From NCBI RefSeq assembly GCF_003634315.1, contig NZ_RBXL01000001.1, positions 5,374,501-5,438,500 of the forward strand: 64,000 bases of DNA, given 5' to 3'. This stretch comes from Thiocapsa rosea. Lineage in GTDB: Bacteria > Pseudomonadota > Gammaproteobacteria > Chromatiales > Chromatiaceae. Both the position numbers and the translations under genes were made by a program. Below, in pieces: positions 1 to 64,000 of the stretch (position 1 is the first letter of the stretch; each line of letters begins with the position of its first letter). A model generated the notes under the pieces. That model had not been told where the DNA came from. It was given only the letters and a program-made list of their open reading frames with translations, and did no database searches.

Positions 1-664
1 CGCAACCGAACCGTCCAAAGCCATGACGGGCGCCGTCATCGACGGCTGGTACGCCCCCAATCTGACCGACGCTCTGGACGCTGGGCTCGGACGCTGGAGC
101 GTCGATGAGCTCGCAGCATTTCTCGGCACCGGGATTGCCAAGACCGCCCACGATTCGGACGCGATCGACGCCGGTGACGCACCCGTGACCGAGGCGCTGG
201 GCCCGATGGCCGAAGTGGTGCATGACAGCCTATCCAAGCTCACTGAAGCAGACCTCTACGCGATGGCGATCTATCTCATTGACTTGCCCGCAAAGACCGC
301 ACCGACCCATCAACCGCAGGTGCCGCCGCTGCTGAGCCAAGCGGATTTCGAGAGCGGCCGAGATCTCTACACGACCCACTGCAGTGCGTGCCATCAGGAC
401 CACGGGCAGGGCCTCGCACCCTACTTTCCGGCACTGCGCGGCAATCCCGCCGTGACGATCGAGGAGCCCAACGACGTCGTCAAGACCCTCTTGCTCGGAG
501 CACCAGCCGACCCGTCCGATGCCTTCTCGCCGTATGTCGTAATGCCCGCCTTCGGATCGACCCTGACAGACGAACAGATCGCGACTCTGGCAAGTTACAT
601 TCGTGCGGCCTGGGGCAATGACGCTGCGCCCGTGCAGAGCGCCGAGGTCAAGGCTTTGCGTTGA
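1..664 (+). CDS. Multihaem cytochrome c, C-terminal part (5' end outside window)
   Basis: The reading frame is open from the first bases, so the gene starts upstream of the window. The visible 220 residues hold one CXXCH haem site (CSACH) about 100 residues before the end, with a later Met (VVMPAF) as candidate sixth ligand. Upstream of it is a domain with the WYAPNLT...LGRWS pattern seen in the middle domain of cytochrome c subunits of periplasmic alcohol and gluconate dehydrogenases. Those are usually di- or trihaem, so one or two haem sites are expected in the missing part. It would carry electrons in the periplasm from a dehydrogenase to the quinone pool or an oxidase. The partner cannot be seen. 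The family call is good; the substrate is unknown. Confidence 0.75.
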   Translation, partial: ATEPSKAMTGAVIDGWYAPNLTDALDAGLGRWSVDELAAFLGTGIAKTAHDSDAIDAGDAPVTEALGPMAEVVHDSLSKLTEADLYAMAIYLIDLPAKTAPTHQPQVPPLLSQADFESGRDLYTTHCSACHQDHGQGLAPYFPALRGNPAVTIEEPNDVVKTLLLGAPADPSDAFSPYVVMPAFGSTLTDEQIATLASYIRAAWGNDAAPVQSAEVKALR

Positions 665-769
665 GCCTGACCACCTTCACGGCGACCCCCGCCTGATCAA
701 CGGCGGCACCCGCAGCAATCGAAATCGCGCCCGATGCGATCTGTGTCGTTTGTTGGATGGAGGCGCGAC

Positions 770-1060
770 ATGATCGAGTCGCTCCCGTTTTCGCTGCCGT
801 TGTTCTGGGCCGGGGTCCTCGCCTTCGCGATCCTGATCTAAGTGCTGCTTGACGGCTTCGACCTCGGGGGCGGCGTCCTCTTCGCGCTCAACCGCAACGA
901 GGCGCACCGCCGGCAGATGATGGGCGCGATCGCTCCGGTCTGGGACGGCAACGAGACCTGGCTGGTCATCATCGGCACCGTCCTCTTCGGCGCCTTTCCG
1001 GTGGTCTATGCGATCTTCCTGTCCGCCTTCTATCCTGCTCGTTGTCGTTGTCGTCATCGG
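770..1060 (+). pseudogene. 5' fragment of cydB (bd oxidase subunit II), dead copy
   Basis: The fragment starts with its own ribosome site (GGAGG) and ATG and reads closely like the first 90 or so residues of the intact cydB at 54619 (shared stretches such as APVWDGNETWLV and LFGAFPVVYAIFL). Codon 24 is TAA (839-841) where the intact gene has the Tyr codon TAT. After AIFLSAFY (about 1035) the frame shifts and similarity to the gene stops. No cydA remnant is visible upstream. It is therefore a truncated, stop-containing duplicate and cannot make CydB. A repeat element follows at 1172. Confidence 0.9.
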
Positions 1061-1171
1061 ATTCCGGACGAACCGATCCTTCCTTGCACATCCGATCGGC
1101 CGGAAGCAACGTCGGCATCACCGCCGGCCGATCCTCTGCGCAGTTGGGATGTCGATTCCCGGAAATCGCCT

Positions 1172-1365
1172 TAAACCGCGCCCGGGGCGGTATGCGATGT
1201 TTTTGGATGAGATGGGCCCCGGCAGACTTGACAGCCGCTGGAGCTGGCGCGGTTTAAGGTATTAAAAAATTTATCATTTTAAACCGCGTCGCTCCTAAGG
1301 ACTCTATGGATACACCAAACGTCGAACTGACTCGAAAGTGAGCATTTCGCTCTGGACGCGGTTTA
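1172..1365. repeat. Fold-back repeat, full copy (A-linker-B)
   Basis: Module A (1172-1256) and module B (1280-1365) are each bounded by TAAACCGCG and CGCGGTTTA and are separated by an AT-rich linker of about 24 bp. The outer ends of A and of the reverse complement of B match, so the whole unit is an imperfect long inverted repeat. The last three bases (1363-1365) read as TAA on the minus strand and form the stop codon of the ClC gene. Confidence 0.9.
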
Positions 1366-3393
1366 GCGTGACTCAATCGGGACCAGGCGCTCGTCGGGTG
1401 CCAGGGGGCGGATCATCGGGGCGAGGCGCTGCAAGCGGGCTGGCAGGTTCGCCAGTGCTGTCTCGGCCGCGGTGCGGTCGGCATAGGCGCCGAGCAACAC
1501 TGGATGCCAACGCGCACCTTGTCCGTTCGTCTGCAGCTTAAATGCCTCACCGAGCAGCCCCTCGTCCTCGGCGAAACGCACAAGGCTGCGGGCATTACGG
1601 AAGCTGATCAACTGAATGCTGAAACGGGCGTCTGCCTCGATGGTGGACCCTTGATCGCTTGGCGCCGACGTCGTCGCGACGAGGTCCAACGTCGCCCGGT
1701 CGTCCGCCGGAGCCGGGTCAGCAGCGCGCGCCGTCGCGGACTCGGTGGATATCGGCGGCGCCGGCAGCTCTGCTGAAGCCAGCCGCTCCTCGGTCACCGG
1801 CCGGCGCTCGCCTGTTGGGCTGAGGGTCAAATCGGAACCGGCGACTTCGGGTGACGGGGCGGATTCAACGGCGGTTGGCGGTGACGTGACCAAGGCAGGC
1901 GCTGCCGGGGCGCTCGACGCAACCAGAGGCTGATCAGCACTCGTCCCGGACACTGCGGCCGGTTGGTCCGCCACGTCCGGACTCGGCGGCTTGACCTCGG
2001 CCAGGGTCTTGCCCGGTTCCATCCCCGTCCCCTGAAACGCGACGTCGAGTCGCTCGATGGCGATGAACGCGACCAAGAGCATCGCGGCGGCCAGGATGCG
2101 CCGAGCCGGTGCGCGCGGTGGTGACTGCTGTTGGAGTCCGAGCAGAGCGCTGTAGATCGGCCGTCCGCCCATGCCCTCGGCCGTGAAGGTGGCGGCCAGG
2201 CAGGTGATGATGATCGGCAGGGCCAGGGCCTGAGCGCCGGTGAGCTCGATCACCAGGATGATGCCGGTGAGCGGTGCGCGCACGGTGGCCGCGAAGAGCG
2301 CGCCCATGGCCGCGACCGCGAACATCTCCGGGGCGAGCGCCAGTGTCGGCGCCACGAGCGTGATCAGGGCCGCGAAGGCCGCGCCGCAGATGGTGCCGAG
2401 CGCGAGCATCGGCGCGAAGATGCCGCCCGGGAGACCCAGACCGTAGGAGCCGATGGACGTCAGCAGCCGCACCGCGAGCAGCACGACCAAAAAGAGCAAC
2501 GCCGGTTGGCCGTGCACCAGGCTCTCGACCAAACCTTCCCCGCCGCCGACGGTGTTGGGCGCGAACCACAGCAGCGCACCGAGCATCAGACCTGCGACGG
2601 CCGCGGCGGTATAGGCCCCGGGGGTCCCGAGCGCGCGGAACGACGCCACCGAGCCGAGCACCAGGCCGTTGAACAGCACGCCGAGAGCGCCGATGAGGAT
2701 CCCCAGGACCAGAAACAGCGGCAGCGCCTCCAGCGGTGCCATGTTCAGGTCCGGCATCGCCATATCGGGACCCTGTCCGAGCATCCAGCCGCTCACGATG
2801 ACGGCGGCGCAGCAGGCGAGGATGACGGACTGAATCGTCGCGAAGCGATACTCGAAGTGCTCGCGCAGCTCCTCGGTGACGAAGACGATCGAGGCGAGCG
2901 GCGCGTTGAAGGCGGTTGCCAAGCCGGCCGCCGCTCCGGCTGCGATGAGGGCGCGATTGGCGCCGGGTCGCGGCTCGATGCGCTCGCCGGCCATTTGACC
3001 AAGCGCCGCACCCATGTGGATGGTCGGTCCTTCGCGCCCAAGCACCAAACCGGAGCCGACCGCCAAGGCACCGGCAACGAACTTCACCGGCAGCACGCGC
3101 TTCCAGCGCAATTGGCGCTCGCCGGCGAGGATGGCCTCGACCTCTTGCACGCCGCTGCCCGCGGTCTCCGGGGCGAAACGTCGCACCAGCCACATCGCCG
3201 TGACCAGCACCAAGGCACCGAGCAGCATCAGCAGCAGCCAACCGGGTACGGGTGCCGCATCGAGAAACGCCTTCAAATCACCGCGGCTGGCGGCGGCTTG
3301 ATCCAGCAGCGCATGGAAGGCCGCGCCGATCAATCCGGTGAGGACGCCGACGAGGGTCGCTGCAACGTAAAGCCGCCAAGGAAACTTCATCAC
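1363..3393 (-). CDS. ClC-family chloride channel/antiporter with C-terminal SPOR domain
   Basis: The first 420 residues form a normal bacterial ClC core with many membrane helices: GSGVQ (79-83), GREGP (119-123, with the gating Glu at 121), GGIFAP (323-328) and a Tyr at about 414 in RPIYSALL. The gating Glu suggests a Cl-/H+ antiporter. Residues 433-446 form an extra hydrophobic helix, followed by about 140 Pro/Ala/Ser/Thr-rich residues and, from about 591, a SPOR-like domain (FSIQLISF ... HPVLLGAY). SPOR domains bind peptidoglycan stripped of peptides at division sites. The extra helix would place the domain in the periplasm (inference). At 676 residues it is well over the usual 430-470. The stop codon lies inside the neighbouring repeat. 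A DedA gene lies upstream on the same strand, 15 bases away. Confidence 0.85.
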   Translation of the reverse strand: MMKFPWRLYVAATLVGVLTGLIGAAFHALLDQAAASRGDLKAFLDAAPVPGWLLLMLLGALVLVTAMWLVRRFAPETAGSGVQEVEAILAGERQLRWKRVLPVKFVAGALAVGSGLVLGREGPTIHMGAALGQMAGERIEPRPGANRALIAAGAAAGLATAFNAPLASIVFVTEELREHFEYRFATIQSVILACCAAVIVSGWMLGQGPDMAMPDLNMAPLEALPLFLVLGILIGALGVLFNGLVLGSVASFRALGTPGAYTAAAVAGLMLGALLWFAPNTVGGGEGLVESLVHGQPALLFLVVLLAVRLLTSIGSYGLGLPGGIFAPMLALGTICGAAFAALITLVAPTLALAPEMFAVAAMGALFAATVRAPLTGIILVIELTGAQALALPIIITCLAATFTAEGMGGRPIYSALLGLQQQSPPRAPARRILAAAMLLVAFIAIERLDVAFQGTGMEPGKTLAEVKPPSPDVADQPAAVSGTSADQPLVASSAPAAPALVTSPPTAVESAPSPEVAGSDLTLSPTGERRPVTEERLASAELPAPPISTESATARAADPAPADDRATLDLVATTSAPSDQGSTIEADARFSIQLISFRNARSLVRFAEDEGLLGEAFKLQTNGQGARWHPVLLGAYADRTAAETALANLPARLQRLAPMIRPLAPDERLVPIESR

Positions 3394-3408
3394 CGGGCGC
3401 CGACCGAC

Positions 3409-4245
3409 CTACTTCGGGTGATTCCGGCCCCGCCGTCGTATCAGGGCGATCAGCATGGACAACAGCAGAAGGACGACGCCAAGGATGGTGAGACCGGCGA
3501 TCCACGGGTTGAGCTGACGCAGCGCAGTGACCATCACATCGAAATGCAAGTCGAGATAATAGACCCCGAGCGCCCAGAAGCTTGCCCAAAGGACCGCGCC
3601 GACAAGATTGAGGAGCATGAAACGGCCCCAAGGCATCTTGAGGACCCCGGAAAAGAGCCCGATGAGCTGGCGCGGCCCATCGACGAAGCGACCGAAAACA
3701 ACGAGCCAGCCGCCATAGCGATTGAATGCGCGCTCGATCTTCTCGATGCCGTGATTGGAGATCGGCAACCGATCGAGTACCGCGCGCCCGCCCGAACGCC
3801 CGATCAGATAGCCGAGGGTCTGACCGAGAGAGGTCGCCACGATGGTAACGAACAGCAGCAGGTAGATGTTGAGCTTGCTGCCGGGAGCCGCGGAGACCAA
3901 GGCGCCGGCCTCCAAGAGTGTCTGGCCGGGTGCCGGAATCCCGATGCCCTCGATCCCGACCGCCGCGAATACCGCCCAGTAGCCGTAGCGTTCCAGGTAG
4001 GGCTCGACACGCTCGATATCGTGCGTAATCGCTTCTGCAAGCCGGTGCGCTTGCTCATCGAGCTTTCGCTCGCCACTGCGATGCAGCTCCGCCGGCTGCT
4101 GCGCCGATGCGTCGGCCGGTTGCGCATACGCAGAGCGGCCGACGCCGAAAGCCGCAACAGCGACTGCGACTGTCAGCAAGAACACCAGGACGATCCAAAC
4201 GAAGCGCCCACCGAGACGCTGCAGATCTGTTTCGGGCATCGGCAT
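3409..4245 (-). CDS. DedA-family (SNARE-associated/VTT) membrane protein
   Basis: A 278-residue membrane protein. It has an N-terminal helix (about 14-36, possibly signal-like, followed by YAQPAD), a charged stretch, and then the DedA domain with the family patterns GIPAPGQTLLEAGA and FGRFVDGPRQLIGLFSG (the F/Y-x-R...G motif). The last helix is followed by a basic tail (RRRGRN). DedA proteins act in the inner membrane, in lipid-carrier or phospholipid flipping and membrane-potential maintenance. It is upstream of, and on the same strand as, the ClC gene with a 15-base gap, so the two are probably co-transcribed. The N-terminal extension of about 85 residues before the domain is longer than usual. 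Confidence 0.85.
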   Translation of the reverse strand: MPMPETDLQRLGGRFVWIVLVFLLTVAVAVAAFGVGRSAYAQPADASAQQPAELHRSGERKLDEQAHRLAEAITHDIERVEPYLERYGYWAVFAAVGIEGIGIPAPGQTLLEAGALVSAAPGSKLNIYLLLFVTIVATSLGQTLGYLIGRSGGRAVLDRLPISNHGIEKIERAFNRYGGWLVVFGRFVDGPRQLIGLFSGVLKMPWGRFMLLNLVGAVLWASFWALGVYYLDLHFDVMVTALRQLNPWIAGLTILGVVLLLLSMLIALIRRRGRNHPK

Positions 4246-4445
4246 CAGAGGTCATTCCCGCTTTGAAGTCGCACGGCAGGTTGATACAGGTTGAAGGTCA
4301 GCGGCGACCGGCCGGCCGCATCGGTCCGGCAGGATGCGCCGACCAAGGTGAACGGACCGAACGTGATGGCGCACACGACAGATCCCGGGCAAGGTGTCAT
4401 CGCCCGAGGGGGGCTCGGCAAGGCCGGCCCCGAGGAGTTTGGTCT

Positions 4446-4634
4446 TTAGGTCTCGGACCCCACGCGTACGACCGACGCCTGGAGTGCATCGAGGATAAGC
4501 TTCCGCGCGGCTTGCTCGTCCAGATCAGGAACATCCCAGCCCATGATGCGGCTGTACTTTTTCAGGAGGTGACGCACGTCCTCTTCGAGTTCTTTGGCAT
4601 AACGGCCGATTTCGATCTCTTCGATTGTCGCCAT
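4446..4634 (-). CDS. Small conserved-type protein of unknown function (62 aa)
   Basis: The protein starts MATIEEIEIGRYAKELEED, is acidic and apparently helical, and has no membrane segment or Cys. An AGGA sequence precedes the ATG by about ten bases. The amino-acid make-up (heptad-like spacing of Leu/Ile, ending in ILDALQASVVRVG) looks like a real folded helical peptide rather than a chance frame. I do not recognise the family. It lies about 200 bases upstream of dedA on the same strand and diverges from the histidine phosphatase. Confidence 0.55.
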   Translation of the reverse strand: MATIEEIEIGRYAKELEEDVRHLLKKYSRIMGWDVPDLDEQAARKLILDALQASVVRVGSET

Positions 4635-4871
4635 GTCGCTGTGTCCTGGTTAGCGTTTGGTTCATACGCACCGGGAAGGGTGCGCCGTCAGCAAGCCCAT
4701 CGCGAGGTCGAGCAAGCGGTGTTGGAGACCTGCGCCGATGCGACATCGTTAGGGCTCTGCCTCTGAAGCCAGGTGACGCCTGAGGAGAACCCCGTGTATG
4801 CTTGTGCGCGTCGAACGTTAACCCGTGCGGGGCGCGTCTGCAAGCCCGGCAGGACTGGAGGGCACACGAGT

Positions 4872-5483
4872 ATGGAGCTCCCGATGGTCTATCTCGCTCG
4901 CCACGGCGAGACGGCGTGGAGCCGATCCGGCCAGCATACGGGTCTGACCGACATCCCGTTGAGCACCGAGGGCGAGCGCAATGCAGCGTTGCTCGCGGAC
5001 CGGCTCGAGCACATTCCCTTTCGAAAGGTCTTGGCGAGCCCCCTGATCCGCGCCGTCCGCACCTGCGAGCTGGCAGGCTTCGGTGCGGTGGCCGAGATCG
5101 ATCGAGACCTGGTCGAATGGGACTACGGCGACTACGAAGGGCAGACCACGCAACAGATTCGAGCCGGACGCCCCGACTGGCGGCTGTTTCGCGACGGCTG
5201 CCCCGGGGGCGAGTCGTTGGATCAGGTCGGTGAGCGGGCGGATCGGGTCATCGCCAGGGTTCGGGCGACCGAGGGAAACGTGCTCCTGTTCTCGAGTGGC
5301 CATTTTCTGCGTGTCTTCGCTGCGCGCTGGCTCGGGTTGGCGCCCGATGCCGGCCGATTCTTTATGCTCCTCACCGCGAGCTTGAGCGCGTTGGGTTACG
5401 AGCACGACCTCGACGAGCCTGTCATCCGTTTCTGGGATGACACGAACCGATGTCCATCAACGCCGCACAAGGTGGTGCAATGA
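4872..5483 (+). CDS. Histidine phosphatase (phosphoglycerate mutase-like)
   Basis: The protein has the RHG motif at its N-terminus (YLARHGETAWS), the phosphate-binding SPLIRAVRT, the acidic LVEWDYGDYEG and the second catalytic His (LFSSGHFLRVF), all in the order of the histidine phosphatase superfamily, with about 203 residues. ATG 4872 follows GGAGGG; an in-frame ATG at 4884 is an alternative. The substrate is unknown; small sugar phosphates would fit the sugar-phosphate cluster downstream. The last twelve or so residues (NRCPSTPHKVVQ) are encoded by a sequence that matches the 3' end of the tal gene (near 7092-7141) in another frame, so the natural end of the gene has been replaced by a duplication scar. 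Confidence 0.85.
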   Translation: MELPMVYLARHGETAWSRSGQHTGLTDIPLSTEGERNAALLADRLEHIPFRKVLASPLIRAVRTCELAGFGAVAEIDRDLVEWDYGDYEGQTTQQIRAGRPDWRLFRDGCPGGESLDQVGERADRVIARVRATEGNVLLFSSGHFLRVFAARWLGLAPDAGRFFMLLTASLSALGYEHDLDEPVIRFWDDTNRCPSTPHKVVQ

Positions 5484-5740
5484 AACGGGTCGGGTGAGCT
5501 GTGAGCCGCCCCGGGAGGTTGAGGGTCCGTTGGCTGCTCTCGAGCCCGACGATGTGGTGCTCGGCGGCGGCAACGCGAAACGTCTGACCGAGCTGCCCGC
5601 AGGCTGTCGATCGGGGGACAACTCCTACGCCTGTGTCGGCGGGCTCCGTGCCCGGGACCCGCAAACCGGCCCGCAAGCCGGGTTACCCACGTTCGCCGAT
5701 GAATCGCCTTCAGCGTGAGAATACAACGCCAGAGACCTAA
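5449..5740 (+). pseudogene. Scrambled remnant of tal 3' end and ppgK
   Basis: Bases 5449-5525 match the end of tal and the tal-ppgK gap (7092-7170). Bases 5531-5740 match the last 210 bases of ppgK (7708-7916), including the stretch coding for EPDDVVLGGGNAKR and the TAA stop that opens a fold-back repeat. About 530 bases of ppgK between these blocks are missing. This is a direct, partial and diverged duplicate lying upstream of the intact genes. It has no coding role except that it ends the phosphatase gene. Confidence 0.85.
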
Positions 5741-5764
5741 GCCGCGTCCGGAGCGACATGCGTC
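5738..5764. repeat. Fold-back repeat, truncated module B
   Basis: The sequence TAAGCCGCGTCCGGAGCGAC and a few following bases match the start of module B as found after ppgK at 7914. It breaks off at about 5764, where the second short repeat begins. It was probably carried along with the ppgK duplication. Confidence 0.65.
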
Positions 5765-5792
5765 TTTGTCCCATTTTGGCCATGGACGCGCG
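5763..5792 (+). repeat. Short GGACATT repeat, diverged copy
   Basis: The sequence TCTTTGTCCCATTTTGGCCA followed by TGGACGCGCGCG matches the pattern of the short repeat at 51452 and 56930 with several changes. The 260 bases from here to tal hold no gene I can support. Confidence 0.5.
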
Positions 5793-6055
5793 CGCCAGCA
5801 CATTGGAACATGCGTGGCAATCACGACTGGCCCGCATGCGCTTGCCGTCGATGCTTCGGTGGGTCGACGTCCATCACGAGTGCCAACAGCGTTCAGTGCC
5901 ACTCTCAGTATTCGAGCAACAGTCGTCCGGCAGCGGAAGATGACGTCCAGCGCCAAACAATTCGCTGCTGCTCTCGCGATCGCAGGTGTCGAGAACGCAT
6001 TTCTTCCACGGCCCTTCACCCAAGCAACTTTTCAGACAATTTAAGAGAAGAAGCG

Positions 6056-7141
6056 ATGAACCCGACTCAGCGGCTCCATGACTCAGGCCAAAGCCTGTGG
6101 CTCGACAACATCACCCGCGACCTTCTCACCAAAGGGACGCTGCAACGCTACATCGACGAACTGGCGGTGACGGGTCTCACGTCCAATCCGACCATCTTCG
6201 ATCATGCGATCAAAAACAGCTCCGCCTATGACGATGCCATCCGCGAGCGTCTCGTGACCGGCCTGCCGACCGAGGAGCTGTTCTTCGAGATCGCCTTGGA
6301 GGACATCGGTCAGGCCGCGGATCTCTTTCGCCCGATCCACGAGCGGACGTCCGGAGTGGACGGATGGGTCTCGCTGGAGGTCTCGCCGACCCTGGCCCAC
6401 GACACCGAGACGACACTCGCCATGGCCCGGGATCTCCATCGCCGGGCCGACCGGCCGAACCTGTTGATCAAGATCCCCGGCACCCCCGAGGGATTGCCCG
6501 CCATCGAGGACGCGATCTACGCCGGAATCCCGGTCAACGTGACCCTACTCTTCTCGCGCGAACAGTACCTGGCGGCCGCAGAGGCCTATCTGCGCGGCGT
6601 CGAGCGGCGCATTGCCGCCGGGCTGTGCCCGAACGTAGGCTCGGTGGCATCGCTGTTCATCAGCCGGTGGGACGTGGCGGTGGCCGACACGGTCCCCGCG
6701 GCGATGGCCAACAGGCTCGGGCTCGCCATCGGCCGGCGTACCGATCGAGCATATCGGGATCTGCTTGCAACGCCCCGCTGGCAGCGTGCATTCAACGCGG
6801 GCGCCCGGCCCCAGCGACTGCTCTTTGCGAGCACCGGAACCAAGGATCCCAAGGCACCGGATGTGCTGTATGTGGAGGGCTTGGCGGCACCCCTGACGGT
6901 CAACACCATGCCCGAGGCGACACTCAAGGCGTTCGCCGATCACGGCGTGTCCGATGCCGGCCGCGGTGCGGAGGCGGACGACGCGGAGACGGTGCTCGCG
7001 GACTTCGCCGAGGCAGGGGTCGACATCGATGCCTTGGCACAGCGACTACAGGACGAGGGTGCGGCCTCCTTCGTCGCCTCCTGGAGCGAGCTGATGGCCG
7101 TCATCGCCGCAAAAGGTGGTGCGATGAACCGGCCCGGGTGA
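6056..7141 (+). CDS. tal: Transaldolase
   Basis: Transaldolase moves a dihydroxyacetone unit between sedoheptulose 7-phosphate and glyceraldehyde 3-phosphate in the cytoplasm. The 361-residue protein has the family start (LWLDNITRDLL), the TGLTSNPTIF motif and the Schiff-base Lys in NLLIKIPGT, followed by PVNVTLLFS. The length fits the long bacterial class (about 360-370). ATG 6056 is preceded by AAGAGAAGAAG as ribosome site. ppgK begins 49 bases after the stop on the same strand, so the two are likely one transcript feeding glucose 6-phosphate into the pentose phosphate pathway. Confidence 0.95.
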   Translation: MNPTQRLHDSGQSLWLDNITRDLLTKGTLQRYIDELAVTGLTSNPTIFDHAIKNSSAYDDAIRERLVTGLPTEELFFEIALEDIGQAADLFRPIHERTSGVDGWVSLEVSPTLAHDTETTLAMARDLHRRADRPNLLIKIPGTPEGLPAIEDAIYAGIPVNVTLLFSREQYLAAAEAYLRGVERRIAAGLCPNVGSVASLFISRWDVAVADTVPAAMANRLGLAIGRRTDRAYRDLLATPRWQRAFNAGARPQRLLFASTGTKDPKAPDVLYVEGLAAPLTVNTMPEATLKAFADHGVSDAGRGAEADDAETVLADFAEAGVDIDALAQRLQDEGAASFVASWSELMAVIAAKGGAMNRPG

Positions 7142-7190
7142 GCTGTGAGCCGCCCGGTGAGGTCGAGATGATGGTGCGGAGGGGTCCAAG

Positions 7191-7916
7191 TTGAAAATCC
7201 TCGCTGTCGATGTGGGTGGAACCCACGTCAAGATTCTCGCGAGCGGGCAGAGCGAGCGCCGGGAGTTCGAATCCGGACCCACCCTGACCGCTGCCGCGAT
7301 GGTCGAGCAGGTCAAGGCATTGGCTGCAGACTGGGCGTACGACAGGGTCACCGTCGGCTACCCCGGTCCGGTGCTGCACAACCGCCCGGTGGCGGAGCCC
7401 CATAACCTTTCCTCGGGGTGGGTCGCGTTTGATTTCGCCGACGCCTTCGGTCAGCCGGTCAAGGTGATGAACGACGCGGCCATGCAGGCACTCGGGAGCT
7501 ATCGGGGCGGGAAGATGCTGTTTCTCGGCCTCGGGACCGGGCTCGGGTCCACGATGATCGTGGCGGGTCAGATCGAGCCGATGGAGCTGGGCCACCTGCC
7601 CTACCGCAAGGGGACTTACGAGGATTATGTCGGGCTGCGCGGCCTCCAGCGACATGGCAAGAAAAAATGGCGGGCCTTTGTGGCGGACGTGGTCGAGCGT
7701 CTGGTGGCCGCTCTCGAGCCCGACGATGTGGTGCTCGGCGGCGGCAACGCGAAACGCCTGACCGAGCTGCCCGCAGGCTGTCGATTGGGAGACAACGCCA
7801 ACGCCTTTGTCGGCGGGTTCCGGGTCTGGGAGCCGAAGACCGGCCCGCAAGCAGCGCTCGCCACGCTCGCCGATGAATCGCCGTCGACGTCAGAATTACA
7901 AAGCCCGAGGCCCTAA
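7191..7916 (+). CDS. ppgK: Polyphosphate glucokinase (ROK family)
   Basis: The protein phosphorylates glucose, using polyphosphate (and in some members ATP). It has 241 residues: the phosphate-1 motif VDVGGTHVKI, GYPGPV, the catalytic Asp in VMNDAAMQALG, GLGTGLGST, and ELGHLPYRKGTYEDYVG, which is typical of PpgK. GGAGGGG lies before the ATG. The C-terminal 25 residues after WEPKTGPQAAL are poorly conserved and may be an add-on. The TAA stop (7914-7916) is the first three bases of a fold-back repeat, so the original stop was probably replaced. It is followed by pgi, fba, gnd and zwf. Confidence 0.9.
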   Translation: MKILAVDVGGTHVKILASGQSERREFESGPTLTAAAMVEQVKALAADWAYDRVTVGYPGPVLHNRPVAEPHNLSSGWVAFDFADAFGQPVKVMNDAAMQALGSYRGGKMLFLGLGTGLGSTMIVAGQIEPMELGHLPYRKGTYEDYVGLRGLQRHGKKKWRAFVADVVERLVAALEPDDVVLGGGNAKRLTELPAGCRLGDNANAFVGGFRVWEPKTGPQAALATLADESPSTSELQSPRP

Positions 7917-8106
7917 ACCGCGTCCAGAGCGAGATGCTAAATTTTCGGGTGGGCGCGACGTTCGGCGCATCCGCAGCCCTTAGCGGAGACGCGGTTTAAA
8001 ATGCTATATATTTTATAATCTTAAACCGCGCCGGCTCTAGCGGTCGTCACGTCTGCCGGTGCCGATCCTATCCAAAAAACATCGCATACCGCGTTAGGCG
8101 CGGTTG
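7914..8106. repeat. Fold-back repeat, full copy (B-linker-A)
   Basis: Module B (7914-7998), an AT-rich linker and module A (8022-8106) lie in the opposite orientation to the copy at 1172. The element fills nearly the whole gap between ppgK and pgi. It supplies the ppgK stop codon and ends just before the pgi ribosome site. Confidence 0.9.
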
Positions 8107-8128
8107 AATGCCCAGAGGAGCCGTGCGC

Positions 8129-9769
8129 ATGAAACCCACTCAGCCACATCTAACCGAGCGCCCCGCTTGGGAAGCGCTCCGCGCCCACCGGGATGTCATC
8201 GCCCCGCTGACGCTGCGCGGACTGTTCGCAGACGACCCGGGACGCGGCGAGCGCCTCTCGCTCGAGGCCGCGGGAGTCTATCTCGACTACTCGAAGAATC
8301 GCGCCACGGACGAGACCCTCGCGCTCCTGGTGCAGCTCGCGGAAGAGTCGGGACTGCGCGAGCGCATCGAGGCGATGTTCCGCGGCGAGCGCATCAACGT
8401 CTCGGAGGACCGCGCCGTTCTGCATGTGGCCCTGCGCGCCCCGCGCAGCGCGTCGATCCTCGTCGATGGCGTGAACGTCGTCGATGAGGTGCACCAGGTG
8501 CTCGATCGCATGGCCGAATTCGCCGAGCAGGTCCGCAGCGGCGCATGGAAGGGACATACCGGTCAGCGAATCCTGAACGTCGTGAACATCGGCATCGGCG
8601 GCTCCGACCTCGGTCCCGTGATGGCTTACGAAGCGCTGAAGTCGTACAGCGACCGCTCCATGACCTTCCGCTTCGTGTCCAATATCGACGGCACGGACTT
8701 CGTGGAGGCAACCCGCGACCTGGATCCGGCGGAGACCCTCTTCATCGTCGCCTCCAAGACCTTCACGACCTTGGAGACCATGACCAATGCGCACGCGGCA
8801 CGCGAGTGGGTGTTGCAGGGCCTGGGCGGGGACTCGGCGGCGGTTGCGAAGCATTTCGTCGCGGTCTCGACCAATGCGGCAGAGGTGTCGAAGTTCGGCA
8901 TCGATACCGCCAACATGTATGGCTTCTGGGATTGGGTCGGCGGGCGCTACTCGATGGATTCCGCCATTGGGCTCTCGACCATGCTGGCGATCGGACCGGA
9001 GCACTTCCGGGCCATGCTCGACGGCTTCCACACGATGGACGAGCATTTCCGAACGGCGCCCTTCGCGCGGAACATGCCCGTCCTGATGGGACTGCTCGCG
9101 CTCTGGTACAACAACTTCTTCGGTGCCCAGACCATCGCGGTACTGCCCTATGAGCAATACCTCAAGCGCTTCCCGGCCTACCTGCAGCAGCTCACGATGG
9201 AGAGCAACGGCAAGCACGTGACCCTCGCCGGCGTACCGGTCGCCGCGGATACCGGTCCGGTCTATTGGGGCGAGCCGGGAACCAACGGCCAGCATTCGTT
9301 CTACCAGCTCATTCATCAGGGCACCCGACTCATCCCCTGCGACTTCATCGCCTTCGGGCAGTCGCTCAATCCGCTTGGGCCGCATCACGACATGCTGCTC
9401 GCCAACGTCTTCGCCCAAGGCGAGGCCCTGGCCTTCGGCAAGACACCCGAGGAGGTCGCGGCCGAGGGTTCGCCGGCGTGGCTGGTGCCGCACCGCACAT
9501 TCGAAGGCAACCGGCCCTCCAATACGCTCTTGCTTGAACGGCTGACACCGGCCGCGCTCGGCAAGCTGGTCGCGCTCTACGAGCACAGTGTCTTCACGCA
9601 AGGGGCCATCTGGGACATCGACTCCTTCGACCAATGGGGAGTGGAGCTCGGGAAGGTGCTGGCCAAACGCATCCTGCCGGAGCTGGGACACGCCGAGCCC
9701 GAGCTTGCGCATGACAGCTCCACCAACGCCCTGATCCGTCGCTACCGACAGTTGCGAGGTCCGCGATGA
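8129..9769 (+). CDS. pgi: Glucose-6-phosphate isomerase
   Basis: Interconverts glucose 6-phosphate and fructose 6-phosphate. The 546-residue protein has [20 protein letters not shown], the [11 protein letters not shown] region, [13 protein letters not shown], and the C-terminal signature [15 protein letters not shown], all usual for bacterial Pgi. I chose ATG 8129 because AGAGGAG lies eight bases before it; an upstream in-frame ATG at 8108 lies before that site and at the edge of the repeat. The stop overlaps the start of the aldolase gene (ATGA), showing translational coupling. Confidence 0.95.
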
Positions 9770-10668
9770 GCACCTTGACCGTGAACGAGCAGCAGCGCCG
9801 CAAGATCGCGACCCAGTGCGGTTTCATTGCCGCCTTGGATCAAAGCGGCGGCAGTACACCCACGGCGTTGCACGCCTATGGGATCGATGACGGGGCCTGG
9901 TCCACCGAGGAGGAGATGTTCGCTCTGGTGCATCGCATGCGCACCCGCATCGTGACCAGCCCCTGTTTCAACGGCGACCGCGTCTTCGGGGCCATCCTGT
10001 TCGAGGGCACCATGGATCGACAGATCGAAGGGCAGCTCGCCGCGGACTATCTCTGGGGCCGAAAACGCGTCGTGCCGTTCCTCAAGGTGGACAAGGGTCT
10101 TGCGGATCAGCGGGACGGGGCTCGGCTGATGAAGCCGATACCGGGCTTGGATGACCTGCTCGATAAGGCCAATGCCAAGGGCATTTTCGGCACCAAGATG
10201 CGCTCGGTGATCCTCCAAGCCGACCCCGTCGGAATCGCGGCCATCGTGGATCAGCAGCTCGATCTGGCGGTCCGGATCCTCGACGCGGGCCTAATGCCGA
10301 TCGTCGAGCCCGAGGTCGACATCCATTGCCCCGAGAAGGGCTCCGCCGAGACGCTGCTCCGGGCGGCCCTGCTCGCCGCGCTCGAACGGCTGCCGGCCGA
10401 CCAGCAGCTGATGCTCAAGCTGACCCTACCGGAACAGAACGGCCTCTACGCCGACCTGGTTGCGCATTCGCAGGTCCTAAAGGTCGTCGCACTCTCCGGC
10501 GGCTACGCCCGATCGGAAGGCAACCTGCGCCTGTGCCGCAACCCCGGGGTGGTGGCGAGTTTCTCCCGCGCCTTGGTCGAGGGTCTTTCAGCTCGGCAGT
10601 CCGATGCAGACTTCGATGCGACCCTGGATGAGTCTATCCAGGCGATCTTCGAGGCGTCCATGACATGA
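9766..10668 (+). CDS. Fructose-bisphosphate aldolase, class I
   Basis: Cleaves fructose 1,6-bisphosphate to two triose phosphates through a Lys Schiff base, with no metal. The 300-residue protein has the small bacterial class I pattern: [45 protein letters not shown] and VALSGGYAR. The start overlaps the pgi stop by four bases. A short hairpin at 10764-10780 follows. Class I aldolase is also seen in gluconeogenic and Calvin-cycle settings, so direction of use cannot be decided here. Confidence 0.92.
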
Positions 10669-10763
10669 GGGCGAGTGGCGGGCGGTCCGGATCGAGGCGA
10701 TGCATCCAACGCTTTCCTCGCATCGAGCCACCCACGGATCGCAATCCATCGCAACGCCGGTCG

Positions 10764-10780
10764 CGCTGAAGATTTCAGCG
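10764..10780 (+). terminator. Short hairpin after fba, possible terminator
   Basis: CGCTGAA and TTCAGCG form a seven-base perfect stem with a three-base loop, followed by a short T run (GTTTCC). It lies in the 176-base gap between fba and gnd. The weak T tract makes termination uncertain. Confidence 0.35.
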
Positions 10781-10844
10781 TTTCCAACCGGGTCAGTGAC
10801 CCGACACATCAACGTCTCATTTGATCAATCAGAGGGGTAAAACG

Positions 10845-11861
10845 ATGCAGCTCGGAATGATCGGCCTCGGCCGAATGGGCGCCAACATGGTGCGGCGGCT
10901 CATCGCAGGGGGACACGACTGTGTGGTGTTCGACCGCTCGCCGGATGCGGTGAATCAGTTGGTCGCCGAGCGTGCGACCGGGGCAAGCTCACTCGAAGAT
11001 CTGGTGCAGAAACTGGAACAGCCCCGGGCCCTGTGGCTGATGGTCCCCGCCGCGGTGGTGGACGAGACGATCGATGCGCTGCTGCCGCACCTTGCGCCGG
11101 AGGATATCTTGATCGATGGCGGCAACTCCTATTACGTGGACGACATCCGTCGCGCTAAGGCGCTCTCGGCCCGGGGCATCCACTACGTCGATGTCGGAAC
11201 GAGCGGCGGCGTCTGGGGCCTGGAGCGCGGCTACTGCATGATGATCGGTGGTGAGCCGGCGACGGTGAAGCACCTCGACCCGATCTTCGCCCGGCTTGCG
11301 CCGGGGATCGGCAACATCGACCGCACGCCGCACCGCGACCCGGCCAAGGGCACCGCCGAGCAGGGATACCTGCACTGCGGGCAGAACGGCGCTGGCCACT
11401 TCGTGAAGATGGTCCACAACGGCATCGAGTATGGGATCATGGCCGCTTACGCCGAGGGGCTCAACGTGCTCGCCGCCGCGAACGTCGGCAAGCAGACGCA
11501 TGAGATCGATGCCGAGACGACACCGCTGCGCGACCCCGAGCATTACCGGTACGACCTCGACCTGGCGGACATTGCAGAGGTGTGGCGCCGCGGCAGCGTG
11601 ATTGCGTCCTGGCTGCTCGATCTCACCGCAGGCGCGCTGAGCGAGGACCCCACGCTCGGCAAGTTCGCGGGGCGCGTGTCCGATTCCGGCGAAGGGCGCT
11701 GGACGATCAAGGCGGGCGTTGACGAGGGCGTGCCCACCCCGGTGCTGTCCGCAGCGCTGTACGAGCGTTTCAGCTCCCGCGGCAACGCCGAACTCCAGAA
11801 CAAGCTGCTGTCGGCCATGCGCTACGAGTTCGGCGGACACAACGAGAAACCGTCGGCATAA
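10845..11861 (+). CDS. gnd: 6-phosphogluconate dehydrogenase, decarboxylating (short form)
   Basis: Oxidises 6-phosphogluconate to ribulose 5-phosphate and CO2. The 338-residue protein has the nucleotide-binding start [43 protein letters not shown] and the catalytic [16 protein letters not shown]. The length fits the short Gnd class found in many bacteria (about 300-340 residues), not the 470-residue E. coli type. AGAGGGG precedes ATG 10845; an earlier in-frame ATG-like start at 10821 overlaps this ribosome site and is less likely. zwf follows after 22 bases. Confidence 0.93.
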
Positions 11862-11883
11862 CCGTTACCTAAGCGAGGCAACC

Positions 11884-13263
11884 ATGAGCGAGCTGCAATC
11901 CGATGCACTGGTCTTCTTCGGCGCCACCGGAGATCTCGCGTACAAGAAGATCTTCCCGGCGCTGCAGGCGATGGTGAAGCGCGGCACGCTGACGGTTCCG
12001 GTGATCGGCGTGGCGAAGGCCGGCTGGGACCTCGAACAGCTTAAGGCGCGCGCCAAGGCGAGTCTCGAGGAGCACGGCGGCGGGGCCGATCCGCAGGCCT
12101 TTCCCCGACTGATGGATCTGCTCGGATACGTGGATGGCGACTACGCCGACGCCGCGACCTTTCAGACCTTACGCCAACGGCTCGGCGACGCCCGGCGCCC
12201 CGCACACTACCTCGCGATCCCCCCGGTGCTGTTCGGGGCTGTGGTGGAGCAATTGGCGAAGGCCGGGTGCACGACCCCGGGCACCCGCGTCGTGGTCGAG
12301 AAGCCCTTCGGCCACGATCTGGACTCGGCGCGCGCACTGAACACGATCCTGCTGGCCACGTTCGACGAGGACCACATCTTCCGCATCGATCATTACCTGG
12401 GGAAGCGACCGGTCCACAATATGGTGTTCTTTCGGTTCACCAACCCGCTGCTCGAGTCGCTGTGGAGCCGCGAGCACGTCAAAAGCGTGCAGATCACCAT
12501 GGCGGAAGACTTCGGCGTGCAGGGCCGCGGCGCCTTCTACGACCAGACCGGCACGATCCGCGACGTGGTGCAGAATCACCTGTTCCAGGTGCTCGCGAAT
12601 CTGGCCATGGAGCCGCCGGCGCGCACCGACAGCGAGTCCATGCGCGACGAGAAGGTCAAGGTACTGAAGGCGATCCCACCCCTGACGGCGGCCGATCTGG
12701 TGCGCGGTCGGTTCCGCGGCTACCTCGACGAACCGGGTGTCGCCCCCGAGTCCACCACGGAGACCTTCGCGGCGCTGCGTCTCAAGATCGAAAACTGGCG
12801 CTGGGAAGGTGTGCCCTTCTTCATCCGCGCCGGCAAATCGCTCCCGGTCACTTGCACCGAGGTCGTTGCCCATCTGAAGCGGGCACCGCGGGTCTTCCCG
12901 GACTGCCGGCCTCACCGCAACTACTTCCGGTTCCGGATCTCCCCGGCCAACGAGATGGCGTTCGGACTCACGGTCATGGACGCCGAGGAGAAGGGTTTGG
13001 GACAAGCCACCGAGCTGCTGGCAAGCCGGCACGCGGAGGCGAACGAAATGGATGCCTACGAGCGTGTGCTGACCGACGCGATGAGCGGCGACCGGACCCT
13101 CTTCGCGCGGGAGGACTATGTGGAGGAAGCCTGGCGCATCGTCGATCCGGTGCTCACGGCGGGGACGCCGGTGCACGACTACGCGCCCGGCACCTGGGGT
13201 CCGCCAGAGACCGAGCAGGTCGCGCCACCGGAGGGCTGGGTCAACCCGGTGGTGGCCGGTTAA
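11884..13263 (+). CDS. zwf: Glucose-6-phosphate dehydrogenase
   Basis: First enzyme of the oxidative pentose phosphate pathway, making 6-phosphogluconolactone and NADPH. The 459-residue protein has the coenzyme motif GATGDLAYKK, the EKPFGHDLDSA motif and the active-site signature RIDHYLGK. No lactonase (pgl) gene is present in the cluster. The start follows AAGCGAGG. The stop TAA at 13261-13263 is the first triplet of a fold-back repeat, and the last residues (PEGWVNPVVAG) run directly into it. Confidence 0.95.
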   Translation: MSELQSDALVFFGATGDLAYKKIFPALQAMVKRGTLTVPVIGVAKAGWDLEQLKARAKASLEEHGGGADPQAFPRLMDLLGYVDGDYADAATFQTLRQRLGDARRPAHYLAIPPVLFGAVVEQLAKAGCTTPGTRVVVEKPFGHDLDSARALNTILLATFDEDHIFRIDHYLGKRPVHNMVFFRFTNPLLESLWSREHVKSVQITMAEDFGVQGRGAFYDQTGTIRDVVQNHLFQVLANLAMEPPARTDSESMRDEKVKVLKAIPPLTAADLVRGRFRGYLDEPGVAPESTTETFAALRLKIENWRWEGVPFFIRAGKSLPVTCTEVVAHLKRAPRVFPDCRPHRNYFRFRISPANEMAFGLTVMDAEEKGLGQATELLASRHAEANEMDAYERVLTDAMSGDRTLFAREDYVEEAWRIVDPVLTAGTPVHDYAPGTWGPPETEQVAPPEGWVNPVVAG

Positions 13264-13453
13264 ACCGCACCTCGCGCGGTATGCCATGCTTTTGGATGGG
13301 ATCGGCCCCGGCGGACTTGACGAGCGTTGGAGTCGGCGCGGTTTAAGATATTAAAAAAATAACAAATTTTAAACCGCGTCTCACCGAGATCGAGGGCATC
13401 TCCGAAGCCAAACGCAACATGAAAATGACGCATGTCGCTCTGGACGCGGTTTA
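13261..13453. repeat. Fold-back repeat, full copy (A-linker-B)
   Basis: Module A (13261-13345), an AT-rich linker with an A run, and module B (13370-13453). B is of a subtype with the sequence GATCGAGGGCATCTCCGAAG inside, also seen in reverse at 28667 and 39038. It supplies the zwf stop. Confidence 0.9.
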
Positions 13454-13600
13454 ACGGCGCATCCCACCCCGGCTAGCCTTCTGTCTTGGGCCAACCTGGA
13501 CGCTCAGGATGGCTTGGATTTCCTATGCGTCAGCCTCGTTGCCAATGGTCTCAATCACCAGCGCGAGAGCGATGACCTTGGGGATTTCAGGGGAATCTCA

Positions 13601-13646
13601 CTCGGGATCCGGGGCAATCTTTGTCCTATATTGGACATAGACGCTC
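13601..13646 (+). repeat. Short GGACATT repeat
   Basis: A G-rich left part (CTCGGGATCCGGGGCAATC) is followed by TTTGTCCTATATTGGACATA and GACGCTCG. It matches the copies at 51452 and 56930. It lies 87 bases before fumC and so at the left edge of the fumC-poxB block; another copy in the same direction is at its right edge (21060). Confidence 0.7.
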
Positions 13647-13732
13647 GACTCCGTTTTCTTGACCATTTTTAATCCTAAGGCCGAGCGACTCATCAGTTCG
13701 TCGCCGCGACATTCCACAATCGGATTTGCGCC

Positions 13733-15190
<1,458 letters not shown>

Positions 15191-15266
15191 GCGGGTCCGG
15201 ACCGGCCAGGACAACACGTATCACGCAGCAGCTCGCTTGAGCGGCAATCGGCCAACGCAGCAACCT

Positions 15267-15352
15267 TAAACCGCGCCGGCTCCGACAGTCGTCGGAGCCG
15301 GCGCGGCCAAGCCAATTCCACACACGACGCATACCGCACCGGGCGCGGTTTA
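15267..15352. repeat. Fold-back repeat, solo module A
   Basis: A single module with TAAACCGCG and CGCGGTTTA ends. Inside it has a strong hairpin: GCGCCGGCTCCGAC pairs with GTCGGAGCCGGCGC. It fills the fumC-maeA gap and ends 14 bases before the maeA start. Confidence 0.88.
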
Positions 15353-15366
15353 ATGAGGACAGCATC

Positions 15367-17157
15367 ATGTTCAGCAGACTGGCAGAAGTGGTCCAGGATT
15401 CCGTTGGGCGCCGGATCCGCACCAAGGCGCGCGGTTATGAGGTTCTTCGCGACCCCGCGCTCAACAAGGGCACGGCCTTCACGGCGGCGGAGCGACAGGC
15501 GCTGGGCCTGAACGGGCTATTGCCCCCGGTCGTGACGACCGACATGGAGCCGCAACTGGAGCGCGCGCTGATGGCCTATCGCGCCGAGCCTACGGATTTG
15601 GACAAGCACATCTACATGTGGCGGCTGCACGACAACAACGCGACGCTCTTCTACGCGCTGCTGCAGCGGCACATGATCGAGATGCTGCCCGTCGTCTACG
15701 ACCCCGTGGTGGGCGAGTCGATCGAGAAGTACAGCGAGGTGATGACCCGCCCGCGCGGCGTGTTCCTGAGCATCGACGCCCCCGAAGAGATCGAGGCGCG
15801 GCTGGCGGCCTTCGGCGCGGGGCCCGACGACATCGATCTACTGGTCGCCAGCGATGCCGAGGCGATCCTGGGCATCGGCGACTGGGGGTCGAACGGGATC
15901 GACATCTCGATCGGCAAGCTTGCGGTCTATACGGCGGCGGCCGGTGTGGACCCGCATCGGGTGGTCCCGGTCATTCTCGATGTCGGCACGGACAACGAAA
16001 AGCTGCTGAACGACCCGCTTTACGTGGGTTATCGTCACGGCCGCGTCCGCGGTCAGGCCTATGACGATTTCGTCGATGCCTACGTGGCGGCGGCACGGAA
16101 GCTCTTTCCGAAGGCCATGCTGCATTGGGAGGATTTCGGCTCGACGAATGCGCGGCGCATCCTGAATCGGCATCGCACCCACCTGCCCACCTTCAACGAC
16201 GACATGCAGGGCACCGGGGCCATCGTGATGTCGGCGGCCCTGAATGCCGTGGCGCGCGCGGGCACCCCCTGGACGGAGCAGCGCGTGGTGGTGCTGGGTG
16301 CGGGCACGGCCGGGGTCGGGATCGCCGATCAGATCCGTGACCAGATGGTGCGCAAGGGCCTTTCGCAGGACGAGGCCACGCGCCGGGTCTGGCTTGTCGA
16401 TCTGCCCGGCCTGCTGACCGCCGAGATGACCGACGGCCTGCTGGATTTCCAGCGCCCCTATGCACGGCCGATGGACGAGGTCGCAGGCCTGGCCCGCACG
16501 CCCTGCGAGGTCTCGGCCAGTGCCGCGGCGCGCTGGCCGGAAATGGCGGCCCTGCGCAGGGCCGAAGCCGCGAAGGGCGGCATCATCGATCTCGCGACGG
16601 TGGTGGCGGCGGTGAAGCCGACGATCTTGATCGGCACCTCGACCCAGCCACAGATGTTCACCGAGTCGATCGTGCGCGACATGGCCTCCCATGTCGCGCG
16701 GCCGATCATCTTTCCGCTGTCGAACCCCACCGTGCTGCACGAGGCGACGCCTGCGCAGTTGTTGGAATGGACGGACGGAAAGGTCTTGGTCGCCACCGGC
16801 GCGCCCTTCGATGACGTGGTTCAGGGCGGCGTGACCTACAAGATCGGCCAGGCCAACAACGCAGCCCTGTATCCCGGGCTGGGATTCGGCGTGATCGTCT
16901 CGCGGGCCTCGATGGTGAGCGACGAGATGCTGCTCGCGGCGGCCGAGGCAGTGGCCGGTCAGGCCACAGACGTCTCGCCCGGTGCCTCGCTGTTGCCCTC
17001 GAACGCCGATCTGCGGGTGACGTCGAGCGTGGTCGCCATCAATGTCGCACGCACGGCCGTCGAGCAGGGGCTCTCGAGCGTCGACATCGACGACATCACC
17101 GAAGCGGTGCGAACCGCAGAATGGTGGCCGGTCTACTGCCCCGTTGAAGCGATCTGA
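15367..17157 (+). CDS. maeA: NAD-type malic enzyme
   Basis: Decarboxylates malate to pyruvate with reduction of NAD(P). The 596-residue protein has VVYDPVVGESIEKYSEV, GILGIGDWGSNGI-like sequence (ILGIGDWGSNGIDISIGK), the metal and substrate region HWEDFGSTNARRIL, FNDDMQGTGAIV and the Rossmann motif VVVLGAGTAGVGIAD. It is of the large E. coli MaeA/eukaryotic type. GAGG precedes the ATG. A long hairpin follows the gene. Confidence 0.93.
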   Translation: MFSRLAEVVQDSVGRRIRTKARGYEVLRDPALNKGTAFTAAERQALGLNGLLPPVVTTDMEPQLERALMAYRAEPTDLDKHIYMWRLHDNNATLFYALLQRHMIEMLPVVYDPVVGESIEKYSEVMTRPRGVFLSIDAPEEIEARLAAFGAGPDDIDLLVASDAEAILGIGDWGSNGIDISIGKLAVYTAAAGVDPHRVVPVILDVGTDNEKLLNDPLYVGYRHGRVRGQAYDDFVDAYVAAARKLFPKAMLHWEDFGSTNARRILNRHRTHLPTFNDDMQGTGAIVMSAALNAVARAGTPWTEQRVVVLGAGTAGVGIADQIRDQMVRKGLSQDEATRRVWLVDLPGLLTAEMTDGLLDFQRPYARPMDEVAGLARTPCEVSASAAARWPEMAALRRAEAAKGGIIDLATVVAAVKPTILIGTSTQPQMFTESIVRDMASHVARPIIFPLSNPTVLHEATPAQLLEWTDGKVLVATGAPFDDVVQGGVTYKIGQANNAALYPGLGFGVIVSRASMVSDEMLLAAAEAVAGQATDVSPGASLLPSNADLRVTSSVVAINVARTAVEQGLSSVDIDDITEAVRTAEWWPVYCPVEAI

Positions 17158-17188
17158 CCCAAGGCAAGGCGTCCGGCACGGAACCCAA

Positions 17189-17215
17189 ATGCGCAGGCCC
17201 TGAAGGCCTGCGCAT
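17189..17215 (+). terminator. Perfect 11-bp hairpin after maeA
   Basis: ATGCGCAGGCC (17189-17199) and GGCCTGCGCAT (17205-17215) form a perfect stem with a five-base loop, 32 bases after the maeA stop. Downstream is CTGCGTCTTTCCG, with only a short T run. It probably ends or weakens transcription before the lut remnants. Confidence 0.55.
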
Positions 17216-17279
17216 CCCGCTGCGTCTTTCCGCTACGGCGCCATCAGCGGCCCCCCGCCAGAATTAGGAGACCCCTGCG

Positions 17280-17882
17280 GTGCGCGTCTCTCTCTTCGTC
17301 CCCTGCTATATCGACGTCTTCGAGCCGCAGGTCGGCATCGCCACGCTGGAGTTGCTGCGCCGCTTCGGCATCGACCCCACCTATCCGCTCGACCAGACCT
17401 GTTGCGGTCAGCCCATGGTGAACGCCGGCTGCCATGCCGAGGCCGCCGCGACCGAGGCGCATTTTGCCCGCACCTTCGCGGATTGCGACTATATCGTCGT
17501 CCCCTCGGGCTCCTGCGCGCATCAGGTGCGCTATCACATGACCTCGGTAGAACAGACCGAGGAGGTCCGCGCGGTTCGCGCGCGCACCTATGAGCTGGTG
17601 GAATTCCTGCACGATATCCTCAAGGTCGAGGCCTTCCCCTGGGCCGAATTTCCCCACAAGGTCAGCTATCACAACAACTGCAACGCCCTGCGGGGCATTG
17701 CCACGGCGCGGCTTCCGAGTTGCGCGAGGCGCCCTTTTCCAAGCCGCTCGACCTCCTGCGCAAGGTGAAGGGAATCGAGATCGTCGAAAAGGCGCGTCCC
17801 GACGAATGCTGCGGCTTCGGCGGCACCTTTTCGGTGTTCGAGCCCGCGGTCTCGGTCAAGATGGGGCATGACCTGGACGAAA
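17280..17882 (+). pseudogene. lutA: lutA (L-lactate dehydrogenase Fe-S subunit), frameshifted and 3'-truncated
   Basis: The first frame encodes a good LutA/LldE start (VSLFVPCYIDVFEPQVGIATLELL), the first CCG domain motif (DQTCCGQPM) and YHNNCNALRG. At about 17705-17716 a base is missing and the sequence continues in the next frame: SELREAPFSKPLDLLRKVKG, then the second motif DECCGFGGTFSVFE. After VKMGHDLDE, about 60-70 residues short of the normal end, it joins the tail of lutB. Both cysteine motifs survive but no single frame encodes the protein. The normal protein is a soluble iron-sulfur subunit of the LutABC lactate oxidation complex. Confidence 0.85.
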
Positions 17883-17966
17883 GAGGGTCGCGACCTGCCG
17901 GATGCCCCGCCCGAGACCTTCCACAGCTGGTATCAGCGTACCCATGGCAAGACGGGGGTGGAATGA
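17883..17966 (+). pseudogene. lutB: lutB 3' remnant (last 27 codons)
   Basis: In its own frame this reads EGRDLPDAPPETFHSWY and on to a TGA stop at 17964-17966. This is the usual C-terminal tail of LutB/LldF, the iron-sulfur LUD protein of about 470 residues that normally lies between lutA and lutC. The other 440 or so codons are gone. The deletion joins lutA directly to this tail. The surviving stop overlaps the lutC start (ATGATG), which is the original operon junction. Confidence 0.75.
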
Positions 17967-18559
17967 TGACAGACGCGGCGATGTCGGCGCGAGAGCCCAT
18001 CCTGGGCGCGTTGCGCAGCAACCGACCCGTGGGCGCGCATCCCCTGCCCGAACTACCGAATTTCCCGCTCGACGACGGGGGCGACCGCACCGGCTATTTC
18101 CTGGCGGCGCTGAAATCCATGGGCGGGAAAGTCTTCGACGGGCGGCCCGATGAGGTGCTGGGCGCGCGGTTTCCCGATGCAAAGCAGATCGCCTCCACCG
18201 TGCCCGAGGTGGCGGGCAATCGCGATCTGGCTGCGGTCGGCCATCCGCGCGACCTCGCCGATATCGATGTCGCCGTCACCCGCGCCCGGTTTGCGATTGC
18301 CGAGACCGGCACGGTGGCGCTGCCCGATGCGGTGCTCGGCGTGAATGCGGTGGCCTATCTGGCACAGCATCTCGTCGTCCTGGTCGACCCCGCCGAGATC
18401 CTGCTGACGGTGCAGGACGCCTATCGCCGCCCCGAGATGGCCGCCCACGCCTACCTGGCGTTTCACACCGGCCTCTCGGCCACGGCCGACATCGAAGGTG
18501 TGCTGATCCACGGTGCGCAGGGCGTGCGCTCGCTGACAGTCGTTCTGGCAAGTGGATAG
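17963..18559 (+). CDS. lutC: LutC-type LUD-domain protein
   Basis: A 198-residue LUD (DUF162) protein with FAIAETGTVALPDAV, VVLVDPAEIL and the C-terminal GVRSLTVVL that mark LutC/LldG. In LutABC it is a soluble subunit needed for growth on L-lactate. The frame is intact, starting at ATG 17963 or 17966, overlapping the lutB stop. With lutA broken and lutB almost entirely deleted, this copy cannot work in a local LutABC complex. It is either on the way to decay or works with subunits encoded elsewhere. Confidence 0.85.
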   Translation: MMTDAAMSAREPILGALRSNRPVGAHPLPELPNFPLDDGGDRTGYFLAALKSMGGKVFDGRPDEVLGARFPDAKQIASTVPEVAGNRDLAAVGHPRDLADIDVAVTRARFAIAETGTVALPDAVLGVNAVAYLAQHLVVLVDPAEILLTVQDAYRRPEMAAHAYLAFHTGLSATADIEGVLIHGAQGVRSLTVVLASG

Positions 18560-18727
18560 GGCGCAGGGAGAAACGCGGGGCCGACCCGCGAGGAGTGGAA
18601 CCGAGGCGCATGCCAAACCAGGAAGAGGCGTTGTGTCGTCTGTGGATCGGTCGGAAACGGGTGTGGTGGTGGGATGCGTACGGTCGTCTGGCCTGCGCAT
18701 AGACAGTGTTTGGAGAGGAGACGCGTT

Positions 18728-20446
18728 GTGACGACTATCTCAAGGCTGATCGTGGAGACGCTGGCGGCGGCCGGAGTCGAGCGGATCTGGGGGGTGACGG
18801 GCGACAGCCTGAACAGTTTCGGCGATGCGCTGCGCCACAACGGAAAGATCGCCTTCATGCATGTCCGGCACGAAGAAGCCGGCGCCTTTGCCGCGGGTGC
18901 GGACGCCGCCGTCACCGGGCGGCTCGCGGTCTGTGCCGGCAGTTGCGGGCCGGGCAACCTGCACCTGATCAACGGTCTTTATGACTGCTACCGCAACCGC
19001 GTGCCGGTGCTGGCGATTGCCTCGCACATCCCCTCGACCGAGATCGGGCTGGGCTATTTCCAGGAAACCCATCCCACCCAGCTCTTCGCCGAGTGCAGCG
19101 ATTTCTGCGAGCTTGTCACCAAGCCCGAACAGATGCCGGGCGTTCTGCACCGCGCGCTGCGTACGGCCATCAGCGGCAACACGGTTTCCGTGGTCGTGTT
19201 GCCGGGCGATGTGTCGCTTCTGCCCTTCGAAGGAGCGATCCCGCCTTTCGCGCCGCCGGCCCAGCCGCGGATTGTGCCCGCGCAGGACCAGCTGGACCAG
19301 GCCGCCCGTCTCCTCAATGCGTCCGACCGGATCACGATCCTGGCCGGCTCCGGCACGGCCGGGGCGCATGATGCGGTCGTCGCGCTCGCCGATGTGCTCA
19401 AGGCGCCCATCGTGCATGCGCTGCGCGGCAAGGAACACATGGAATGGGACAATCCTTTCGATGTCGGCATGACCGGGCTGATCGGGTTCTCCTCGGGCTA
19501 TCACGCGATCAGGGACTGCGACACGCTGCTGATGCTGGGAACCGATTTCCCCTATCGGCATTTCTACCCCGAGCATGCGCAGGTCATCCAGGTGGACCGG
19601 ATCGGCGGGCAGCTCGGCAAGCGGATCAACCTGACGCTGGGCATCCAGGCCGATGTGGCCGAGTTCGCCGACGCCATCCCGCCGCTTCTGCGTCCCGGGC
19701 GAGACGCCGCGTTTCTCGAAAAGGCGCGCAAGCACTACACCCATGCCCGCCGCGATCTGGATGAGCTGGCCACACCGCGCAAACACGGCGAGCCGCTGCA
19801 CCCGCAGTTCGTCTCGCGCATGGTCGACGCGATCGCCGACGACGATGCCATCTTCACCGTCGATGTGGGCACCCCCACGATCTGGGCCGCACGCTATCTG
19901 AAGACCAACGGCAAGCGGCGGCTGCTGGGGTCGTTCAACCACGGCTCCATGGCCAATGCCATGCCCCAGGCCCTCGGCGCCCAGGCGGCCTATCCCGGCC
20001 GGCAGGTGATTTCCATGTCCGGTGACGGCGGGCTGTCGATGCTGTTCGGTGATCTCATCACGGCGGTGCAGCTGAAACTGCCGATCAAGATCCTGGTGCT
20101 GAACAACGGCACGCTGGGCTTCGTGGAGATGGAGCAGAAGGCCGCGGGCTACCTGCCTGAAAACGTCGGCCTCGAGAACCCGGACTTCGCCCGAGTCGCC
20201 ACGGCCATCGGCTTGATGGGGATCCGGGTCGAAAGCTCGGAGGATCTGGAGGGCGCGCTGCGACAGGCCTTCGCCCATGACGGCCCGGCACTGGTGGACG
20301 TCGTCTCAAACCGCCAGGAGTTGTCGATGCCGCCCGCGATCGGGATCGAGCAAGCGAAGGGCTTCGCCCTCTACAGCCTGGACGCGATCCTGAACGGTCG
20401 GGGCGACGAACTGCTGCAACTCGGCCGATCCAACCTCTTCCGCTGA
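18728..20446 (+). CDS. poxB: Pyruvate dehydrogenase (quinone)/pyruvate oxidase, PoxB-type
   Basis: A thiamine-diphosphate enzyme that decarboxylates pyruvate to acetate and passes electrons to quinone at the membrane face. The 572 residues starting from GTG 18728 equal the E. coli PoxB length. GGAGAGGAG lies eight bases before it; an upstream ATG (18674) has no ribosome site. Motifs: HVRHEEAGAFAAGAD (the catalytic Glu), GSCGPGNLHLINGLYD, and the ThDP-Mg motif GDGGLSMLFGD ... LNNGTLG. With maeA and fumC upstream it could take C4 acids through pyruvate to acetate. Confidence 0.88.
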   Translation: MTTISRLIVETLAAAGVERIWGVTGDSLNSFGDALRHNGKIAFMHVRHEEAGAFAAGADAAVTGRLAVCAGSCGPGNLHLINGLYDCYRNRVPVLAIASHIPSTEIGLGYFQETHPTQLFAECSDFCELVTKPEQMPGVLHRALRTAISGNTVSVVVLPGDVSLLPFEGAIPPFAPPAQPRIVPAQDQLDQAARLLNASDRITILAGSGTAGAHDAVVALADVLKAPIVHALRGKEHMEWDNPFDVGMTGLIGFSSGYHAIRDCDTLLMLGTDFPYRHFYPEHAQVIQVDRIGGQLGKRINLTLGIQADVAEFADAIPPLLRPGRDAAFLEKARKHYTHARRDLDELATPRKHGEPLHPQFVSRMVDAIADDDAIFTVDVGTPTIWAARYLKTNGKRRLLGSFNHGSMANAMPQALGAQAAYPGRQVISMSGDGGLSMLFGDLITAVQLKLPIKILVLNNGTLGFVEMEQKAAGYLPENVGLENPDFARVATAIGLMGIRVESSEDLEGALRQAFAHDGPALVDVVSNRQELSMPPAIGIEQAKGFALYSLDAILNGRGDELLQLGRSNLFR

Positions 20447-20470
20447 GATTAATGATCTTCAGGTGCATGC

Positions 20471-20989
20471 ATGTCCACACCGACGATCCGCGATGTGACT
20501 TACCAACTGCTGCGCGAGTTGGGCTTGACGACGATCTTCGGCAATCCGGGCTCGACCGAGGAAACCTTCCTCAAGGATTTCCCGGCGGATTTCCGCTACG
20601 TGCTGACGCTGCACGAAGCCGCCGCCGTCGGCGCGGCCGACGGCGACGCGCAGGCCACCCGCCGGCCGGCGCTCGTCAACGTACACACTTCAGCCGGCCT
20701 CGCCAACGCGATGAGCAACATCCTGACCGCCTACCAGAACCGCACGCCGCTGATCGTCACCGCCGGCAATCAGACGCGCGACATGCTGCTGATGGAGCCC
20801 TGGCTGACGACTGATACCCCCGGCCTGGATTTCGTCGCGCTGGCGCAGGGCTACGGCGCGCACGACGATCTGCCGGAACGCGCTTCGGCACGGCTTGGGA
20901 GGAGATTGCAGGCCACGCCTGCTCGCGTCACTGCCCCAGGTCGGCCCGAACGACAGTGCCAGCCCCTCTCGGCGGCCGACGGCACGCTG
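20471..20989 (+). pseudogene. Benzoylformate decarboxylase-like gene with large internal deletion
   Basis: The first 115 residues are the N-terminal thiamine-diphosphate domain of benzoylformate decarboxylase (FGNPGSTEETFLKDFP, LHEAAAVGAADG, NVHTSAGLANAM, AGNQTRDMLLMEPWL). The next residues (TPGLDFVALAQGYGA) belong to the C-terminal ThDP domain of the same family. About 350-400 residues between them are missing. The sequence then decays, and the open frame runs on into unrelated DNA to 21091. It cannot form the ThDP site. Confidence 0.8.
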
Positions 20990-21062
20990 CGCCGCAGACA
21001 GCGCATTTGGAGCCAAGATGAAAAACGCCGAACTCGACCGACTCGCCGACGAGACCCCGGAT
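20990..21062 (+). repeat. 73-bp duplicate of the start of the glucosidase gene
   Basis: Bases 20990-21062 match 22121-22193 with about ten changes: the leader CGCATTTGGAGCCAAG, the ATG and the first 15 codons (reading up to LADETPD). The copy then meets the short repeat at 21060-21084. It is a direct duplicate about 1.1 kb upstream of the real gene and encodes nothing complete. Confidence 0.85.
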
Positions 21063-21084
21063 GTCCAAAATGGGACATAGATGG
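21060..21084 (+). repeat. Short GGACATT repeat, truncated
   Basis: ATGTCCAAAATGGGACATAG follows the general pattern (TATCCAAAATAGGACATTG) in the same direction as the 13601 copy. It joins the duplicated glucosidase leader without a gap, so the junction lies within it. The bases between here and 21275 hold no gene I can support. Confidence 0.6.
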
Positions 21085-21274
21085 AAGATGAGGCTCATGG
21101 TACAAAAGTGGCGCAAAGTGAATGCCTGCCCAACTCATCCCGCCTCGGCATTCGAGACCGCCGCAACTCAATAAACCGACTGTGCTTGCAGCTGAATCAA
21201 GGAGACGCACGACCTTCATCTTTGGCTGTAGCTGTAACAGATTGCGGTGATCTATCCGTATCCGTTATCTCCGA

Positions 21275-21529
21275 ATGGGAGCGGACATCGACAGACTGGA
21301 GGCCAAGGCCCGCGAGGCACACGCAGACATCAAGCTGCCGTACAGCAAGTCACTGAAGCAGATGCGCAGCACGCGCCATGAGGCCATGGCCCGCTATGGG
21401 GAGCTGCAGGAGGCGACGGCTGGCGTCTGGGACTCGATGGCCAAAGGCACCGCGCAAGCCTGGAATACCCGGGTCTCGGCCTTCGCTGAGGCGCGCGCAA
21501 CGTTCAAGAACGGCAAGAAGAAGTGTTGA
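21275..21529 (+). CDS. Small coiled-coil protein resembling sll1863-type stress proteins
   Basis: An 84-residue, highly charged helical protein: ADIDRLEAKAREAHADIKLPY, then LQEATAGVWDSMAKGTAQAWN and a basic end. This order resembles the short coiled-coil proteins of the sll1863-type stress-response group. Those usually have about 15-20 more residues at the N-terminus, with EW just before the ADIDRLEAK part. Here GAATGG (EW) is present just upstream but in a different frame, so the gene may have lost its start through a frameshift and now use the ATG at 21275. No clear ribosome site is visible. Confidence 0.5.
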   Translation: MGADIDRLEAKAREAHADIKLPYSKSLKQMRSTRHEAMARYGELQEATAGVWDSMAKGTAQAWNTRVSAFAEARATFKNGKKKC

Positions 21530-21575
21530 CCTGCAAGACTCTGGCATTAACGATCCACTGTTATGAGGCAATCTT

Positions 21576-22064
21576 ATGGCAACTCTAACCGTTTGGAAAT
21601 TCGATTCCGTTACTGGTGCGAATGATGCTTTGACCAAGCTGCAGAGCCTGCAAAAGCAGCACCTGATCGAGGTCTCCGATGCCGCCATTGTTGAATGGCC
21701 GCAAGGCAAGAAAAGGCCGAAGACCAGGCAAGTGACGAACCTGACCGGGGCAGGAGCACTCAACGGCGCCTTCTGGGGCATGCTGTTCGGGTTGCTGTTT
21801 TTCGTTCCGTTCTTTGGTTTAGCGGTCGGTGCAGCGATGGGGGCTTTGGCTGGCCATTTTAGCGATTACGGCATCGACGATGATTTCATCAAGTCAGTTC
21901 GTGATCAGATCACGGAAGGGACATCGGGCCTGTTTTTGCTCACCGGACACGTGACGCTGGACAAGGTCGAGGACGAGCTCAAGGGCCACATCGGCACGCT
22001 CATCAAATCCAACCTGACCAACGAGCAAGAGGCAAAGTTGCGAGAGGGATTTGGCGAGGAATAG
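21576..22064 (+). CDS. DUF1269-type membrane protein
   Basis: A 162-residue protein that starts LTVWKFDSVTGANDALTKLQ, has a short glycine-rich hydrophobic hairpin in the middle (GAFWGMLFGLLFFVPFFGLAVGAAMGALAG) described here by its ends only: roughly residues 63-92, and then a soluble C-terminal half (DDDFIKSVRDQITEGTSGLF). This is the pattern of DUF1269 proteins, whose function is not known; they are often near stress genes. The AATCTTATG context shows only a weak ribosome site. It follows the coiled-coil gene by 46 bases on the same strand. Confidence 0.8.
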   Translation: MATLTVWKFDSVTGANDALTKLQSLQKQHLIEVSDAAIVEWPQGKKRPKTRQVTNLTGAGALNGAFWGMLFGLLFFVPFFGLAVGAAMGALAGHFSDYGIDDDFIKSVRDQITEGTSGLFLLTGHVTLDKVEDELKGHIGTLIKSNLTNEQEAKLREGFGEE

Positions 22065-22148
22065 GCGCAGGTCAATCCAGCCACGCTCCGTCGTCATACT
22101 CGCTGCGCGGACGGCCCGAGCGCCGCAGACCGCGCATTTGGAGCCAAG

Positions 22149-24812
22149 ATGAACAACGCGGAGCGCGATCGACTTGCCGACGAGACCCCGGATCATCCGA
22201 GCGACTGGAAGGTGCTCGGTCCTTACCTCAGCGAACGCGCGTGGGGGACGGTGCGCGAGGACTATAGCGCGGACGGCAACGCCTGGGCCTACTTCCCCCA
22301 CGACCACGCCCGCTCCCGGGCCTATCGCTGGAGCGAGGACGGGCTCGCCGGGATCTGCGATCGTGACCAGCACCTGTGCTTTGCGCTGGCCTTCTGGAAC
22401 CGTCGGGACGCCTTCCTCAAGGAACGCCTGTTCGGGCTGAGTGGACCCGAAGGCAACCATGGCGAGGACGTGAAGGAGTATTGGTGGTACCTGGACGGGG
22501 CGCCGACGGCCTCCTGGCTCGCCTGGCGCTACCACTATCCGCAGTCCGCGTTTCCCTACGAGCAGCTAAGGGACGAAGCCGCGCGCCGCGGTCGCCATGA
22601 CCCCGAGTTCGAGCTCGGCGACACCGGGGTCTTCGACGATGGACGCTATTGGCAGATCGTCGTCGAATACGCGAAGGCGACCCCGTTCGATCTGTGCATT
22701 CGCATCAAGGTCCGCAATGCCGGGCCCGATCCGGCTGAGATCGACATCCTGCCGACGCTCTGGTTTCGCAACCGCTGGTCATGGGGTCAGGGCGATGAGC
22801 GACCCTTGCTCGCCGCCGGGGCCGCCGCCGCGGGCCTTGCCGGCGTGACGGCTGACGATCCGGTCATCGGGCGATGGAACCTGGCCGCCGGCGCCGGCCC
22901 CGACGGCAACCTCCCCGAGCCGCTCTTCTGCGAGAACGAGACCAATACCGCGCGTCTCTTCGGCAGTGCCGACAGTCCGCCCTACCCCAAGGACGGCATC
23001 AACGATCATATCGTCGCGGGCGCCGCAACCGTCAATCCGGACCGGCGCGGGACCAAGATGGCCTTTCGCTACCCGCTTCACGTCGGTGCCGGGGAGTCGG
23101 TCGAGCTGCGCCTACGACTCTCGCGCGACGCGGCAGAGGATGCCCTGGATCTCGGCACCGGGTTCACGGACACCATGACGGCGCGCCGTCGCGAGGCGGA
23201 CGCCTATTACGACATGCTACGGCCGCAGGACGCCACCGAGGAGGAGGCCGCAGTCATGCGCCAGGCCTTCGCCGGAATGATCTGGAGCCAGCAGTTCTAC
23301 CACTTCGACGTCGCACGCTGGCTCGCCGGCGATCCCTCGCAACCGGCGCCGCCGGAGACGCGACACACCGGTCGCAACGCGGGTTGGCAGCATCTGGACG
23401 CCCACGATGTCATCGCCATGCCCGACAAATGGGAGTACCCCTGGTTTGCGGCCTGGGATTTGGCGTTTCACTGCGTCGTTCTCGCCCACATCGATCCGGC
23501 CGCGGCCAAGCACCAGCTCCTGCTCCTCGGCCGCGCCTGGTACATGCATCCCAACGGACAACTCCCCGCCTACGAATGGGCCTTCGGGGACGTCAACCCC
23601 CCGGTTCAGGCTTGGGCGGCGCTGGCGGTGTTTCGCATCGACGGCGGCACCGATTTCAACTTCCTCGGGCGCATGTTCCATAAGCTCCTGTTGAACTTCA
23701 CCTGGTGGGTCAATCGCAAAGACGCGATCGGCGATAATGTGTTCGAGGGCGGGTTCCTGGGTCTCGACAACATCGAGCCATTCGACCGCTCCGCGACCCT
23801 GCCGGGCGGCGGCCTGCTGGAGCAATCCGACGGCACGGCCTGGATGGCAAAATACTCCCTCAATATGCTCGAGATGGCATTGCGTCTCGCCAATCACGAC
23901 GCGTCCTACGAGGATATCGCGCTCAAGTTCTTCGAGCATTTCGCAGCGATCGCCGTGGCGATGGGGGAGCTGTGGGACGAGCAGGACGGGTTCTTCTATG
24001 ACCGCCTGCGCAAGCCGGACGGCACGGTTGCGACCATCCGTTCACGCTCGATGGTCGGTCTGCTGCCGATCTTCGCCGCCGTCGAGCTCCCGGCTTCGCT
24101 CTGGAAGCGTCTTCCCACCTTCCGCAAGCGGGCACGCTGGTTCATCGACAACAAACCCGAGCTGACCGCTTTCCTGCGTTATTTCAGGACGGGGCGCTTC
24201 CCCGAGCTGATCTGTCTGGTCGACGAGGATCGGCTTAAGCGCGTGCTGGCGCCGATGCTTGACGAGGCCGAGTTTCTCTCGCCTTATGGGCTTCGCTCGC
24301 TCTCGCGCTTTCACCGCGAGCATCCGCTCGTCCTGCAGATGGATGGGGCCGAGCTGCGTCTGGATTACGAGCCCGGTGAATCCCAAACGGCGTTGTTCGG
24401 CGGCAACTCCAATTGGCGAGGGCCGATCTGGTTTCCACTGAACTTTCTCGCCATCGAATCGCTGCGGCATCTGCACCGATGCCTCGGGGAGCGCGTCCGG
24501 GTCGAGCTGCCGACCGGCTCGGGTCGGCTGGCGCATCTCGGCGAGGTGGCCGACGAGATCGAGCGCCGTCTGCTCGGTATTTTCGTGCGCGACACCAATG
24601 GTGAACGACCGGTCTTCGGGGCCAGAAAGCCGTTTCGCGGTGATCCGCAGTGGAACGATCGGATCCTCTTCTACGAATACTTCCATGGCGAGACCGGCGA
24701 AGGCCTGGGTGCTTCGCACCAGTGCGGGTGGACGGCATTGATCGCCGCAAACATCGTGGGCCGCAAAGTGCGCCTTTCGTCAGACTCGCCCGAAGTGTCG
24801 CAGTCTGGGTGA
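22149..24812 (+). CDS. Large glucosidase (GH63-like, MGH1-like glycosidase)
   Basis: An 887-residue protein with no signal peptide. It opens with LADETPDHPSDWKVLGPYLSE, has a beta-rich first half (WAYFPHDHARSRAYRW, KEYWWYLDGAPT) and an alpha/alpha-barrel second half with MPDKWEYPWFAAWDLAFHC, LPAYEWAFGDVNPPVQAWA, SDGTAWMAKYSLNMLE and the late SNWRGPIWFP and HQCGWTALIA. This order fits the cytoplasmic glucosidases related to GH63 and mannosylglycerate hydrolase. The exact sugar is unknown. With amylosucrase nearby, alpha-glucoside turnover is likely. The leader and first 15 codons are duplicated at 20990. Confidence 0.82.
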   Translation: MNNAERDRLADETPDHPSDWKVLGPYLSERAWGTVREDYSADGNAWAYFPHDHARSRAYRWSEDGLAGICDRDQHLCFALAFWNRRDAFLKERLFGLSGPEGNHGEDVKEYWWYLDGAPTASWLAWRYHYPQSAFPYEQLRDEAARRGRHDPEFELGDTGVFDDGRYWQIVVEYAKATPFDLCIRIKVRNAGPDPAEIDILPTLWFRNRWSWGQGDERPLLAAGAAAAGLAGVTADDPVIGRWNLAAGAGPDGNLPEPLFCENETNTARLFGSADSPPYPKDGINDHIVAGAATVNPDRRGTKMAFRYPLHVGAGESVELRLRLSRDAAEDALDLGTGFTDTMTARRREADAYYDMLRPQDATEEEAAVMRQAFAGMIWSQQFYHFDVARWLAGDPSQPAPPETRHTGRNAGWQHLDAHDVIAMPDKWEYPWFAAWDLAFHCVVLAHIDPAAAKHQLLLLGRAWYMHPNGQLPAYEWAFGDVNPPVQAWAALAVFRIDGGTDFNFLGRMFHKLLLNFTWWVNRKDAIGDNVFEGGFLGLDNIEPFDRSATLPGGGLLEQSDGTAWMAKYSLNMLEMALRLANHDASYEDIALKFFEHFAAIAVAMGELWDEQDGFFYDRLRKPDGTVATIRSRSMVGLLPIFAAVELPASLWKRLPTFRKRARWFIDNKPELTAFLRYFRTGRFPELICLVDEDRLKRVLAPMLDEAEFLSPYGLRSLSRFHREHPLVLQMDGAELRLDYEPGESQTALFGGNSNWRGPIWFPLNFLAIESLRHLHRCLGERVRVELPTGSGRLAHLGEVADEIERRLLGIFVRDTNGERPVFGARKPFRGDPQWNDRILFYEYFHGETGEGLGASHQCGWTALIAANIVGRKVRLSSDSPEVSQSG

Positions 24813-24875
24813 AAGCCGAGTTCATGAGGCGATGCGCGCATTCGCCGGGTCAAGTTTCAAGCGGAGGAAAACACC

Positions 24876-25793
24876 ATGACCGAATCCACTACGACCAGGC
24901 TGCCGAAGACCCACCCAAACCCCGAAGGGCCGGTCACACTCTATTATGAAATCCGCGTTCCGAATCCGGAACAAGCGAAGGTCATCGATAAGATCGATGC
25001 GCTGATTGCCTTCATGCAAGGCAAAACCGGTTATCTGAGCCTCTCGCTGAAGCAGATGACAGGTGAGTCGACGATGGTCAAGAACTATCCTGAACATCTC
25101 AAAGGCGTGCTCGCTGAAGGGTATATCGACAACCCGAAGGTCCCCGGTGTTTACTCGCTTCTCGTGCGCTTCGCGGATCTTGAGGCACTCGAATCATCCG
25201 GTATCCAGTCGTGGTTCGAAGAGAACATCGCCCCGTCGCTCTTCGCTTACAGCGGGACAACGAAACCGCCGACCAAGACAGGGATCGCTCTGGAGGTCTT
25301 CAAGGGCGTTTTCATCACCGTTGCCGCCGGTGACCGCAGCGCCATTTACACGACCCCGCACGAGATTCGCCATTTTCTCGCGCATCCGTCCGACGAGGTG
25401 GGCAATGCCTCTGTCACGGTCGAGAATCACGTCATGATCAACGACCGACAGGTCGCGCAGTTCAATGAGAAGGTCAAGGTCCTACTGAGCATTGCGCAGG
25501 AGACGTGCCGCCCGGACGTGAACGATGCGGATTATGACGATGCGTATCCCGACGGTCGGGAAGGATCGAAGGACAACCACCACTACCGCAAGGCGGTCAC
25601 CACCGAGATCCTGCAAAATGCCTATCCCGACGGCGATCTGCGCGCCTACCTGATGCACGGCGTGTGGGAGAGCGTTTACGATCACGAAAACTCCCATATC
25701 GACCCGCGTTTTCAGCAGGCTGCAGGCCCGGTCGGGGCGTCTGTGGTCAGTGGGCCGGTCGAACCCTTCTATCGCACGATCAAGCAAGGCTGA
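24876..25793 (+). CDS. Protein of unknown function (305 aa)
   Basis: I do not recognise the family. The protein is soluble, slightly acidic, with no signal peptide and one Cys (ETCRPDV). Residues 20-150 (PVTLYYEIRVPNPEQAKVID ... GVYSLLVRFADLEALES) look like an alpha/beta domain of the ferredoxin-like or ABM type; the second half is His- and Asp-rich (NDADYDDAYPDG, DNHHYRK, YDHENSHIDPRF), which could bind metal. GGAGG lies before the ATG at the usual distance (AAGCGGAGGAAAACACC). It lies 63 bases after the glucosidase gene on the same strand and may share its transcript. Confidence 0.8.
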   Translation: MTESTTTRLPKTHPNPEGPVTLYYEIRVPNPEQAKVIDKIDALIAFMQGKTGYLSLSLKQMTGESTMVKNYPEHLKGVLAEGYIDNPKVPGVYSLLVRFADLEALESSGIQSWFEENIAPSLFAYSGTTKPPTKTGIALEVFKGVFITVAAGDRSAIYTTPHEIRHFLAHPSDEVGNASVTVENHVMINDRQVAQFNEKVKVLLSIAQETCRPDVNDADYDDAYPDGREGSKDNHHYRKAVTTEILQNAYPDGDLRAYLMHGVWESVYDHENSHIDPRFQQAAGPVGASVVSGPVEPFYRTIKQG

Positions 25794-25899
25794 AGAGGCG
25801 GACGAGTGCAGCCCCAGGCAACGCAGCGTTGGGCCGACTGCACCGGGTCAACGCTCGGACCTTTCCGATGTTATAGGGCGACCGAGAAGCTCGCCGGGA

Positions 25900-27162
25900 T
25901 CAGCGCGTGACGGAGCGTCGACGTGTCGCGATGCCATAAGAAAGCGTGGTGACGAGATTGACCCCGGCCAACAATGCAAACATCGCATTGAAAGACTCCG
26001 GCGGATGCTCCCCGGGAGCATCGGCAAACACGTCGATCAAGGCGCCGGAGGCCGCCAGCAGGACGCCCGCGCCGCCGATGGCACTAAAGCTGAGCAGCGT
26101 TATCCCCCTCACCAGCAACTCCTTCGGCACCCACTCGCGCATCTGGGCCACGGCTAGCGGATAGCCGGCGCTGACGAGACCAAACAGGATGAGCCACATC
26201 GGAAGCCACGGCCGCCCGAGCAGGCCAGCCGCCGGCAGCGCAAGCAGCCCGGCCAGCACCAGACCGCCGACCAGGGACAGAGTCACGGCACTGATCGCAA
26301 GTCTCGGCGCGGCACCCCAGGCCAGGGAGCCTGCGGCAAACGCGCAGGCTGCCAGCGTCAGGAACTGCGCCGCTTCGACCCCGGTGAATGCATAGACGGA
26401 CCGCAGCCAAGACGCACCCCAGCCGGCAAAGAGCACGACGGAGGCACCGGTCATGCCGATCTGGAATGCGACCAACCCTGCAACACCCGGCGCGCGTGCA
26501 ACCCGCCGCACACCGGTCCGCATGGCCTGCCAGGAGTTGGTCGCTTCGCCAGGCGTCCAAGCCGCATGCCTCAGCGAGATCAACATCGCCACCCCGAGGC
26601 TGACGGTCAGTAGCGCCGACAGGCCGTAGCCGGTGCGCCACCCAACCGCAGCCACGAGCCAAGCAAAGGGTGCTGCGGCGACCAAAAAGCCCAGCCGCCC
26701 GATACCGGATTCGACGCCGGAATAGGTCGAGAAGCGATCTGCGCTGACACGGGCAGAAATCAGGCCCATGATCGCGACATAGATCGGCGCGGCGCCGATG
26801 CCGATTGCGATCCGTGCGCCCAACAGGGCAGCGAACCCCTCGGCGGCCGCGAATGCCAGAGCCCCACCCACCAGCATCAGAATCGAAAACCCCAGTACCC
26901 TAAGCGGACCAACGCGGTCCATCGCAATCCCCAGCGGGATCTGAGCGATGGCAAAAGCGACGAACAGCGCAGCGGCGAGCATACCCGCCTCGGTGGCTGA
27001 AAGCGCGAATGCGCGCTCCAGTTCCACTTCGACCACCGCCATCGAATTGCGCAGCATCATCGACATCAGGTAGAACAGGCCGGGCACTGCGACCAACAGA
27101 GCCATGGAAAGCGCCGAAGGATCCGTCGGCCGGCGTACATTGATGGTATTCGATGCAGTCAT
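25900..27162 (-). CDS. Major facilitator superfamily transporter
   Basis: About 420 residues with 12 predicted helices. The loop 2-3 pattern of MFS carriers is present (FAIAQIPLGIAMDRVGPLRVLG), and helix 4-5 has the GIGAAPIYVAIMGLISARV stretch. The overall look is of the nitrate/cyanate-type (NarK/CynX) branch, but the substrate cannot be given. I chose ATG 27162 (MTASNTINVRR), preceded by a G run; a longer frame opening at 27228 adds an unlikely Arg-rich start. It lies downstream of the AEC gene on the same strand with about 145 bases between. Confidence 0.8.
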   Translation of the reverse strand: MTASNTINVRRPTDPSALSMALLVAVPGLFYLMSMMLRNSMAVVEVELERAFALSATEAGMLAAALFVAFAIAQIPLGIAMDRVGPLRVLGFSILMLVGGALAFAAAEGFAALLGARIAIGIGAAPIYVAIMGLISARVSADRFSTYSGVESGIGRLGFLVAAAPFAWLVAAVGWRTGYGLSALLTVSLGVAMLISLRHAAWTPGEATNSWQAMRTGVRRVARAPGVAGLVAFQIGMTGASVVLFAGWGASWLRSVYAFTGVEAAQFLTLAACAFAAGSLAWGAAPRLAISAVTLSLVGGLVLAGLLALPAAGLLGRPWLPMWLILFGLVSAGYPLAVAQMREWVPKELLVRGITLLSFSAIGGAGVLLAASGALIDVFADAPGEHPPESFNAMFALLAGVNLVTTLSYGIATRRRSVTR

Positions 27163-27306
27163 GCAACCCCCACGGCGAGAACGGCGGCTCCCGACGGCGC
27201 GCCGACGACGACGAATTACGCAAGCCACTTGGCCAACATCTGTATCGCCGTCGCAACCAGCAGGATGTCGGAGAACCGGGCAAGCGTATCTTGCGGCACG
27301 GCCGGA

Positions 27307-28251
27307 TCACCCGAACGCGATCACCATCAACGGAATCGTGAGCAGCGACAGCAGTGTCGTGAACAGAATCAGTGATGCGGCAAGTGTCCCGTCACATCCG
27401 GACTGCCGCACGAAGATCGCCGACAACGCGGTCACCGGTGCCGCGCCTTGCAAGATCAGGGTTGCGGTGATCGACTCCGGCAACGACCAGAGCCAGGAGC
27501 CGACGGCCAACAACGTCGGCTGCAGCACGAGCTGAACGGCAGCCACGAACGCGAACAGCGGCAACAGGTTGGCGATGGTGATCGGCTTCAGCATCAGACC
27601 GATCGCAAGGCCGACGAGGGGCAGCAAAGCCGCCTCCAGATGATCGAGCGTCAGAAACAGGGTATCCAGCGCTAGGTTTCCGCCGCGCGGAAGCTCAAAT
27701 TGGCCCCACAGTATTCCGGCGATCACGGCAGGCACGATCGGCGAACCCAGGACGACCCGGGCCCCGGCACCGAGCGACAATCCGTCGCGCCGGCCGTAGT
27801 AGGACGCGATCAACGGGCCGAGAATAAAGAGCGGCAGCTCAACGCCCAAGACCCCGATCAAGATACTCTCCTGCAGGTCCAGTTCCGGATGGGCGATCTC
27901 CACGAGCGGGATCCCGACCAAGGTCGCCGAACCGAAGCCGGTGCATAGGATCAACGCACCAAGTTGTAACCGCCCCAGGTGGAGCACCCGCGTACCGACG
28001 TACCAAGCGAGCGCCATCAGCATGAGCCCGCTCAGGAAAAGCATCGTCGGCGCCTTGAGCATGTCCGCGCTGATCGGATGCGCCGAGAGGTGATTGAAGA
28101 CGAGCGCGGGCAGAATCAGCAGCGTGATCACCCGAGAGAACACCCCAGCGTGATCCTCGGTGAGGGCGCCCGCGCGCCGCAGTACGAGGGCAGCGATGAT
28201 CAAGAGCACCAGCAGGAGCATCGCTTCGATGATCGGTGTGTATAGCGCCAT
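27307..28251 (-). CDS. AEC-family (auxin efflux carrier-like) permease
   Basis: A 314-residue membrane protein with about ten helices starting LYTPIIEAMLLLVLLIIAAL, with ILPALVFNHLSAHP, ILCTGFGSATLVGIPLVE and, near the end, ILQGAAPVTALSAIFVRQSG. This is the AEC family, whose bacterial members export or import malate, malonate and similar acids. ATG 28251 follows GCGGAG; the frame is open upstream to 28389 but without a ribosome site. It diverges from the amylosucrase gene, with a fold-back repeat cluster between. Confidence 0.85.
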   Translation of the reverse strand: MALYTPIIEAMLLLVLLIIAALVLRRAGALTEDHAGVFSRVITLLILPALVFNHLSAHPISADMLKAPTMLFLSGLMLMALAWYVGTRVLHLGRLQLGALILCTGFGSATLVGIPLVEIAHPELDLQESILIGVLGVELPLFILGPLIASYYGRRDGLSLGAGARVVLGSPIVPAVIAGILWGQFELPRGGNLALDTLFLTLDHLEAALLPLVGLAIGLMLKPITIANLLPLFAFVAAVQLVLQPTLLAVGSWLWSLPESITATLILQGAAPVTALSAIFVRQSGCDGTLAASLILFTTLLSLLTIPLMVIAFG

Positions 28252-28475
28252 GGACGATTCTCCGCGTCGAGTTTGCTGTGGTGTTGGTCGTATTGCGCCG
28301 TGGGGAGTGAGGCACCGCTCGGCGGCGCTCTTCAAGCTCGAATTGCCAAAGCCGGTCGCATGTGACTTGGACTGCTGAAAGCCGAGCACTCATAGCATCC
28401 ATGGGTTGAGTATGCCAGCGTGACCGTTTATTCTCCATATCGGCATAAAACTCGATTTCTTAAACGCTTGGAATC

Positions 28476-28750
28476 TAAACCGCGTCCAGAGCGAGATGCT
28501 CGCTTTCGCGTGAGTTCGCCGTTGGGTGCATCCACGGCTCTTAGCGGGGACGCGGTTTAGAAATTTATATTTCTTAATACTTTAAACCGCGCCGGCTCCG
28601 ACAACGATCGGAGCCGACGCGGCCAAGCCAATCCAACACACTACGCATACCGCGCTGGGTGCGGTTTAAACCGCACCCAGAGCGAAATGCGACATTTTCA
28701 CTTTGCGTGTGGCTTCGGGGATGTCCTCGATCTCGGTGAGACGCGGTTTA
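28476..28750. repeat. Fold-back repeat cluster: full copy plus extra module B
   Basis: Module B (28476-28559), linker, module A (28583-28668), then a second, different module B (28667-28750) that shares the TTTAAA end with A. The A/B junction is a perfect 22-base palindrome (28657-28678, half site GGGTGCGGTTT). Module A has the strong inner hairpin CGCGCCGGCTCCGA/TCGGAGCCG. The cluster lies between two divergent genes, so here it does not supply a stop codon. Confidence 0.9.
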
Positions 28751-28819
28751 GACGGTCTGACGTTTGCCCGTGAATAAGCCCTACGTCACCAAGCCATATC
28801 CCCCGAGGTAGGACGAGCG

Positions 28820-30805
28820 ATGCAGAATCTGCTGCGGATGAGCCCAGAGAGTCGCGCGGCATTCGTGCGGCTCCGGGGTCGGCATGCCGAGAAGCTCGCC
28901 GATCGCTTCGAGCCACGCGATGCCGACATGTTTTGGCTGAGGATCGAGCGCTGGTTCGAGGATGCACGCCGGCCCATTCTCGCCCTCTACGGCGACCGTG
29001 ACGACGCCGTAGCACAAGCCGATGCCATCTTCGATTGCGTGGTCGACGGTTACTTGGCACGACCTGAGTCGTTGCGCCTCTTGGACCTCGAGCGGCAGCT
29101 CACACCCGATTGGTTCGAGCGGCCGGATATGATCGGTTATGTGCTGTATCCGCAGCGCTTTGCCGGAGCCCTGCGCGATGTACAAGACCGACTCGATTAC
29201 CTGCAGGAGCTGCACATCAGCTACCTGCACATCATGTCGCTGCTCAAGCCGCGACCCGGCGAGAACGATGGCGGCTACGCCATCATGGATTATCGGTCCA
29301 TCGCCCCGGAGCTCGGAACGCTCGAGGATCTCCGGGCGCTAACCTCTGCGCTGCACGGGCGCGGCATCGCACTCTGTGCGGACTTGGTGCTCAATCACAC
29401 GGCCGCAGAGCACGACTGGGCGGAGCGGGCGCGCAGCGGCGACCCGAAGTATCTTGCGTACTACCACACGTTCAGTGACCGCGAGCTCCCGGATGCCTTC
29501 GAGCGAAGCTTGCCGGAGGTTTTCCCCGACGAGGCACCCGGCAACTTTACCTTTGTTCCGGACATGGCCGATCACGGGCGCTGGGTCTGGACGACCTTCA
29601 ACCGCTTTCAGTGGGACCTGAACTACAGCAATCCGGCGGTCTTTCGCGAGATGCTGGCCATCATGTGCTTCCTGGTGAATCAAGGCGTCGATGTGCTTCG
29701 ACTCGATGCCGCACCCTTCCTGTGGAAGCGGATGGGCACCGACTGCCAAAATCAGCCGGAGGTCCAACTCCTGATCGAGGCCTACCGAGCCTTGATGCGC
29801 GTGGTTGCGCCCGGCGTGATCTTCAAGGCCGAAGCGATCGTGCCTCCCGACGACCTGCTGCGCTACATCGGGGTCGACGCCAATGCCGGCAAGCGCTGCG
29901 AGCTGGCCTACAACAACCAGTTCATGGTGAATTTGTGGAGCGGTCTCGCAACCCGCAAGGCAACCCTGGCCACCGCGGCCATGCACATGGCACCGCGGCT
30001 GCTGCTTGGTGCGACGGCCATCCACTATGTGCGCTGCCACGACGACATCGGCTGGGGAATGAGCGACGAGACCCTTCGCGAGATCGGCGAGGATCCGACA
30101 GCGCACCGTCATTTTCTCAATGATTTCTACACCGGGCGTTTTCCCGGCTCGTTCGCGCGCGGGGCCTATTTTCAGTTCGACCCAGCCTCCGGAGACGCGC
30201 GTATCAGCGGAACCACGGCGTCGCTCGCAGGGCTGGAGCGGGCGATCGAGATCGGCGACCCGGCCGAAATCGACTTGGCCGTCAGCCGGATCCTGCTGCT
30301 GTATGGTCTGATCCTGGGGCGAGCCGGGATTCCGCTGATCTATATGGGCGATGAGATCGGCATGCTCAACGATCCGAGCTATCGGGACGATCCGGAGCAG
30401 GCCCACGACAGTCGCTGGCTCCATCGCCCGAGAATGGACTGGACAAAGGCCGAACGACGTCATGATCCGCGCTCGCTCGAAGGGCGGTTGTTCGAGGGCA
30501 TCAAGCGATTGATCGAGGCGCGGCGCTCCCATCCACACACGCACAATTTCGGTCTGTTACATCCCCTATGGAGCGACAACGTCCACGTGCTCGCCTTCGC
30601 CCGCCACCGCAATGATGGCCATCTCTTGGTGCTCGCCAACTTCAGCGAAGACCCACAAAGCGTGCAAGGCGATCTACCGCGTCACGCGGGCCTCACCGGA
30701 GAGCTCACCGACCTCATCGACGGGAATCCGTCGACCGATGCGAGCGGTCGCATCCAGCTACCACCCTACGGTCTGCAATGGCTTGTCGGCAACGGTCGGC
30801 TGTGA
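28820..30805 (+). CDS. Amylosucrase (GH13)
   Basis: Builds an alpha-1,4-glucan from sucrose, releasing fructose; it can also lengthen glycogen. The 661-residue protein has the long helical N-terminus typical of amylosucrase (FWLRIERWFEDARRPILALY), LMSLLKPRPGENDGGYA-like LHIMSLLKPRPGENDGGYA, the nucleophile Asp at about 296 (VDVLRLDAAPFLWK), the acid/base Glu at about 338 (IFKAEAIVPP) and the third Asp in CHDDIGWGM (about 407-409). No signal peptide, so probably cytoplasmic. Start ATG 28820 follows GAGGTAGGACGAGCG. It converges with the MscS gene, 14 bases apart. Confidence 0.9.
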   Translation: MQNLLRMSPESRAAFVRLRGRHAEKLADRFEPRDADMFWLRIERWFEDARRPILALYGDRDDAVAQADAIFDCVVDGYLARPESLRLLDLERQLTPDWFERPDMIGYVLYPQRFAGALRDVQDRLDYLQELHISYLHIMSLLKPRPGENDGGYAIMDYRSIAPELGTLEDLRALTSALHGRGIALCADLVLNHTAAEHDWAERARSGDPKYLAYYHTFSDRELPDAFERSLPEVFPDEAPGNFTFVPDMADHGRWVWTTFNRFQWDLNYSNPAVFREMLAIMCFLVNQGVDVLRLDAAPFLWKRMGTDCQNQPEVQLLIEAYRALMRVVAPGVIFKAEAIVPPDDLLRYIGVDANAGKRCELAYNNQFMVNLWSGLATRKATLATAAMHMAPRLLLGATAIHYVRCHDDIGWGMSDETLREIGEDPTAHRHFLNDFYTGRFPGSFARGAYFQFDPASGDARISGTTASLAGLERAIEIGDPAEIDLAVSRILLLYGLILGRAGIPLIYMGDEIGMLNDPSYRDDPEQAHDSRWLHRPRMDWTKAERRHDPRSLEGRLFEGIKRLIEARRSHPHTHNFGLLHPLWSDNVHVLAFARHRNDGHLLVLANFSEDPQSVQGDLPRHAGLTGELTDLIDGNPSTDASGRIQLPPYGLQWLVGNGRL

Positions 30806-30819
30806 ATGGGGGCGTCGCC

Positions 30820-32718
30820 TCAACCCCGATCTGCGCCGGGCGAGCCTTCGGGCGGATAGTCGAGCGTGTCGCTGATACGCTTGCGTTGCGTCTCGTCCAG
30901 GTCCGGGAAGGGCAGTTCGTGGGCGGCGGCCCATTCGCGCACCTGCTGCTCCGCCGCTGCGCGCGCGTTCGTGTCGAGTCCCGCGTCGCGCGCCATGTAG
31001 ACCACCTGCGCGGGAAGTCCGAAGCCCGTTCCCGCCTGCGTGACCTGTTTCATCACACGCAACATGATGTCCTCCTGAATGGCGAGGAATTCCGAATAGC
31101 CGGTGGTGCGGATGTAGGCGCGCAGCTCGACGGTGAGCGCATGGTCGCGAAAGCCGACAAAGCGCACCCGGATCGGCTCCTCTGCGGTATGGATGGTCTT
31201 GGGGTGGGCATGCAGCAGCTCGCGCAGTTCGGCGAGCAGGTAACGCAGTTGATCGTCGCCGGTCTCGTGGCGCACCGCGAAACGCTGCTGCAACAAGAAC
31301 CGATCGCAGGCACTGAGATTGACGATGTTGCGCTCGGCCAGGTCGGCGTTGGGGATGGTGATCAGGGTGCGGTCGAGCTGGCGGATCTTGGTGGAGCGCA
31401 GGCCGATGGCCTCGACCCTGCCGACCGGGTTCCAGCCCTCGCCGTGACGCTCGTCGAAGCGGATCAGGTCGCCGACGCGGATGGGCCGATCGGCAAACAG
31501 GTTCAGCGCACCGATGAAGTTCTCCAACGTCGGGCGGGCGGCGAGCGCGACGGCCAGGCCACCGACACCGGCGCCGGCCACCAGGCCGTACACCGGGATG
31601 CCGAGATCCTGTGCCGCGGAGAACAACAGCACCAGGATGGCGAGCAGGGTGACGACGCGCGCGCTCCAGCGCACCAGACTCGGATCCAGGTGCTTGTGAC
31701 CGCTCGGGGGCATGGCGTTGAGAGCATCGGGAATCCAGCGCGCGAACAGCAGGATCGTCCAAATCAGGGCCAGTCCGGAGGCCAACTCGGCGAGGTAATC
31801 CGGCCAAGCGGTTACCATTCCGGTGACCTGCACCTGGTCGTCGAGAAAGGCGCGCAAGAGTTGCATCGACACCAGCATCGCGAGCGGGGCAACCAAGCGT
31901 CTCAGCAAGGTCCCGACACGGGCATCCCAAGCGCGGCGCCGCGACCAGCGAACCACCACGACGATCAGGGCCAGCGTCGAGGCCAGGCTCGCCAGCAGCA
32001 TGCCCCATTTCCAGGCGACTTGACCGGCGATGGGGCGCCGCGCCCACTCCGGCAGTCGCTCGATCGTGCGCGGCGGCAGCATCCAGCCCGAGAACCCGAG
32101 TGCGGTTCCGGTCAGGTCTTGGACATCCTCAATGCGCGAGGGGCGCAGATAGGGCAGCTCGCGCGCCCGCTCGGCATAGGTTCGTGCCGAGGCGATTGTC
32201 TCGGGGCTGAACAGGAACGCCCCGGCGCGCTCCCCTTGCTCGACGCGTTGGATGACAATGCCCGTACCTGGCAGGTGCCATCGCGGGGATGGGTCGGCCG
32301 GTGCAACCGTGCTCGTATCGGTTGCAGCATCCGGGATCGCCTCGACGGGCGGGAGCTCGACCCGCGCGATCACCTCCCAGAGCCAGATGATCGTCGCGGT
32401 GGCAATCTCATGCTGCGCGGCCGGCGCGACACCACTGAGATCCATCAAGTGCATGCCTTGCTCCACTGCCCGCAGGAACGCCCGCTGGGTCTCGGCACTC
32501 GGCGCCGTTCGGTAGTCGGCATAGCGCTCGGCGATCGTGTCGGTGAGCGCGAGAAAGCCGCTGAAGGTGGCGCGCGGCGAGGTGGTGTCGGGCGGGCCGA
32601 GCATGCCGGTCGCGTCGGCGAACGCCATGCCCGGTGTCCAGCACAGCATCCAGATCAACAGTAGCCGGACGACGGATGCCGACGGCGACACGGCCGTGCG
32701 GAAAAAAGGGTTGTTCAT
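30820..32718 (-). CDS. MscS-family mechanosensitive channel with large N-terminal domain
   Basis: A 632-residue protein: signal-like N-terminus (about 15-36, ending GMAFAD), a periplasmic region of about 190 residues, four or five membrane helices (from about 230) and the MscS pore and beta domain. The pore helix reads VAGAGVGGLAVALAARPTLE, followed by FADRPIRVGDLIRFDE and TKIRQLDRTLITIPNADLAE, all typical. It would open under membrane tension on osmotic downshock. The end has an extra helical tail (VREWAAAHELPFPDLDE). It is longer than MscS (286) and nearer to the YbiO/YnaI-type proteins. Confidence 0.88.
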   Translation of the reverse strand: MNNPFFRTAVSPSASVVRLLLIWMLCWTPGMAFADATGMLGPPDTTSPRATFSGFLALTDTIAERYADYRTAPSAETQRAFLRAVEQGMHLMDLSGVAPAAQHEIATATIIWLWEVIARVELPPVEAIPDAATDTSTVAPADPSPRWHLPGTGIVIQRVEQGERAGAFLFSPETIASARTYAERARELPYLRPSRIEDVQDLTGTALGFSGWMLPPRTIERLPEWARRPIAGQVAWKWGMLLASLASTLALIVVVVRWSRRRAWDARVGTLLRRLVAPLAMLVSMQLLRAFLDDQVQVTGMVTAWPDYLAELASGLALIWTILLFARWIPDALNAMPPSGHKHLDPSLVRWSARVVTLLAILVLLFSAAQDLGIPVYGLVAGAGVGGLAVALAARPTLENFIGALNLFADRPIRVGDLIRFDERHGEGWNPVGRVEAIGLRSTKIRQLDRTLITIPNADLAERNIVNLSACDRFLLQQRFAVRHETGDDQLRYLLAELRELLHAHPKTIHTAEEPIRVRFVGFRDHALTVELRAYIRTTGYSEFLAIQEDIMLRVMKQVTQAGTGFGLPAQVVYMARDAGLDTNARAAAEQQVREWAAAHELPFPDLDETQRKRISDTLDYPPEGSPGADRG

Positions 32719-33101
32719 GCCTGATCCATTCGCCCGCTACATGCGCGACGCTTCCGATTCGTGCTCGAGAAGTGGCCTTTCGTGCGAGAGCATCGTGCCA
32801 AAGCGAAGCTGTTTGAGTCTGGGTCTACCGTATTGATTGTATCGCGATAGGTGGCCCGATTGCGGTTATCGGTATTCCGGATGTGCTTGTTGTTCCCGTT
32901 CTGTTCGGCATCGGCTATCATCCCCCCATTGATCGTGGACATGAAACGCACCTTCAAGGTCTTTTGCGCCGTATCCGGTCTCGTACCCCATGAATGAAGC
33001 GAAAACGGGCTTCCGATGCTTTCGGTTGCGTCGGTGTATCGGCCGGATGTGGAGCGCGGAATCGGTAACGACACCAGCGCCGAAACAGTCAGGAGATCGT
33101 T
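32719..33101. other. Intergenic region between divergent MscS and Ntn-hydrolase genes
   Basis: These 383 bases must hold two divergent promoters. I see an AT-richer stretch (32820-32870) but no promoter pair with good spacing, no repeat of either family, and no credible gene. Confidence 0.5.
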
Positions 33102-34205
33102 ATGTGTACATCGCTCGTCTATCGTGACGCGGCCGGCAGGTCGTATTTCGGGCGGACGCTCGAGCTCACGGTCGATCTGCCCTATCGGGTCGCCTGGTTT
33201 CCTGTGGGCTACGCCATGAGTTCGCACGTCGCGGATCATCCGCCCGTCAGCTTCACGACCCGCTACGGCGTGCTCGCCATCACCATGCCGGCGCGGATCC
33301 CGACCAAGGACGACCCCATCGGTCCGGCGGACCTCAAGGTTCTTGAAGGGCTGAACGATCAAGGTCTGACCTTCAGTCTGCTGTCCTATCCGATGGCTGC
33401 CGGGGCCGAGGCGCAGGTTCCGAGCCAGACTGCGGTCCTTTCGGCGTCTGATCTCGGGCTCTGGGCGCTGGGGCAGTTCGGCTCCGTTGCCGAGGTCAAA
33501 GCGGCGCTCGCCACGCAGCCAGTGAAGCTCGAGGCCCTCGCCATGCTGGGCGGCGTGGTGTCTCCTTTCCATTATCTGGTGAACGACGCCACCGGCGCTT
33601 CCTTCGTGATCGAGTTCCACAAGGGTGAGATGTCGGTCTACGACAATCCCGTGCGGGTGATGACCAATGGGCCTCGCTTCGACTGGCATTTGACGAATCT
33701 CGACAACTACACGTTCCTCAGCAACGTGGATCGGCCGACCGCGACCTTCGGTGACTATGCGGCGACTCAGCCGGATTCGGGTGTCGCCACCACGGGCTTG
33801 CCGGCGTCCAACACATCGGTCGGGCGCTTCGTGCGCGCCGCGTTCTACGCCCAGTACACCGAGAAGGCCGATACGCCGGACAGGGCCGTGACGACACTCG
33901 CCCATGTGATGAACAATTTCGACCGGCCGCGGGGGGTGACGATCGATCTTCCCGAGGCCGGGATCAGTCATCTGGAGGTGAAGGGTCTCGATGGGCCGGG
34001 CGGTGGTGCGGCCACCGAGTTCACCTGCTGGACGAGCCTCTCCGACCTGGACCGCAAGCTCTTCTTTCTGCGGTCTTACGACGCCTGCAACTACACGCGC
34101 TTCGACCTCACGGCGCTCGCCGGAGCAGACAAGCTACTGGTGTTGCCGTTTCAGCGGTTTGGCGGTGATGCGGCAGACGGCACGGCGACGCTGAAGGCGG
34201 CGTGA
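33102..34205 (+). CDS. Choloylglycine hydrolase/penicillin V acylase-like Ntn hydrolase
   Basis: A 367-residue protein of the linear amide C-N hydrolase family. It starts MCTSLVYRD: removal of Met would free Cys2 as the N-terminal nucleophile, the mark of the family. Further family features are the FGRTLEL stretch after it, GLNDQGLTFSLLSYP and FHYLVNDATGASFVIEF, and NGPRFDWHLTNL. No signal peptide, so cytoplasmic as predicted. Substrate may be a bile-salt-like, penicillin V-like or N-acyl amide; the sequence does not decide. CAGGAGATCG precedes the start. It lies 26 bases upstream of ytcA and may be the first gene of the efflux operon. Confidence 0.87.
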   Translation: MCTSLVYRDAAGRSYFGRTLELTVDLPYRVAWFPVGYAMSSHVADHPPVSFTTRYGVLAITMPARIPTKDDPIGPADLKVLEGLNDQGLTFSLLSYPMAAGAEAQVPSQTAVLSASDLGLWALGQFGSVAEVKAALATQPVKLEALAMLGGVVSPFHYLVNDATGASFVIEFHKGEMSVYDNPVRVMTNGPRFDWHLTNLDNYTFLSNVDRPTATFGDYAATQPDSGVATTGLPASNTSVGRFVRAAFYAQYTEKADTPDRAVTTLAHVMNNFDRPRGVTIDLPEAGISHLEVKGLDGPGGGAATEFTCWTSLSDLDRKLFFLRSYDACNYTRFDLTALAGADKLLVLPFQRFGGDAADGTATLKAA

Positions 34206-34231
34206 AGCCCGGGTTGATCGGGGAGAACGCG

Positions 34232-34543
34232 ATGCGTCGTCAAGAACTCGCTTCGCGCCTCATCCTTGGAGGCACAGCCGCGCGGCGACTCGCTCTCCCT
34301 GCGCCCCTGTTGCTCGGGCTGCAAGGCTGCGGATACACTGCGAGCCCATCGCTGCCGTTCTACGGTGCCTATTTCCCCTACTGGCTGTTCTGCGCCGCCC
34401 TTGGCGTGTTGGGCTCCGTGCTCGTGCGCACTCTCCTGATACGGTTGGGAATCGACGAAGGAATGCCGTTCCGGACGCTCGTGTATATCGCGCTCGCCTG
34501 TCTGATTGCCTTTGCTGTCGCAGCAACCGTCTTCGGGCGCTAA
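34232..34543 (+). CDS. ytcA: YtcA-type small membrane lipoprotein
   Basis: A 103-residue protein with a basic start, a hydrophobic stretch ending in a lipobox-like LQGC (about residues 29-32), then SPSLPFYGAYFPYWLFCAALG, which matches YtcA, and a second helix near the C-terminus. In E. coli ytcA lies directly before mdtN, as here. Function is unknown. CGGGGAG precedes ATG 34232; an in-frame start at 34202 overlaps the upstream gene and is less likely. mdtN begins three bases after the stop. Confidence 0.8.
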   Translation: MRRQELASRLILGGTAARRLALPAPLLLGLQGCGYTASPSLPFYGAYFPYWLFCAALGVLGSVLVRTLLIRLGIDEGMPFRTLVYIALACLIAFAVAATVFGR

Positions 34544-34546
34544 TGC

Positions 34547-35614
34547 ATGGCCAAGTCCGCCTATGCGCGAAAATACACGGTTGGCGGCATCATCGTTGCG
34601 CTGGTGATCGTCATCGGAACGGTGTTCTCGGGATGGTTGTACTTTCAACGCGCCGCGAACAATCCCATGTCCGAGGACGCCGTACTGACGGCGAGTGTGG
34701 TGAACGTCGCCGCCACCATCGCGGGACGGGTCGTGACCATCGCCGTGGTGGACAACCAGCGTGTCGCCGCGGGCGATCTGCTGTTTGCGATCGATCCCGA
34801 GCCTTACAAACTCGCCGTGGCGCAGGTCACGGCGGACCTGCGACTCGCCGAGGCGACACGCGACGCTCAGCGTCGGACGATCTCGGCCGAGCAGTCGAAC
34901 GCGGCCGTCGCCGCCGAGCAGGTTCGGCGCGCCCGCACCAACCTCGCGCTCGCCGAGGCGACGCTCGCCCGGCTCTTGCCCCTGGCGCCGAAGGCTTATG
35001 TCACTGCCCAGCAGGTCGACGATGCCCGTACCGCGCGCGACGACGCACAATCCAGCCTCGATCAAGCACTGCGCCAGGCCGACGCCGCGGATGCGCTGGT
35101 GACCACGCTCGAGGCTTCGGATGCGCTGGTCGCCGCCCGGCGGGCGGCGCTGGCGATCGCAGAGCGAGACCTGGCTGCGACGCATGTACGTGCCCCCCAT
35201 GATGGACTGGTGGTCGGCCTGACCGTCTCGACCGGCGAGATCGTCGCACCCGGTCAGTCGCTCTTCACGCTGATCGACACCGAACATTGGTATGCCTCGG
35301 CAACCTTCCCCGAGACCGAGCTTTCCCGCATCGCGATCGGCGACTGCGCGACCGTCTATGTGCTGGCCGATCGTTCGCGTCCCGTCCTCGGGAGGGTCGA
35401 AAGCATCGGCTGGGGGGTCATCTCCGAAGATCTGGTGAATCTGCCCCGCGGCGTGCCCTATGTTCCGAAGTCGCTCAACTGGGTGCGCATCGTCCAGCGC
35501 TTCCCGGTGCGGATCAGGCTCGACAACCCACCCGCGCCGCTGATGCGATTGGGCGGGTCGGCCGTTGCGGTGGTGCGGCATGGCGAAGACTGTGGCGTCG
35601 TCGCACCCGAGTGA
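34547..35614 (+). CDS. mdtN: HlyD-type membrane fusion protein of the MdtNOP efflux system
   Basis: A 355-residue periplasmic adaptor: one N-terminal membrane helix (about 11-33), biotinyl-lipoyl half (VAATIAGRVVTIAVVDNQRV), a long Ala/Arg/Glu-rich coiled-coil hairpin (about 85-200), second lipoyl half (THVRAPHDGLVVGLTVSTGE) and beta-barrel. It would link the inner membrane protein MdtO to the outer membrane protein MdtP. The gene order ytcA-mdtN-mdtO-mdtP is that of E. coli, where the pump is linked to resistance to puromycin and dyes. Its end overlaps the start of mdtO. Confidence 0.88.
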   Translation: MAKSAYARKYTVGGIIVALVIVIGTVFSGWLYFQRAANNPMSEDAVLTASVVNVAATIAGRVVTIAVVDNQRVAAGDLLFAIDPEPYKLAVAQVTADLRLAEATRDAQRRTISAEQSNAAVAAEQVRRARTNLALAEATLARLLPLAPKAYVTAQQVDDARTARDDAQSSLDQALRQADAADALVTTLEASDALVAARRAALAIAERDLAATHVRAPHDGLVVGLTVSTGEIVAPGQSLFTLIDTEHWYASATFPETELSRIAIGDCATVYVLADRSRPVLGRVESIGWGVISEDLVNLPRGVPYVPKSLNWVRIVQRFPVRIRLDNPPAPLMRLGGSAVAVVRHGEDCGVVAPE

Positions 35615-37511
35615 CGCTGTCGAAGCGCCGCCGTCGCTCTGGCGCCAGGCGCTGGAGGACCTGCAGCCGTTTCCGGGCCGGGCCGGGATGACGTGGCGGG
35701 TCGCGTTGCTGTGCGCGCTGGTGACCGGTGCGGCAATGATGTTCGAGATCCCCGAGGCGGCGATCAGTTGCTACCTGATCATCTTTTTGATGAAACCCGA
35801 CGCGGTGGTGAACATCGGCACCGGCATCGGTTTTCTGGTGCTGCTGCCGGGACTCATCGCCTTCCTCGTCTGGGTCGTGAACCTGACCAGCGGCTCGACC
35901 CTGCACATCATGGCGGCGATCGTCATCACCTCCTGCCTGTTGCTCTACCTCGGCGCGGCGACGCAATTGGGCGAGCAGGGCAGTGTTGCGGCGCTGATCA
36001 TCGCCTTCGTGCTGACCTTGATCGTCCAGGCGCCGTTCGGCGACGCGGCAACCTTCGCCTTGCGCGAGGCCTGGGCGATGGCCGCACTGCCGATGATCCT
36101 GATGATCGGCTTCAATCTCGTCCTCGGCTTTTCGCCCGTGACGCTGTTGCGCGACACGCTCCGAGCCCGGCTGGCCGCCGCCGCGCAGGCGCTGGAGACG
36201 GGCGATCCGGCACGGTTGCGTGAGCTGCTGCGCGAAGGGAACGCGCCCTTCGACCCGCAGGCGCTGGCGGCGCGGGTGCTGCGGTTCGTTCCGCACGCGG
36301 CCGCACGGCAAATCGCGGCGGATGTCCGGGCGGGCTTTGCACTGATGCTCGCGGTGTCGGCGCTTCCCAAGGATCTCGAGTCGAGCCGTCGCGTCGCGCT
36401 CGCAGACCACATCCGTGCGGCCCACACCGCGCTCGGCGAGGGCGAGACCCCGCCGATGCCGCCTGATCCGCCTGCAAACGCCGATCCGGCCGAGCGCGCG
36501 GCATGGGACGCACTGGGCGTGCTCGCCGGAGCACCCGAGCCCGAGGTCGTGCCGGCACCCAAGACGCCCTTCATCGCCCCCGATGCGCTGACCAATCCCG
36601 CCTACACCCGCTTCGCACTCAAGACCACGGCGGCGGCGGTGATCTGCTTTCTCATCTATACGGCGATCGACTGGCAGGGGATCCATACGGCGATGATCAC
36701 CTGCTATGTCGCCGCGCTCGCCACCACCGGCGAGACCGTGCATAAGCTCGCGTTGCGCATCACCGGGTGCCTGATCGGTGCGGCGATCGGGGTCGCTGCG
36801 ATCTTCTGGGTCATTCCCCACATCGACGGGATCGGCGGGTTGATGGCCCTCGTGTTCCTCGGCTGCCTCGTCGGCGCATGGGTCTCGACCGGCCCCGAGC
36901 GCATCGCCTACGCCGGTGTACAGATTGCGCTCGCGTTCCTGTTGACGGTGCTGCAGGGCTTTGGGCCGAGTGTCAGTCTCGACACCGCACAGGGCAGGAT
37001 CTTCGGCATTCTGCTCGGCAATCTCGTGGTCTATCTCATCTTTACACGCATCTGGCCGGCGCCCGTCGAGGGCGAGGTCCGTACCTTCTTTGCCGAAGCG
37101 CTCTCGGAGCTGACGCGGATGGCGCGGCTTGCACCCGAGCGTCGAGCGAATGCCGTGAGCAGTGCCGCTGCGGTTGAAGCGTTCGCCGGCAAGGCCGAGG
37201 AAGCGCTGCGCGTGCTGCCCTTCGAGCCCCGTGGGTTGCGGCCCACACCCGCGCGCGAGACGGCGCTCTATGGCGCGGTCACGCAGATCGAGGCGCTCAA
37301 TCGCACCATCTGGTTGAGTCGCGATGCTGACCTCGAGCACACCGCCAGGCAGCTCGAGCGTCTCGCTGAGCGGTTTCGCGGACCTGTCGGAGAAGCCGAA
37401 CCCCACGCCGGCTTCGGTCCTTCGGCATCGCCGGCTCGGCCTGCCGCTCCAGCGCCGATCGCCGGCCCCTTTACCCGCCCACTCGACCAACTCCAGGGAG
37501 CCGCAGGATGA
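35580..37511 (+). CDS. mdtO: FUSC-family inner membrane protein of the MdtNOP system
   Basis: About 643 residues with two sets of membrane helices (about 35-180 and 350-470), each of the aromatic acid exporter/FUSC type, separated by a soluble region. Typical stretches: MFEIPEAAISCYLIIFLMKP in the first half and TAAAVICFLIYTAIDWQGIH in the second. It is the inner membrane component that pairs with MdtN. I favour ATG 35580 (MAKTVASSHP), inside the mdtN end by 35 bases; ATG 35565 is also possible. The stop overlaps the mdtP start by four bases. Confidence 0.85.
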   Translation: MAKTVASSHPSDAVEAPPSLWRQALEDLQPFPGRAGMTWRVALLCALVTGAAMMFEIPEAAISCYLIIFLMKPDAVVNIGTGIGFLVLLPGLIAFLVWVVNLTSGSTLHIMAAIVITSCLLLYLGAATQLGEQGSVAALIIAFVLTLIVQAPFGDAATFALREAWAMAALPMILMIGFNLVLGFSPVTLLRDTLRARLAAAAQALETGDPARLRELLREGNAPFDPQALAARVLRFVPHAAARQIAADVRAGFALMLAVSALPKDLESSRRVALADHIRAAHTALGEGETPPMPPDPPANADPAERAAWDALGVLAGAPEPEVVPAPKTPFIAPDALTNPAYTRFALKTTAAAVICFLIYTAIDWQGIHTAMITCYVAALATTGETVHKLALRITGCLIGAAIGVAAIFWVIPHIDGIGGLMALVFLGCLVGAWVSTGPERIAYAGVQIALAFLLTVLQGFGPSVSLDTAQGRIFGILLGNLVVYLIFTRIWPAPVEGEVRTFFAEALSELTRMARLAPERRANAVSSAAAVEAFAGKAEEALRVLPFEPRGLRPTPARETALYGAVTQIEALNRTIWLSRDADLEHTARQLERLAERFRGPVGEAEPHAGFGPSASPARPAAPAPIAGPFTRPLDQLQGAAG

Positions 37512-39040
37512 GGGTCCGCCATTCCTTAGCGCGCGTCGCCGGGGCTGCAGTGCTTACGCTGGCGCTGGCTGGCTGCGCCTCCAACGCGGCGAACATGACC
37601 TCCGCGTCGGCCGATCAGCCTTGGACGCCTCGCGGCGACGAGGAGACAGGCTTGTGGAGTCTCGCGCCCGCTGCGCAACCTGCGCCGGAGGATGGGGCTC
37701 CAAACTTCAGAATCCCCGCGGATTCGGCACGCGCACAACTCGCGCAGCCCGAGGGGATCGATCCGGCACGCGTCTATAGCCTGCCCGAGCTCATCGATCT
37801 GGCACAGCGGGCGAACCCGGCGACCCGAGCCGCCTGGCAGCAGGCTCGGCAGGCGGCGCTGGCCGTCGGCATGGTGGAGGCGACCTACCTGCCCGTCATC
37901 ACCGCGAGTGTGATCGGCGGGTATCAGGACCTGACGACGCCGCTGCCGGAGGTGCTCGGCGAAAGTCTCAGTTTCGAAACTACCGAAGAAGGTACGGCGC
38001 AGATTCTCGCGCTGCAGTGGCTGATTTTCGACTTCGGGCAGCGCCAGGCACTCGCGGCTGCGGCTAAGCATGCGGCGATCGCGGCGAACGTCCTCTTCAA
38101 CGGCACCCATCAAAAACTGATCTTCGACGTCTCGCAGGCTTACTACGTCTATGGCGCCGCGATCCAGCGACGCGGCTTTGCCGAAACGGCCTTGCGCAAC
38201 GCCGAAGCGGTCCGGACCGCTGTCGAGGCGCGCGAGGCGCAGGGGCTCGCCACCAGCGTGGAGACGGCACAGGCGCGCCAAGCCGTGGCACAGGCCGAGT
38301 TACGTCGGGTCCAAGCCGACGGGGGAGAGCGCGATGCGTATCAGAACCTGCTCGCCGCCGTGGGCGTGAACGCCGATGTGAGGGTCGATGCGGTGAGTGC
38401 CGCCCGCCGGCCGCTCCCGGCGCCGGCCTCTGCATCGCTCGAGGCGACGATCCAACTGGCGCTTTCGCAGCGGCCCGACGTTGCGGCAAGCTACGCGGCG
38501 ATGCAAGCCAGCAAGGCCGGTGTCAAAGCCGCGCAGGCGAACTATCTTCCCAAGGTCTATGCCGGCGGCAACATCGCTTCGGGCTCGGGCAACTTCGATG
38601 TGTCCGGTTTGCCCTCGATTGGCCAGCAAGGCTCGGGTACGGGCCTGCTCGTGGGGGTGACCGTACCACTCTACGACTCCGGTCTGCGGACGGCTCAGGT
38701 TAAAGAGGCTGAATCCCGGGCCGAGATGGCCGAGGATGAGTTTCAACGGGTGCAGACCGCAGCAGTAACCGAAATCGTTGCGGCCCGCAACGCGCTGCGG
38801 ACCGCGCTCGAATCGCACCGTGCCGCCACGGCGCTCGTCGGTGCCGCCTCGACCACTTATGATGCCGCCTTCGCGGCCTACCGCAATGGCGTCGGTACGG
38901 TCGATGCGGCGACAGCGGCCGACACTGCGCTGCTCGATGCACGCGAGGCTCAGGCAGAGGCGCATGCGGCTGCACTGATCAGCGCGGTGAACCTCGCCTT
39001 TGCGGTCGGCTCGCTGACCTCGCGCGAGAGTCTGCCCTAA
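37508..39040 (+). CDS. mdtP: TolC-type outer membrane factor of the MdtNOP system
   Basis: A 510-residue outer membrane efflux protein with a lipoprotein-type start: a hydrophobic signal and lipobox LAGC (about residues 20-23). Two OEP repeats follow, with YSLPELIDLAQRANPATRAAWQQ in the first and the second starting near ATIQLALSQRPDVAASYAAM. It would form the trimeric exit duct for MdtNO. It starts with ATG overlapping the mdtO stop. The TAA stop (39038-39040) is the first triplet of a fold-back module. Confidence 0.88.
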   Translation: MRVRHSLARVAGAAVLTLALAGCASNAANMTSASADQPWTPRGDEETGLWSLAPAAQPAPEDGAPNFRIPADSARAQLAQPEGIDPARVYSLPELIDLAQRANPATRAAWQQARQAALAVGMVEATYLPVITASVIGGYQDLTTPLPEVLGESLSFETTEEGTAQILALQWLIFDFGQRQALAAAAKHAAIAANVLFNGTHQKLIFDVSQAYYVYGAAIQRRGFAETALRNAEAVRTAVEAREAQGLATSVETAQARQAVAQAELRRVQADGGERDAYQNLLAAVGVNADVRVDAVSAARRPLPAPASASLEATIQLALSQRPDVAASYAAMQASKAGVKAAQANYLPKVYAGGNIASGSGNFDVSGLPSIGQQGSGTGLLVGVTVPLYDSGLRTAQVKEAESRAEMAEDEFQRVQTAAVTEIVAARNALRTALESHRAATALVGAASTTYDAAFAAYRNGVGTVDAATAADTALLDAREAQAEAHAAALISAVNLAFAVGSLTSRESLP

Positions 39041-39121
39041 ACCGCGCCCAGAGCGACATGCGTCGTTTTTAGTGTGCGTTTGGCCTCCGAGATATCCTCG
39101 ATCCCGGTGAGACGCGGTTTA
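39038..39121. repeat. Fold-back repeat, solo module B
   Basis: Module B of the GGTGAGACGCGGTTTA subtype, as at 28667 and in reverse at 13370. It is followed by a short AT-rich linker-like stretch (39122-39150) but no module A. It supplies the mdtP stop codon. Confidence 0.85.
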
Positions 39122-39232
39122 GGATTTAAGATTTTTAATGCTGGGTTAAGTTGCTTGCGGACCCCTGGAAGGCGCCTTCATGACCGCCGAAACGCAAATA
39201 ACTGCCTAAGCGTTCTGCGCAAGGTCCATCGC

Positions 39233-39934
39233 ATGTTCAATATACATCGCGGGAATCAAGCAACGAGCAGTTTCATGCGCGACTCCGCACCCGAAGAGCG
39301 CCCGGTCCGCTTCGCCATCCTGCTCTTCAGTCTGCTCGTTCTCGGCGCCAGCAGCGGCTTTGCGACCATCGGCATTGGGGAAGTACTGGGCAACATCGCT
39401 GCATCAGCGGTCCTGCTCGCCGGACTGGCCTCGATGTACCACAACCGGATACTACTCGTTGTCGGCTGCGTGCTTTTGGTGCCGGCACTCGCCGCCCGCT
39501 GGACCTTTTTCTGGCTCCAAGCCTCGGCGCTGGCGCCGATCTCGATCCTGTTCTCGCTGCTGTTTACCGGATTCAATGCAGGCGCACTCTTCCTCTACAT
39601 CCAGCGTCGCGGATCACCAACCAACGACACGGTTTACGGCGGCATCTGCGTCTACATCCTGCTCGGCTACTGCTTTGCGCTCGTGTTCATGCTCCTGGAG
39701 ATACTTGTACCGGGTTCGTTTTATTTCGCGCATGATGCCCCGGTCGGCATCCCGCAGATCGAGAGTCAGCTGATCTATTTCAGCTTCTCGACCTTGACCA
39801 CCGTGGGCTTCGGCGACATCACTCCATTGACGCCGCCGGCCAAGTCGTTCGCGATGATCGAGGCCGTTGTCGGCCCGATGTTCGTCGCGGTGTTTCTCGC
39901 ACGCTTGGTTGGAGTCCGGACCTCAAGCCACTAA
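39233..39934 (+). CDS. Two-pore-helix-type K+ channel (ion channel family)
   Basis: About 233 residues from ATG 39233, preceded by AAGG. It has several N-terminal membrane helices (LFSLLVLGASSGF, LLVVGCVLLVPALAA, SILFSLLFTGFNAGALFLY) and a C-terminal pore unit: helix ILLGYCFALVFMLLEILV, then the selectivity filter TTVGFGDI and a last helix AMIEAVVGPMFVAVFLARL. The filter shows a K+ channel. There is no cytoplasmic RCK or cyclic-nucleotide domain. ATG 39275 is an alternative start. The TAA stop (39932-39934) opens a worn fold-back module, and another module lies just upstream of the gene. Confidence 0.85.
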   Translation: MFNIHRGNQATSSFMRDSAPEERPVRFAILLFSLLVLGASSGFATIGIGEVLGNIAASAVLLAGLASMYHNRILLVVGCVLLVPALAARWTFFWLQASALAPISILFSLLFTGFNAGALFLYIQRRGSPTNDTVYGGICVYILLGYCFALVFMLLEILVPGSFYFAHDAPVGIPQIESQLIYFSFSTLTTVGFGDITPLTPPAKSFAMIEAVVGPMFVAVFLARLVGVRTSSH

Positions 39935-40030
39935 AGCGCGCCCAGCGCGTTATGCGATGTTTTTGGATGGGATCGGCACCGGCAGACGTGACGACCGTTG
40001 GAGCTGGCGCAGTGAAAAGTATTAAAAAAG
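39932..40030. repeat. Fold-back repeat, worn module A plus linker
   Basis: The start TAAAGCGCGCCCAGCGCGTT and the end GGAGCTGGCGCAGTGAAAAG match module A with point changes in the terminal inverted repeats, followed by the usual ATTAAAAAA linker; module B is absent. It supplies the stop codon of the K+ channel. Confidence 0.8.
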
Positions 40031-40163
40031 GTGATGAGCGTCGTGCCTCAGCCGGTGATTTTCGAGCTGGCGGGCTCACGGATTGAGCCACCCCCCGGCG
40101 CACACTACGGGCATCTCCACCCGCAGCGAGGCGACGGCGATGCCGCAGAACCCGAGTAACCAT

Positions 40164-40287
40164 CCCCCGGCAAAGCGGGGGTGGAATTCGTGAGCCGCTC
40201 AAAGCGGCAAGGGGTCGCTCGGCTACGGGCGGGTCCGGTTGCGAAAAAGCATACAGGAAGTTTGCGGCAGGCCGACCGGCCTGCCGC
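40164..40287. other. Hairpin cluster between K+ channel and amt genes
   Basis: Three hairpins stand in a row: CCCCCG/CGGGGG (40164-40181), GCCGCT/AGCGGC (about 40194-40208) and a ten-base perfect stem GCGGCAGGCC/GGCCTGCCGC (40264-40287, four-base loop). The last lies 11 bases past the amt stop on the minus strand and could act as a terminator, though no T run follows on either strand. The first two, close together with GGTGGAATTCGTGA between, resemble the end structures of IS200/IS605-type elements, but no transposase is present. Confidence 0.5.
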
Positions 40288-40297
40288 GGCTCGTCCG

Positions 40298-41539
40298 TCA
40301 GCTCCGGGGGGTGCGGTCAATGCCCCAGAGATCAAAGGCATCTTCACCGAACATTGCCTGGTCAAGCCCCTCGCGCTGGATTTTCTCCGCCACTCGCAAT
40401 GTGCCCGTCATGTCGATCGCCTTGAGGATGATGAACGTCACGATCGAGGCATAGGCGGCAACTACGAAGACGGCGAAGGCTTGCACACCGAGCTGGCGGA
40501 AGCTGGCCTCGACTTCGTTGATGGCGGAGCTCGCCATGAAGCCGATCATCAGCGCGCCGGTCATGCCGCCGACGCCGTGTGCCCGCCAGACCTCAAGCGT
40601 ATCGTCGATCTTGAGCCAGCTCTGCACCGCTTTCGCGTGATAGCAGATCGTAGCCCCGACCGCGCCGATCACAACCGCAGCGCTGGGTTCGACGTAGCCG
40701 GATGCCGGGGTGATCGTCGCAAGGCCTGCGACGGCGCCAACGAGAACGCCCGAAAAGCTAGTCCGGCCATCTTTCCGCCACTCCCAGAACATCCACACCA
40801 GCATAGCAACCGAGCCTGCAAGCATTGTGTTGGTGAAGGCGTAGGTCGCCAGCGCGTTCGCGGCATAGGCGCCGCCGGCGTTGAAGCCGAACCAGCCGAA
40901 CCACAGAAGGCCCGCCCCCAGAGCGACCATTCCAAGGCTGACCGGGTGGCCCGGCCCGTCGCCCGGGGCGGTCTTTCGCTTGCCGAGGTAGGCCGCGGTC
41001 ACCAGCGCCGAGAACCCGGCCGCGGTGTGAATGACAATGCCCCCCGCGAAGTCGACCACGCCAAGCTTCGACAGGAAACCGCCGCCCCAGATCCAGTGCG
41101 CCGCCGGCAGGTAGACCAGGATCGTCCAGATCGCGATGAAAAACAGATAGGCACCGAAGCGGAACCGGCCCACGAAGGCGCCGGTAATGAGCGCCGGGGT
41201 AATGATGGCGAACATCATCTGGTAGCCGAAGATCAGCATGAACGGCACGTTCGCGGCGAACTCCGGGTTCGGTTCGACACCGACGTGGTACATCCCGAAG
41301 TAGGTGCGGATGTCGCCGATGACACCGCCGATGCTTGGTCCGAAGGCCAGGCTGAACCCACCGAAGACCCAGATCATCCCGACCACGCCCATGCAGACGA
41401 AGTTCTGGATCATGATCGACAGGACGTCGCGCTGTTTCACCAGGCCGCCGTAAAACAGCGCAAGCGCCGGCGTCATCAAACAGACTAGTGCGGTGCACAT
41501 GAGCACGAAGGCGGTATCGCCGGAGTTAATCGTTTCCAT
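40298..41539 (-). CDS. amt: Ammonium transporter (Amt)
   Basis: A 413-residue Amt/Rh family channel with 11 predicted helices and no signal peptide. The twin-His pore residues are visible in LPAAHWIWGGGF (first) and VWRAHGVGGMTGALMIG (second). Other family stretches: ALALFYGGLVKQRDVLS and DFAGGIVIHTAAGFSALV. It is the last gene of the urease operon and would handle ammonium made by urease or bring ammonium in. No glnK lies beside it, unlike the common glnK-amtB pair. Confidence 0.93.
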   Translation of the reverse strand: METINSGDTAFVLMCTALVCLMTPALALFYGGLVKQRDVLSIMIQNFVCMGVVGMIWVFGGFSLAFGPSIGGVIGDIRTYFGMYHVGVEPNPEFAANVPFMLIFGYQMMFAIITPALITGAFVGRFRFGAYLFFIAIWTILVYLPAAHWIWGGGFLSKLGVVDFAGGIVIHTAAGFSALVTAAYLGKRKTAPGDGPGHPVSLGMVALGAGLLWFGWFGFNAGGAYAANALATYAFTNTMLAGSVAMLVWMFWEWRKDGRTSFSGVLVGAVAGLATITPASGYVEPSAAVVIGAVGATICYHAKAVQSWLKIDDTLEVWRAHGVGGMTGALMIGFMASSAINEVEASFRQLGVQAFAVFVVAAYASIVTFIILKAIDMTGTLRVAEKIQREGLDQAMFGEDAFDLWGIDRTPRS

Positions 41540-41563
41540 TGTTGTCCTGTTCCTCTCGTTACA

Positions 41564-41965
41564 TTAAGGCTCGCGATCTGCGGGTGCTGCTCCGAGGTTG
41601 CCGGCGCGTAAGCCAAGAATTACCGCGCCGAAGCCAACGGCAAGACTTAGCCCGACATAGAGGACCGAGCTAAGCGGTCCAGGCCCCGTTCTGTCCATGA
41701 GTTGCACGGCGGCAAGAACGAAACTCGAGAAGGTTGACAATCCTCCCATCACGCCCGTACCGATGAGGACATAGAGGCCGTCATTCAGCAGCTTGCGCCG
41801 ATGGAGGGAGAAGCCGAGACCAAGCAGGAACGACGCCACCACATTGGCGGTGAAGATATCCAGCGGGAACCCGTCAGGTCCCGTGCCCACGGTCAGCATC
41901 AGGAACTCGCGCAGAAGCGCGCCGACGGCGCCACCGATCATGACAAACATCACGGTGTTGATCAT
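41564..41965 (-). CDS. crcB: CrcB/Fluc fluoride channel, second of a pair
   Basis: A 133-residue four-helix protein with family motifs GGAVGALLRE, TANVVASFLLG and GGLSTFSSFVL. Fluc proteins are dual-topology dimers or, when encoded as pairs, heterodimers that export fluoride. The start overlaps the stop of the upstream crcB by four bases (41962-41965), so the two are co-translated. No fluoride riboswitch was recognised before the pair. Its place in a urease operon is unusual. Confidence 0.88.
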   Translation of the reverse strand: MINTVMFVMIGGAVGALLREFLMLTVGTGPDGFPLDIFTANVVASFLLGLGFSLHRRKLLNDGLYVLIGTGVMGGLSTFSSFVLAAVQLMDRTGPGPLSSVLYVGLSLAVGFGAVILGLRAGNLGAAPADREP

Positions 41966-42360
41966 GCCGCCCCCACGAGATTGCCCAGAAGGATGCCCAG
42001 CGCGGCCGCGATCCCGCCGACCACGACCGACGCGAGCAGATAGAGCGCGGCGTAGCGCGCGCCCGACTTCGTCGCCAGTGTCGCCGCATCGAGTTGCATG
42101 CTGCTGAACGTTGTGTAGCCCCCCAGAAATCCGGTCAGCACGCCCGAAGTGAGCACATCACCATATCGGACGGTGAAATCGAGCCCGAAGAGCGTCGCGA
42201 GGAAGCCGATTACGAAGGCCCCGCTGACGTTGACCAGGAACGTGCCAAGGGGGAAGCGGTCTTTGTGCCAATGCTCGCCGACTGCCTTGCCGACAGCCCA
42301 GCGTAACAGCGACCCCAGCCCGCCGCCGACTCCGACAAGAAGAACATCAACCGGGGTCAT
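41962..42360 (-). CDS. crcB: CrcB/Fluc fluoride channel, first of a pair
   Basis: A 132-residue four-helix protein with GGGLGSLLRWAVG, LVNVSGAFVIGFLATL and GFLGGYTTFSSMQLDA, the usual Fluc motifs including the Asn of the second helix and the Thr-Phe pair of helix 3. The two CrcB copies differ clearly in sequence, as expected for a heterodimeric pair. I chose ATG 42360 (MTPVDVLLVG); the frame is open further upstream, overlapping the urea transporter end, without a ribosome site. Confidence 0.88.
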   Translation of the reverse strand: MTPVDVLLVGVGGGLGSLLRWAVGKAVGEHWHKDRFPLGTFLVNVSGAFVIGFLATLFGLDFTVRYGDVLTSGVLTGFLGGYTTFSSMQLDAATLATKSGARYAALYLLASVVVGGIAAALGILLGNLVGAA

Positions 42361-42409
42361 TTGTGAAATACCTGTAGCATGCTCAACCCTCTGATTCTGC
42401 GATCCGATT

Positions 42410-43444
42410 TCACTTGGCCGCATCGCCTCCGACGACACCATTGGCGATCTTGTCGTGCGGATGCGGCTTGAGATTTGCCTTAGGCAGAAGAAACAGCCAG
42501 GTCACGAACACGAAGGGGGCCGTGAAGGTGGGGATACCGATCGGTGCGAAAGCGGCATCCATCGCCCCCTGAACGATCACCGTGAAGATCGTCCCAAGGA
42601 GCGTGAAAAGAGCCACGCGCCACGACGGCGCATAGAAGACGCAGCCCAGTGCGACCGCCGTCAGTACGGCGCTGAAACCGTAGAGGCCCCCGGAGATGTC
42701 CGACAGGCTGGCGCCGAGGGCGAGCGAAGTGACGAGTGCGATGGCCGCGCCTGCAAGCGCGAGGCCGGCAGCCCAAAGCGACGAGACCGCAAGGCCGATC
42801 ACGACCAGGATGCCACTAAGCCAGTCGTCGATCAGGAAGACCTGCGCCGGGCCTTTCAGCCAGGCCTCGAGCAGCGGCAGGGCTTGGCTTGCCGCCTCGG
42901 CAGTCGAGAACGGAGAAGTCGACATACTGTTTGGCAGGGCTGGCGGCCCCATTCCATCAATGGTGACAGCGCCGAACGAATACGCTCCCAACATCAAGAA
43001 CCAGGTCGTCAGGACGAAGGGGAAGGTCAGCGCCGGGGTACCCCAGGTCTTCATCACATTGGCGATGGCAAGCATCGCCACGGTCGAGGTCGCTGCGCCA
43101 ATCACGAGAAGCGCCCACATGGCCAGCGAGGGTTCGATGAACGTCGGAACGGCGCAGCCGACGAGCATTCCATTGAAGCCGAAGAGCCCCTGTCGCAGCG
43201 AGTCCTCGTCGGCGTCGAGGAGCATCGCGGTGACGGTGGCGACGACCAGGGCGACGAAGGCACCGATAGCGATCTGCGGCGCGCCGCCTGAAATGGCGCC
43301 CCAGGTGATCGCGGCAAGAAAGAACAGGCCGGTCAGCGGGTTGTTCTGGAAAATGACCTGACCCGCGCCACGTAGGTTGACATCGATGAATCGGACGAAG
43401 GCATTGCCTTCGACGATCCTCATCCATCGCACGGTATTGTCCAT
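42410..43444 (-). CDS. Urea transporter (UT family)
   Basis: About 344 residues with two homologous halves, each with the urea transporter signature: TPALTFPFVLTTWF in the first and GIPTFTAPFVFVTWL in the second. The start of each half reads GLFGFNGMLVG and GLYGFSAVLTAV. It forms a channel for urea through the inner membrane and supplies urease, whose genes are upstream. ATG 43444 (MDNTVRWMR) is preferred; the frame is open to 43465, overlapping ureD. Confidence 0.9.
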   Translation of the reverse strand: MDNTVRWMRIVEGNAFVRFIDVNLRGAGQVIFQNNPLTGLFFLAAITWGAISGGAPQIAIGAFVALVVATVTAMLLDADEDSLRQGLFGFNGMLVGCAVPTFIEPSLAMWALLVIGAATSTVAMLAIANVMKTWGTPALTFPFVLTTWFLMLGAYSFGAVTIDGMGPPALPNSMSTSPFSTAEAASQALPLLEAWLKGPAQVFLIDDWLSGILVVIGLAVSSLWAAGLALAGAAIALVTSLALGASLSDISGGLYGFSAVLTAVALGCVFYAPSWRVALFTLLGTIFTVIVQGAMDAAFAPIGIPTFTAPFVFVTWLFLLPKANLKPHPHDKIANGVVGGDAAK

Positions 43445-43455
43445 GTATTTCGACC

Positions 43456-44367
43456 TCACGCCCAAAGAAAACGGTCGGGCAATGCGCAGCCGGTAGCCGC
43501 GAGGCGCGCCTGGCGCCAGAACTCACGCAGAACGGCGACCACCGGAGCCGCCTCCATGCCCAGCGCCTTGACGATGACCCCGGCATCGTTTGGCAACCGG
43601 CTTGCGCCGAAGGCGACTCCAAGCGCCTCGTCGTAGGTCGGCGCGGCGGCGTCGAAAAGGGTGTCGACGACCGGCTTCGGCGCAAGAACGATCAGGTTTC
43701 CGAACATGTGGAACGGACCCATTATCCCCAGCACGTCAACTGGCCCGCGGCCGGGTTCGACCACGAATTTTTCCGCGAAGAGCAGACGTCCGCCCGGCCG
43801 TACCGCGCGGACGAAAGACGAGAAGAGGTCATAGGCGAAGACTTCGCCGCGCTCGCCATAGTATTTGCGTCCGGCCATCAGCACTTCGGAGTAGACAAGC
43901 GTCGCGGTCGGGTCGATCTCGATCAGTGTCTCTTGGGCGAAACGCGAGTTTCGGTGCGGAATGACAGGATGCGGGATGTATTCGAGGTAGGAATTTGCTC
44001 CCAAGCGGATTGTCTGGGTCTGGGTGGCGTGGTTGGTGTCCATCTCCTGGATACGGGTCGCTGACTGCGTCGTGACATGGGCCTGCGACTGGGGCGCAAG
44101 GTCGATCTCAATGCGGTTGCGGTCGCCCTGGAGCACCCCGCCCGCATTCGAGATCATGCAGACGCACGGCAGGCCCGGCATCTCCTCGTCCCAATAGAGG
44201 GCTTGCTGGACGATAAACGGCGCTCGCCGATGCAGCGTCGACAGGACCGTGCGATCAGCCCGCGGCTCGAACCCGAGCCGCAGGAAGGCCGACTTTCCGA
44301 ACGAGCCCGACGGGAGTTGCCTTGGCTCGTCCTGGAAACGCGAAAGTTCGCGCGCCGCACTGCGCAT
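43456..44367 (-). CDS. ureD: Urease accessory protein UreD
   Basis: A 303-residue UreD with SNAGGVLQGDRNRIEIDL, HVTTQSATRIQEM, YLEYIPHPVIPHRNSRF and EVLMAGRKYYGE, all usual for the family. UreD binds apo-urease first and, with UreF and UreG, guides nickel to the active site. It lies one base after ureG, at the end of the accessory genes rather than at the front of the operon as in Klebsiella. Confidence 0.93.
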   Translation of the reverse strand: MRSAARELSRFQDEPRQLPSGSFGKSAFLRLGFEPRADRTVLSTLHRRAPFIVQQALYWDEEMPGLPCVCMISNAGGVLQGDRNRIEIDLAPQSQAHVTTQSATRIQEMDTNHATQTQTIRLGANSYLEYIPHPVIPHRNSRFAQETLIEIDPTATLVYSEVLMAGRKYYGERGEVFAYDLFSSFVRAVRPGGRLLFAEKFVVEPGRGPVDVLGIMGPFHMFGNLIVLAPKPVVDTLFDAAAPTYDEALGVAFGASRLPNDAGVIVKALGMEAAPVVAVLREFWRQARLAATGCALPDRFLWA

Positions 44368-44368
44368 G

Positions 44369-45001
44369 TCAGGCCTGCGGATCGAACTCGTCGAAAAGCA
44401 CGTTCTGGCGGATTAGGCGCACAAGATCTTCAATACCTTCGCCCTTCATGCAGTTGGTGAAGACGAAGGGCTTTGTTCCCCGCATGAGCTTCGCATCGCG
44501 ATCCATGACCTCGAGGCTTGCGTGCACATAGGGGGCGATATCGGTCTTGTTGATCACGAGGATATCCGACTTCGTGATGCCGGGGCCATTTTTGCGCGGG
44601 ATCTTGTCGCCGGCGGCAACGTCGATCACGTAGATGAAGAAGTCGATCAGCGCGGGGCTGAAAGTCAGGGTCAGGTTGTCGCCGCCGCTCTCGAGCAGCA
44701 ATATGTCCGAGTCGGGAAACTTGGCCTCCATCTCTTCGACAGCCGCGAGGTTCATGCTGGGGTCTTCCCGTACGGCGGTATGCGGGCAGCCACCCGTTTC
44801 AACACCGAGGATGCGATCCTCGATAAGGATGCCCTTGAGCGTGCGCTGGACATGCTTCGCGTCTTCGGTCGTGACGACGTCGTTCGTCACAACAAGCACG
44901 CGCTTCCCGAGATCCACGAGAATGGGAGTGATGGCTTCGATGATCGCGGTCTTCCCGGAGCCGACCGGCCCCCCGATACCGATGCGAGGTATCCTTTTCA
45001 T
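44369..45001 (-). CDS. ureG: Urease accessory GTPase UreG
   Basis: A 210-residue SIMIBI-class GTPase with P-loop [15 protein letters not shown], the metal-binding [30 protein letters not shown] and the guanine motif [14 protein letters not shown] hydrolysis drives nickel delivery to urease. The start lies 12 bases after the ureF stop. Confidence 0.95.
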
Positions 45002-45013
45002 TTCGCGTTCCCG

Positions 45014-45757
45014 TCAGTTCATGAACATTCGTAGATGGCCCTTCACGTGCAAGGCCGCGAGGATATCGGTCACCGGCGCGAAACCGGCCATGTCGTCGAG
45101 CGTTGCGCCTTCGATGGCGGCATAGGCCTCGGGGACCTTCTCCATGCTGCGCCAGAGGATGCTCTGCGTCTCGACGAAGGAGACGCGCATCAGGCGAAGC
45201 GCCGCGCCGAGGATCGCCGTGGCGAGGCTGTAATTCAGAAGGGCGAAGGCCTCCTCGTCGGAGCGAATTCCGACACCGGCGCTTGTCGCCGCAAGGCTTG
45301 CGGGGTGGGTTCCCGGCGTCCGGCCGTCGCGGATGCGCCCCAGCCATTCCACGTTGATCGGGTCACCGACCACGTGGGCCGACAATTCGACCAGCTTGCG
45401 CCCCATACGCACCGACATGAGCCGAGTCTCCTCGTTCAGCTTCCGGGCGTTGATCTCTTCGTCCACAGCGGACAGCGCGTCGAGGTCCTGCGCCTCTAAG
45501 GCGCGGAAGGCACAGACCAGCCCCACCCCATCGCCGGAAGCCGAGATCCGCAAGGCCGCATCGAGGAAGGCTTCCAGCGTCTCGACGTTGTGGACGAGAC
45601 CGATTTCGGTCGCCGTTTCCAGACCGCTTGAGAACGAGAACCCCCCGATGGGCAGCGCCGAGTCGCCGAACTGCAGCAGACGCAGCAGATCGGCCATCGA
45701 CCGCCGAGCCCTCAGATGCTCGATCGGGTTGCCGTCAGGCGACACGATTGCCTTCAT
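45014..45757 (-). CDS. ureF: Urease accessory protein UreF
   Basis: About 247 residues with LLRLLQFGDSALPIGGFSFS, SSGLETATEIGLV and the helical body usual for UreF, which sits between UreD and UreG in the activation complex. I chose ATG 45757 (MKAIVSPDGNP), overlapping the ureE end by 23 bases; the inner ATG 45697 (MADLLRLLQFG) would also give a good family start. The frame is open to 45832 but that reads through the His-coding repeats of ureE. Confidence 0.9.
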   Translation of the reverse strand: MKAIVSPDGNPIEHLRARRSMADLLRLLQFGDSALPIGGFSFSSGLETATEIGLVHNVETLEAFLDAALRISASGDGVGLVCAFRALEAQDLDALSAVDEEINARKLNEETRLMSVRMGRKLVELSAHVVGDPINVEWLGRIRDGRTPGTHPASLAATSAGVGIRSDEEAFALLNYSLATAILGAALRLMRVSFVETQSILWRSMEKVPEAYAAIEGATLDDMAGFAPVTDILAALHVKGHLRMFMN

Positions 45758-46418
45758 GGGCCTGGCCCGACTCCTTCGTGTGATCGTGGTCATGCGAATG
45801 GTCATGCCCGTGGTGAGTGCGGTTATGGCCATGATCGTGCCCGTGCCCGTGCCCGTGCCCTTGCCCGTGGGCGTGCGACGGCGCGCTGGCGCCCCCGAAC
45901 AGCCGCCGGGCTTCGTGCGGCGTCATGTAGGGAATGACCTCCAGGCCGGGGCGAAAGTCATACCGGATCATCGGGAAGGCGTGGGTCTTCATGACCGACG
46001 CCATGATCTTGCGGTCGACCGTAACCGGCACAAAGATACGGGTTCCGTTCACAACTGCCGGCCAGTGCTGGTTGCCCAGCGCGTGGCCCAGCTCGAACAA
46101 GGTACGCGACGCGGTTTCGAGATCAGCCGACGCTTCGCCTTCGATCTCCACGACCATGACGTCGTTCAGGTCAATGCGGGCGACGATGGCTCTCCGTGCG
46201 GCTTCATCCCAAACCAGGATGTCTCCGTCACGCAGGTGACTTGTCCGGTCGAGAGACATCGCTAGTTCCACGCCGCCGACCGTGCTCTTCCGAAGCCTGC
46301 TTTTCTGCGCTTCCCACTGGTCCAGCGGAAAAATGTCGATCTCGGCGCCGTCGATGGCGCCTTTCCATTCGGGGTCTTTCAAGTTTCCGACAATTGTTTC
46401 GACGAGGATCATGGGCAT
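45735..46418 (-). CDS. ureE: Urease nickel chaperone UreE with His-rich tail
   Basis: A 227-residue nickel-binding chaperone. The N-terminal part has LVWDEAARRAIVARIDL, the middle part the conserved GHALGNQHWPAVV (nickel site), and the C-terminal 45 residues are His-, Asp- and Gly-rich (HGQGHGHGHGHDHGH), a nickel store. The ATG overlaps the ureC stop by one base (TGATG), so translation is coupled. The protein is longer than Klebsiella UreE (158), mainly through the N-terminal domain and the tail. Confidence 0.93.
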   Translation of the reverse strand: MPMILVETIVGNLKDPEWKGAIDGAEIDIFPLDQWEAQKSRLRKSTVGGVELAMSLDRTSHLRDGDILVWDEAARRAIVARIDLNDVMVVEIEGEASADLETASRTLFELGHALGNQHWPAVVNGTRIFVPVTVDRKIMASVMKTHAFPMIRYDFRPGLEVIPYMTPHEARRLFGGASAPSHAHGQGHGHGHGHDHGHNRTHHGHDHSHDHDHTKESGQAHEGNRVA

Positions 46419-48139
46419 CAGCTAAAAAAATAGAGGTGGTTGAGCGAGATGTCTTTGGGCGGCTGCACGGTCGCGTGCTCGCCGTCCACCGTGACCGCGA
46501 AGGTCTGCGGGTTTACCTCGATTTCCGGCATGTAGCTGTTCCGGACCATGTGCGGCTTACCGACAACCCGGGTCTGCGTGACCGGTAGGAGTGGACGCTC
46601 AAGCCCGTACTTCTTGCCGATGTTCTCGTCGATTGCCGCGCGGGATACAAAGCTGAACCCGCTTCTGGCGAGCATGCCGCCAAAGGCGCCAAACATCGGA
46701 CGATAGTACATCGGCTGTGGTGTCGGCAGCGATGCGTTGGGATCGCCCATGTTCGCCCAGACGACAGCGCCGGCCTTCACCACGAGCTTTGGCTTTGCGC
46801 CGAAAAAGGCGGGCTCCCAAAGCACGAGGTCGGCGATCTTGCCGGGCTCGATCGAGCCGATGTAGGTCGACACGCCTGCAGCGATCGCCGGGTTGATCGT
46901 GACCTTGGCCATGTAGCGCAGCACGCGGAAGTTGTCGTTGTCCGACGCATCCTCCGGCAGCTTGCCGCGCGCCTGCTTCATCGCGTCGGCGGTCTGGACC
47001 GCGCGCAGATAGTTCTCGCCGATCCGCCCCATCGCCTGGCTGTCCGACCCGATCATTGATATCGCGCCCATGTCGTGCAGCACGCTTTCGGCCACGATGG
47101 TCTCGGCGCGCACACGGCTTTCGGCGAAGGCGACGTCTGACGGGATCTTCGGGTTCAGGTTGTGGCAGACCATGATCATGTCGAACAGCTCGGCCACCGA
47201 GTTCTGACCGCAGGGCAGCGTGGGGTTGGTCGAGCTTGGCAGCACGTTCGACTGAGAGACGACCTTCAAGAGGTCGGGTGCATGTCCGCCGCCCGCACCT
47301 TCGGAGTGATAGGTGTGGATCGTCCGTCCGTCGAAGGCGGCGATGGTATCCTCGACGTAGCCGCCTTCGTTCAGCGTGTCGGTGTGGACTGCGACCGAAA
47401 CGTCGAAATCGTCGGCGACCGTTAGAGCCGAGCGGATGGCCGACGCGGTCGAACCATAGTCTTCGTGGACCTTGAAGCCCGCCGCCCCGGCCTTGAGCTG
47501 CTCGACCAGAGGGGCGCGGCCAGTGCAGTTGCCTTTGCCGTAAAGCCCGAAGTTTACCGGCAGGCCCTCGACCGCGCGCAGCATCATGGCAAGGTTCCAG
47601 GGGCCGTTCGTCGTCGTCACCCCGTTGGAGCCGTCGACAGGACCGATACCGCCGCCCCAGAGCGTGGTGATGCCGTTCGAGAGTGCAGCATAGACCTGCT
47701 GTGGCGAGATGTAGTGAACGTGGGTGTCCATCCCGCCCGCGGTCAGGATCAGATGCTCGCCTGAGATCGCGTCCGTCGACGTTCCGGTGGTAAGGCCGGG
47801 CGTGACGCCATCCATGGTCGACGGGTTGCCCGCCTTGCCGATGCCGACGATCTTGCCATCCCGGATGCCGACGTCGGCCTTCACCACGCCCTGGATTGCG
47901 TCGATGATCGTCACGTTCGTGATCACCAGGTCGAGGCAGCCGGCCTCCCAAGTCAACTGGTTGTCCGACCCGAGGCCATCGCGCAGCGTCTTGCCGCCGC
48001 CGTACTGCAACTCATCGCCATAGACCGCGCGGTAGTCCTTTTCGATCTCGACGTAGAGGTCGGTATTGCCGAGCCGGATCTTGTCTCCGCTCGTCGGGCC
48101 ATAAAGATCCGCATACTGGCGGCGGGACATTTGTGTCAT
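46418..48139 (-). CDS. ureC: Urease alpha subunit
   Basis: Catalytic subunit; hydrolyses urea to ammonia and carbamate. The 573-residue protein has all nickel ligands: the HVH of GMDTHVHYISPQQ, the carbamylated Lys in AGFKVHEDYGS, the His of VAVHTDTLNEGG and of TYHSEGAGGGHAPD, and the Asp of IGSDSQAMGRIG. The flap has MVCHNLNPKIPSDVAFAESR, with CHNL in place of CHHL: the catalytic His is kept and the next residue is Asn, as in some other bacterial ureases. Confidence 0.97.
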   Translation of the reverse strand: MTQMSRRQYADLYGPTSGDKIRLGNTDLYVEIEKDYRAVYGDELQYGGGKTLRDGLGSDNQLTWEAGCLDLVITNVTIIDAIQGVVKADVGIRDGKIVGIGKAGNPSTMDGVTPGLTTGTSTDAISGEHLILTAGGMDTHVHYISPQQVYAALSNGITTLWGGGIGPVDGSNGVTTTNGPWNLAMMLRAVEGLPVNFGLYGKGNCTGRAPLVEQLKAGAAGFKVHEDYGSTASAIRSALTVADDFDVSVAVHTDTLNEGGYVEDTIAAFDGRTIHTYHSEGAGGGHAPDLLKVVSQSNVLPSSTNPTLPCGQNSVAELFDMIMVCHNLNPKIPSDVAFAESRVRAETIVAESVLHDMGAISMIGSDSQAMGRIGENYLRAVQTADAMKQARGKLPEDASDNDNFRVLRYMAKVTINPAIAAGVSTYIGSIEPGKIADLVLWEPAFFGAKPKLVVKAGAVVWANMGDPNASLPTPQPMYYRPMFGAFGGMLARSGFSFVSRAAIDENIGKKYGLERPLLPVTQTRVVGKPHMVRNSYMPEIEVNPQTFAVTVDGEHATVQPPKDISLNHLYFFS

Positions 48140-48154
48140 CGGAGCGCCCTCGAT

Positions 48155-48664
48155 CTACTTGGATTTCGGTTTGGATTTCGCCGAGTCGGCGTCGGACGCC
48201 ATCGACTTGAATCCGAGCTTCGACGCCCGTTCGAGCGCGGCGTCGAGGTTGGGGCGATAATCCGGGTGCGGCCCGTCTCCCGTCCAACCGTCGACAAGGT
48301 TGTTGAAGCCAAGGATGAAACGCTTACCGCCGAAGGGGACCAACGAGACTTCCTTCTCGTCGCCGGGTTCGAAGCGGACGGCGGTGTTGGCCGGAATGTC
48401 GAGCCGCTGGCCGAACGCGGCTTCGCGGTCGAACTGAAGGTAGCGGTTGACCTCGAAGAAGTGGAAATGCGACCCGACCTGGATCGGGCGGTCTCCGGTG
48501 TTCCGGACCTTTATCGCGGTGCGCGGGCGGCCCGGATTGATCTCGATCGGCTCGCGCTTCAACACATACCCGCCGAGTGGATGAACAGCCTTATGCTGCG
48601 TCTTTTCATGGTTGGGCTGTGGATGCTGGTGCTTATCGGAGTCAGTCGCCATCTCGTTCCTCAC
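48155..48664 (-). CDS. ureB: Urease beta subunit
   Basis: A 169-residue UreB with [36 protein letters not shown] as core features. It has an N-terminal extension rich in His, Gln and Lys (residues 1-28) and a Lys/Ser-rich C-terminal tail, making it longer than the usual 100-130. ATG 48652 is an alternative start four codons later. It lies 40 bases after ureA and 15 before ureC. Confidence 0.94.
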
Positions 48665-48704
48665 ATGTCTGGTAGGACGCAGTTCCGAACCGGTCGGGAA
48701 GGCA

Positions 48705-49007
48705 TTATGTGATCGGGTTGTGGAGGCTGACGAGACGGCTGCCGTCGCTGAACACCGCCTCCACCTGGATCAGCGGCAGGAGATCGGGCACCCCCGGCAT
48801 CACCTCGTCCGAGGTCAGTACAGAGCGCGCGCCATCCATGACCTCTTCCACGGTCTTGCCCTCGCGCGCGCCCTCGAGAACATAGTGGCAGAGCACCGCC
48901 ACGGTCTCCGGATGGTTTAGCTTTATGCCTCTCGCCTGCCGCTTCAGCGCGACATCGGCGAGCATGTGGATCATGAGCTTGTCGAACTCACGGGGCGTAA
49001 GGTGCAT
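48705..49007 (-). CDS. ureA: Urease gamma subunit
   Basis: A 100-residue UreA with [60 protein letters not shown] and HNPI at the end, all usual. GGAGGGAGAA lies before the ATG. It is the first gene of the operon, so the promoter is expected in 49008-49190; I see no clear nitrogen-control sequence there. Confidence 0.96.
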
Positions 49008-49194
49008 TTCTCCCTCCAGGCATCAGGGACATTGATCCGAAGAATCGCTTCTGCGGAAGGTTCCAGTCCGGAATATTTAATGTGAAGAGTTTCCTACTTG
49101 TCAATTACGACAGATGGGAAATCTGAGTCGCCCTGATCGTCTTCACAGGTTGATGCTGAACCAGTTTCTTAATCATCGTCCAACGTGCGGGAGT

Positions 49195-49250
49195 GCGCGT
49201 CAATGTCCTATATGGGATAAAGATCGCCCCTAGTCCCACGGTCACCCAGT
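49195..49250 (-). repeat. Short GGACATT repeat, reverse copy
   Basis: In reverse it reads GGGGCGATCTTTATCCCATA followed by TAGGACATTGACGCG, nearly the same as the copy at 51452, which is in the forward direction. The pair flank aspT as inverted copies. The rest of 49008-49431 holds no gene I can support; a short tandem CACCCAGT lies at 49242-49257. Confidence 0.75.
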
Positions 49251-49431
49251 CACCCAGTCCCCAAGGTGCGCTGCTTGGGTGGGGTGAGAGGTCAAGGCCC
49301 GAAAAAAGGGCGGACCAGCCGCGCGCACTGTCCTCTGCTCTTCGCGCGCGTTGCGGAGCAATGGATCGGGGTGGGGGCATGTCGGACAGATGCGGGGCGA
49401 GGGCCATCGGCACCCCTCTCGCAACCCGCGC

Positions 49432-51120
49432 TCAACTGAGCAACACGATCACAATGCCGAACAGCGTCAGGATGATGCTTGAGGTCGCATAGGCGACGGA
49501 ATAGCCAATGGCTGGCACGTCGCTTTGCGACTTGTCTGTAATCATGCTGAGCGCGGCGGCGGCGGTGCGTGAACCCGCACAACAACCGAACAGGATCGCG
49601 TCATCGAAGCGGAATAGATACTTTCCGATATAGATTGATAGCAGCATGGGCACGGCTGCTGCAGCGATGCTCCACAGCACAAACACATACCCCAGTTCTT
49701 TCAGCCCGTCAATGACGCCGGGGCCAGCGCTAAGACCAACAACGGCAATAAACATGTTTAGGCCGATTGAGCTCATAAACCAGGTCGTCGCCCGCGGCAC
49801 CCGACCAAAAGCAGGCCGGACAGAGCGCAGCCAGCCAAAGAGCAGGCCGACCAGAAGCACGCCGCCCGCCGTGGACAGTGTCAGCGGTATCGAGCCAACG
49901 TTCAGTGTCAGCGCGCCAATCAGCGCACCAAGGGTGATCGCTGCACCGATGAAGGCAATATCGGCACGCTCGGTCTCGCGGTCGAGATAACCGAGTTTTC
50001 CGGCAATAGCCGAAATATCCGCCGGGCGGCCAATCACCGAAACCACGTCTCCGCGATAGAGTCTTGTGTCTGGAAGAATCGGGATCGACACCGACATCGC
50101 GCCTCTGCGGATCGCGGTTAAGAAGATGCCGCGCGTATCCGGCAGTTGAGCGAGCTCAGCGAGCGTCTGGTTGTGGATATTTTTCGCCGTGATCAGGATG
50201 TCAGTGCCCTCGACATGAACACCAAGAAGCTCCGGGTCATCCACTTCCGCGAGAACTTGACCGACATTCTCCAGAAGGATGCTGCGCGAGCCTGAAATGG
50301 CGATGACATCGCCTGCCTCGAGCACAGTGGCCGTCGTTGCTTCGATGATCGCGTCTTTGCGACGAAGACGTGCGATAAATAGGCGGTGATTTTCAAAGAA
50401 GTGTTCGGCCTGCACGATTGTGAGCCCGACCATTGCTGAATCAGCATCAATACGATAGGCGCGTGCGACAAATTGGTGCCATGCTGTGCCTCGACCGCTT
50501 CGATCCGTTTCTCCACCGACACGTTTTATATAGTGACGACAGGCCGCGGGGAGGTCGATCCGAAGCAGCTTTGGACCGAGAAGGCCAAGAACGATGACAG
50601 AGCCGAATGTGCCGATGACATAGCTGATTGAAAAGGCGGCGGGCAGCATGTGGATGCTATCGGCTTTGACGGAATCTGCAAGCGCGGAATGCTCAATTGC
50701 GGTCTGTGACAGCCCAAGCGCCGACGACGTCGTTGTGGATCCGGCATAAAGGCCTGCCGCGATACCGACATCATAGCCAGCAAGCTTGACCACCAGATAG
50801 ACGGAGCCAAGGCTCAAGACGCAAACCAAAGCGGCGAAAAGCGCCTGCTGAAACCCGCCCGAAAACAGGCCGCGCACGAATTGCGGTCCAGCGCTGTAGC
50901 CAACCGCAAAGAGGTAGAACGCGAAGAAGATGGTCTTCACATCGGCAGAGATCGTGATGCCGATTTGACCGATCAACAGCGCGGCGAGCAGCGTGGCGGT
51001 CACGTCTCCCAGAGAGATGCCGGCGATCTGAACCCGGCCAACCGAATAGCCGATAAGTAGCGACAGAAAGAGCGGGATTTCAACATTGTCGCGAACTGTC
51101 GATAACAACCATTCCGTCAT
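49432..51120 (-). CDS. AspT/YidE-type aspartate:alanine exchanger family protein
   Basis: A 562-residue membrane protein with two membrane halves (about 10-190 and 385-562), separated by two TrkA-C (RCK-C) domains (about 215-375). The halves share patterns such as AGLYAGSTTTSSALGLSQTA and FGCCAGSRTAAAALSMITDK, typical of the AAE family. The lactic-acid bacterial AspT exchanges aspartate for alanine to drive proton-motive force; the substrate here is not proven. The base composition is visibly less GC-rich than the neighbours. It stands alone between inverted copies of the short repeat. Confidence 0.83.
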   Translation of the reverse strand: MTEWLLSTVRDNVEIPLFLSLLIGYSVGRVQIAGISLGDVTATLLAALLIGQIGITISADVKTIFFAFYLFAVGYSAGPQFVRGLFSGGFQQALFAALVCVLSLGSVYLVVKLAGYDVGIAAGLYAGSTTTSSALGLSQTAIEHSALADSVKADSIHMLPAAFSISYVIGTFGSVIVLGLLGPKLLRIDLPAACRHYIKRVGGETDRSGRGTAWHQFVARAYRIDADSAMVGLTIVQAEHFFENHRLFIARLRRKDAIIEATTATVLEAGDVIAISGSRSILLENVGQVLAEVDDPELLGVHVEGTDILITAKNIHNQTLAELAQLPDTRGIFLTAIRRGAMSVSIPILPDTRLYRGDVVSVIGRPADISAIAGKLGYLDRETERADIAFIGAAITLGALIGALTLNVGSIPLTLSTAGGVLLVGLLFGWLRSVRPAFGRVPRATTWFMSSIGLNMFIAVVGLSAGPGVIDGLKELGYVFVLWSIAAAAVPMLLSIYIGKYLFRFDDAILFGCCAGSRTAAAALSMITDKSQSDVPAIGYSVAYATSSIILTLFGIVIVLLS

Positions 51121-51747
51121 CGCACGGCGGCTCCGATTTCTCTGTAACGAGCGGGAACGCCAAGCGCCGCTGATCGTTAGGTATACGCTGAATGAATACG
51201 ATAGCTGTGGTGCTGGGTGAGGTCAAGGTTCGGAATCCGCGGCAGAGATTCGAACAGCTGCGGCCTGATCTCAGCGGCCTGCGCTCGCCAGGCAGCATCG
51301 CCCGGCGACAACGGGCCGAAGAGTGAGTGTTCCGGGCCGGCGCGACAGATGGTGCGGTAACGATCGTCGGCGCGCTCGGGTCGTCAGTCACGTTACGCCC
51401 ACACGTGTCTCCGGCTCTTCGAGCATGGAGCAGCGCGAGTGGGTATCCAGGGGCGATCTTTATCCAAAATAGGACATTGACGCGCGCTCTCCCATGCTGA
51501 ACGATGATCGTGAAACGAGGAGCCGATCTCGGTCGACCATCTGGTCATGCTGATTGGTGATCTCTTCGGCGTCGAGAGGCTTCGCTTACTGGACGGTCGG
51601 GCACTGTTGATATGATGCGCTAAAGCGGGCGTTGATGAGCGCCGTGGCGACATGCCCTCGCGCAGGTTCAGGCATCAATCAATCGTCGCGTGTGTTACGG
51701 CCAACGATAGAAATTTCGATCAGCGACCATGACCGGAGCGAATAACG
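51121..51747. other. Intergenic region before the flavoprotein gene
   Basis: About 630 bases. The part 51425-51486 is the short repeat. On the minus strand at about 51190-51390 a gene-like frame without a start reads SPGDAAWRAQAAEIRPQLFE and may be the 3' remnant of a gene. No promoter can be named with confidence. Confidence 0.4.
51425..51486 (+). repeat. Short GGACATT repeat, long copy
   Basis: The sequence ATGGAGCAGCGCGAGTGGG, a G-rich part (CCAGGGGCGATC) and TTTATCCAAAATAGGACATT, then GACGCGCG. Shares about 60 bases with 56903-56964 in the same direction and matches the reverse copy at 49195. Confidence 0.8.
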
Positions 51748-53019
51748 ATGGCAAATAAACCTCACGTGTTAATCCTCGGCGGCAACTTCGCAGGCCTCGG
51801 CGCAGCCCAGAAGATCAGGGACTGCGCCGGCGACTCGGTCGCGATGACGGTCATCGATCGTAAAGCCTATCTGGATTATATCCCGAATATTCCGCTCGAG
51901 ATCTTCGAGGGCCGCGATCCGGCGGTGACGATGAACATGCCTCTCGTCGAGACCCTCGCCCGGGATGCGATCGGCTTCCAGCAGGCCGAGGTTCTGGGGA
52001 TCGATCTCGAGAGCCGGAGGGTCGAGGTGCGTCCGAGTGAACGGCCCGGCGCGCCGGCCTATGATCTGACTTACGATTTTCTGGTGATCGCCCTTGGCGC
52101 TCGACTCGCATTCGACGAGATCGAGGGGTTCGCCGAATATGGGCATACCGTCACCGATGCCTTCCATGCGAACCGGCTGATCAGCTACCTTAGGAACGCT
52201 TATCAGGGCGGACCAATCGTGGTCGGCTCCGATCGCTTCGAGCAGGGCAAGCGGGGGCGGCCCGCTTGGCTCAAGACTGCCCTGGCGGCCTGCGAGGGGC
52301 CACCGGTCGAGGTCTCGTTGGCGCTGGCCCATTGGCTGACCCAGCACGGCAAGGGCAGCGCCAAAAACATCACCATGTTTACGCCGGCTGGACTGATCGC
52401 GGAAGATGCCGGCGAGAAGGTCGTCGGGCAACTTCTCGACGTCGCCGGCAAGATGGGCTTCGGGTACGTCAACAAGACCGAAGGCATCCAGCGACTCACC
52501 GCGGATGGGATCGAGTTCCGTGACGGCCGCCAATTGCCGGCCGAGTTGAAGATCGTCTTTCCGAATTGGAAGCCCCACGCATTCCTGAAGTGCCTGCCGA
52601 TTGCCGATGAGGTCGGCTTCATCGTCACCGACATGCAGATGTCCAATCCCGATTACCCGGAGGTCTTTGCCTGTGGCGATGCCGCCGCGCTCACGGTCCC
52701 GAAGCTCGGCGCAATCGGCCATCAGGAGACGGAGGTCGTCGGTCGACAGATCGCCAAGCGGGTCGGCAAGATGACGCCCGAGGAGGCCGATAAGCCATGG
52801 ATGCCGGCGGTTGTCTGCATCGGGGATATGGGAGGCGGCAAGGCCTTCTACATCCACGCGACCTCATGGTTCGGTGGCGATATCCAAGAGTTGCGGATGG
52901 GACATCTGCCCTATGCGCAGAAGTTGGCCTATAAGGAAATGTTCTTCGCCAACCATGGCCGCATGCCGAACTGGGGACTGCCGCTGGCCGAATGGTCTGC
53001 CGAGACAGTCAAAATCTAA
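51748..53019 (+). CDS. FAD-dependent NDH-2/sulfide:quinone reductase-like oxidoreductase
   Basis: A 423-residue flavoprotein with an N-terminal dinucleotide motif (VLILGGNFAGLGAAQKI), YDFLVIALGARL, and a second FAD motif VFACGDAAALTVPKLG. The layout fits the NDH-2/SQR superfamily that feeds quinone. Cysteines occur at about 180 (ALAACEGPP), 285 (FLKCLP) and 351 (VVCIGDMGGGKAF); SQRs use two or three Cys in roughly such places, but the spacing is not a clear match, so NADH or sulfide as donor is open. The start has AACGATG with weak ribosome site. cydAB follow directly, suggesting a short chain from this enzyme through quinol to bd oxidase. Confidence 0.75.
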   Translation: MANKPHVLILGGNFAGLGAAQKIRDCAGDSVAMTVIDRKAYLDYIPNIPLEIFEGRDPAVTMNMPLVETLARDAIGFQQAEVLGIDLESRRVEVRPSERPGAPAYDLTYDFLVIALGARLAFDEIEGFAEYGHTVTDAFHANRLISYLRNAYQGGPIVVGSDRFEQGKRGRPAWLKTALAACEGPPVEVSLALAHWLTQHGKGSAKNITMFTPAGLIAEDAGEKVVGQLLDVAGKMGFGYVNKTEGIQRLTADGIEFRDGRQLPAELKIVFPNWKPHAFLKCLPIADEVGFIVTDMQMSNPDYPEVFACGDAAALTVPKLGAIGHQETEVVGRQIAKRVGKMTPEEADKPWMPAVVCIGDMGGGKAFYIHATSWFGGDIQELRMGHLPYAQKLAYKEMFFANHGRMPNWGLPLAEWSAETVKI

Positions 53020-53102
53020 CCATGCCCGTCCAGTCGCGTTCGCCGACTGGACAATTCAGATGAGCGGACAGCTTCAGCTAATCGACTTCGCAAGGCGCCA
53101 TC

Positions 53103-54617
53103 ATGGATATCGATCCCGTTTCGGTCTCGCGGCTGCAGTTCGCCTTTACCGCCTCCTTTCACATCATCTTTCCAGCCTTCACCATCGGCCTCGCGGCCTG
53201 GTTGGCGACGCTGGAAGGGCTGTCGCTCGTCACCGGTCGTACTCTCTACCGGCGCCTTTTCGACTTCTGGCTCAAGGTCTTCGCTGTTGCCTTCGGCCTC
53301 GGCGTCGTCTCGGGGCTGGTGATGGCCTTCCAGTTCGGCACCAACTGGGGCGAGCTTTCGACCCGCGCAGGCCCGATTCAGGGGCCGTTGCTGGCCTACG
53401 AATCCTTCACCGCCTTCCTGCTGGAGGCGACCTTTTTCGGCGTCTTGCTGTTCGGTCGCGGCCGGGTGCCCAGGTGGGCCTACTTCCTCTCGACCCTCAT
53501 GGTCGCACTCGGCACAACCTTCTCGGCGTTCTGGATCATGGCCAACAACAGCTGGATGCAGGTGCCGGTGGGTTACGATCTGGTTGACGGCATCTTCACG
53601 CCGCGGGACTGGGCAGAGATCCTGCTGGACCCGGTGCTCTGGGTCCGATTCCCGCACATGCTGCTCGGCGCCTACCTGACCACGGCCTTCTGCGTTGCGG
53701 CCACCGGGGCCTGGTATCTCTTGCGCGACCGACACCTTGGCGAGGCGCGCGTCATGCTCGGCATGGGGCTTGGCATCGCCGCAGTGCTGATCCCCGCCCA
53801 GATCCTCTTCGGCCATCTCAACGGCGAATACACGGCCGAGCACCAACTCGGCAAGTTCACCACCATCGAGGGGCGCTGGCAGACCGAACAGCCGGCGCGA
53901 CTGATTTTGTTCGCCTGGCCGGACATTGCCGAAGAGCGCAACCGCTTCGAGATCGCGTTGCCCGCTCTCGGCAGCTTCGTCGATCAGGGTAACTTCACCG
54001 CAAAAGAGCCCGGCATCGTGACGGTGCCGGCGGATGATCGCCCGCCCTTTCTGATCCCCTTCTATGGGTTCCGCATCATGGTCGGGTTGGGCTTGGTAAT
54101 GCTGGCGTTATCCTGGGTCGGCCTCTGGCTGACGCTCCGTGGTCGTTTTCGCGGGCCGACACCGGGGCCGCGCTGGTTCCTCCGGGCGACCTTTCTTGCC
54201 TGGCCAAGCGGATTCATCGCCGTGCTCACCGGTTGGCTCACCGCCGAGGTCGGCCGGCAGCCCTGGGTCATCTATGGGGTCATGCGCACCGCCGAGGCCG
54301 TTACCCCGAGTCTGTCGAGCGGCGCCGCGCTGGCCTCGTTGACCGCCTATTTCCTGGTCTACGCACTGATCTTCTCGGCGGGCACCCTCTACCTGTATCG
54401 ACTCCTGCGCGAGGGGCCGCTCGAGGATGGGCCTGAGTCGGAAGGCGGCCCATCGTCTCGCGCTCGGCCGGCAGCGCTCGGTGACCTCAATCCAGGTCGA
54501 CCACTCGCGGTAGGCGGCCCCATTCCAGCAGCCAAGCGGCGGGCGATACGGAAGGCAACAGCGCCGAACCCGGGGCCGCGCAACCTCACCACAGACCCGG
54601 CCTCGACGGAGGCGTAA
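53103..54617 (+). CDS. cydA: Cytochrome bd-type quinol oxidase subunit I (short Q-loop, CIO type)
   Basis: A 504-residue membrane protein with the haem-ligand His region SRLQFAFTASFHIIFPAF, FLLEATFFGVLLFG, and GWLTAEVGRQPWVIYG. The loop between TIEGRWQTEQPARLILFAWP and PFYGFRIMVG is short, as in the cyanide-insensitive (CioA) type. It reduces oxygen to water with quinol. The C-terminus has an extra soluble tail of about 70 residues (Pro-, Ala-, Gly-rich), longer than usual. cydB begins one base after its stop. Confidence 0.93.
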   Translation: MDIDPVSVSRLQFAFTASFHIIFPAFTIGLAAWLATLEGLSLVTGRTLYRRLFDFWLKVFAVAFGLGVVSGLVMAFQFGTNWGELSTRAGPIQGPLLAYESFTAFLLEATFFGVLLFGRGRVPRWAYFLSTLMVALGTTFSAFWIMANNSWMQVPVGYDLVDGIFTPRDWAEILLDPVLWVRFPHMLLGAYLTTAFCVAATGAWYLLRDRHLGEARVMLGMGLGIAAVLIPAQILFGHLNGEYTAEHQLGKFTTIEGRWQTEQPARLILFAWPDIAEERNRFEIALPALGSFVDQGNFTAKEPGIVTVPADDRPPFLIPFYGFRIMVGLGLVMLALSWVGLWLTLRGRFRGPTPGPRWFLRATFLAWPSGFIAVLTGWLTAEVGRQPWVIYGVMRTAEAVTPSLSSGAALASLTAYFLVYALIFSAGTLYLYRLLREGPLEDGPESEGGPSSRARPAALGDLNPGRPLAVGGPIPAAKRRAIRKATAPNPGPRNLTTDPASTEA

Positions 54618-54618
54618 C

Positions 54619-55629
54619 GTGATCGAGCACATCTCTTTCTCGCTGCCGTTATTCTGGAGCGTGGTGCTGGCCTTTGCGATCTTGGTCTATGTGCTGCTCG
54701 ATGGCTTCGACCTGGGGGTCGGCATCCTCTTCGCACTCGACAGAGACGAGACGCACCGCCAGCAGATGATGGGCTCCATTGCGCCGGTCTGGGATGGCAA
54801 CGAGACCTGGCTGGTGCTCATCGGCACCACCCTCTTCGGCGCCTTCCCGGTGGTCTATGCGATCTTCCTCGCGGCCTTTTACCTGCCGGTCGCGCTTCTG
54901 CTCGTGGCCCTGATCCTGCGAGGCGTCGCCTTTGAGTTCCGCTATAAAGACAAGCGCCACCGCTGGCTCTGGGACCTGGGCTTCGTCCTCGGCTCGGTGA
55001 TCGCCGCGTTTATACAGGGCGCGGCGATTGGCGCCATGGTGGCCGGGATCGCGGTCCAGGACGGACGCTTCATCGGCGGCCCCTTCGATTGGCTCAGTCC
55101 CTTTTCAGTCCTCTGCGGTCTTGGGTTAGTCGTCGGATACGCGCTGCTCGGCGCCGGTTGGCTGGTGCTGAAGACCGAGGGCGGCCTGCGCGATTGGGCC
55201 TATGCTTGGCTGCCGCGGCTCCTGGCGGGGGTAATCGGTGTCGTCGTCCTGGCCCTGACCGCAACGCTCGTCGGGGACTTCGAGGTCGTCCGACGCTGGC
55301 TCGCGCAGCCCTGGCTGTTTGCGTTTCCGCTGCTCGCCAGCGCCGCCGCCTGGGGTCTCTGGCGCGGTGTCCAGGCGCGGCGTGACTGGCAGCCCTGGCT
55401 GATGGCCTCGGCGCTGTTCGTCACCGCGTTCGCGATGCTCGCCGGCAGCTTCTGGCCCTGGATCGTCCCCTATCACCTGACTGTCGAGCAGGCCGCGGCT
55501 CCAACCTCCTCGCTGAGCTTCCTGTTCTACGGCATCGGCCTGGTGGTGCTGCCGGTCATCATGGTCTACACCGCGGTTGTCTACTGGATCTTTCGTGGCA
55601 AGGTATCACCGGAGGCGATCAATGACTGA
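54619..55629 (+). CDS. cydB: Cytochrome bd-type quinol oxidase subunit II
   Basis: A 336-residue membrane protein with VLLDGFDLGVGILFALDRDE, SIAPVWDGNETWLVLIG, LRGVAFEFRYKD and late ASALFVTAFAMLAGSFWPWI, all usual for CydB/CioB. The start is GTG at 54619, with GGAGGCG before it and one base after the cydA stop. No cydX-like small membrane protein follows. The first 290 or so bases have a dead duplicate at 770. Confidence 0.94.
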   Translation: MIEHISFSLPLFWSVVLAFAILVYVLLDGFDLGVGILFALDRDETHRQQMMGSIAPVWDGNETWLVLIGTTLFGAFPVVYAIFLAAFYLPVALLLVALILRGVAFEFRYKDKRHRWLWDLGFVLGSVIAAFIQGAAIGAMVAGIAVQDGRFIGGPFDWLSPFSVLCGLGLVVGYALLGAGWLVLKTEGGLRDWAYAWLPRLLAGVIGVVVLALTATLVGDFEVVRRWLAQPWLFAFPLLASAAAWGLWRGVQARRDWQPWLMASALFVTAFAMLAGSFWPWIVPYHLTVEQAAAPTSSLSFLFYGIGLVVLPVIMVYTAVVYWIFRGKVSPEAIND

Positions 55630-55707
55630 GCACACGTTGACCCTTCTGCGACCTGCCAATATCTCCGGCCTGCCACGCATGCGGCTCGTCCGCTCACCTC
55701 GCGGGTT

Positions 55708-56838
55708 TCAATCCAACGATATTCGTCCTAGATTGTAAATCTTTAGGGCAAGATGCACTTGACGATTCACCCCGGCTTTGCGAAATACGGTCTTGAGTAC
55801 ATTCCGAGCTGTTCCAACCGTAATCCCCAGTTTCTCGGCAGCCTTTTCAATTGGCATGCCGCAACCGATGAGGGATGCGAGCCTGGCCTCGCTAATGGTC
55901 AAATCCATGCAGTCTCGAAGCACCACCGGATCAACCTGCGTATCACGCATGAGCGGCGTCGCAAACACGATAGTCGCTGGGGCGGACCAGCGCCCGAAGC
56001 TCGCGCGCGCATCATTGCCGACAGGAGTTGCCCACACGACAAGCTGGGCTCCGTTCGTGCCGATCAGCACGCAGGGCTTCGGTGCCTTGCACTCCGATAT
56101 GGCGAGGTGGGCTTTGGCGAGGTAGTTCTCGAGCTTCTCTCGCTCGCCGGCAACCCTCGCTATCAAGTATCCGTCGTCATTATAGAAATAGTCCTCGAAT
56201 TGGGATTGGCCCGCTCGGTTGCTGAATAGGATGCGGCAGTCCGCGCTCAGCGTATGCATGCCTGCATCAATGGCGTCGAGTGCCTGTTTCAGGGCTGTCT
56301 CCATGCTTCCCATGTTCGACAGGCGCAACGAGATCCGCAAAGACTGCTCGACGTGTCGCCCGAGAAGCCCCAAGGTTTGCATTTCTTCGGAGGTAAAGGG
56401 TCCCTTGGCTTTGGCTCTCGGCACCGACACCACGACCAGATCGTGACGATCCGGGAGGATGATGCAGGACATCAGCCACCCGAAGCCCACGCGCCGAAAA
56501 AAGTCCGTGTAGATCGGATGACTCCGTATCTCCGATTCGCTTGCGACGGTTTGATCGCTCATCACCTCGAAGCCGCGCATGTTCAAGGCGATCGCGCGCT
56601 GCGCGTGTAAATCACGCTTCCACCACTGCTCATCCAAGTAGATGTTCACTGCCGAGCGCAGCTTTTCCGGATAGATAAAGGTCGACGTCGACTGGGTTTC
56701 GTAGAACAGGATGATGCTGCCTTCCCCATTGAAATAGTCTCCGATACATTCCAACGCATGAGGCCATCGCTCAGGGTTCAGACCTGCCGCGTAAATCGCC
56801 TCGATGGTTTCGCTTAGGACCTGCGTCTGCGCTTTCAT
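55708..56838 (-). CDS. LuxR-type helix-turn-helix transcriptional regulator
   Basis: About 376 residues. The C-terminal 65 residues form a LuxR/GerE-type HTH (LTISEARLASLIGCGMPIEK, then KLGITVGTARNVLKTVFRKA). The N-terminal 300 residues are of no known sensor type I can name: they have a part like a GAF/PAS fold (LPDRHDLVVVSVPRAKA) and LSADCRILFSNRAGQSQFED, which resembles a PAS domain in regulators of this sort. ATG 56838 (MKAQTQVLSE) follows GAGGAGG, which lies inside the alternative frame start at 56868. It converges with cydAB and may control neighbours; targets are unknown. Confidence 0.83.
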   Translation of the reverse strand: MKAQTQVLSETIEAIYAAGLNPERWPHALECIGDYFNGEGSIILFYETQSTSTFIYPEKLRSAVNIYLDEQWWKRDLHAQRAIALNMRGFEVMSDQTVASESEIRSHPIYTDFFRRVGFGWLMSCIILPDRHDLVVVSVPRAKAKGPFTSEEMQTLGLLGRHVEQSLRISLRLSNMGSMETALKQALDAIDAGMHTLSADCRILFSNRAGQSQFEDYFYNDDGYLIARVAGEREKLENYLAKAHLAISECKAPKPCVLIGTNGAQLVVWATPVGNDARASFGRWSAPATIVFATPLMRDTQVDPVVLRDCMDLTISEARLASLIGCGMPIEKAAEKLGITVGTARNVLKTVFRKAGVNRQVHLALKIYNLGRISLD

Positions 56839-56902
56839 CGGGATCCAACCTCCTCGGTAAATCGACACTATCTCGGAACATGCCTTTGGACATCACTCAT
56901 GA

Positions 56903-56964
56903 ATGGAGCAGCGCGACTGGGGGACTGGAGGCAATTTTTATCCAATTTAGGACATTGACGCGCG
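56903..56964 (+). repeat. Short GGACATT repeat, long copy
   Basis: ATGGAGCAGCGCGACTGGGG, a G-rich part, TTTTTATCCAATTTAGGACA and TTGACGCGCG. It matches 51425-51486 in the same direction. The two enclose the flavoprotein-cydAB-regulator block. The bases from 56965 to 57181 hold a short gene-like frame (RFYGRSGSQTIRTDARTFDL at about 57065) without supported start; I do not call it a gene. Confidence 0.8.
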
Positions 56965-57181
56965 TTTCCGCCCGCTGGAAAATGTGCGGGAGAGGCAAGG
57001 CTATGGACCCATTGATGATCGACGTGACCGCTTGCGTGGCTGATGCCGCAGGGTACACGTGTTTTGCGTCGATTCTACGGTCGGTCGGGATCGCAAACCA
57101 TTCGGACCGATGCGCGCACCTTTGATCTGCACATCGACGGAAACAGCCACTTTTTTGATCGCTTCTATTTTATCAATCGCT

Positions 57182-57375
57182 TGAACTGCGCCCAGCGCGG
57201 TATGCGTAGTGTGTCCGATTGGCTTGGCCGCGCCGGCTCCGATCATTGCCGGAGCCGGCGCGGTTTAAGGTATCAAAAAATATACAATTTTAAACCGCGT
57301 CTCCGCTAAGGGGCGGTGGACGCACAAGACGTTGAACTCACTCGAACGTGAGCATCTCGCTCTGGACGCGGTTTA
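57182..57375. repeat. Fold-back repeat, full copy (A-linker-B)
   Basis: Module A (57182-57267, with a worn outer end TGAACTGCGCC) has the inner hairpin GCGCCGGCTCCGAT/GCCGGAGCCGGCGC; a linker with an A run follows; module B (57291-57375) matches that at 1280 closely. It lies before the porin gene, between two divergent genes. Confidence 0.9.
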
Positions 57376-57567
57376 GCTTGGATCGCAACCTGTTGCAGGT
57401 CACGCGACAGCCCCTACGAAGCGTCCGTTGCCGTCCACGCATTGTCGATCTCGCTGACTTGACGTCAACACGACCTCGCGATTGCGGCAACGATTCCGTC
57501 CTCCGAGATCGGCATCGCGACCATCGAGCTGCGGGGGCGTCTCGATCATAGAGTAAGGAGTCTCGTG

Positions 57568-58827
57568 ATGCTAAGGCACGTCGCCGGAATTCTGCTGATC
57601 GTCGTCGGGACACCTGCACTCGCGCAGGCCAATGACCGGCAACCCCCCCTGTTGGGAACGACCGACGTCTCCGAGGTCCGAAAGATCGGCCGTCTGCACG
57701 ATCGCATCGAGCGAGCAACCTGGTGGGAAGCGCTGAACCGCGACCTCACCGGCGCCTATGGCGCCTACTCAGGCTTCAAGAACCGGGTCAAGAAGGACAC
57801 CGGCCTGTCGTGGAGCATGCCGGTGAGCTATTTGCAGCAATGGGGCACGCCTGACGGCGGCTCGACGGCCGGGCAGATCCTGGCAACGCCCGGACTGGAT
57901 TGGGCGATGTTCCACAGCGAGACATTTGGTGCGGGCTCCTTGCAGGTGGCCTACACCTGGGTGCAATACCCTTGGCGCCAGACTGCGGCAGACATCGCCG
58001 ACACTCTCGGGATCATTACGCCGATCAATGACTTCCCTGGAAACGGGGAGGATTCCTTCCCGCAACTGACCTATACCCATGCGTTGCCCGGCAACAGGCT
58101 GCTGCTGTCGATCGGTCAGTATCCGTTCTACAACTTCGATGGCAACCCGTATCTGGCCGATCAGCAGCAGAACTTCAACAATTACGTGTTCGCTCAGAAC
58201 GGCAGCTCGACCTACCCGACCGCCGGTCTTGGCGCCTACACGCAAGTCAACCTGACCAGTACGGTCCAGCTTGCCGGTGGCTTCCAGAATGCGACCGACA
58301 TCACCGGTGCGGACATCACAACCACTGGTTTTGGCGAAGACAACCTCGCGTGGTTCGGATACGCACAATGGACGCCAACGTTTCATGGTCTAGGCACCGC
58401 ACAATATGCATTCACCTACTACGATGTGCCCGAGGTACCGGCGCAGCCCAACAGCAGCACCGGATGGTCGGTCAACGCCAGCCAAAACCTAAACGACACT
58501 TGGGCGATCTTCGGTCGCGCCAACGGCGCTTGGGGCTACCAGACACCGATACGGGCCTCCTACGCGATTGGCGGGGCCATGAACAATCCGCTCGGTCGCA
58601 GCAGGTTGGACCAGATCGGCTTGGCGATCGGATATGCCGAAGCGGCAGGCTCACCTGTGAATCCACCGGGTACTCGGGACGAACAGGTTGTGGAAGCGTA
58701 CTGGAACTGGGAGTTCTTTGGTGGATTGCTCCTGACGCCGGACGTGCAGTACATCCGCAATCCGGCCACCGACACCGGACGCGACAGCGTCTGGGCGTTG
58801 TCGCTGCGCGCAACGCTGATGTTCTGA
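57568..58827 (+). CDS. OprB-like outer membrane porin
   Basis: A 419-residue protein with a clear signal peptide (MLRHVAGILLIVVGTPALAQA, cut at about residue 20), followed by a helical stretch (VRKIGRLHDRIERATWWEAL) and aromatic beta-strand sequence up to a terminal Phe (LRATLMF), the outer membrane insertion signal. The pattern, with GAYGAYSGFKNRVKKDTGLS and NPYLADQQQNFNNYVF, is of the carbohydrate-selective porin (OprB) family. AAGGAG is seven bases before ATG 57568; GTG 57565 is adjacent. The gene directly precedes gadB, so glutamate or other small solutes may be the real cargo. Confidence 0.78.
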   Translation: MLRHVAGILLIVVGTPALAQANDRQPPLLGTTDVSEVRKIGRLHDRIERATWWEALNRDLTGAYGAYSGFKNRVKKDTGLSWSMPVSYLQQWGTPDGGSTAGQILATPGLDWAMFHSETFGAGSLQVAYTWVQYPWRQTAADIADTLGIITPINDFPGNGEDSFPQLTYTHALPGNRLLLSIGQYPFYNFDGNPYLADQQQNFNNYVFAQNGSSTYPTAGLGAYTQVNLTSTVQLAGGFQNATDITGADITTTGFGEDNLAWFGYAQWTPTFHGLGTAQYAFTYYDVPEVPAQPNSSTGWSVNASQNLNDTWAIFGRANGAWGYQTPIRASYAIGGAMNNPLGRSRLDQIGLAIGYAEAAGSPVNPPGTRDEQVVEAYWNWEFFGGLLLTPDVQYIRNPATDTGRDSVWALSLRATLMF

Positions 58828-58909
58828 TTCACCGGTTCACCAAACGGCCATGCATACACGTTATCTCCCACTCAACGGAATTTCCGCACTGAAGCAGTAG
58901 ATTGTCGTT

Positions 58910-58937
58910 CCGCTCGGTCGATTGTTCGGCCGAGCGG
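58910..58937 (+). terminator. Hairpin between porin and gadB
   Basis: CCGCTCGG and CCGAGCGG form a perfect eight-base stem with a 12-base loop, 83 bases after the porin stop and 57 before gadB. No T run follows, so it may be a weak terminator, an attenuator or an mRNA-stability structure. Confidence 0.4.
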
Positions 58938-58993
58938 CCGATATCGTCGGGGGTTCGATTTTCCCCTTTTCCATTGCCGAGGAGTATTCAACG

Positions 58994-60427
58994 ATGCCGA
59001 AGCAGGACGTCAAGACGCCAACGGGTCGCAGCGATCGGGATCCTCTGAACGACGAGGTCGAGAATGCCAACGACGAGACCTACGGTTCGACCGAGCTCGC
59101 CACGGGGCTCCCGAAGTCGACCTTCCCCGATGGCGAACGCGATCCGCGACGCATCTATGCCGCGGTCCGCGACGAGCTGATGCTCGACGGGAATTCGCGT
59201 CAAAACCTCGCGACCTTCTGCCAGACCTGGGAGGAGCCCGAGATCCATCGACTGATGGATGACTGCATCGACAAGAACATGATCGACAAGGACGAGTATC
59301 CGCAAACGGCCGAGATCGAATCACGTTGTGTGCAGATGCTCGCCGGTCTGTGGAACGCACCTGCCGGCGAGCAGGCGGTCGGTTGCTCCACCACCGGCTC
59401 CAGCGAGGCCGCCATGTTGGGCGGGCTGGCCATGAAGCGCCGCTGGGAGACGCGTCGCCGTGCCGAGGGCAAGCCCACCGACAAGCCCAATCTGATCACC
59501 GGGCCGGTCCAGGTCTGCTGGCACAAATTTACCCGCTACTGGGATATCGAGCACCGCGAAATCCCGATGGATAAGGGCCGGCTCCTGATGACGCCCGAAG
59601 AGGTCCTGAGCCGCTGCGACGAGAACACCATCGGCGTCGTGCCGACGCTGGGCGTGACCTTCACCGGAGAGTTCGAGCCGGTGAAGGCGATCAGCGATGC
59701 GCTGGATACACTCCAGGCCGACACAGGTCTCGATATTCCGATCCACGTCGACGGCGCCAGCGGCGGCTTCCTCGCCCCCTTCTGCGCACCCGAGTTGGAG
59801 TGGGACTTCCGCCTGCCGAGGGTGCGCTCGATCAACGCCTCGGGCCATAAGTTCGGCCTCGCCCCGCTCGGTGTAGGTTGGGTGCTGTGGCGCGAAGAAC
59901 AGGATCTGCCCGAGAGCATGGTGTTCTGGGTGAATTATCTCGGCGGCAACATGCGCGATATCGCGCTGAACTTCTCGCGGCCTGCCGGGCAGATCGTGTG
60001 TCAGTACTACAACTTCCTGCGCCTCGGGCGCGAGGGCTACCGAAAGGTCCATACCGCCTGCTATCGCAGCGCGGAATACCTGGCCGAGGAGATCGCGAAG
60101 ATGGGGCCGTTCGAGATCGTCTTCGGCGGGGACATGGCGCGCGGCATCCCGGCGGTGTCCTGGAAGCTCATCGACGGCACCGATCCGGGTTTCACCCTGT
60201 TCGATCTGGCCGATCGGCTCCGGGTCCGCGGCTGGCAGGTGCCGGCCTATACCTTGCCGGCGAATTGTCAAGACCAGGCGATCCAGAGGGTGTTGGTGCG
60301 CAACGGCGTGAGTCGCGACCTGTGCACGCTGCTCGTCGATCACATGAAGGCGGCCCTGAGCCATATCGACGCGCATCCGATTCAGGAGTCGCTCACGAGC
60401 AAAGAGGCATCGGGGTTCCATCACTAG
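58994..60427 (+). CDS. gadB: Glutamate decarboxylase
   Basis: A PLP enzyme that converts glutamate to GABA and CO2, using up a proton. The 477-residue protein has [20 protein letters not shown], the PLP-binding Lys in [27 protein letters not shown] and a C-terminal end with His-His (SGFHH), similar to the end of E. coli GadB, where the last residues take part in pH switching. ATG 58994 follows GAGGAG. gadC starts 152 bases downstream. Confidence 0.95.
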
Positions 60428-60579
60428 GACGTGCAACGCCCGAGGTCTCCACTGGCGTGCAGACCCTTCGGCGCCGGCATGGCGGGAGGGGGCTGCAATC
60501 CTCAAGAGCGGAGCCGGCGGACACAGGGCACTGCCCGGAATCGGCTTTTGGACTCGATGATCTGGAGAAGACTTTCGAC

Positions 60580-62115
60580 ATGGCTGCCAATACCGCAAAC
60601 ACACAATCGAAACAGCTCTCGTTACTGGGGTTCTTCGCCATCACGGCCTCCATGGTGATGGCGGTCTATGAATATCCGGCGTTCGCCACCTCCGGCTTCA
60701 GCCTGGTGTTCTTCCTGCTTCTGGGCGGCCTGCTCTGGTTCATCCCGGTCGGCCTGTGCGCGGCCGAGATGGCCACCGTGGAAGGCTGGCAAGAGGGTGG
60801 TGTCTTCGCCTGGGTGTCCAACACCCTCGGCGAGCGCTGGGGGTTCGCGGCGATCTCCTTCACCTACCTGCAGATCGCGGTCGGCTTTGTCCCCATGCTC
60901 TACTTCGTACTCGGGGCCTTGTCCTATATCCTGGCCTGGCCGGAATTGAACACGGACCCGGTCGTGAAGACCATCGCCGCCCTCGTCATCTTGTGGGCGC
61001 TCGCCGCGACCCAGCTCGGCGGCACGAAATACACCGCAAAGATCTCCAAGGCCGGCTTTTTCGGCGGTATTCTGCTGCCCGCCCTCATTCTGGTGTGTCT
61101 CGCGATCCTGCATCTGGCGAGCGGGGCGAAGCTGGAAATCACCATGGACGCGTCGACCTTTTTCCCCAATTTCACGCAGATCGGAACGATGGTGGTGTTC
61201 GTGGCCTTTATCCTCAGCTACATGGGGGTCGAGGCGTCGGCCACCCATGTCAATGAGATGCGCAACCCCGGGCGGGATTATCCGCTTGCGATCTTCTTGC
61301 TGATGCTCGCGGCGATCACGCTCAGCTCGATTGGTGGTCTGTCGGTCGCGGCCGTGATCCCGCATGACCAGATCAACTTGAGCTCAGGTGTTGTCCAGAC
61401 GTTCCATCAGCTCATCCTCACCCATGGCGGGACCGGTCTCGGATGGGTGGTCCGGATCATCGCCGCGCTGCTGCTGCTCGGTGTGCTGGCTGAGATCGCG
61501 GCCTGGATCGTGGGACCCTCGCGGGGCATGTATGTGACGGCCGAGAAGGGGATCCTGCCGGCCGCCATGGCCAAGGTGAACAAAAACGGCGTTCCCGTGC
61601 CGCTGGTTGTCTTCCAGCTCTTGCTGACCACTGTCGCCATCGTCGTGCTCACCAATACCGGCGGCGGCAACAACATGTCGTTCTTGATCGCGTTGGCGCT
61701 CACGGTCGTGCTCTATCTCATGACCTATTTCATGCTGTTTCTCGGCTATATGACGCTGGTGCTCAAGCACCCCGAGAAGAAGCGCGGCTTCAACATTCCC
61801 GGCGGCAAGGTGGTGAAGCTATTGGTCGCCAGTTCCGGCTTCCTGGTCTCGTTGCTCGCCTTCGTGGTGTCGTTTTTTCCGCCGAGCGGTCTGCCGGGCG
61901 GGGAGAGCACCGACATCTACGTGGGGCTATTGCTGGTGAGCTTCCTGGTGGTCGTCATGATCCCCTTCCTCGTCTACGCGTTGCAGGGTAACCGGCCGGG
62001 ACGGTTGGTGCACATCAACCACCACAACGCACCGGTCGGCCACTTTGCGATTCATCCGCGGGCCCGTGGTACCCATATCCTGGTGCCGCTCGACGCGCGC
62101 GAGGACACCGCTTAA
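60580..62115 (+). CDS. gadC: Glutamate:GABA antiporter
   Basis: A 511-residue APC-superfamily carrier, the same length as E. coli GadC, with 12 predicted helices. The start is [20 protein letters not shown], with [20 protein letters not shown] and [20 protein letters not shown] after it. The C-terminal 35 residues are polar and His-rich ([20 protein letters not shown]), which may act as the pH-sensitive plug known in GadC. It brings in glutamate and expels GABA. Ribosome site GGAGAAG. The TAA stop (62113-62115) is the first triplet of a fold-back repeat. Confidence 0.93.
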
Positions 62116-62305
62116 ACCGCGCCCGGTGCGGTATGCGTGATTTGTTGGAATGGCTTGGCCGCGCCAGCCCCGACGACTGTCGGAGCTGGCGCGGTTTGAA
62201 ATCTTAAATAATTTCAAAGTCTAAACCGCGTCTCCGCAAAGGTCGGACACATCCTTGAGCCCGACACACAATGAAAACGACGCATGTCGCTCTGGACGTG
62301 CTTTA
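62113..62305. repeat. Fold-back repeat, full copy (A-linker-B)
   Basis: Module A (62113-62198) with inner hairpin GCGCCAGCCCCGAC/GTCGGAGCTGGCGC, an AT-rich linker, and module B (62222-62305), ending in a worn GACGTGCTTTA. It supplies the gadC stop and lies between gadC and the glutaminase gene. Confidence 0.9.
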
Positions 62306-62382
62306 GGGGCTTCACACCAACTCGGGCGGAGAGATGCCAGTCCTTGGCTTTCTCCCCGCCCGCGCATCTCGGGAGGACAGCC

Positions 62383-63318
62383 GTGTCGAAACCACGGATC
62401 CAAGCAGCCGTTGCCGCCGGATACGCGGCCGCGAAAGGTGCAAAGGGCGGAAAGAACGCCGACTACATCCCTTTTCTGGCCTCGGTCCCGTCGGATCTCT
62501 TGGGTGTCTGCGTCGTCACCACCGACGGATGCATCTTCAAATCCGGCGACTCCGACCATGCCTTCGCCATCGAATCGATCTCCAAGGTCTTCACGCTCGC
62601 CCTGGTGATGGAGACCATCGGCGTCGAGGCTGTCCGCGAGAAGATCGGGGCCGACCCCACGGGACTACCCTTCAATTCGGTGCTGGCGCTTGAGCTTCAT
62701 CAGGGTAAGCCATTATCTCCCCTGGTGAACGCCGGCGCGATCGCCACCGCGAGCCTGGTGCCGGGCAGCGACTCGGAGGCACGCTGGGCGGCGATCCTTG
62801 AGTGTCAAAGGCGGTTCGCCGGCCATCCGATCGCGCTCAGCCCCGAGGTGAACGACTCCGAGCAAGCCACGAATTTCCACAACCGCGCCATCGGTTGGCT
62901 GCTCTACAGCGCAGGATCATGCTTCTGCGATCCCCTCTGTGCCGTGGATATCTATACCCGCCAGTGCTCTACCCTCATCACCACCGTGGATCTTGCCGTG
63001 ATGGGCGCAACCTTGGCCGCGGGTGGTGTGAATCCGCTCACCGGCGAGCGTGTGGTCGCGGACGTCCATACGGCGCCCATTCTCGCCGAGATGATGATGG
63101 AGGGTCTTTACACTGCCTCCGGCGACTGGGCCTACACCGTCGGCCTTCCAGGCAAGAGCGGGGTGGGCGGAGGCATCGTCGCGGTGGTGCCGGGGCAGAT
63201 GGCCATCGCCGCGTTCTCCCCACCGCTGGATGAGGCAGGCAATAGCGTGCGTGGGCAGGTGGCGGTGGCGACGATCGCCAGAGAGCTGGGATGTAATCTT
63301 TTTTCCCGAGGGAGATGA
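62383..63318 (+). CDS. glsA: Glutaminase
   Basis: Converts glutamine to glutamate with release of ammonia, which itself takes up a proton. The 311-residue protein has the Ser-x-x-Lys catalytic pair in FAIESISKVFTLALV, with FNSVLALELHQGKPLSPLVNAGAI, and GLPGKSGVGGGIVAVVPG near the end. I chose GTG 62383, which follows GGGAGGA and gives the usual family length; the ATG at 62284 lies within the fold-back repeat and has no ribosome site. With gadBC it forms the same trio as glutamine-based acid resistance in enteric bacteria. Confidence 0.92.
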   Translation: MSKPRIQAAVAAGYAAAKGAKGGKNADYIPFLASVPSDLLGVCVVTTDGCIFKSGDSDHAFAIESISKVFTLALVMETIGVEAVREKIGADPTGLPFNSVLALELHQGKPLSPLVNAGAIATASLVPGSDSEARWAAILECQRRFAGHPIALSPEVNDSEQATNFHNRAIGWLLYSAGSCFCDPLCAVDIYTRQCSTLITTVDLAVMGATLAAGGVNPLTGERVVADVHTAPILAEMMMEGLYTASGDWAYTVGLPGKSGVGGGIVAVVPGQMAIAAFSPPLDEAGNSVRGQVAVATIARELGCNLFSRGR

Positions 63319-63400
63319 CCGGGGGAGCGGATCAAGCGGGGCGTACCGGCCCGATGACACATCGCTTGTCTGCATGCACCGTTCTCCCAAGGTGTGGACC

Positions 63401-64000
63401 TCAGTCCGCCTTCGCCTTCGTGATTAACCAATGAGGTACGGTTAAATCCCAGCGAATCGCTGCCGCGCGCAGCGCGAAGATAATTGCGACACAGCAGAGC
63501 GCACCGGCAGCTTGATGTTCCGGGGCCCAGGTCAGCAGCGCGACGTAGAGCGTGCAACCGATCAGTACCGGCGTGGCATAGAGCTCGCGCGTCATCAAGA
63601 GCGTCTGGCGACCTGACAGTACATCTCGGAGCAGGCCTCCGCCGATAGCCGTGACGATACCCAGAATGATCGGGGCGAGCGGGCGACCGAAGTCCATAGC
63701 CCATGCCTTGTCGACGGTCTGAATCGCGAACAAGGCGGCACCGAGGCCGTCGATATACAGCATGAGTTGGTAGATCTCTCTGCGCGTGAACAACGACTCG
63801 GCAAAGAAGGTGACCAGGCTCGCACCGATGGCGACCCATAGGTAGTTTAGATCGGAAGCCCAGAAGACCGGAACATCCAAGATCAGATCCCTGATGGTAC
63901 CGCCGCCGACCGCCGTGATAATGCCAAGCACGACGGCGCTGAAGAGATCGATCCCTTTCGGTGCCAAAACGAGCACCGCCGTGACGGCAAAGGCGGTGAT
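63401..64000 (-). CDS. TRIC/UPF0126 family membrane protein (5' end outside window)
   Basis: The frame stays open to the end of the window, so the start lies beyond it. About 200 residues are seen with two homologous halves, each holding the GGGxxRD motif: TAVGGGTIRDLILDVPVFWA in the first and TAIGGGLLRDVLSG in the second. This is the UPF0126/YadS group, related to TRIC cation channels. It converges with the glutaminase gene, 82 bases apart. Function in bacteria is not firmly known. Confidence 0.85.
   Translation of the reverse strand: MTAFAVTAVLVLAPKGIDLFSAVVLGIITAVGGGTIRDLILDVPVFWASDLNYLWVAIGASLVTFFAESLFTRREIYQLMLYIDGLGAALFAIQTVDKAWAMDFGRPLAPIILGIVTAIGGGLLRDVLSGRQTLLMTRELYATPVLIGCTLYVALLTWAPEHQAAGALCCVAIIFALRAAAIRWDLTVPHWLITKAKAD

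What the first reader, a model, noticed from the sequence alone, without database searches (positions are those of the whole stretch)
1172..62305. A family of about 195-bp fold-back repeats with two inverted modules around an AT-rich linker
Seen directly: full copies at 1172-1365, 7914-8106, 13261-13453, 28476-28668, 57182-57375, 62113-62305; solo or worn modules at 5738, 15267-15352, 28667-28750, 39038-39121, 39932-40030. Each module is about 85 bp, bounded by TAAACCGCG/CGCGGTTTA. The outer 25 bases of A and of reversed B are alike, so a full copy is a long imperfect inverted repeat with an AT-rich centre. Modules occur in subtypes (inner hairpin type or not for A; at least two inner types for B) that are mixed between copies. 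Inference: a non-autonomous element, MITE-like or REP/BIME-like, that is exchanged module by module. No transposase is in the window.
Basis: partly seen in the sequence, partly recalled or inferred. Interest (0 to 1): 0.8.

Follow-up and report, generated by a model that had tools for sequence, protein, structure and literature searches.

The report
Stop-codon hairpin repeats in purple bacteria
A purple sulfur bacterium carries hundreds of copies of an 85-base fold-back DNA module that often supplies the stop codon of the gene beside it and whose paired ends and length are better conserved than its middle.

Summary
The genome (genus Thiocapsa, Chromatiaceae) holds 582 exact modules TAAACCGCG-N52-75-CGCGGTTTA, against 0 for the reversed control. 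Seven of ten congeners and, in number, two other genera have them too.

The unit is a module of about 85 bp, used alone or as an inverted A / AT-rich linker / B pair (about 194 bp). Families A and B are young and often missing at the same site in close relatives. About a hundred other modules ("old") have unrelated interiors but the same ends, and mostly stay in place.

In old modules pairing covers 12 positions and stops sharply. Arms mostly carry matching changes, length is held, and the interior drifts. At orthologous sites stems change four times less than interiors, but most of those few changes hit one arm only. Ends sit on stop codons: 60 of 64 genes running into an element end on its first codon.

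No linked transposase was found, and most empty sites do not support a TA target duplication. It works like a REPIN/BIME but fails their tag and RAYT tests. I rate it a new variant of a known kind; the recognising factor is unknown.

The parts
1172..1365 (+). full unit A (1172-1256), AT linker, B (1280-1365); its right end (TTA on +) is the stop codon of the minus-strand ORF 1363-3393
5738..5751 (+). worn left end of a module (TAAGCCGCGTCCGG); no right end found
   Evidence: not called as a module
7914..8107 (-). full unit B (7914-7998), linker, A (8022-8107); its TAA ends ORF 7191-7916 in the ORF list, but that flank was not scored as coding; no element at this site in close relative G003
13261..13453 (+). 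full unit A (13261-13345), linker, B (13370-13453); its TAA ends ORF 11719-13263
15267..15352 (-). solo A module with an inner hairpin, 14 bases before the malic enzyme ORF 15367-17157
28476..28750 (.). triple unit B (28476-28559), linker, A (28583-28668), B (28667-28750); the last two modules share the bases TA
39038..39121 (-). solo B module; its TAA ends the outer-membrane efflux ORF 37508-39040
39932..40030 (+). worn A module and start of its linker
50039..50121 (.). weak candidate for an old-type module (3 end mismatches); may be chance (reversed control gives 2 per 1.264 Mb)
57182..57375 (+). full unit A with inner hairpin (57182-57267), linker, B (57291-57375); no element at this site in G003, junction too diverged to read a target
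62113..62305 (+). full unit A (62113-62198), linker, B (62222-62305); its TAA ends the amino-acid permease ORF 59878-62115; G003 has the same B but a different A and linker at this site

Best explanation
These are mobile hairpin elements of the REPIN/BIME way of working. The basic unit is an 85-bp module that can fold as a single strand: a 12-bp stem, YTRAACCGCGYC against its complement, closes a loop of about 60 nt whose length matters and whose sequence does not. A and B modules are spread together as an inverted pair around an AT-rich linker. Solo modules arise at least partly by deletion between the direct repeats inside a pair (inferred from two sites). Copies settle so that the TAA/TGA at the stem end becomes the stop codon of a neighbouring gene, which makes the insertion harmless. 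Spread is probably driven in trans by an enzyme that recognises the folded strand (inferred; not found). After insertion the ends and the length stay under some selection in place, so a factor of the cell or of the element still recognises them (constraint shown; factor, benefit and the need for pairing inferred).
For: Abundance and spread. Young A and B families, nearly always joined A to B. Young units often missing in relatives, old units mostly kept: missing at 10 of 15 young and 2 of 10 old sites, this genome to G003. Module change at single sites. Stop-codon placement: of genes running into an element, 61 of 64 are in phase with its first codon here, 60 of them TAA or TGA, and 41 of 45 in G003; with a retrained codon table 60 of 64 and 40 of 45, plus 9 of 9 in G001 and 4 of 4 in G042. 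117 of 260 gene 3' ends facing a unit end exactly on it. Paired changes: 90 old modules have 0:28, 1:2, 2:48, 3:12 end errors; 44 of the 48 are one matching change on both arms. 88 non-redundant old modules have 56 cells with a both-side change that keeps pairing, against a mean of 15.4 and maximum of 24 in 500 shuffles. Pairing is above expectation at -1, 1, 2, 5, 6, 10 and 11 (3, 4, 7-9 near-invariant) and below it at -2, 12 and 13. In 12 orthologous old modules stems differ at 13 of 264 sites and interiors at 148 of 754, with 3 gap events; noncoding DNA outside modules has 1022 substitutions in 6889 sites and 86 gap events. In tandem gene contexts sense-strand mismatches show no G-U over A-C preference (old 13 vs 12, young 31 vs 31), which leans to a DNA strand.
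Against: At the orthologous sites direct compensation is rare: of 12 changed stem positions in old modules 1 changed on both arms, 8 broke a pair and 3 made one; in young modules 1, 4 and 2. In the module shared by five congeners with intact ends, G003 has the same length but a broken right arm. Much of the arm agreement could thus be inherited from old subfamilies (TGA type) rather than kept by selection. Orthologue pairs were counted only where one alignment spans the module and where this genome's ends are good, which favours few gaps and conserved stems. No recognising enzyme was identified; Y1 transposases are not linked. Three congeners have no exact module. REP tags are absent. 'Old' is defined by failing a BLAST threshold and all modules are found by their ends.
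Confidence: 0.5

Rival explanations
1. An IS630/Tc1-mariner type MITE: ends AACCGCG, target YTAR, the TA duplicated; insertion into TAA/TAG stops restores a stop.
For: The base before a unit is a pyrimidine and the base after it a purine in 130 of 144 units. Adjacent modules can share TA. Two empty sites carry TA (G003 C26:7414 versus own; G003 C15:11745 versus G001).
Against: At six other empty sites, aligned by eye, the relative has CA, AA, GA, TG, TC or CG where TA is expected. TG..CA ends go together, which a direct duplication would not give. IS630 copies L091-L094 end in TATACCTC. No module lies in the seven DDE_3 loci.
Confidence: 0.2
2. An RNA element: a 3'-end hairpin on the mRNA that stabilises, terminates or processes transcripts, with the stop codon in its first base pairs.
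For: Position at stop codons; fewer divergent contexts (30 of 226 placed units versus 199 of 1007 gaps); matching arms.
Against: No G-U over A-C preference on the sense strand. Interiors of old modules have no extra structure (mean z -0.10 and -0.07 on the two strands, n = 78; sampled A modules about -1, B about +0.3). A loop of about 60 nt is unlike an intrinsic terminator.
Confidence: 0.2
3. A pair of double-stranded protein-binding sites held about eight helical turns apart, such as a nucleoid or loop-forming factor.
For: Fixed length with free interior; near-invariant core positions 3, 4, 7, 8 and 9; most changes at orthologous stems hit one arm.
Against: Independent sites need not agree, yet arms agree far beyond shuffles in old modules, and two of 18 orthologous modules show a matching double change.
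Confidence: 0.17
4. No selection on pairing: arms agree because old subfamilies carried the change on both arms, or because template switching between the inverted arms copies one onto the other.
For: TGA-type ends are common in old modules and rare in young ones; single-arm changes dominate at orthologous sites. Quasipalindrome correction is established knowledge (recalled).
Against: Does not explain why stems change four times less than interiors, the held length, or pairing below expectation just outside the stem. Double changes at the same orthologous site do occur: 290396 and own2 166584, and the second module beside 516867.
Confidence: 0.13

Closest known systems
REPIN (two inverted REPs forming a hairpin; Bertels and Rainey 2011, PMC3116915, passages read)
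   Same: Two inverted conserved ends, fixed spacing, less conserved spacer whose length matters, matching changes on the two sides, hundreds of dispersed copies.
   Different: Ends are an 11-12 bp non-palindromic word without GTAG; no linked RAYT found; modules pair again around an AT-rich linker; placed on stop codons.
BIME / REP dimers and TIR families of TIRYT transposases (PMC3733652, passages read)
   Same: Inverted pairs with linkers; that paper also says GTAG REPs often provide a TAG stop codon to flanking ORFs, and describes TIR repeat families near Y1-type transposases.
   Different: Modules are 85 bp with a long drifting loop; no GTAG/CGTC tag; no Y1 gene flanked on both sides by these ends was seen in the 36 loci read.
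Pneumococcal BOX elements (PMC3049150, passages read)
   Same: Modular small repeats; in 36 cases the repeat encodes the stop codon of a gene.
   Different: Built of boxA/B/C modules with variable numbers of boxB; sequence relation not tested.
IS630-mobilised MITEs such as RUP (PMC2229807, passages read)
   Same: Short terminal inverted repeats with TA at the termini, no coding capacity.
   Different: TA duplication not supported at most empty sites; no IS with matching ends found.
Caulobacter CIR repeats (PMC2229807, passages read)
   Same: A stem loop formed by pairing of the 5' and 3' ends, TA at termini, not found inside genes.
   Different: CIR carry a GANTC motif; sequence relation not tested.

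Membership tests
REPIN / REP-RAYT | two inverted conserved ends with fixed spacing | tested here: met
   lengths 84-86 in 186 of 208 modules; ends TRAACCGCGYC
REPIN / REP-RAYT | matching (compensatory) changes between the two ends | tested here: met
   across old modules; but at orthologous sites only 2 of 19 changed stem positions changed on both arms
REPIN / REP-RAYT | each end is a REP palindrome tagged GTAG (or CGTC) | tested here: not met
   end profile shows no such palindrome or GTAG tag
REPIN / REP-RAYT | a RAYT gene flanked by the repeat | tested here: not met
   36 of 100 Y1 matches in the genus read with about 1.5 kb flanks (all 9 of this genome); 8 have a module or end, five of them one orthologous locus, none flanked on both sides
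IS630-type MITE | TA target-site duplication | tested here: inconclusive
   8 empty sites scored by eye: TA in 2, other dinucleotide in 6
IS630-type MITE | ends shared with an IS630 transposase in the genome | tested here: not met
   copies L091-L094 end in TATACCTC; ends of L095-L097 not determined; no module in any of the seven loci
BIME | mosaic of inverted modules and linkers, extragenic, at gene 3' ends | tested here: met
BIME | built of REP units | tested here: not met
Known structured RNA family | match to an Rfam model | tested here: not met
   gathering threshold: only 5_ureB_sRNA at 47686-47963, not at a module

The most novel reading that the evidence does not exclude
A new class of host-maintained DNA hairpin: a 12-bp stem of exact length closing a loop of fixed length and free sequence, set on the stop codons of many genes, read as a folded single strand by an unknown factor in Thiocapsa and a few relatives, and copied by A/B pairs that spread as mobile elements carrying the same signal.
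Probability: 0.22. Interest if true: 0.85.

Novelty: new variant of a known kind. Interest (0 to 1): 0.6.

Why it matters
REPIN-like hairpins are usually seen as elements that persist by copying. Here orthologous copies can be followed in place across species, and ends and length are kept while the loop drifts. That makes a long-standing question (do such repeats do anything for the cell, and is the folded strand the signal?) testable with simple arm-break and arm-restore mutants and with more strains. The placement on stop codons shows how hundreds of insertions can be carried at little cost in a compact genome.

Tried and rejected
Copies of the 57182 unit in the plasmid and phage collections: no match. 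Interiors as coding sequence: substitutions show no codon phase in the five-species module (14, 12, 14 by phase); ten orthologous pairs give 59 of 116 in the best phase against 53.5 +/- 2.8 by chance, slightly above; rejected. Extra structure inside old modules: none. Linker as a bidirectional terminator: no terminator test was run; linkers are AT-rich (0.85 in 71 young pairs, 0.73 in 14 old-old pairs, 0.36 for random 23-mers). An alternative stem at fixed spacing in G006: nothing recurrent in the 40 kb read. Genes between neighbouring units as a hidden transposase: 50 intervals listed and 24 translations printed; none was scanned against a library, so this is not a test. Class-wide distribution: 1 of 369 genomes drawn evenly has the pattern, this genome itself. 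Literature: seven searches listed no paper whose title or shown abstract describes this repeat; the passages that I read in the T. bogorovii genome paper PMC10892978 do not mention it.
Full report
Where this is. The window is G000:C1:5374501-5438500 of a 6.11-Mb genome in two contigs. The genus is Thiocapsa. A fetched contig titled 'MAG: Thiocapsa sp.' (L070, 6309 bases) has the same length as contig C123 of congener G003, and both give the same long matches to the window. Congener G004 is one contig of 5,649,927 bases, the chromosome length given for T. bogorovii BBS in PMC10892978 (passages read). NCBI places Thiocapsa in Chromatiaceae, Gammaproteobacteria. Which species G000 is I do not know.

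The six full copies and the three clean solo modules are present as described. Ends are over-represented in the window and in the genome (781+800 against 25+27 for the reversed pattern). The pattern TAAACCGCG-N52-75-CGCGGTTTA gives 582 in this genome and 0 for the control. Of 93 genomes searched 13 have a match: this genome; congeners G001 471, G003 340, G005 309, G002 274, G004 211, G008 168, G009 120 (0 in G006, G007 and G010); other genera of the family G042 267, G028 80, G040 3, G031 1, G044 1; none in the 35 genomes of other families. Allowing TGA-type ends gives 671 in this genome; in an even draw of 369 genomes of the class only this one matches.

Anatomy. In 1.264 Mb of this genome a finder (each end with at most 2 mismatches, at most 3 in total, length 81-89) gives 208 modules in 144 units: 84 single, 56 double, 4 triple; the reversed sequence gives 2. 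Lengths are 84-86 in 186 of 208, and the commonest linker is 23 bases. Clustering of interiors over 338 modules from four genomes gives two large families, A (123) and B (113); the other 102 ('old') are singletons or groups of at most three. Of 68 doubles made only of A and B, 67 join A to B (39 A-B, 28 B-A) and one is B-B; there are also 16 old-old doubles, 3 doubles of a young and an old module, and 4 triples. The linker stays AT-rich in old-old doubles (0.73 in the 14 measured, lengths 16-31) against 0.85 in 71 young pairs and 0.36 for random 23-mers. Both orientations are about equally common in this genome (25 A-B, 22 B-A).

Stop codons. Using codon usage to choose the reading frame of each flank, genes that run into an element are in phase with its first codon in 61 of 64 cases here (TAA 52, TGA 8; one reads TTA and is the weak candidate at window 50039, so 60 true stops) and 41 of 45 in G003 (TAA 36, TGA 5). 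With the codon table retrained per genome the figures are 60 of 64, 40 of 45, 9 of 9 in G001 and 4 of 4 in G042. One third is expected by chance. With a crude gene caller, 117 of 260 gene 3' ends facing a unit end exactly there. 226 units could be placed, 2 more lie inside a called gene; contexts are 132 tandem, 64 convergent and 30 divergent, against 622, 186 and 199 of 1007 intergenic gaps. In the window the element's TAA (or TTA) at 1363-1365, 7914-7916, 13261-13263, 39038-39040 and 62113-62115 ends an ORF; the flank at 7914 was not scored as coding. Repeats that supply stop codons have precedents: BOX elements (PMC3049150) and GTAG REPs (PMC3733652), passages read.

Flanks and target. The base before a unit is a pyrimidine and the base after it a purine in 130 of 144 units here and 68 of 73 in G003. 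This suggested a YTAR target with TA duplicated. Empty sites do not bear it out well. At the eight that I could score by eye, the relative has two bases where the element's TA stands. These are TA at two (G003 C26:7414 versus own; G003 C15:11745 versus G001) and CA, AA, GA, TG, TC and CG at six (own1 518691, own2 107914 and own2 435755 versus G003; own2 65951 and 50333 versus G001; G001 42213 versus own). At 518691 and 65951 the two bases could be part of a TGA stop in the relative. In several of these the aligned flank stops some bases short of the junction. Other sites, among them window 57182, were too diverged or rearranged to score.

Change at single sites. At 62113 the B module is shared with G003, but the A module and linker are of another type. 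At 363303 this genome has what reads as a right-hand module and G003 a left-hand module in the identical place, as expected if each kept a different half of a double by deletion between the direct repeats. At own2:1977 this genome has a solo A where G003 has a worn A, linker and B. Placing this genome's units in G003, young units have no module at 10 of 15 sites and old units at 2 of 10; the other way round, 4 of 7 and 1 of 11. This genome to G001: 7 of 8 and 0 of 1; the reverse: 4 of 5 and 1 of 2.

Constraint. In 90 old modules of two genomes, errors against the end consensus number 0:28, 1:2, 2:48, 3:12; 212 young modules give 0:140, 1:51, 2:18, 3:3. By the pairing counts, 44 of the 48 are one matching change on both arms, most often TAA..TTA to TGA..TCA. 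On 88 non-redundant old modules of four genomes 905 of 968 stem cells pair (500 shuffles: 818 +/- 6, maximum 837), and 56 have a both-side change that keeps pairing (15.4, maximum 24). Within A alone (2 against 0.8, maximum 4) and B alone (9 against 1.7, maximum 6) the effect is small. In 86 old modules pairing is above expectation from base -1 (0.81 against 0.46) to base 11, save at the near-invariant positions 3, 4 and 7-9, and below it at -2 (0.16 against 0.28), 12 (0.20 against 0.34) and 13 (0.16 against 0.29); young modules also pair at -1 (0.64 against 0.53) and show many positions below expectation inside, as their fixed family sequences would give. Twenty modules could be aligned between this genome and G003; two young ones were set aside as exchanged or too different (363303, own2 5073). 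The six young left, which include the swapped A at 62113, differ at 8 of 132 stem and 58 of 378 interior sites with 3 gap events; the 12 old at 13 of 264 and 148 of 754 with 3 gap events. Noncoding DNA outside modules has 1022 substitutions in 6889 sites and 86 gap events, coding DNA 9.8% substitutions. Only modules spanned by one alignment and with good ends in this genome enter, which favours few gaps and conserved stems.

The result against me. Rechecking those 18 modules, 12 stem positions changed in old modules: 1 on both arms (own2 166584, TAA..TTA to TGA..TCA), 8 single-arm changes that break a pair and 3 that make one; in young modules 1 (290396), 4 and 2. A further double change, TAAAGC..GCTTTA to TGAAGC..GCTTCA, is visible in the second module beside 516867, which was not among the 18. 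So stems are kept about four times better than interiors, but most of the few changes are not compensated, and part of the arm agreement may be inherited from old subfamilies. One old module near a Y1 gene is found in five congeners (this genome counted) with the same length (84), 23 of 24 terminal bases invariant and interiors averaging 67% identity. In G003 the orthologue is there, also 84 long, but its right arm is broken; G001 and G009 were not read there, and the matches of G006, G007 and G010 begin just after the module. There is no clear codon phase in the interior, no extra folding in old modules, and in tandem contexts no sense-strand preference for G-U over A-C mismatches (13 and 12, with 18 others, in old modules; 31 and 31, with 27 others, in young).

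Looking for the engine. Y1 transposases (PF01797): 9 here, and in all 11 genomes of the genus including the three without exact modules, 100 matches in all. 8 of the 36 loci read have a module or exact end within about 1.5 kb, of which five are the one locus above. DDE_3 (IS630): seven here, none with a module, and the ends read for L091-L094 are unrelated. Intervals between neighbouring units were listed but not scanned. The engine is unknown.

Reading. The anatomy (inverted ends, fixed spacing, free spacer, matching arms, mosaic pairing) is that of REPINs/BIMEs. [quoted passage not shown] The family fails the sequence tag and the RAYT link, so I do not file it there. The new points are the sharply bounded stem with a held length and a drifting loop, the better conservation of the ends in place, and the systematic use of the stem end as a stop codon. 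The absence of strand asymmetry makes a folded DNA strand somewhat more likely than an mRNA hairpin, but the numbers are small.

Limits. Old and young are operational labels from a BLAST threshold; modules are found by their ends; genes were called by simple scripts; only part of each relative was read; empty sites were aligned by eye; benefit to the host is inferred from constraint, not shown.

Noticed in passing
G000:C1:5496845-5618453: A 121.6-kb stretch without a module or exact end (about 14 units expected at the density found), with lower G+C in parts and IS630-type hits (L094-L096); perhaps a recently acquired island.
   Followed up: partly
window 49164-49243, 51425-51513, 56903-56991: A second dispersed repeat of about 70-90 bp (74-84% alike, one copy inverted); contig L070 also has a match at 840-895.
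   Followed up: no
window 40030-40155: A 128-nt stretch directly after the worn A module is 90% identical to DNA in IS630 locus L094, 1813-1940.
   Followed up: no
own genome near C1:5654861 and G001:C1 near 44885: Another palindromic repeat of the kind TCGTTGTCGTTGTCG ... CGACAACGACAACGA stands next to modules; TCGTTGTCGT recurs in perfect inverted arms.
   Followed up: no
window 5517-5722 and 7691-7896: Duplicated 206-nt stretches, 86% alike; each is followed by a module or a worn module end at the same place (5738 and 7914).
   Followed up: partly
window 47686-47963 (+): Rfam reports 5_ureB_sRNA antisense to the urease alpha ORF 46418-48139; perhaps an echo of the conserved urease coding sequence.
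   Followed up: no
window 756-1032 and 54605-54881: A 277-nt direct repeat, 83% identical, 53.8 kb apart; it overlaps no module.
   Followed up: no
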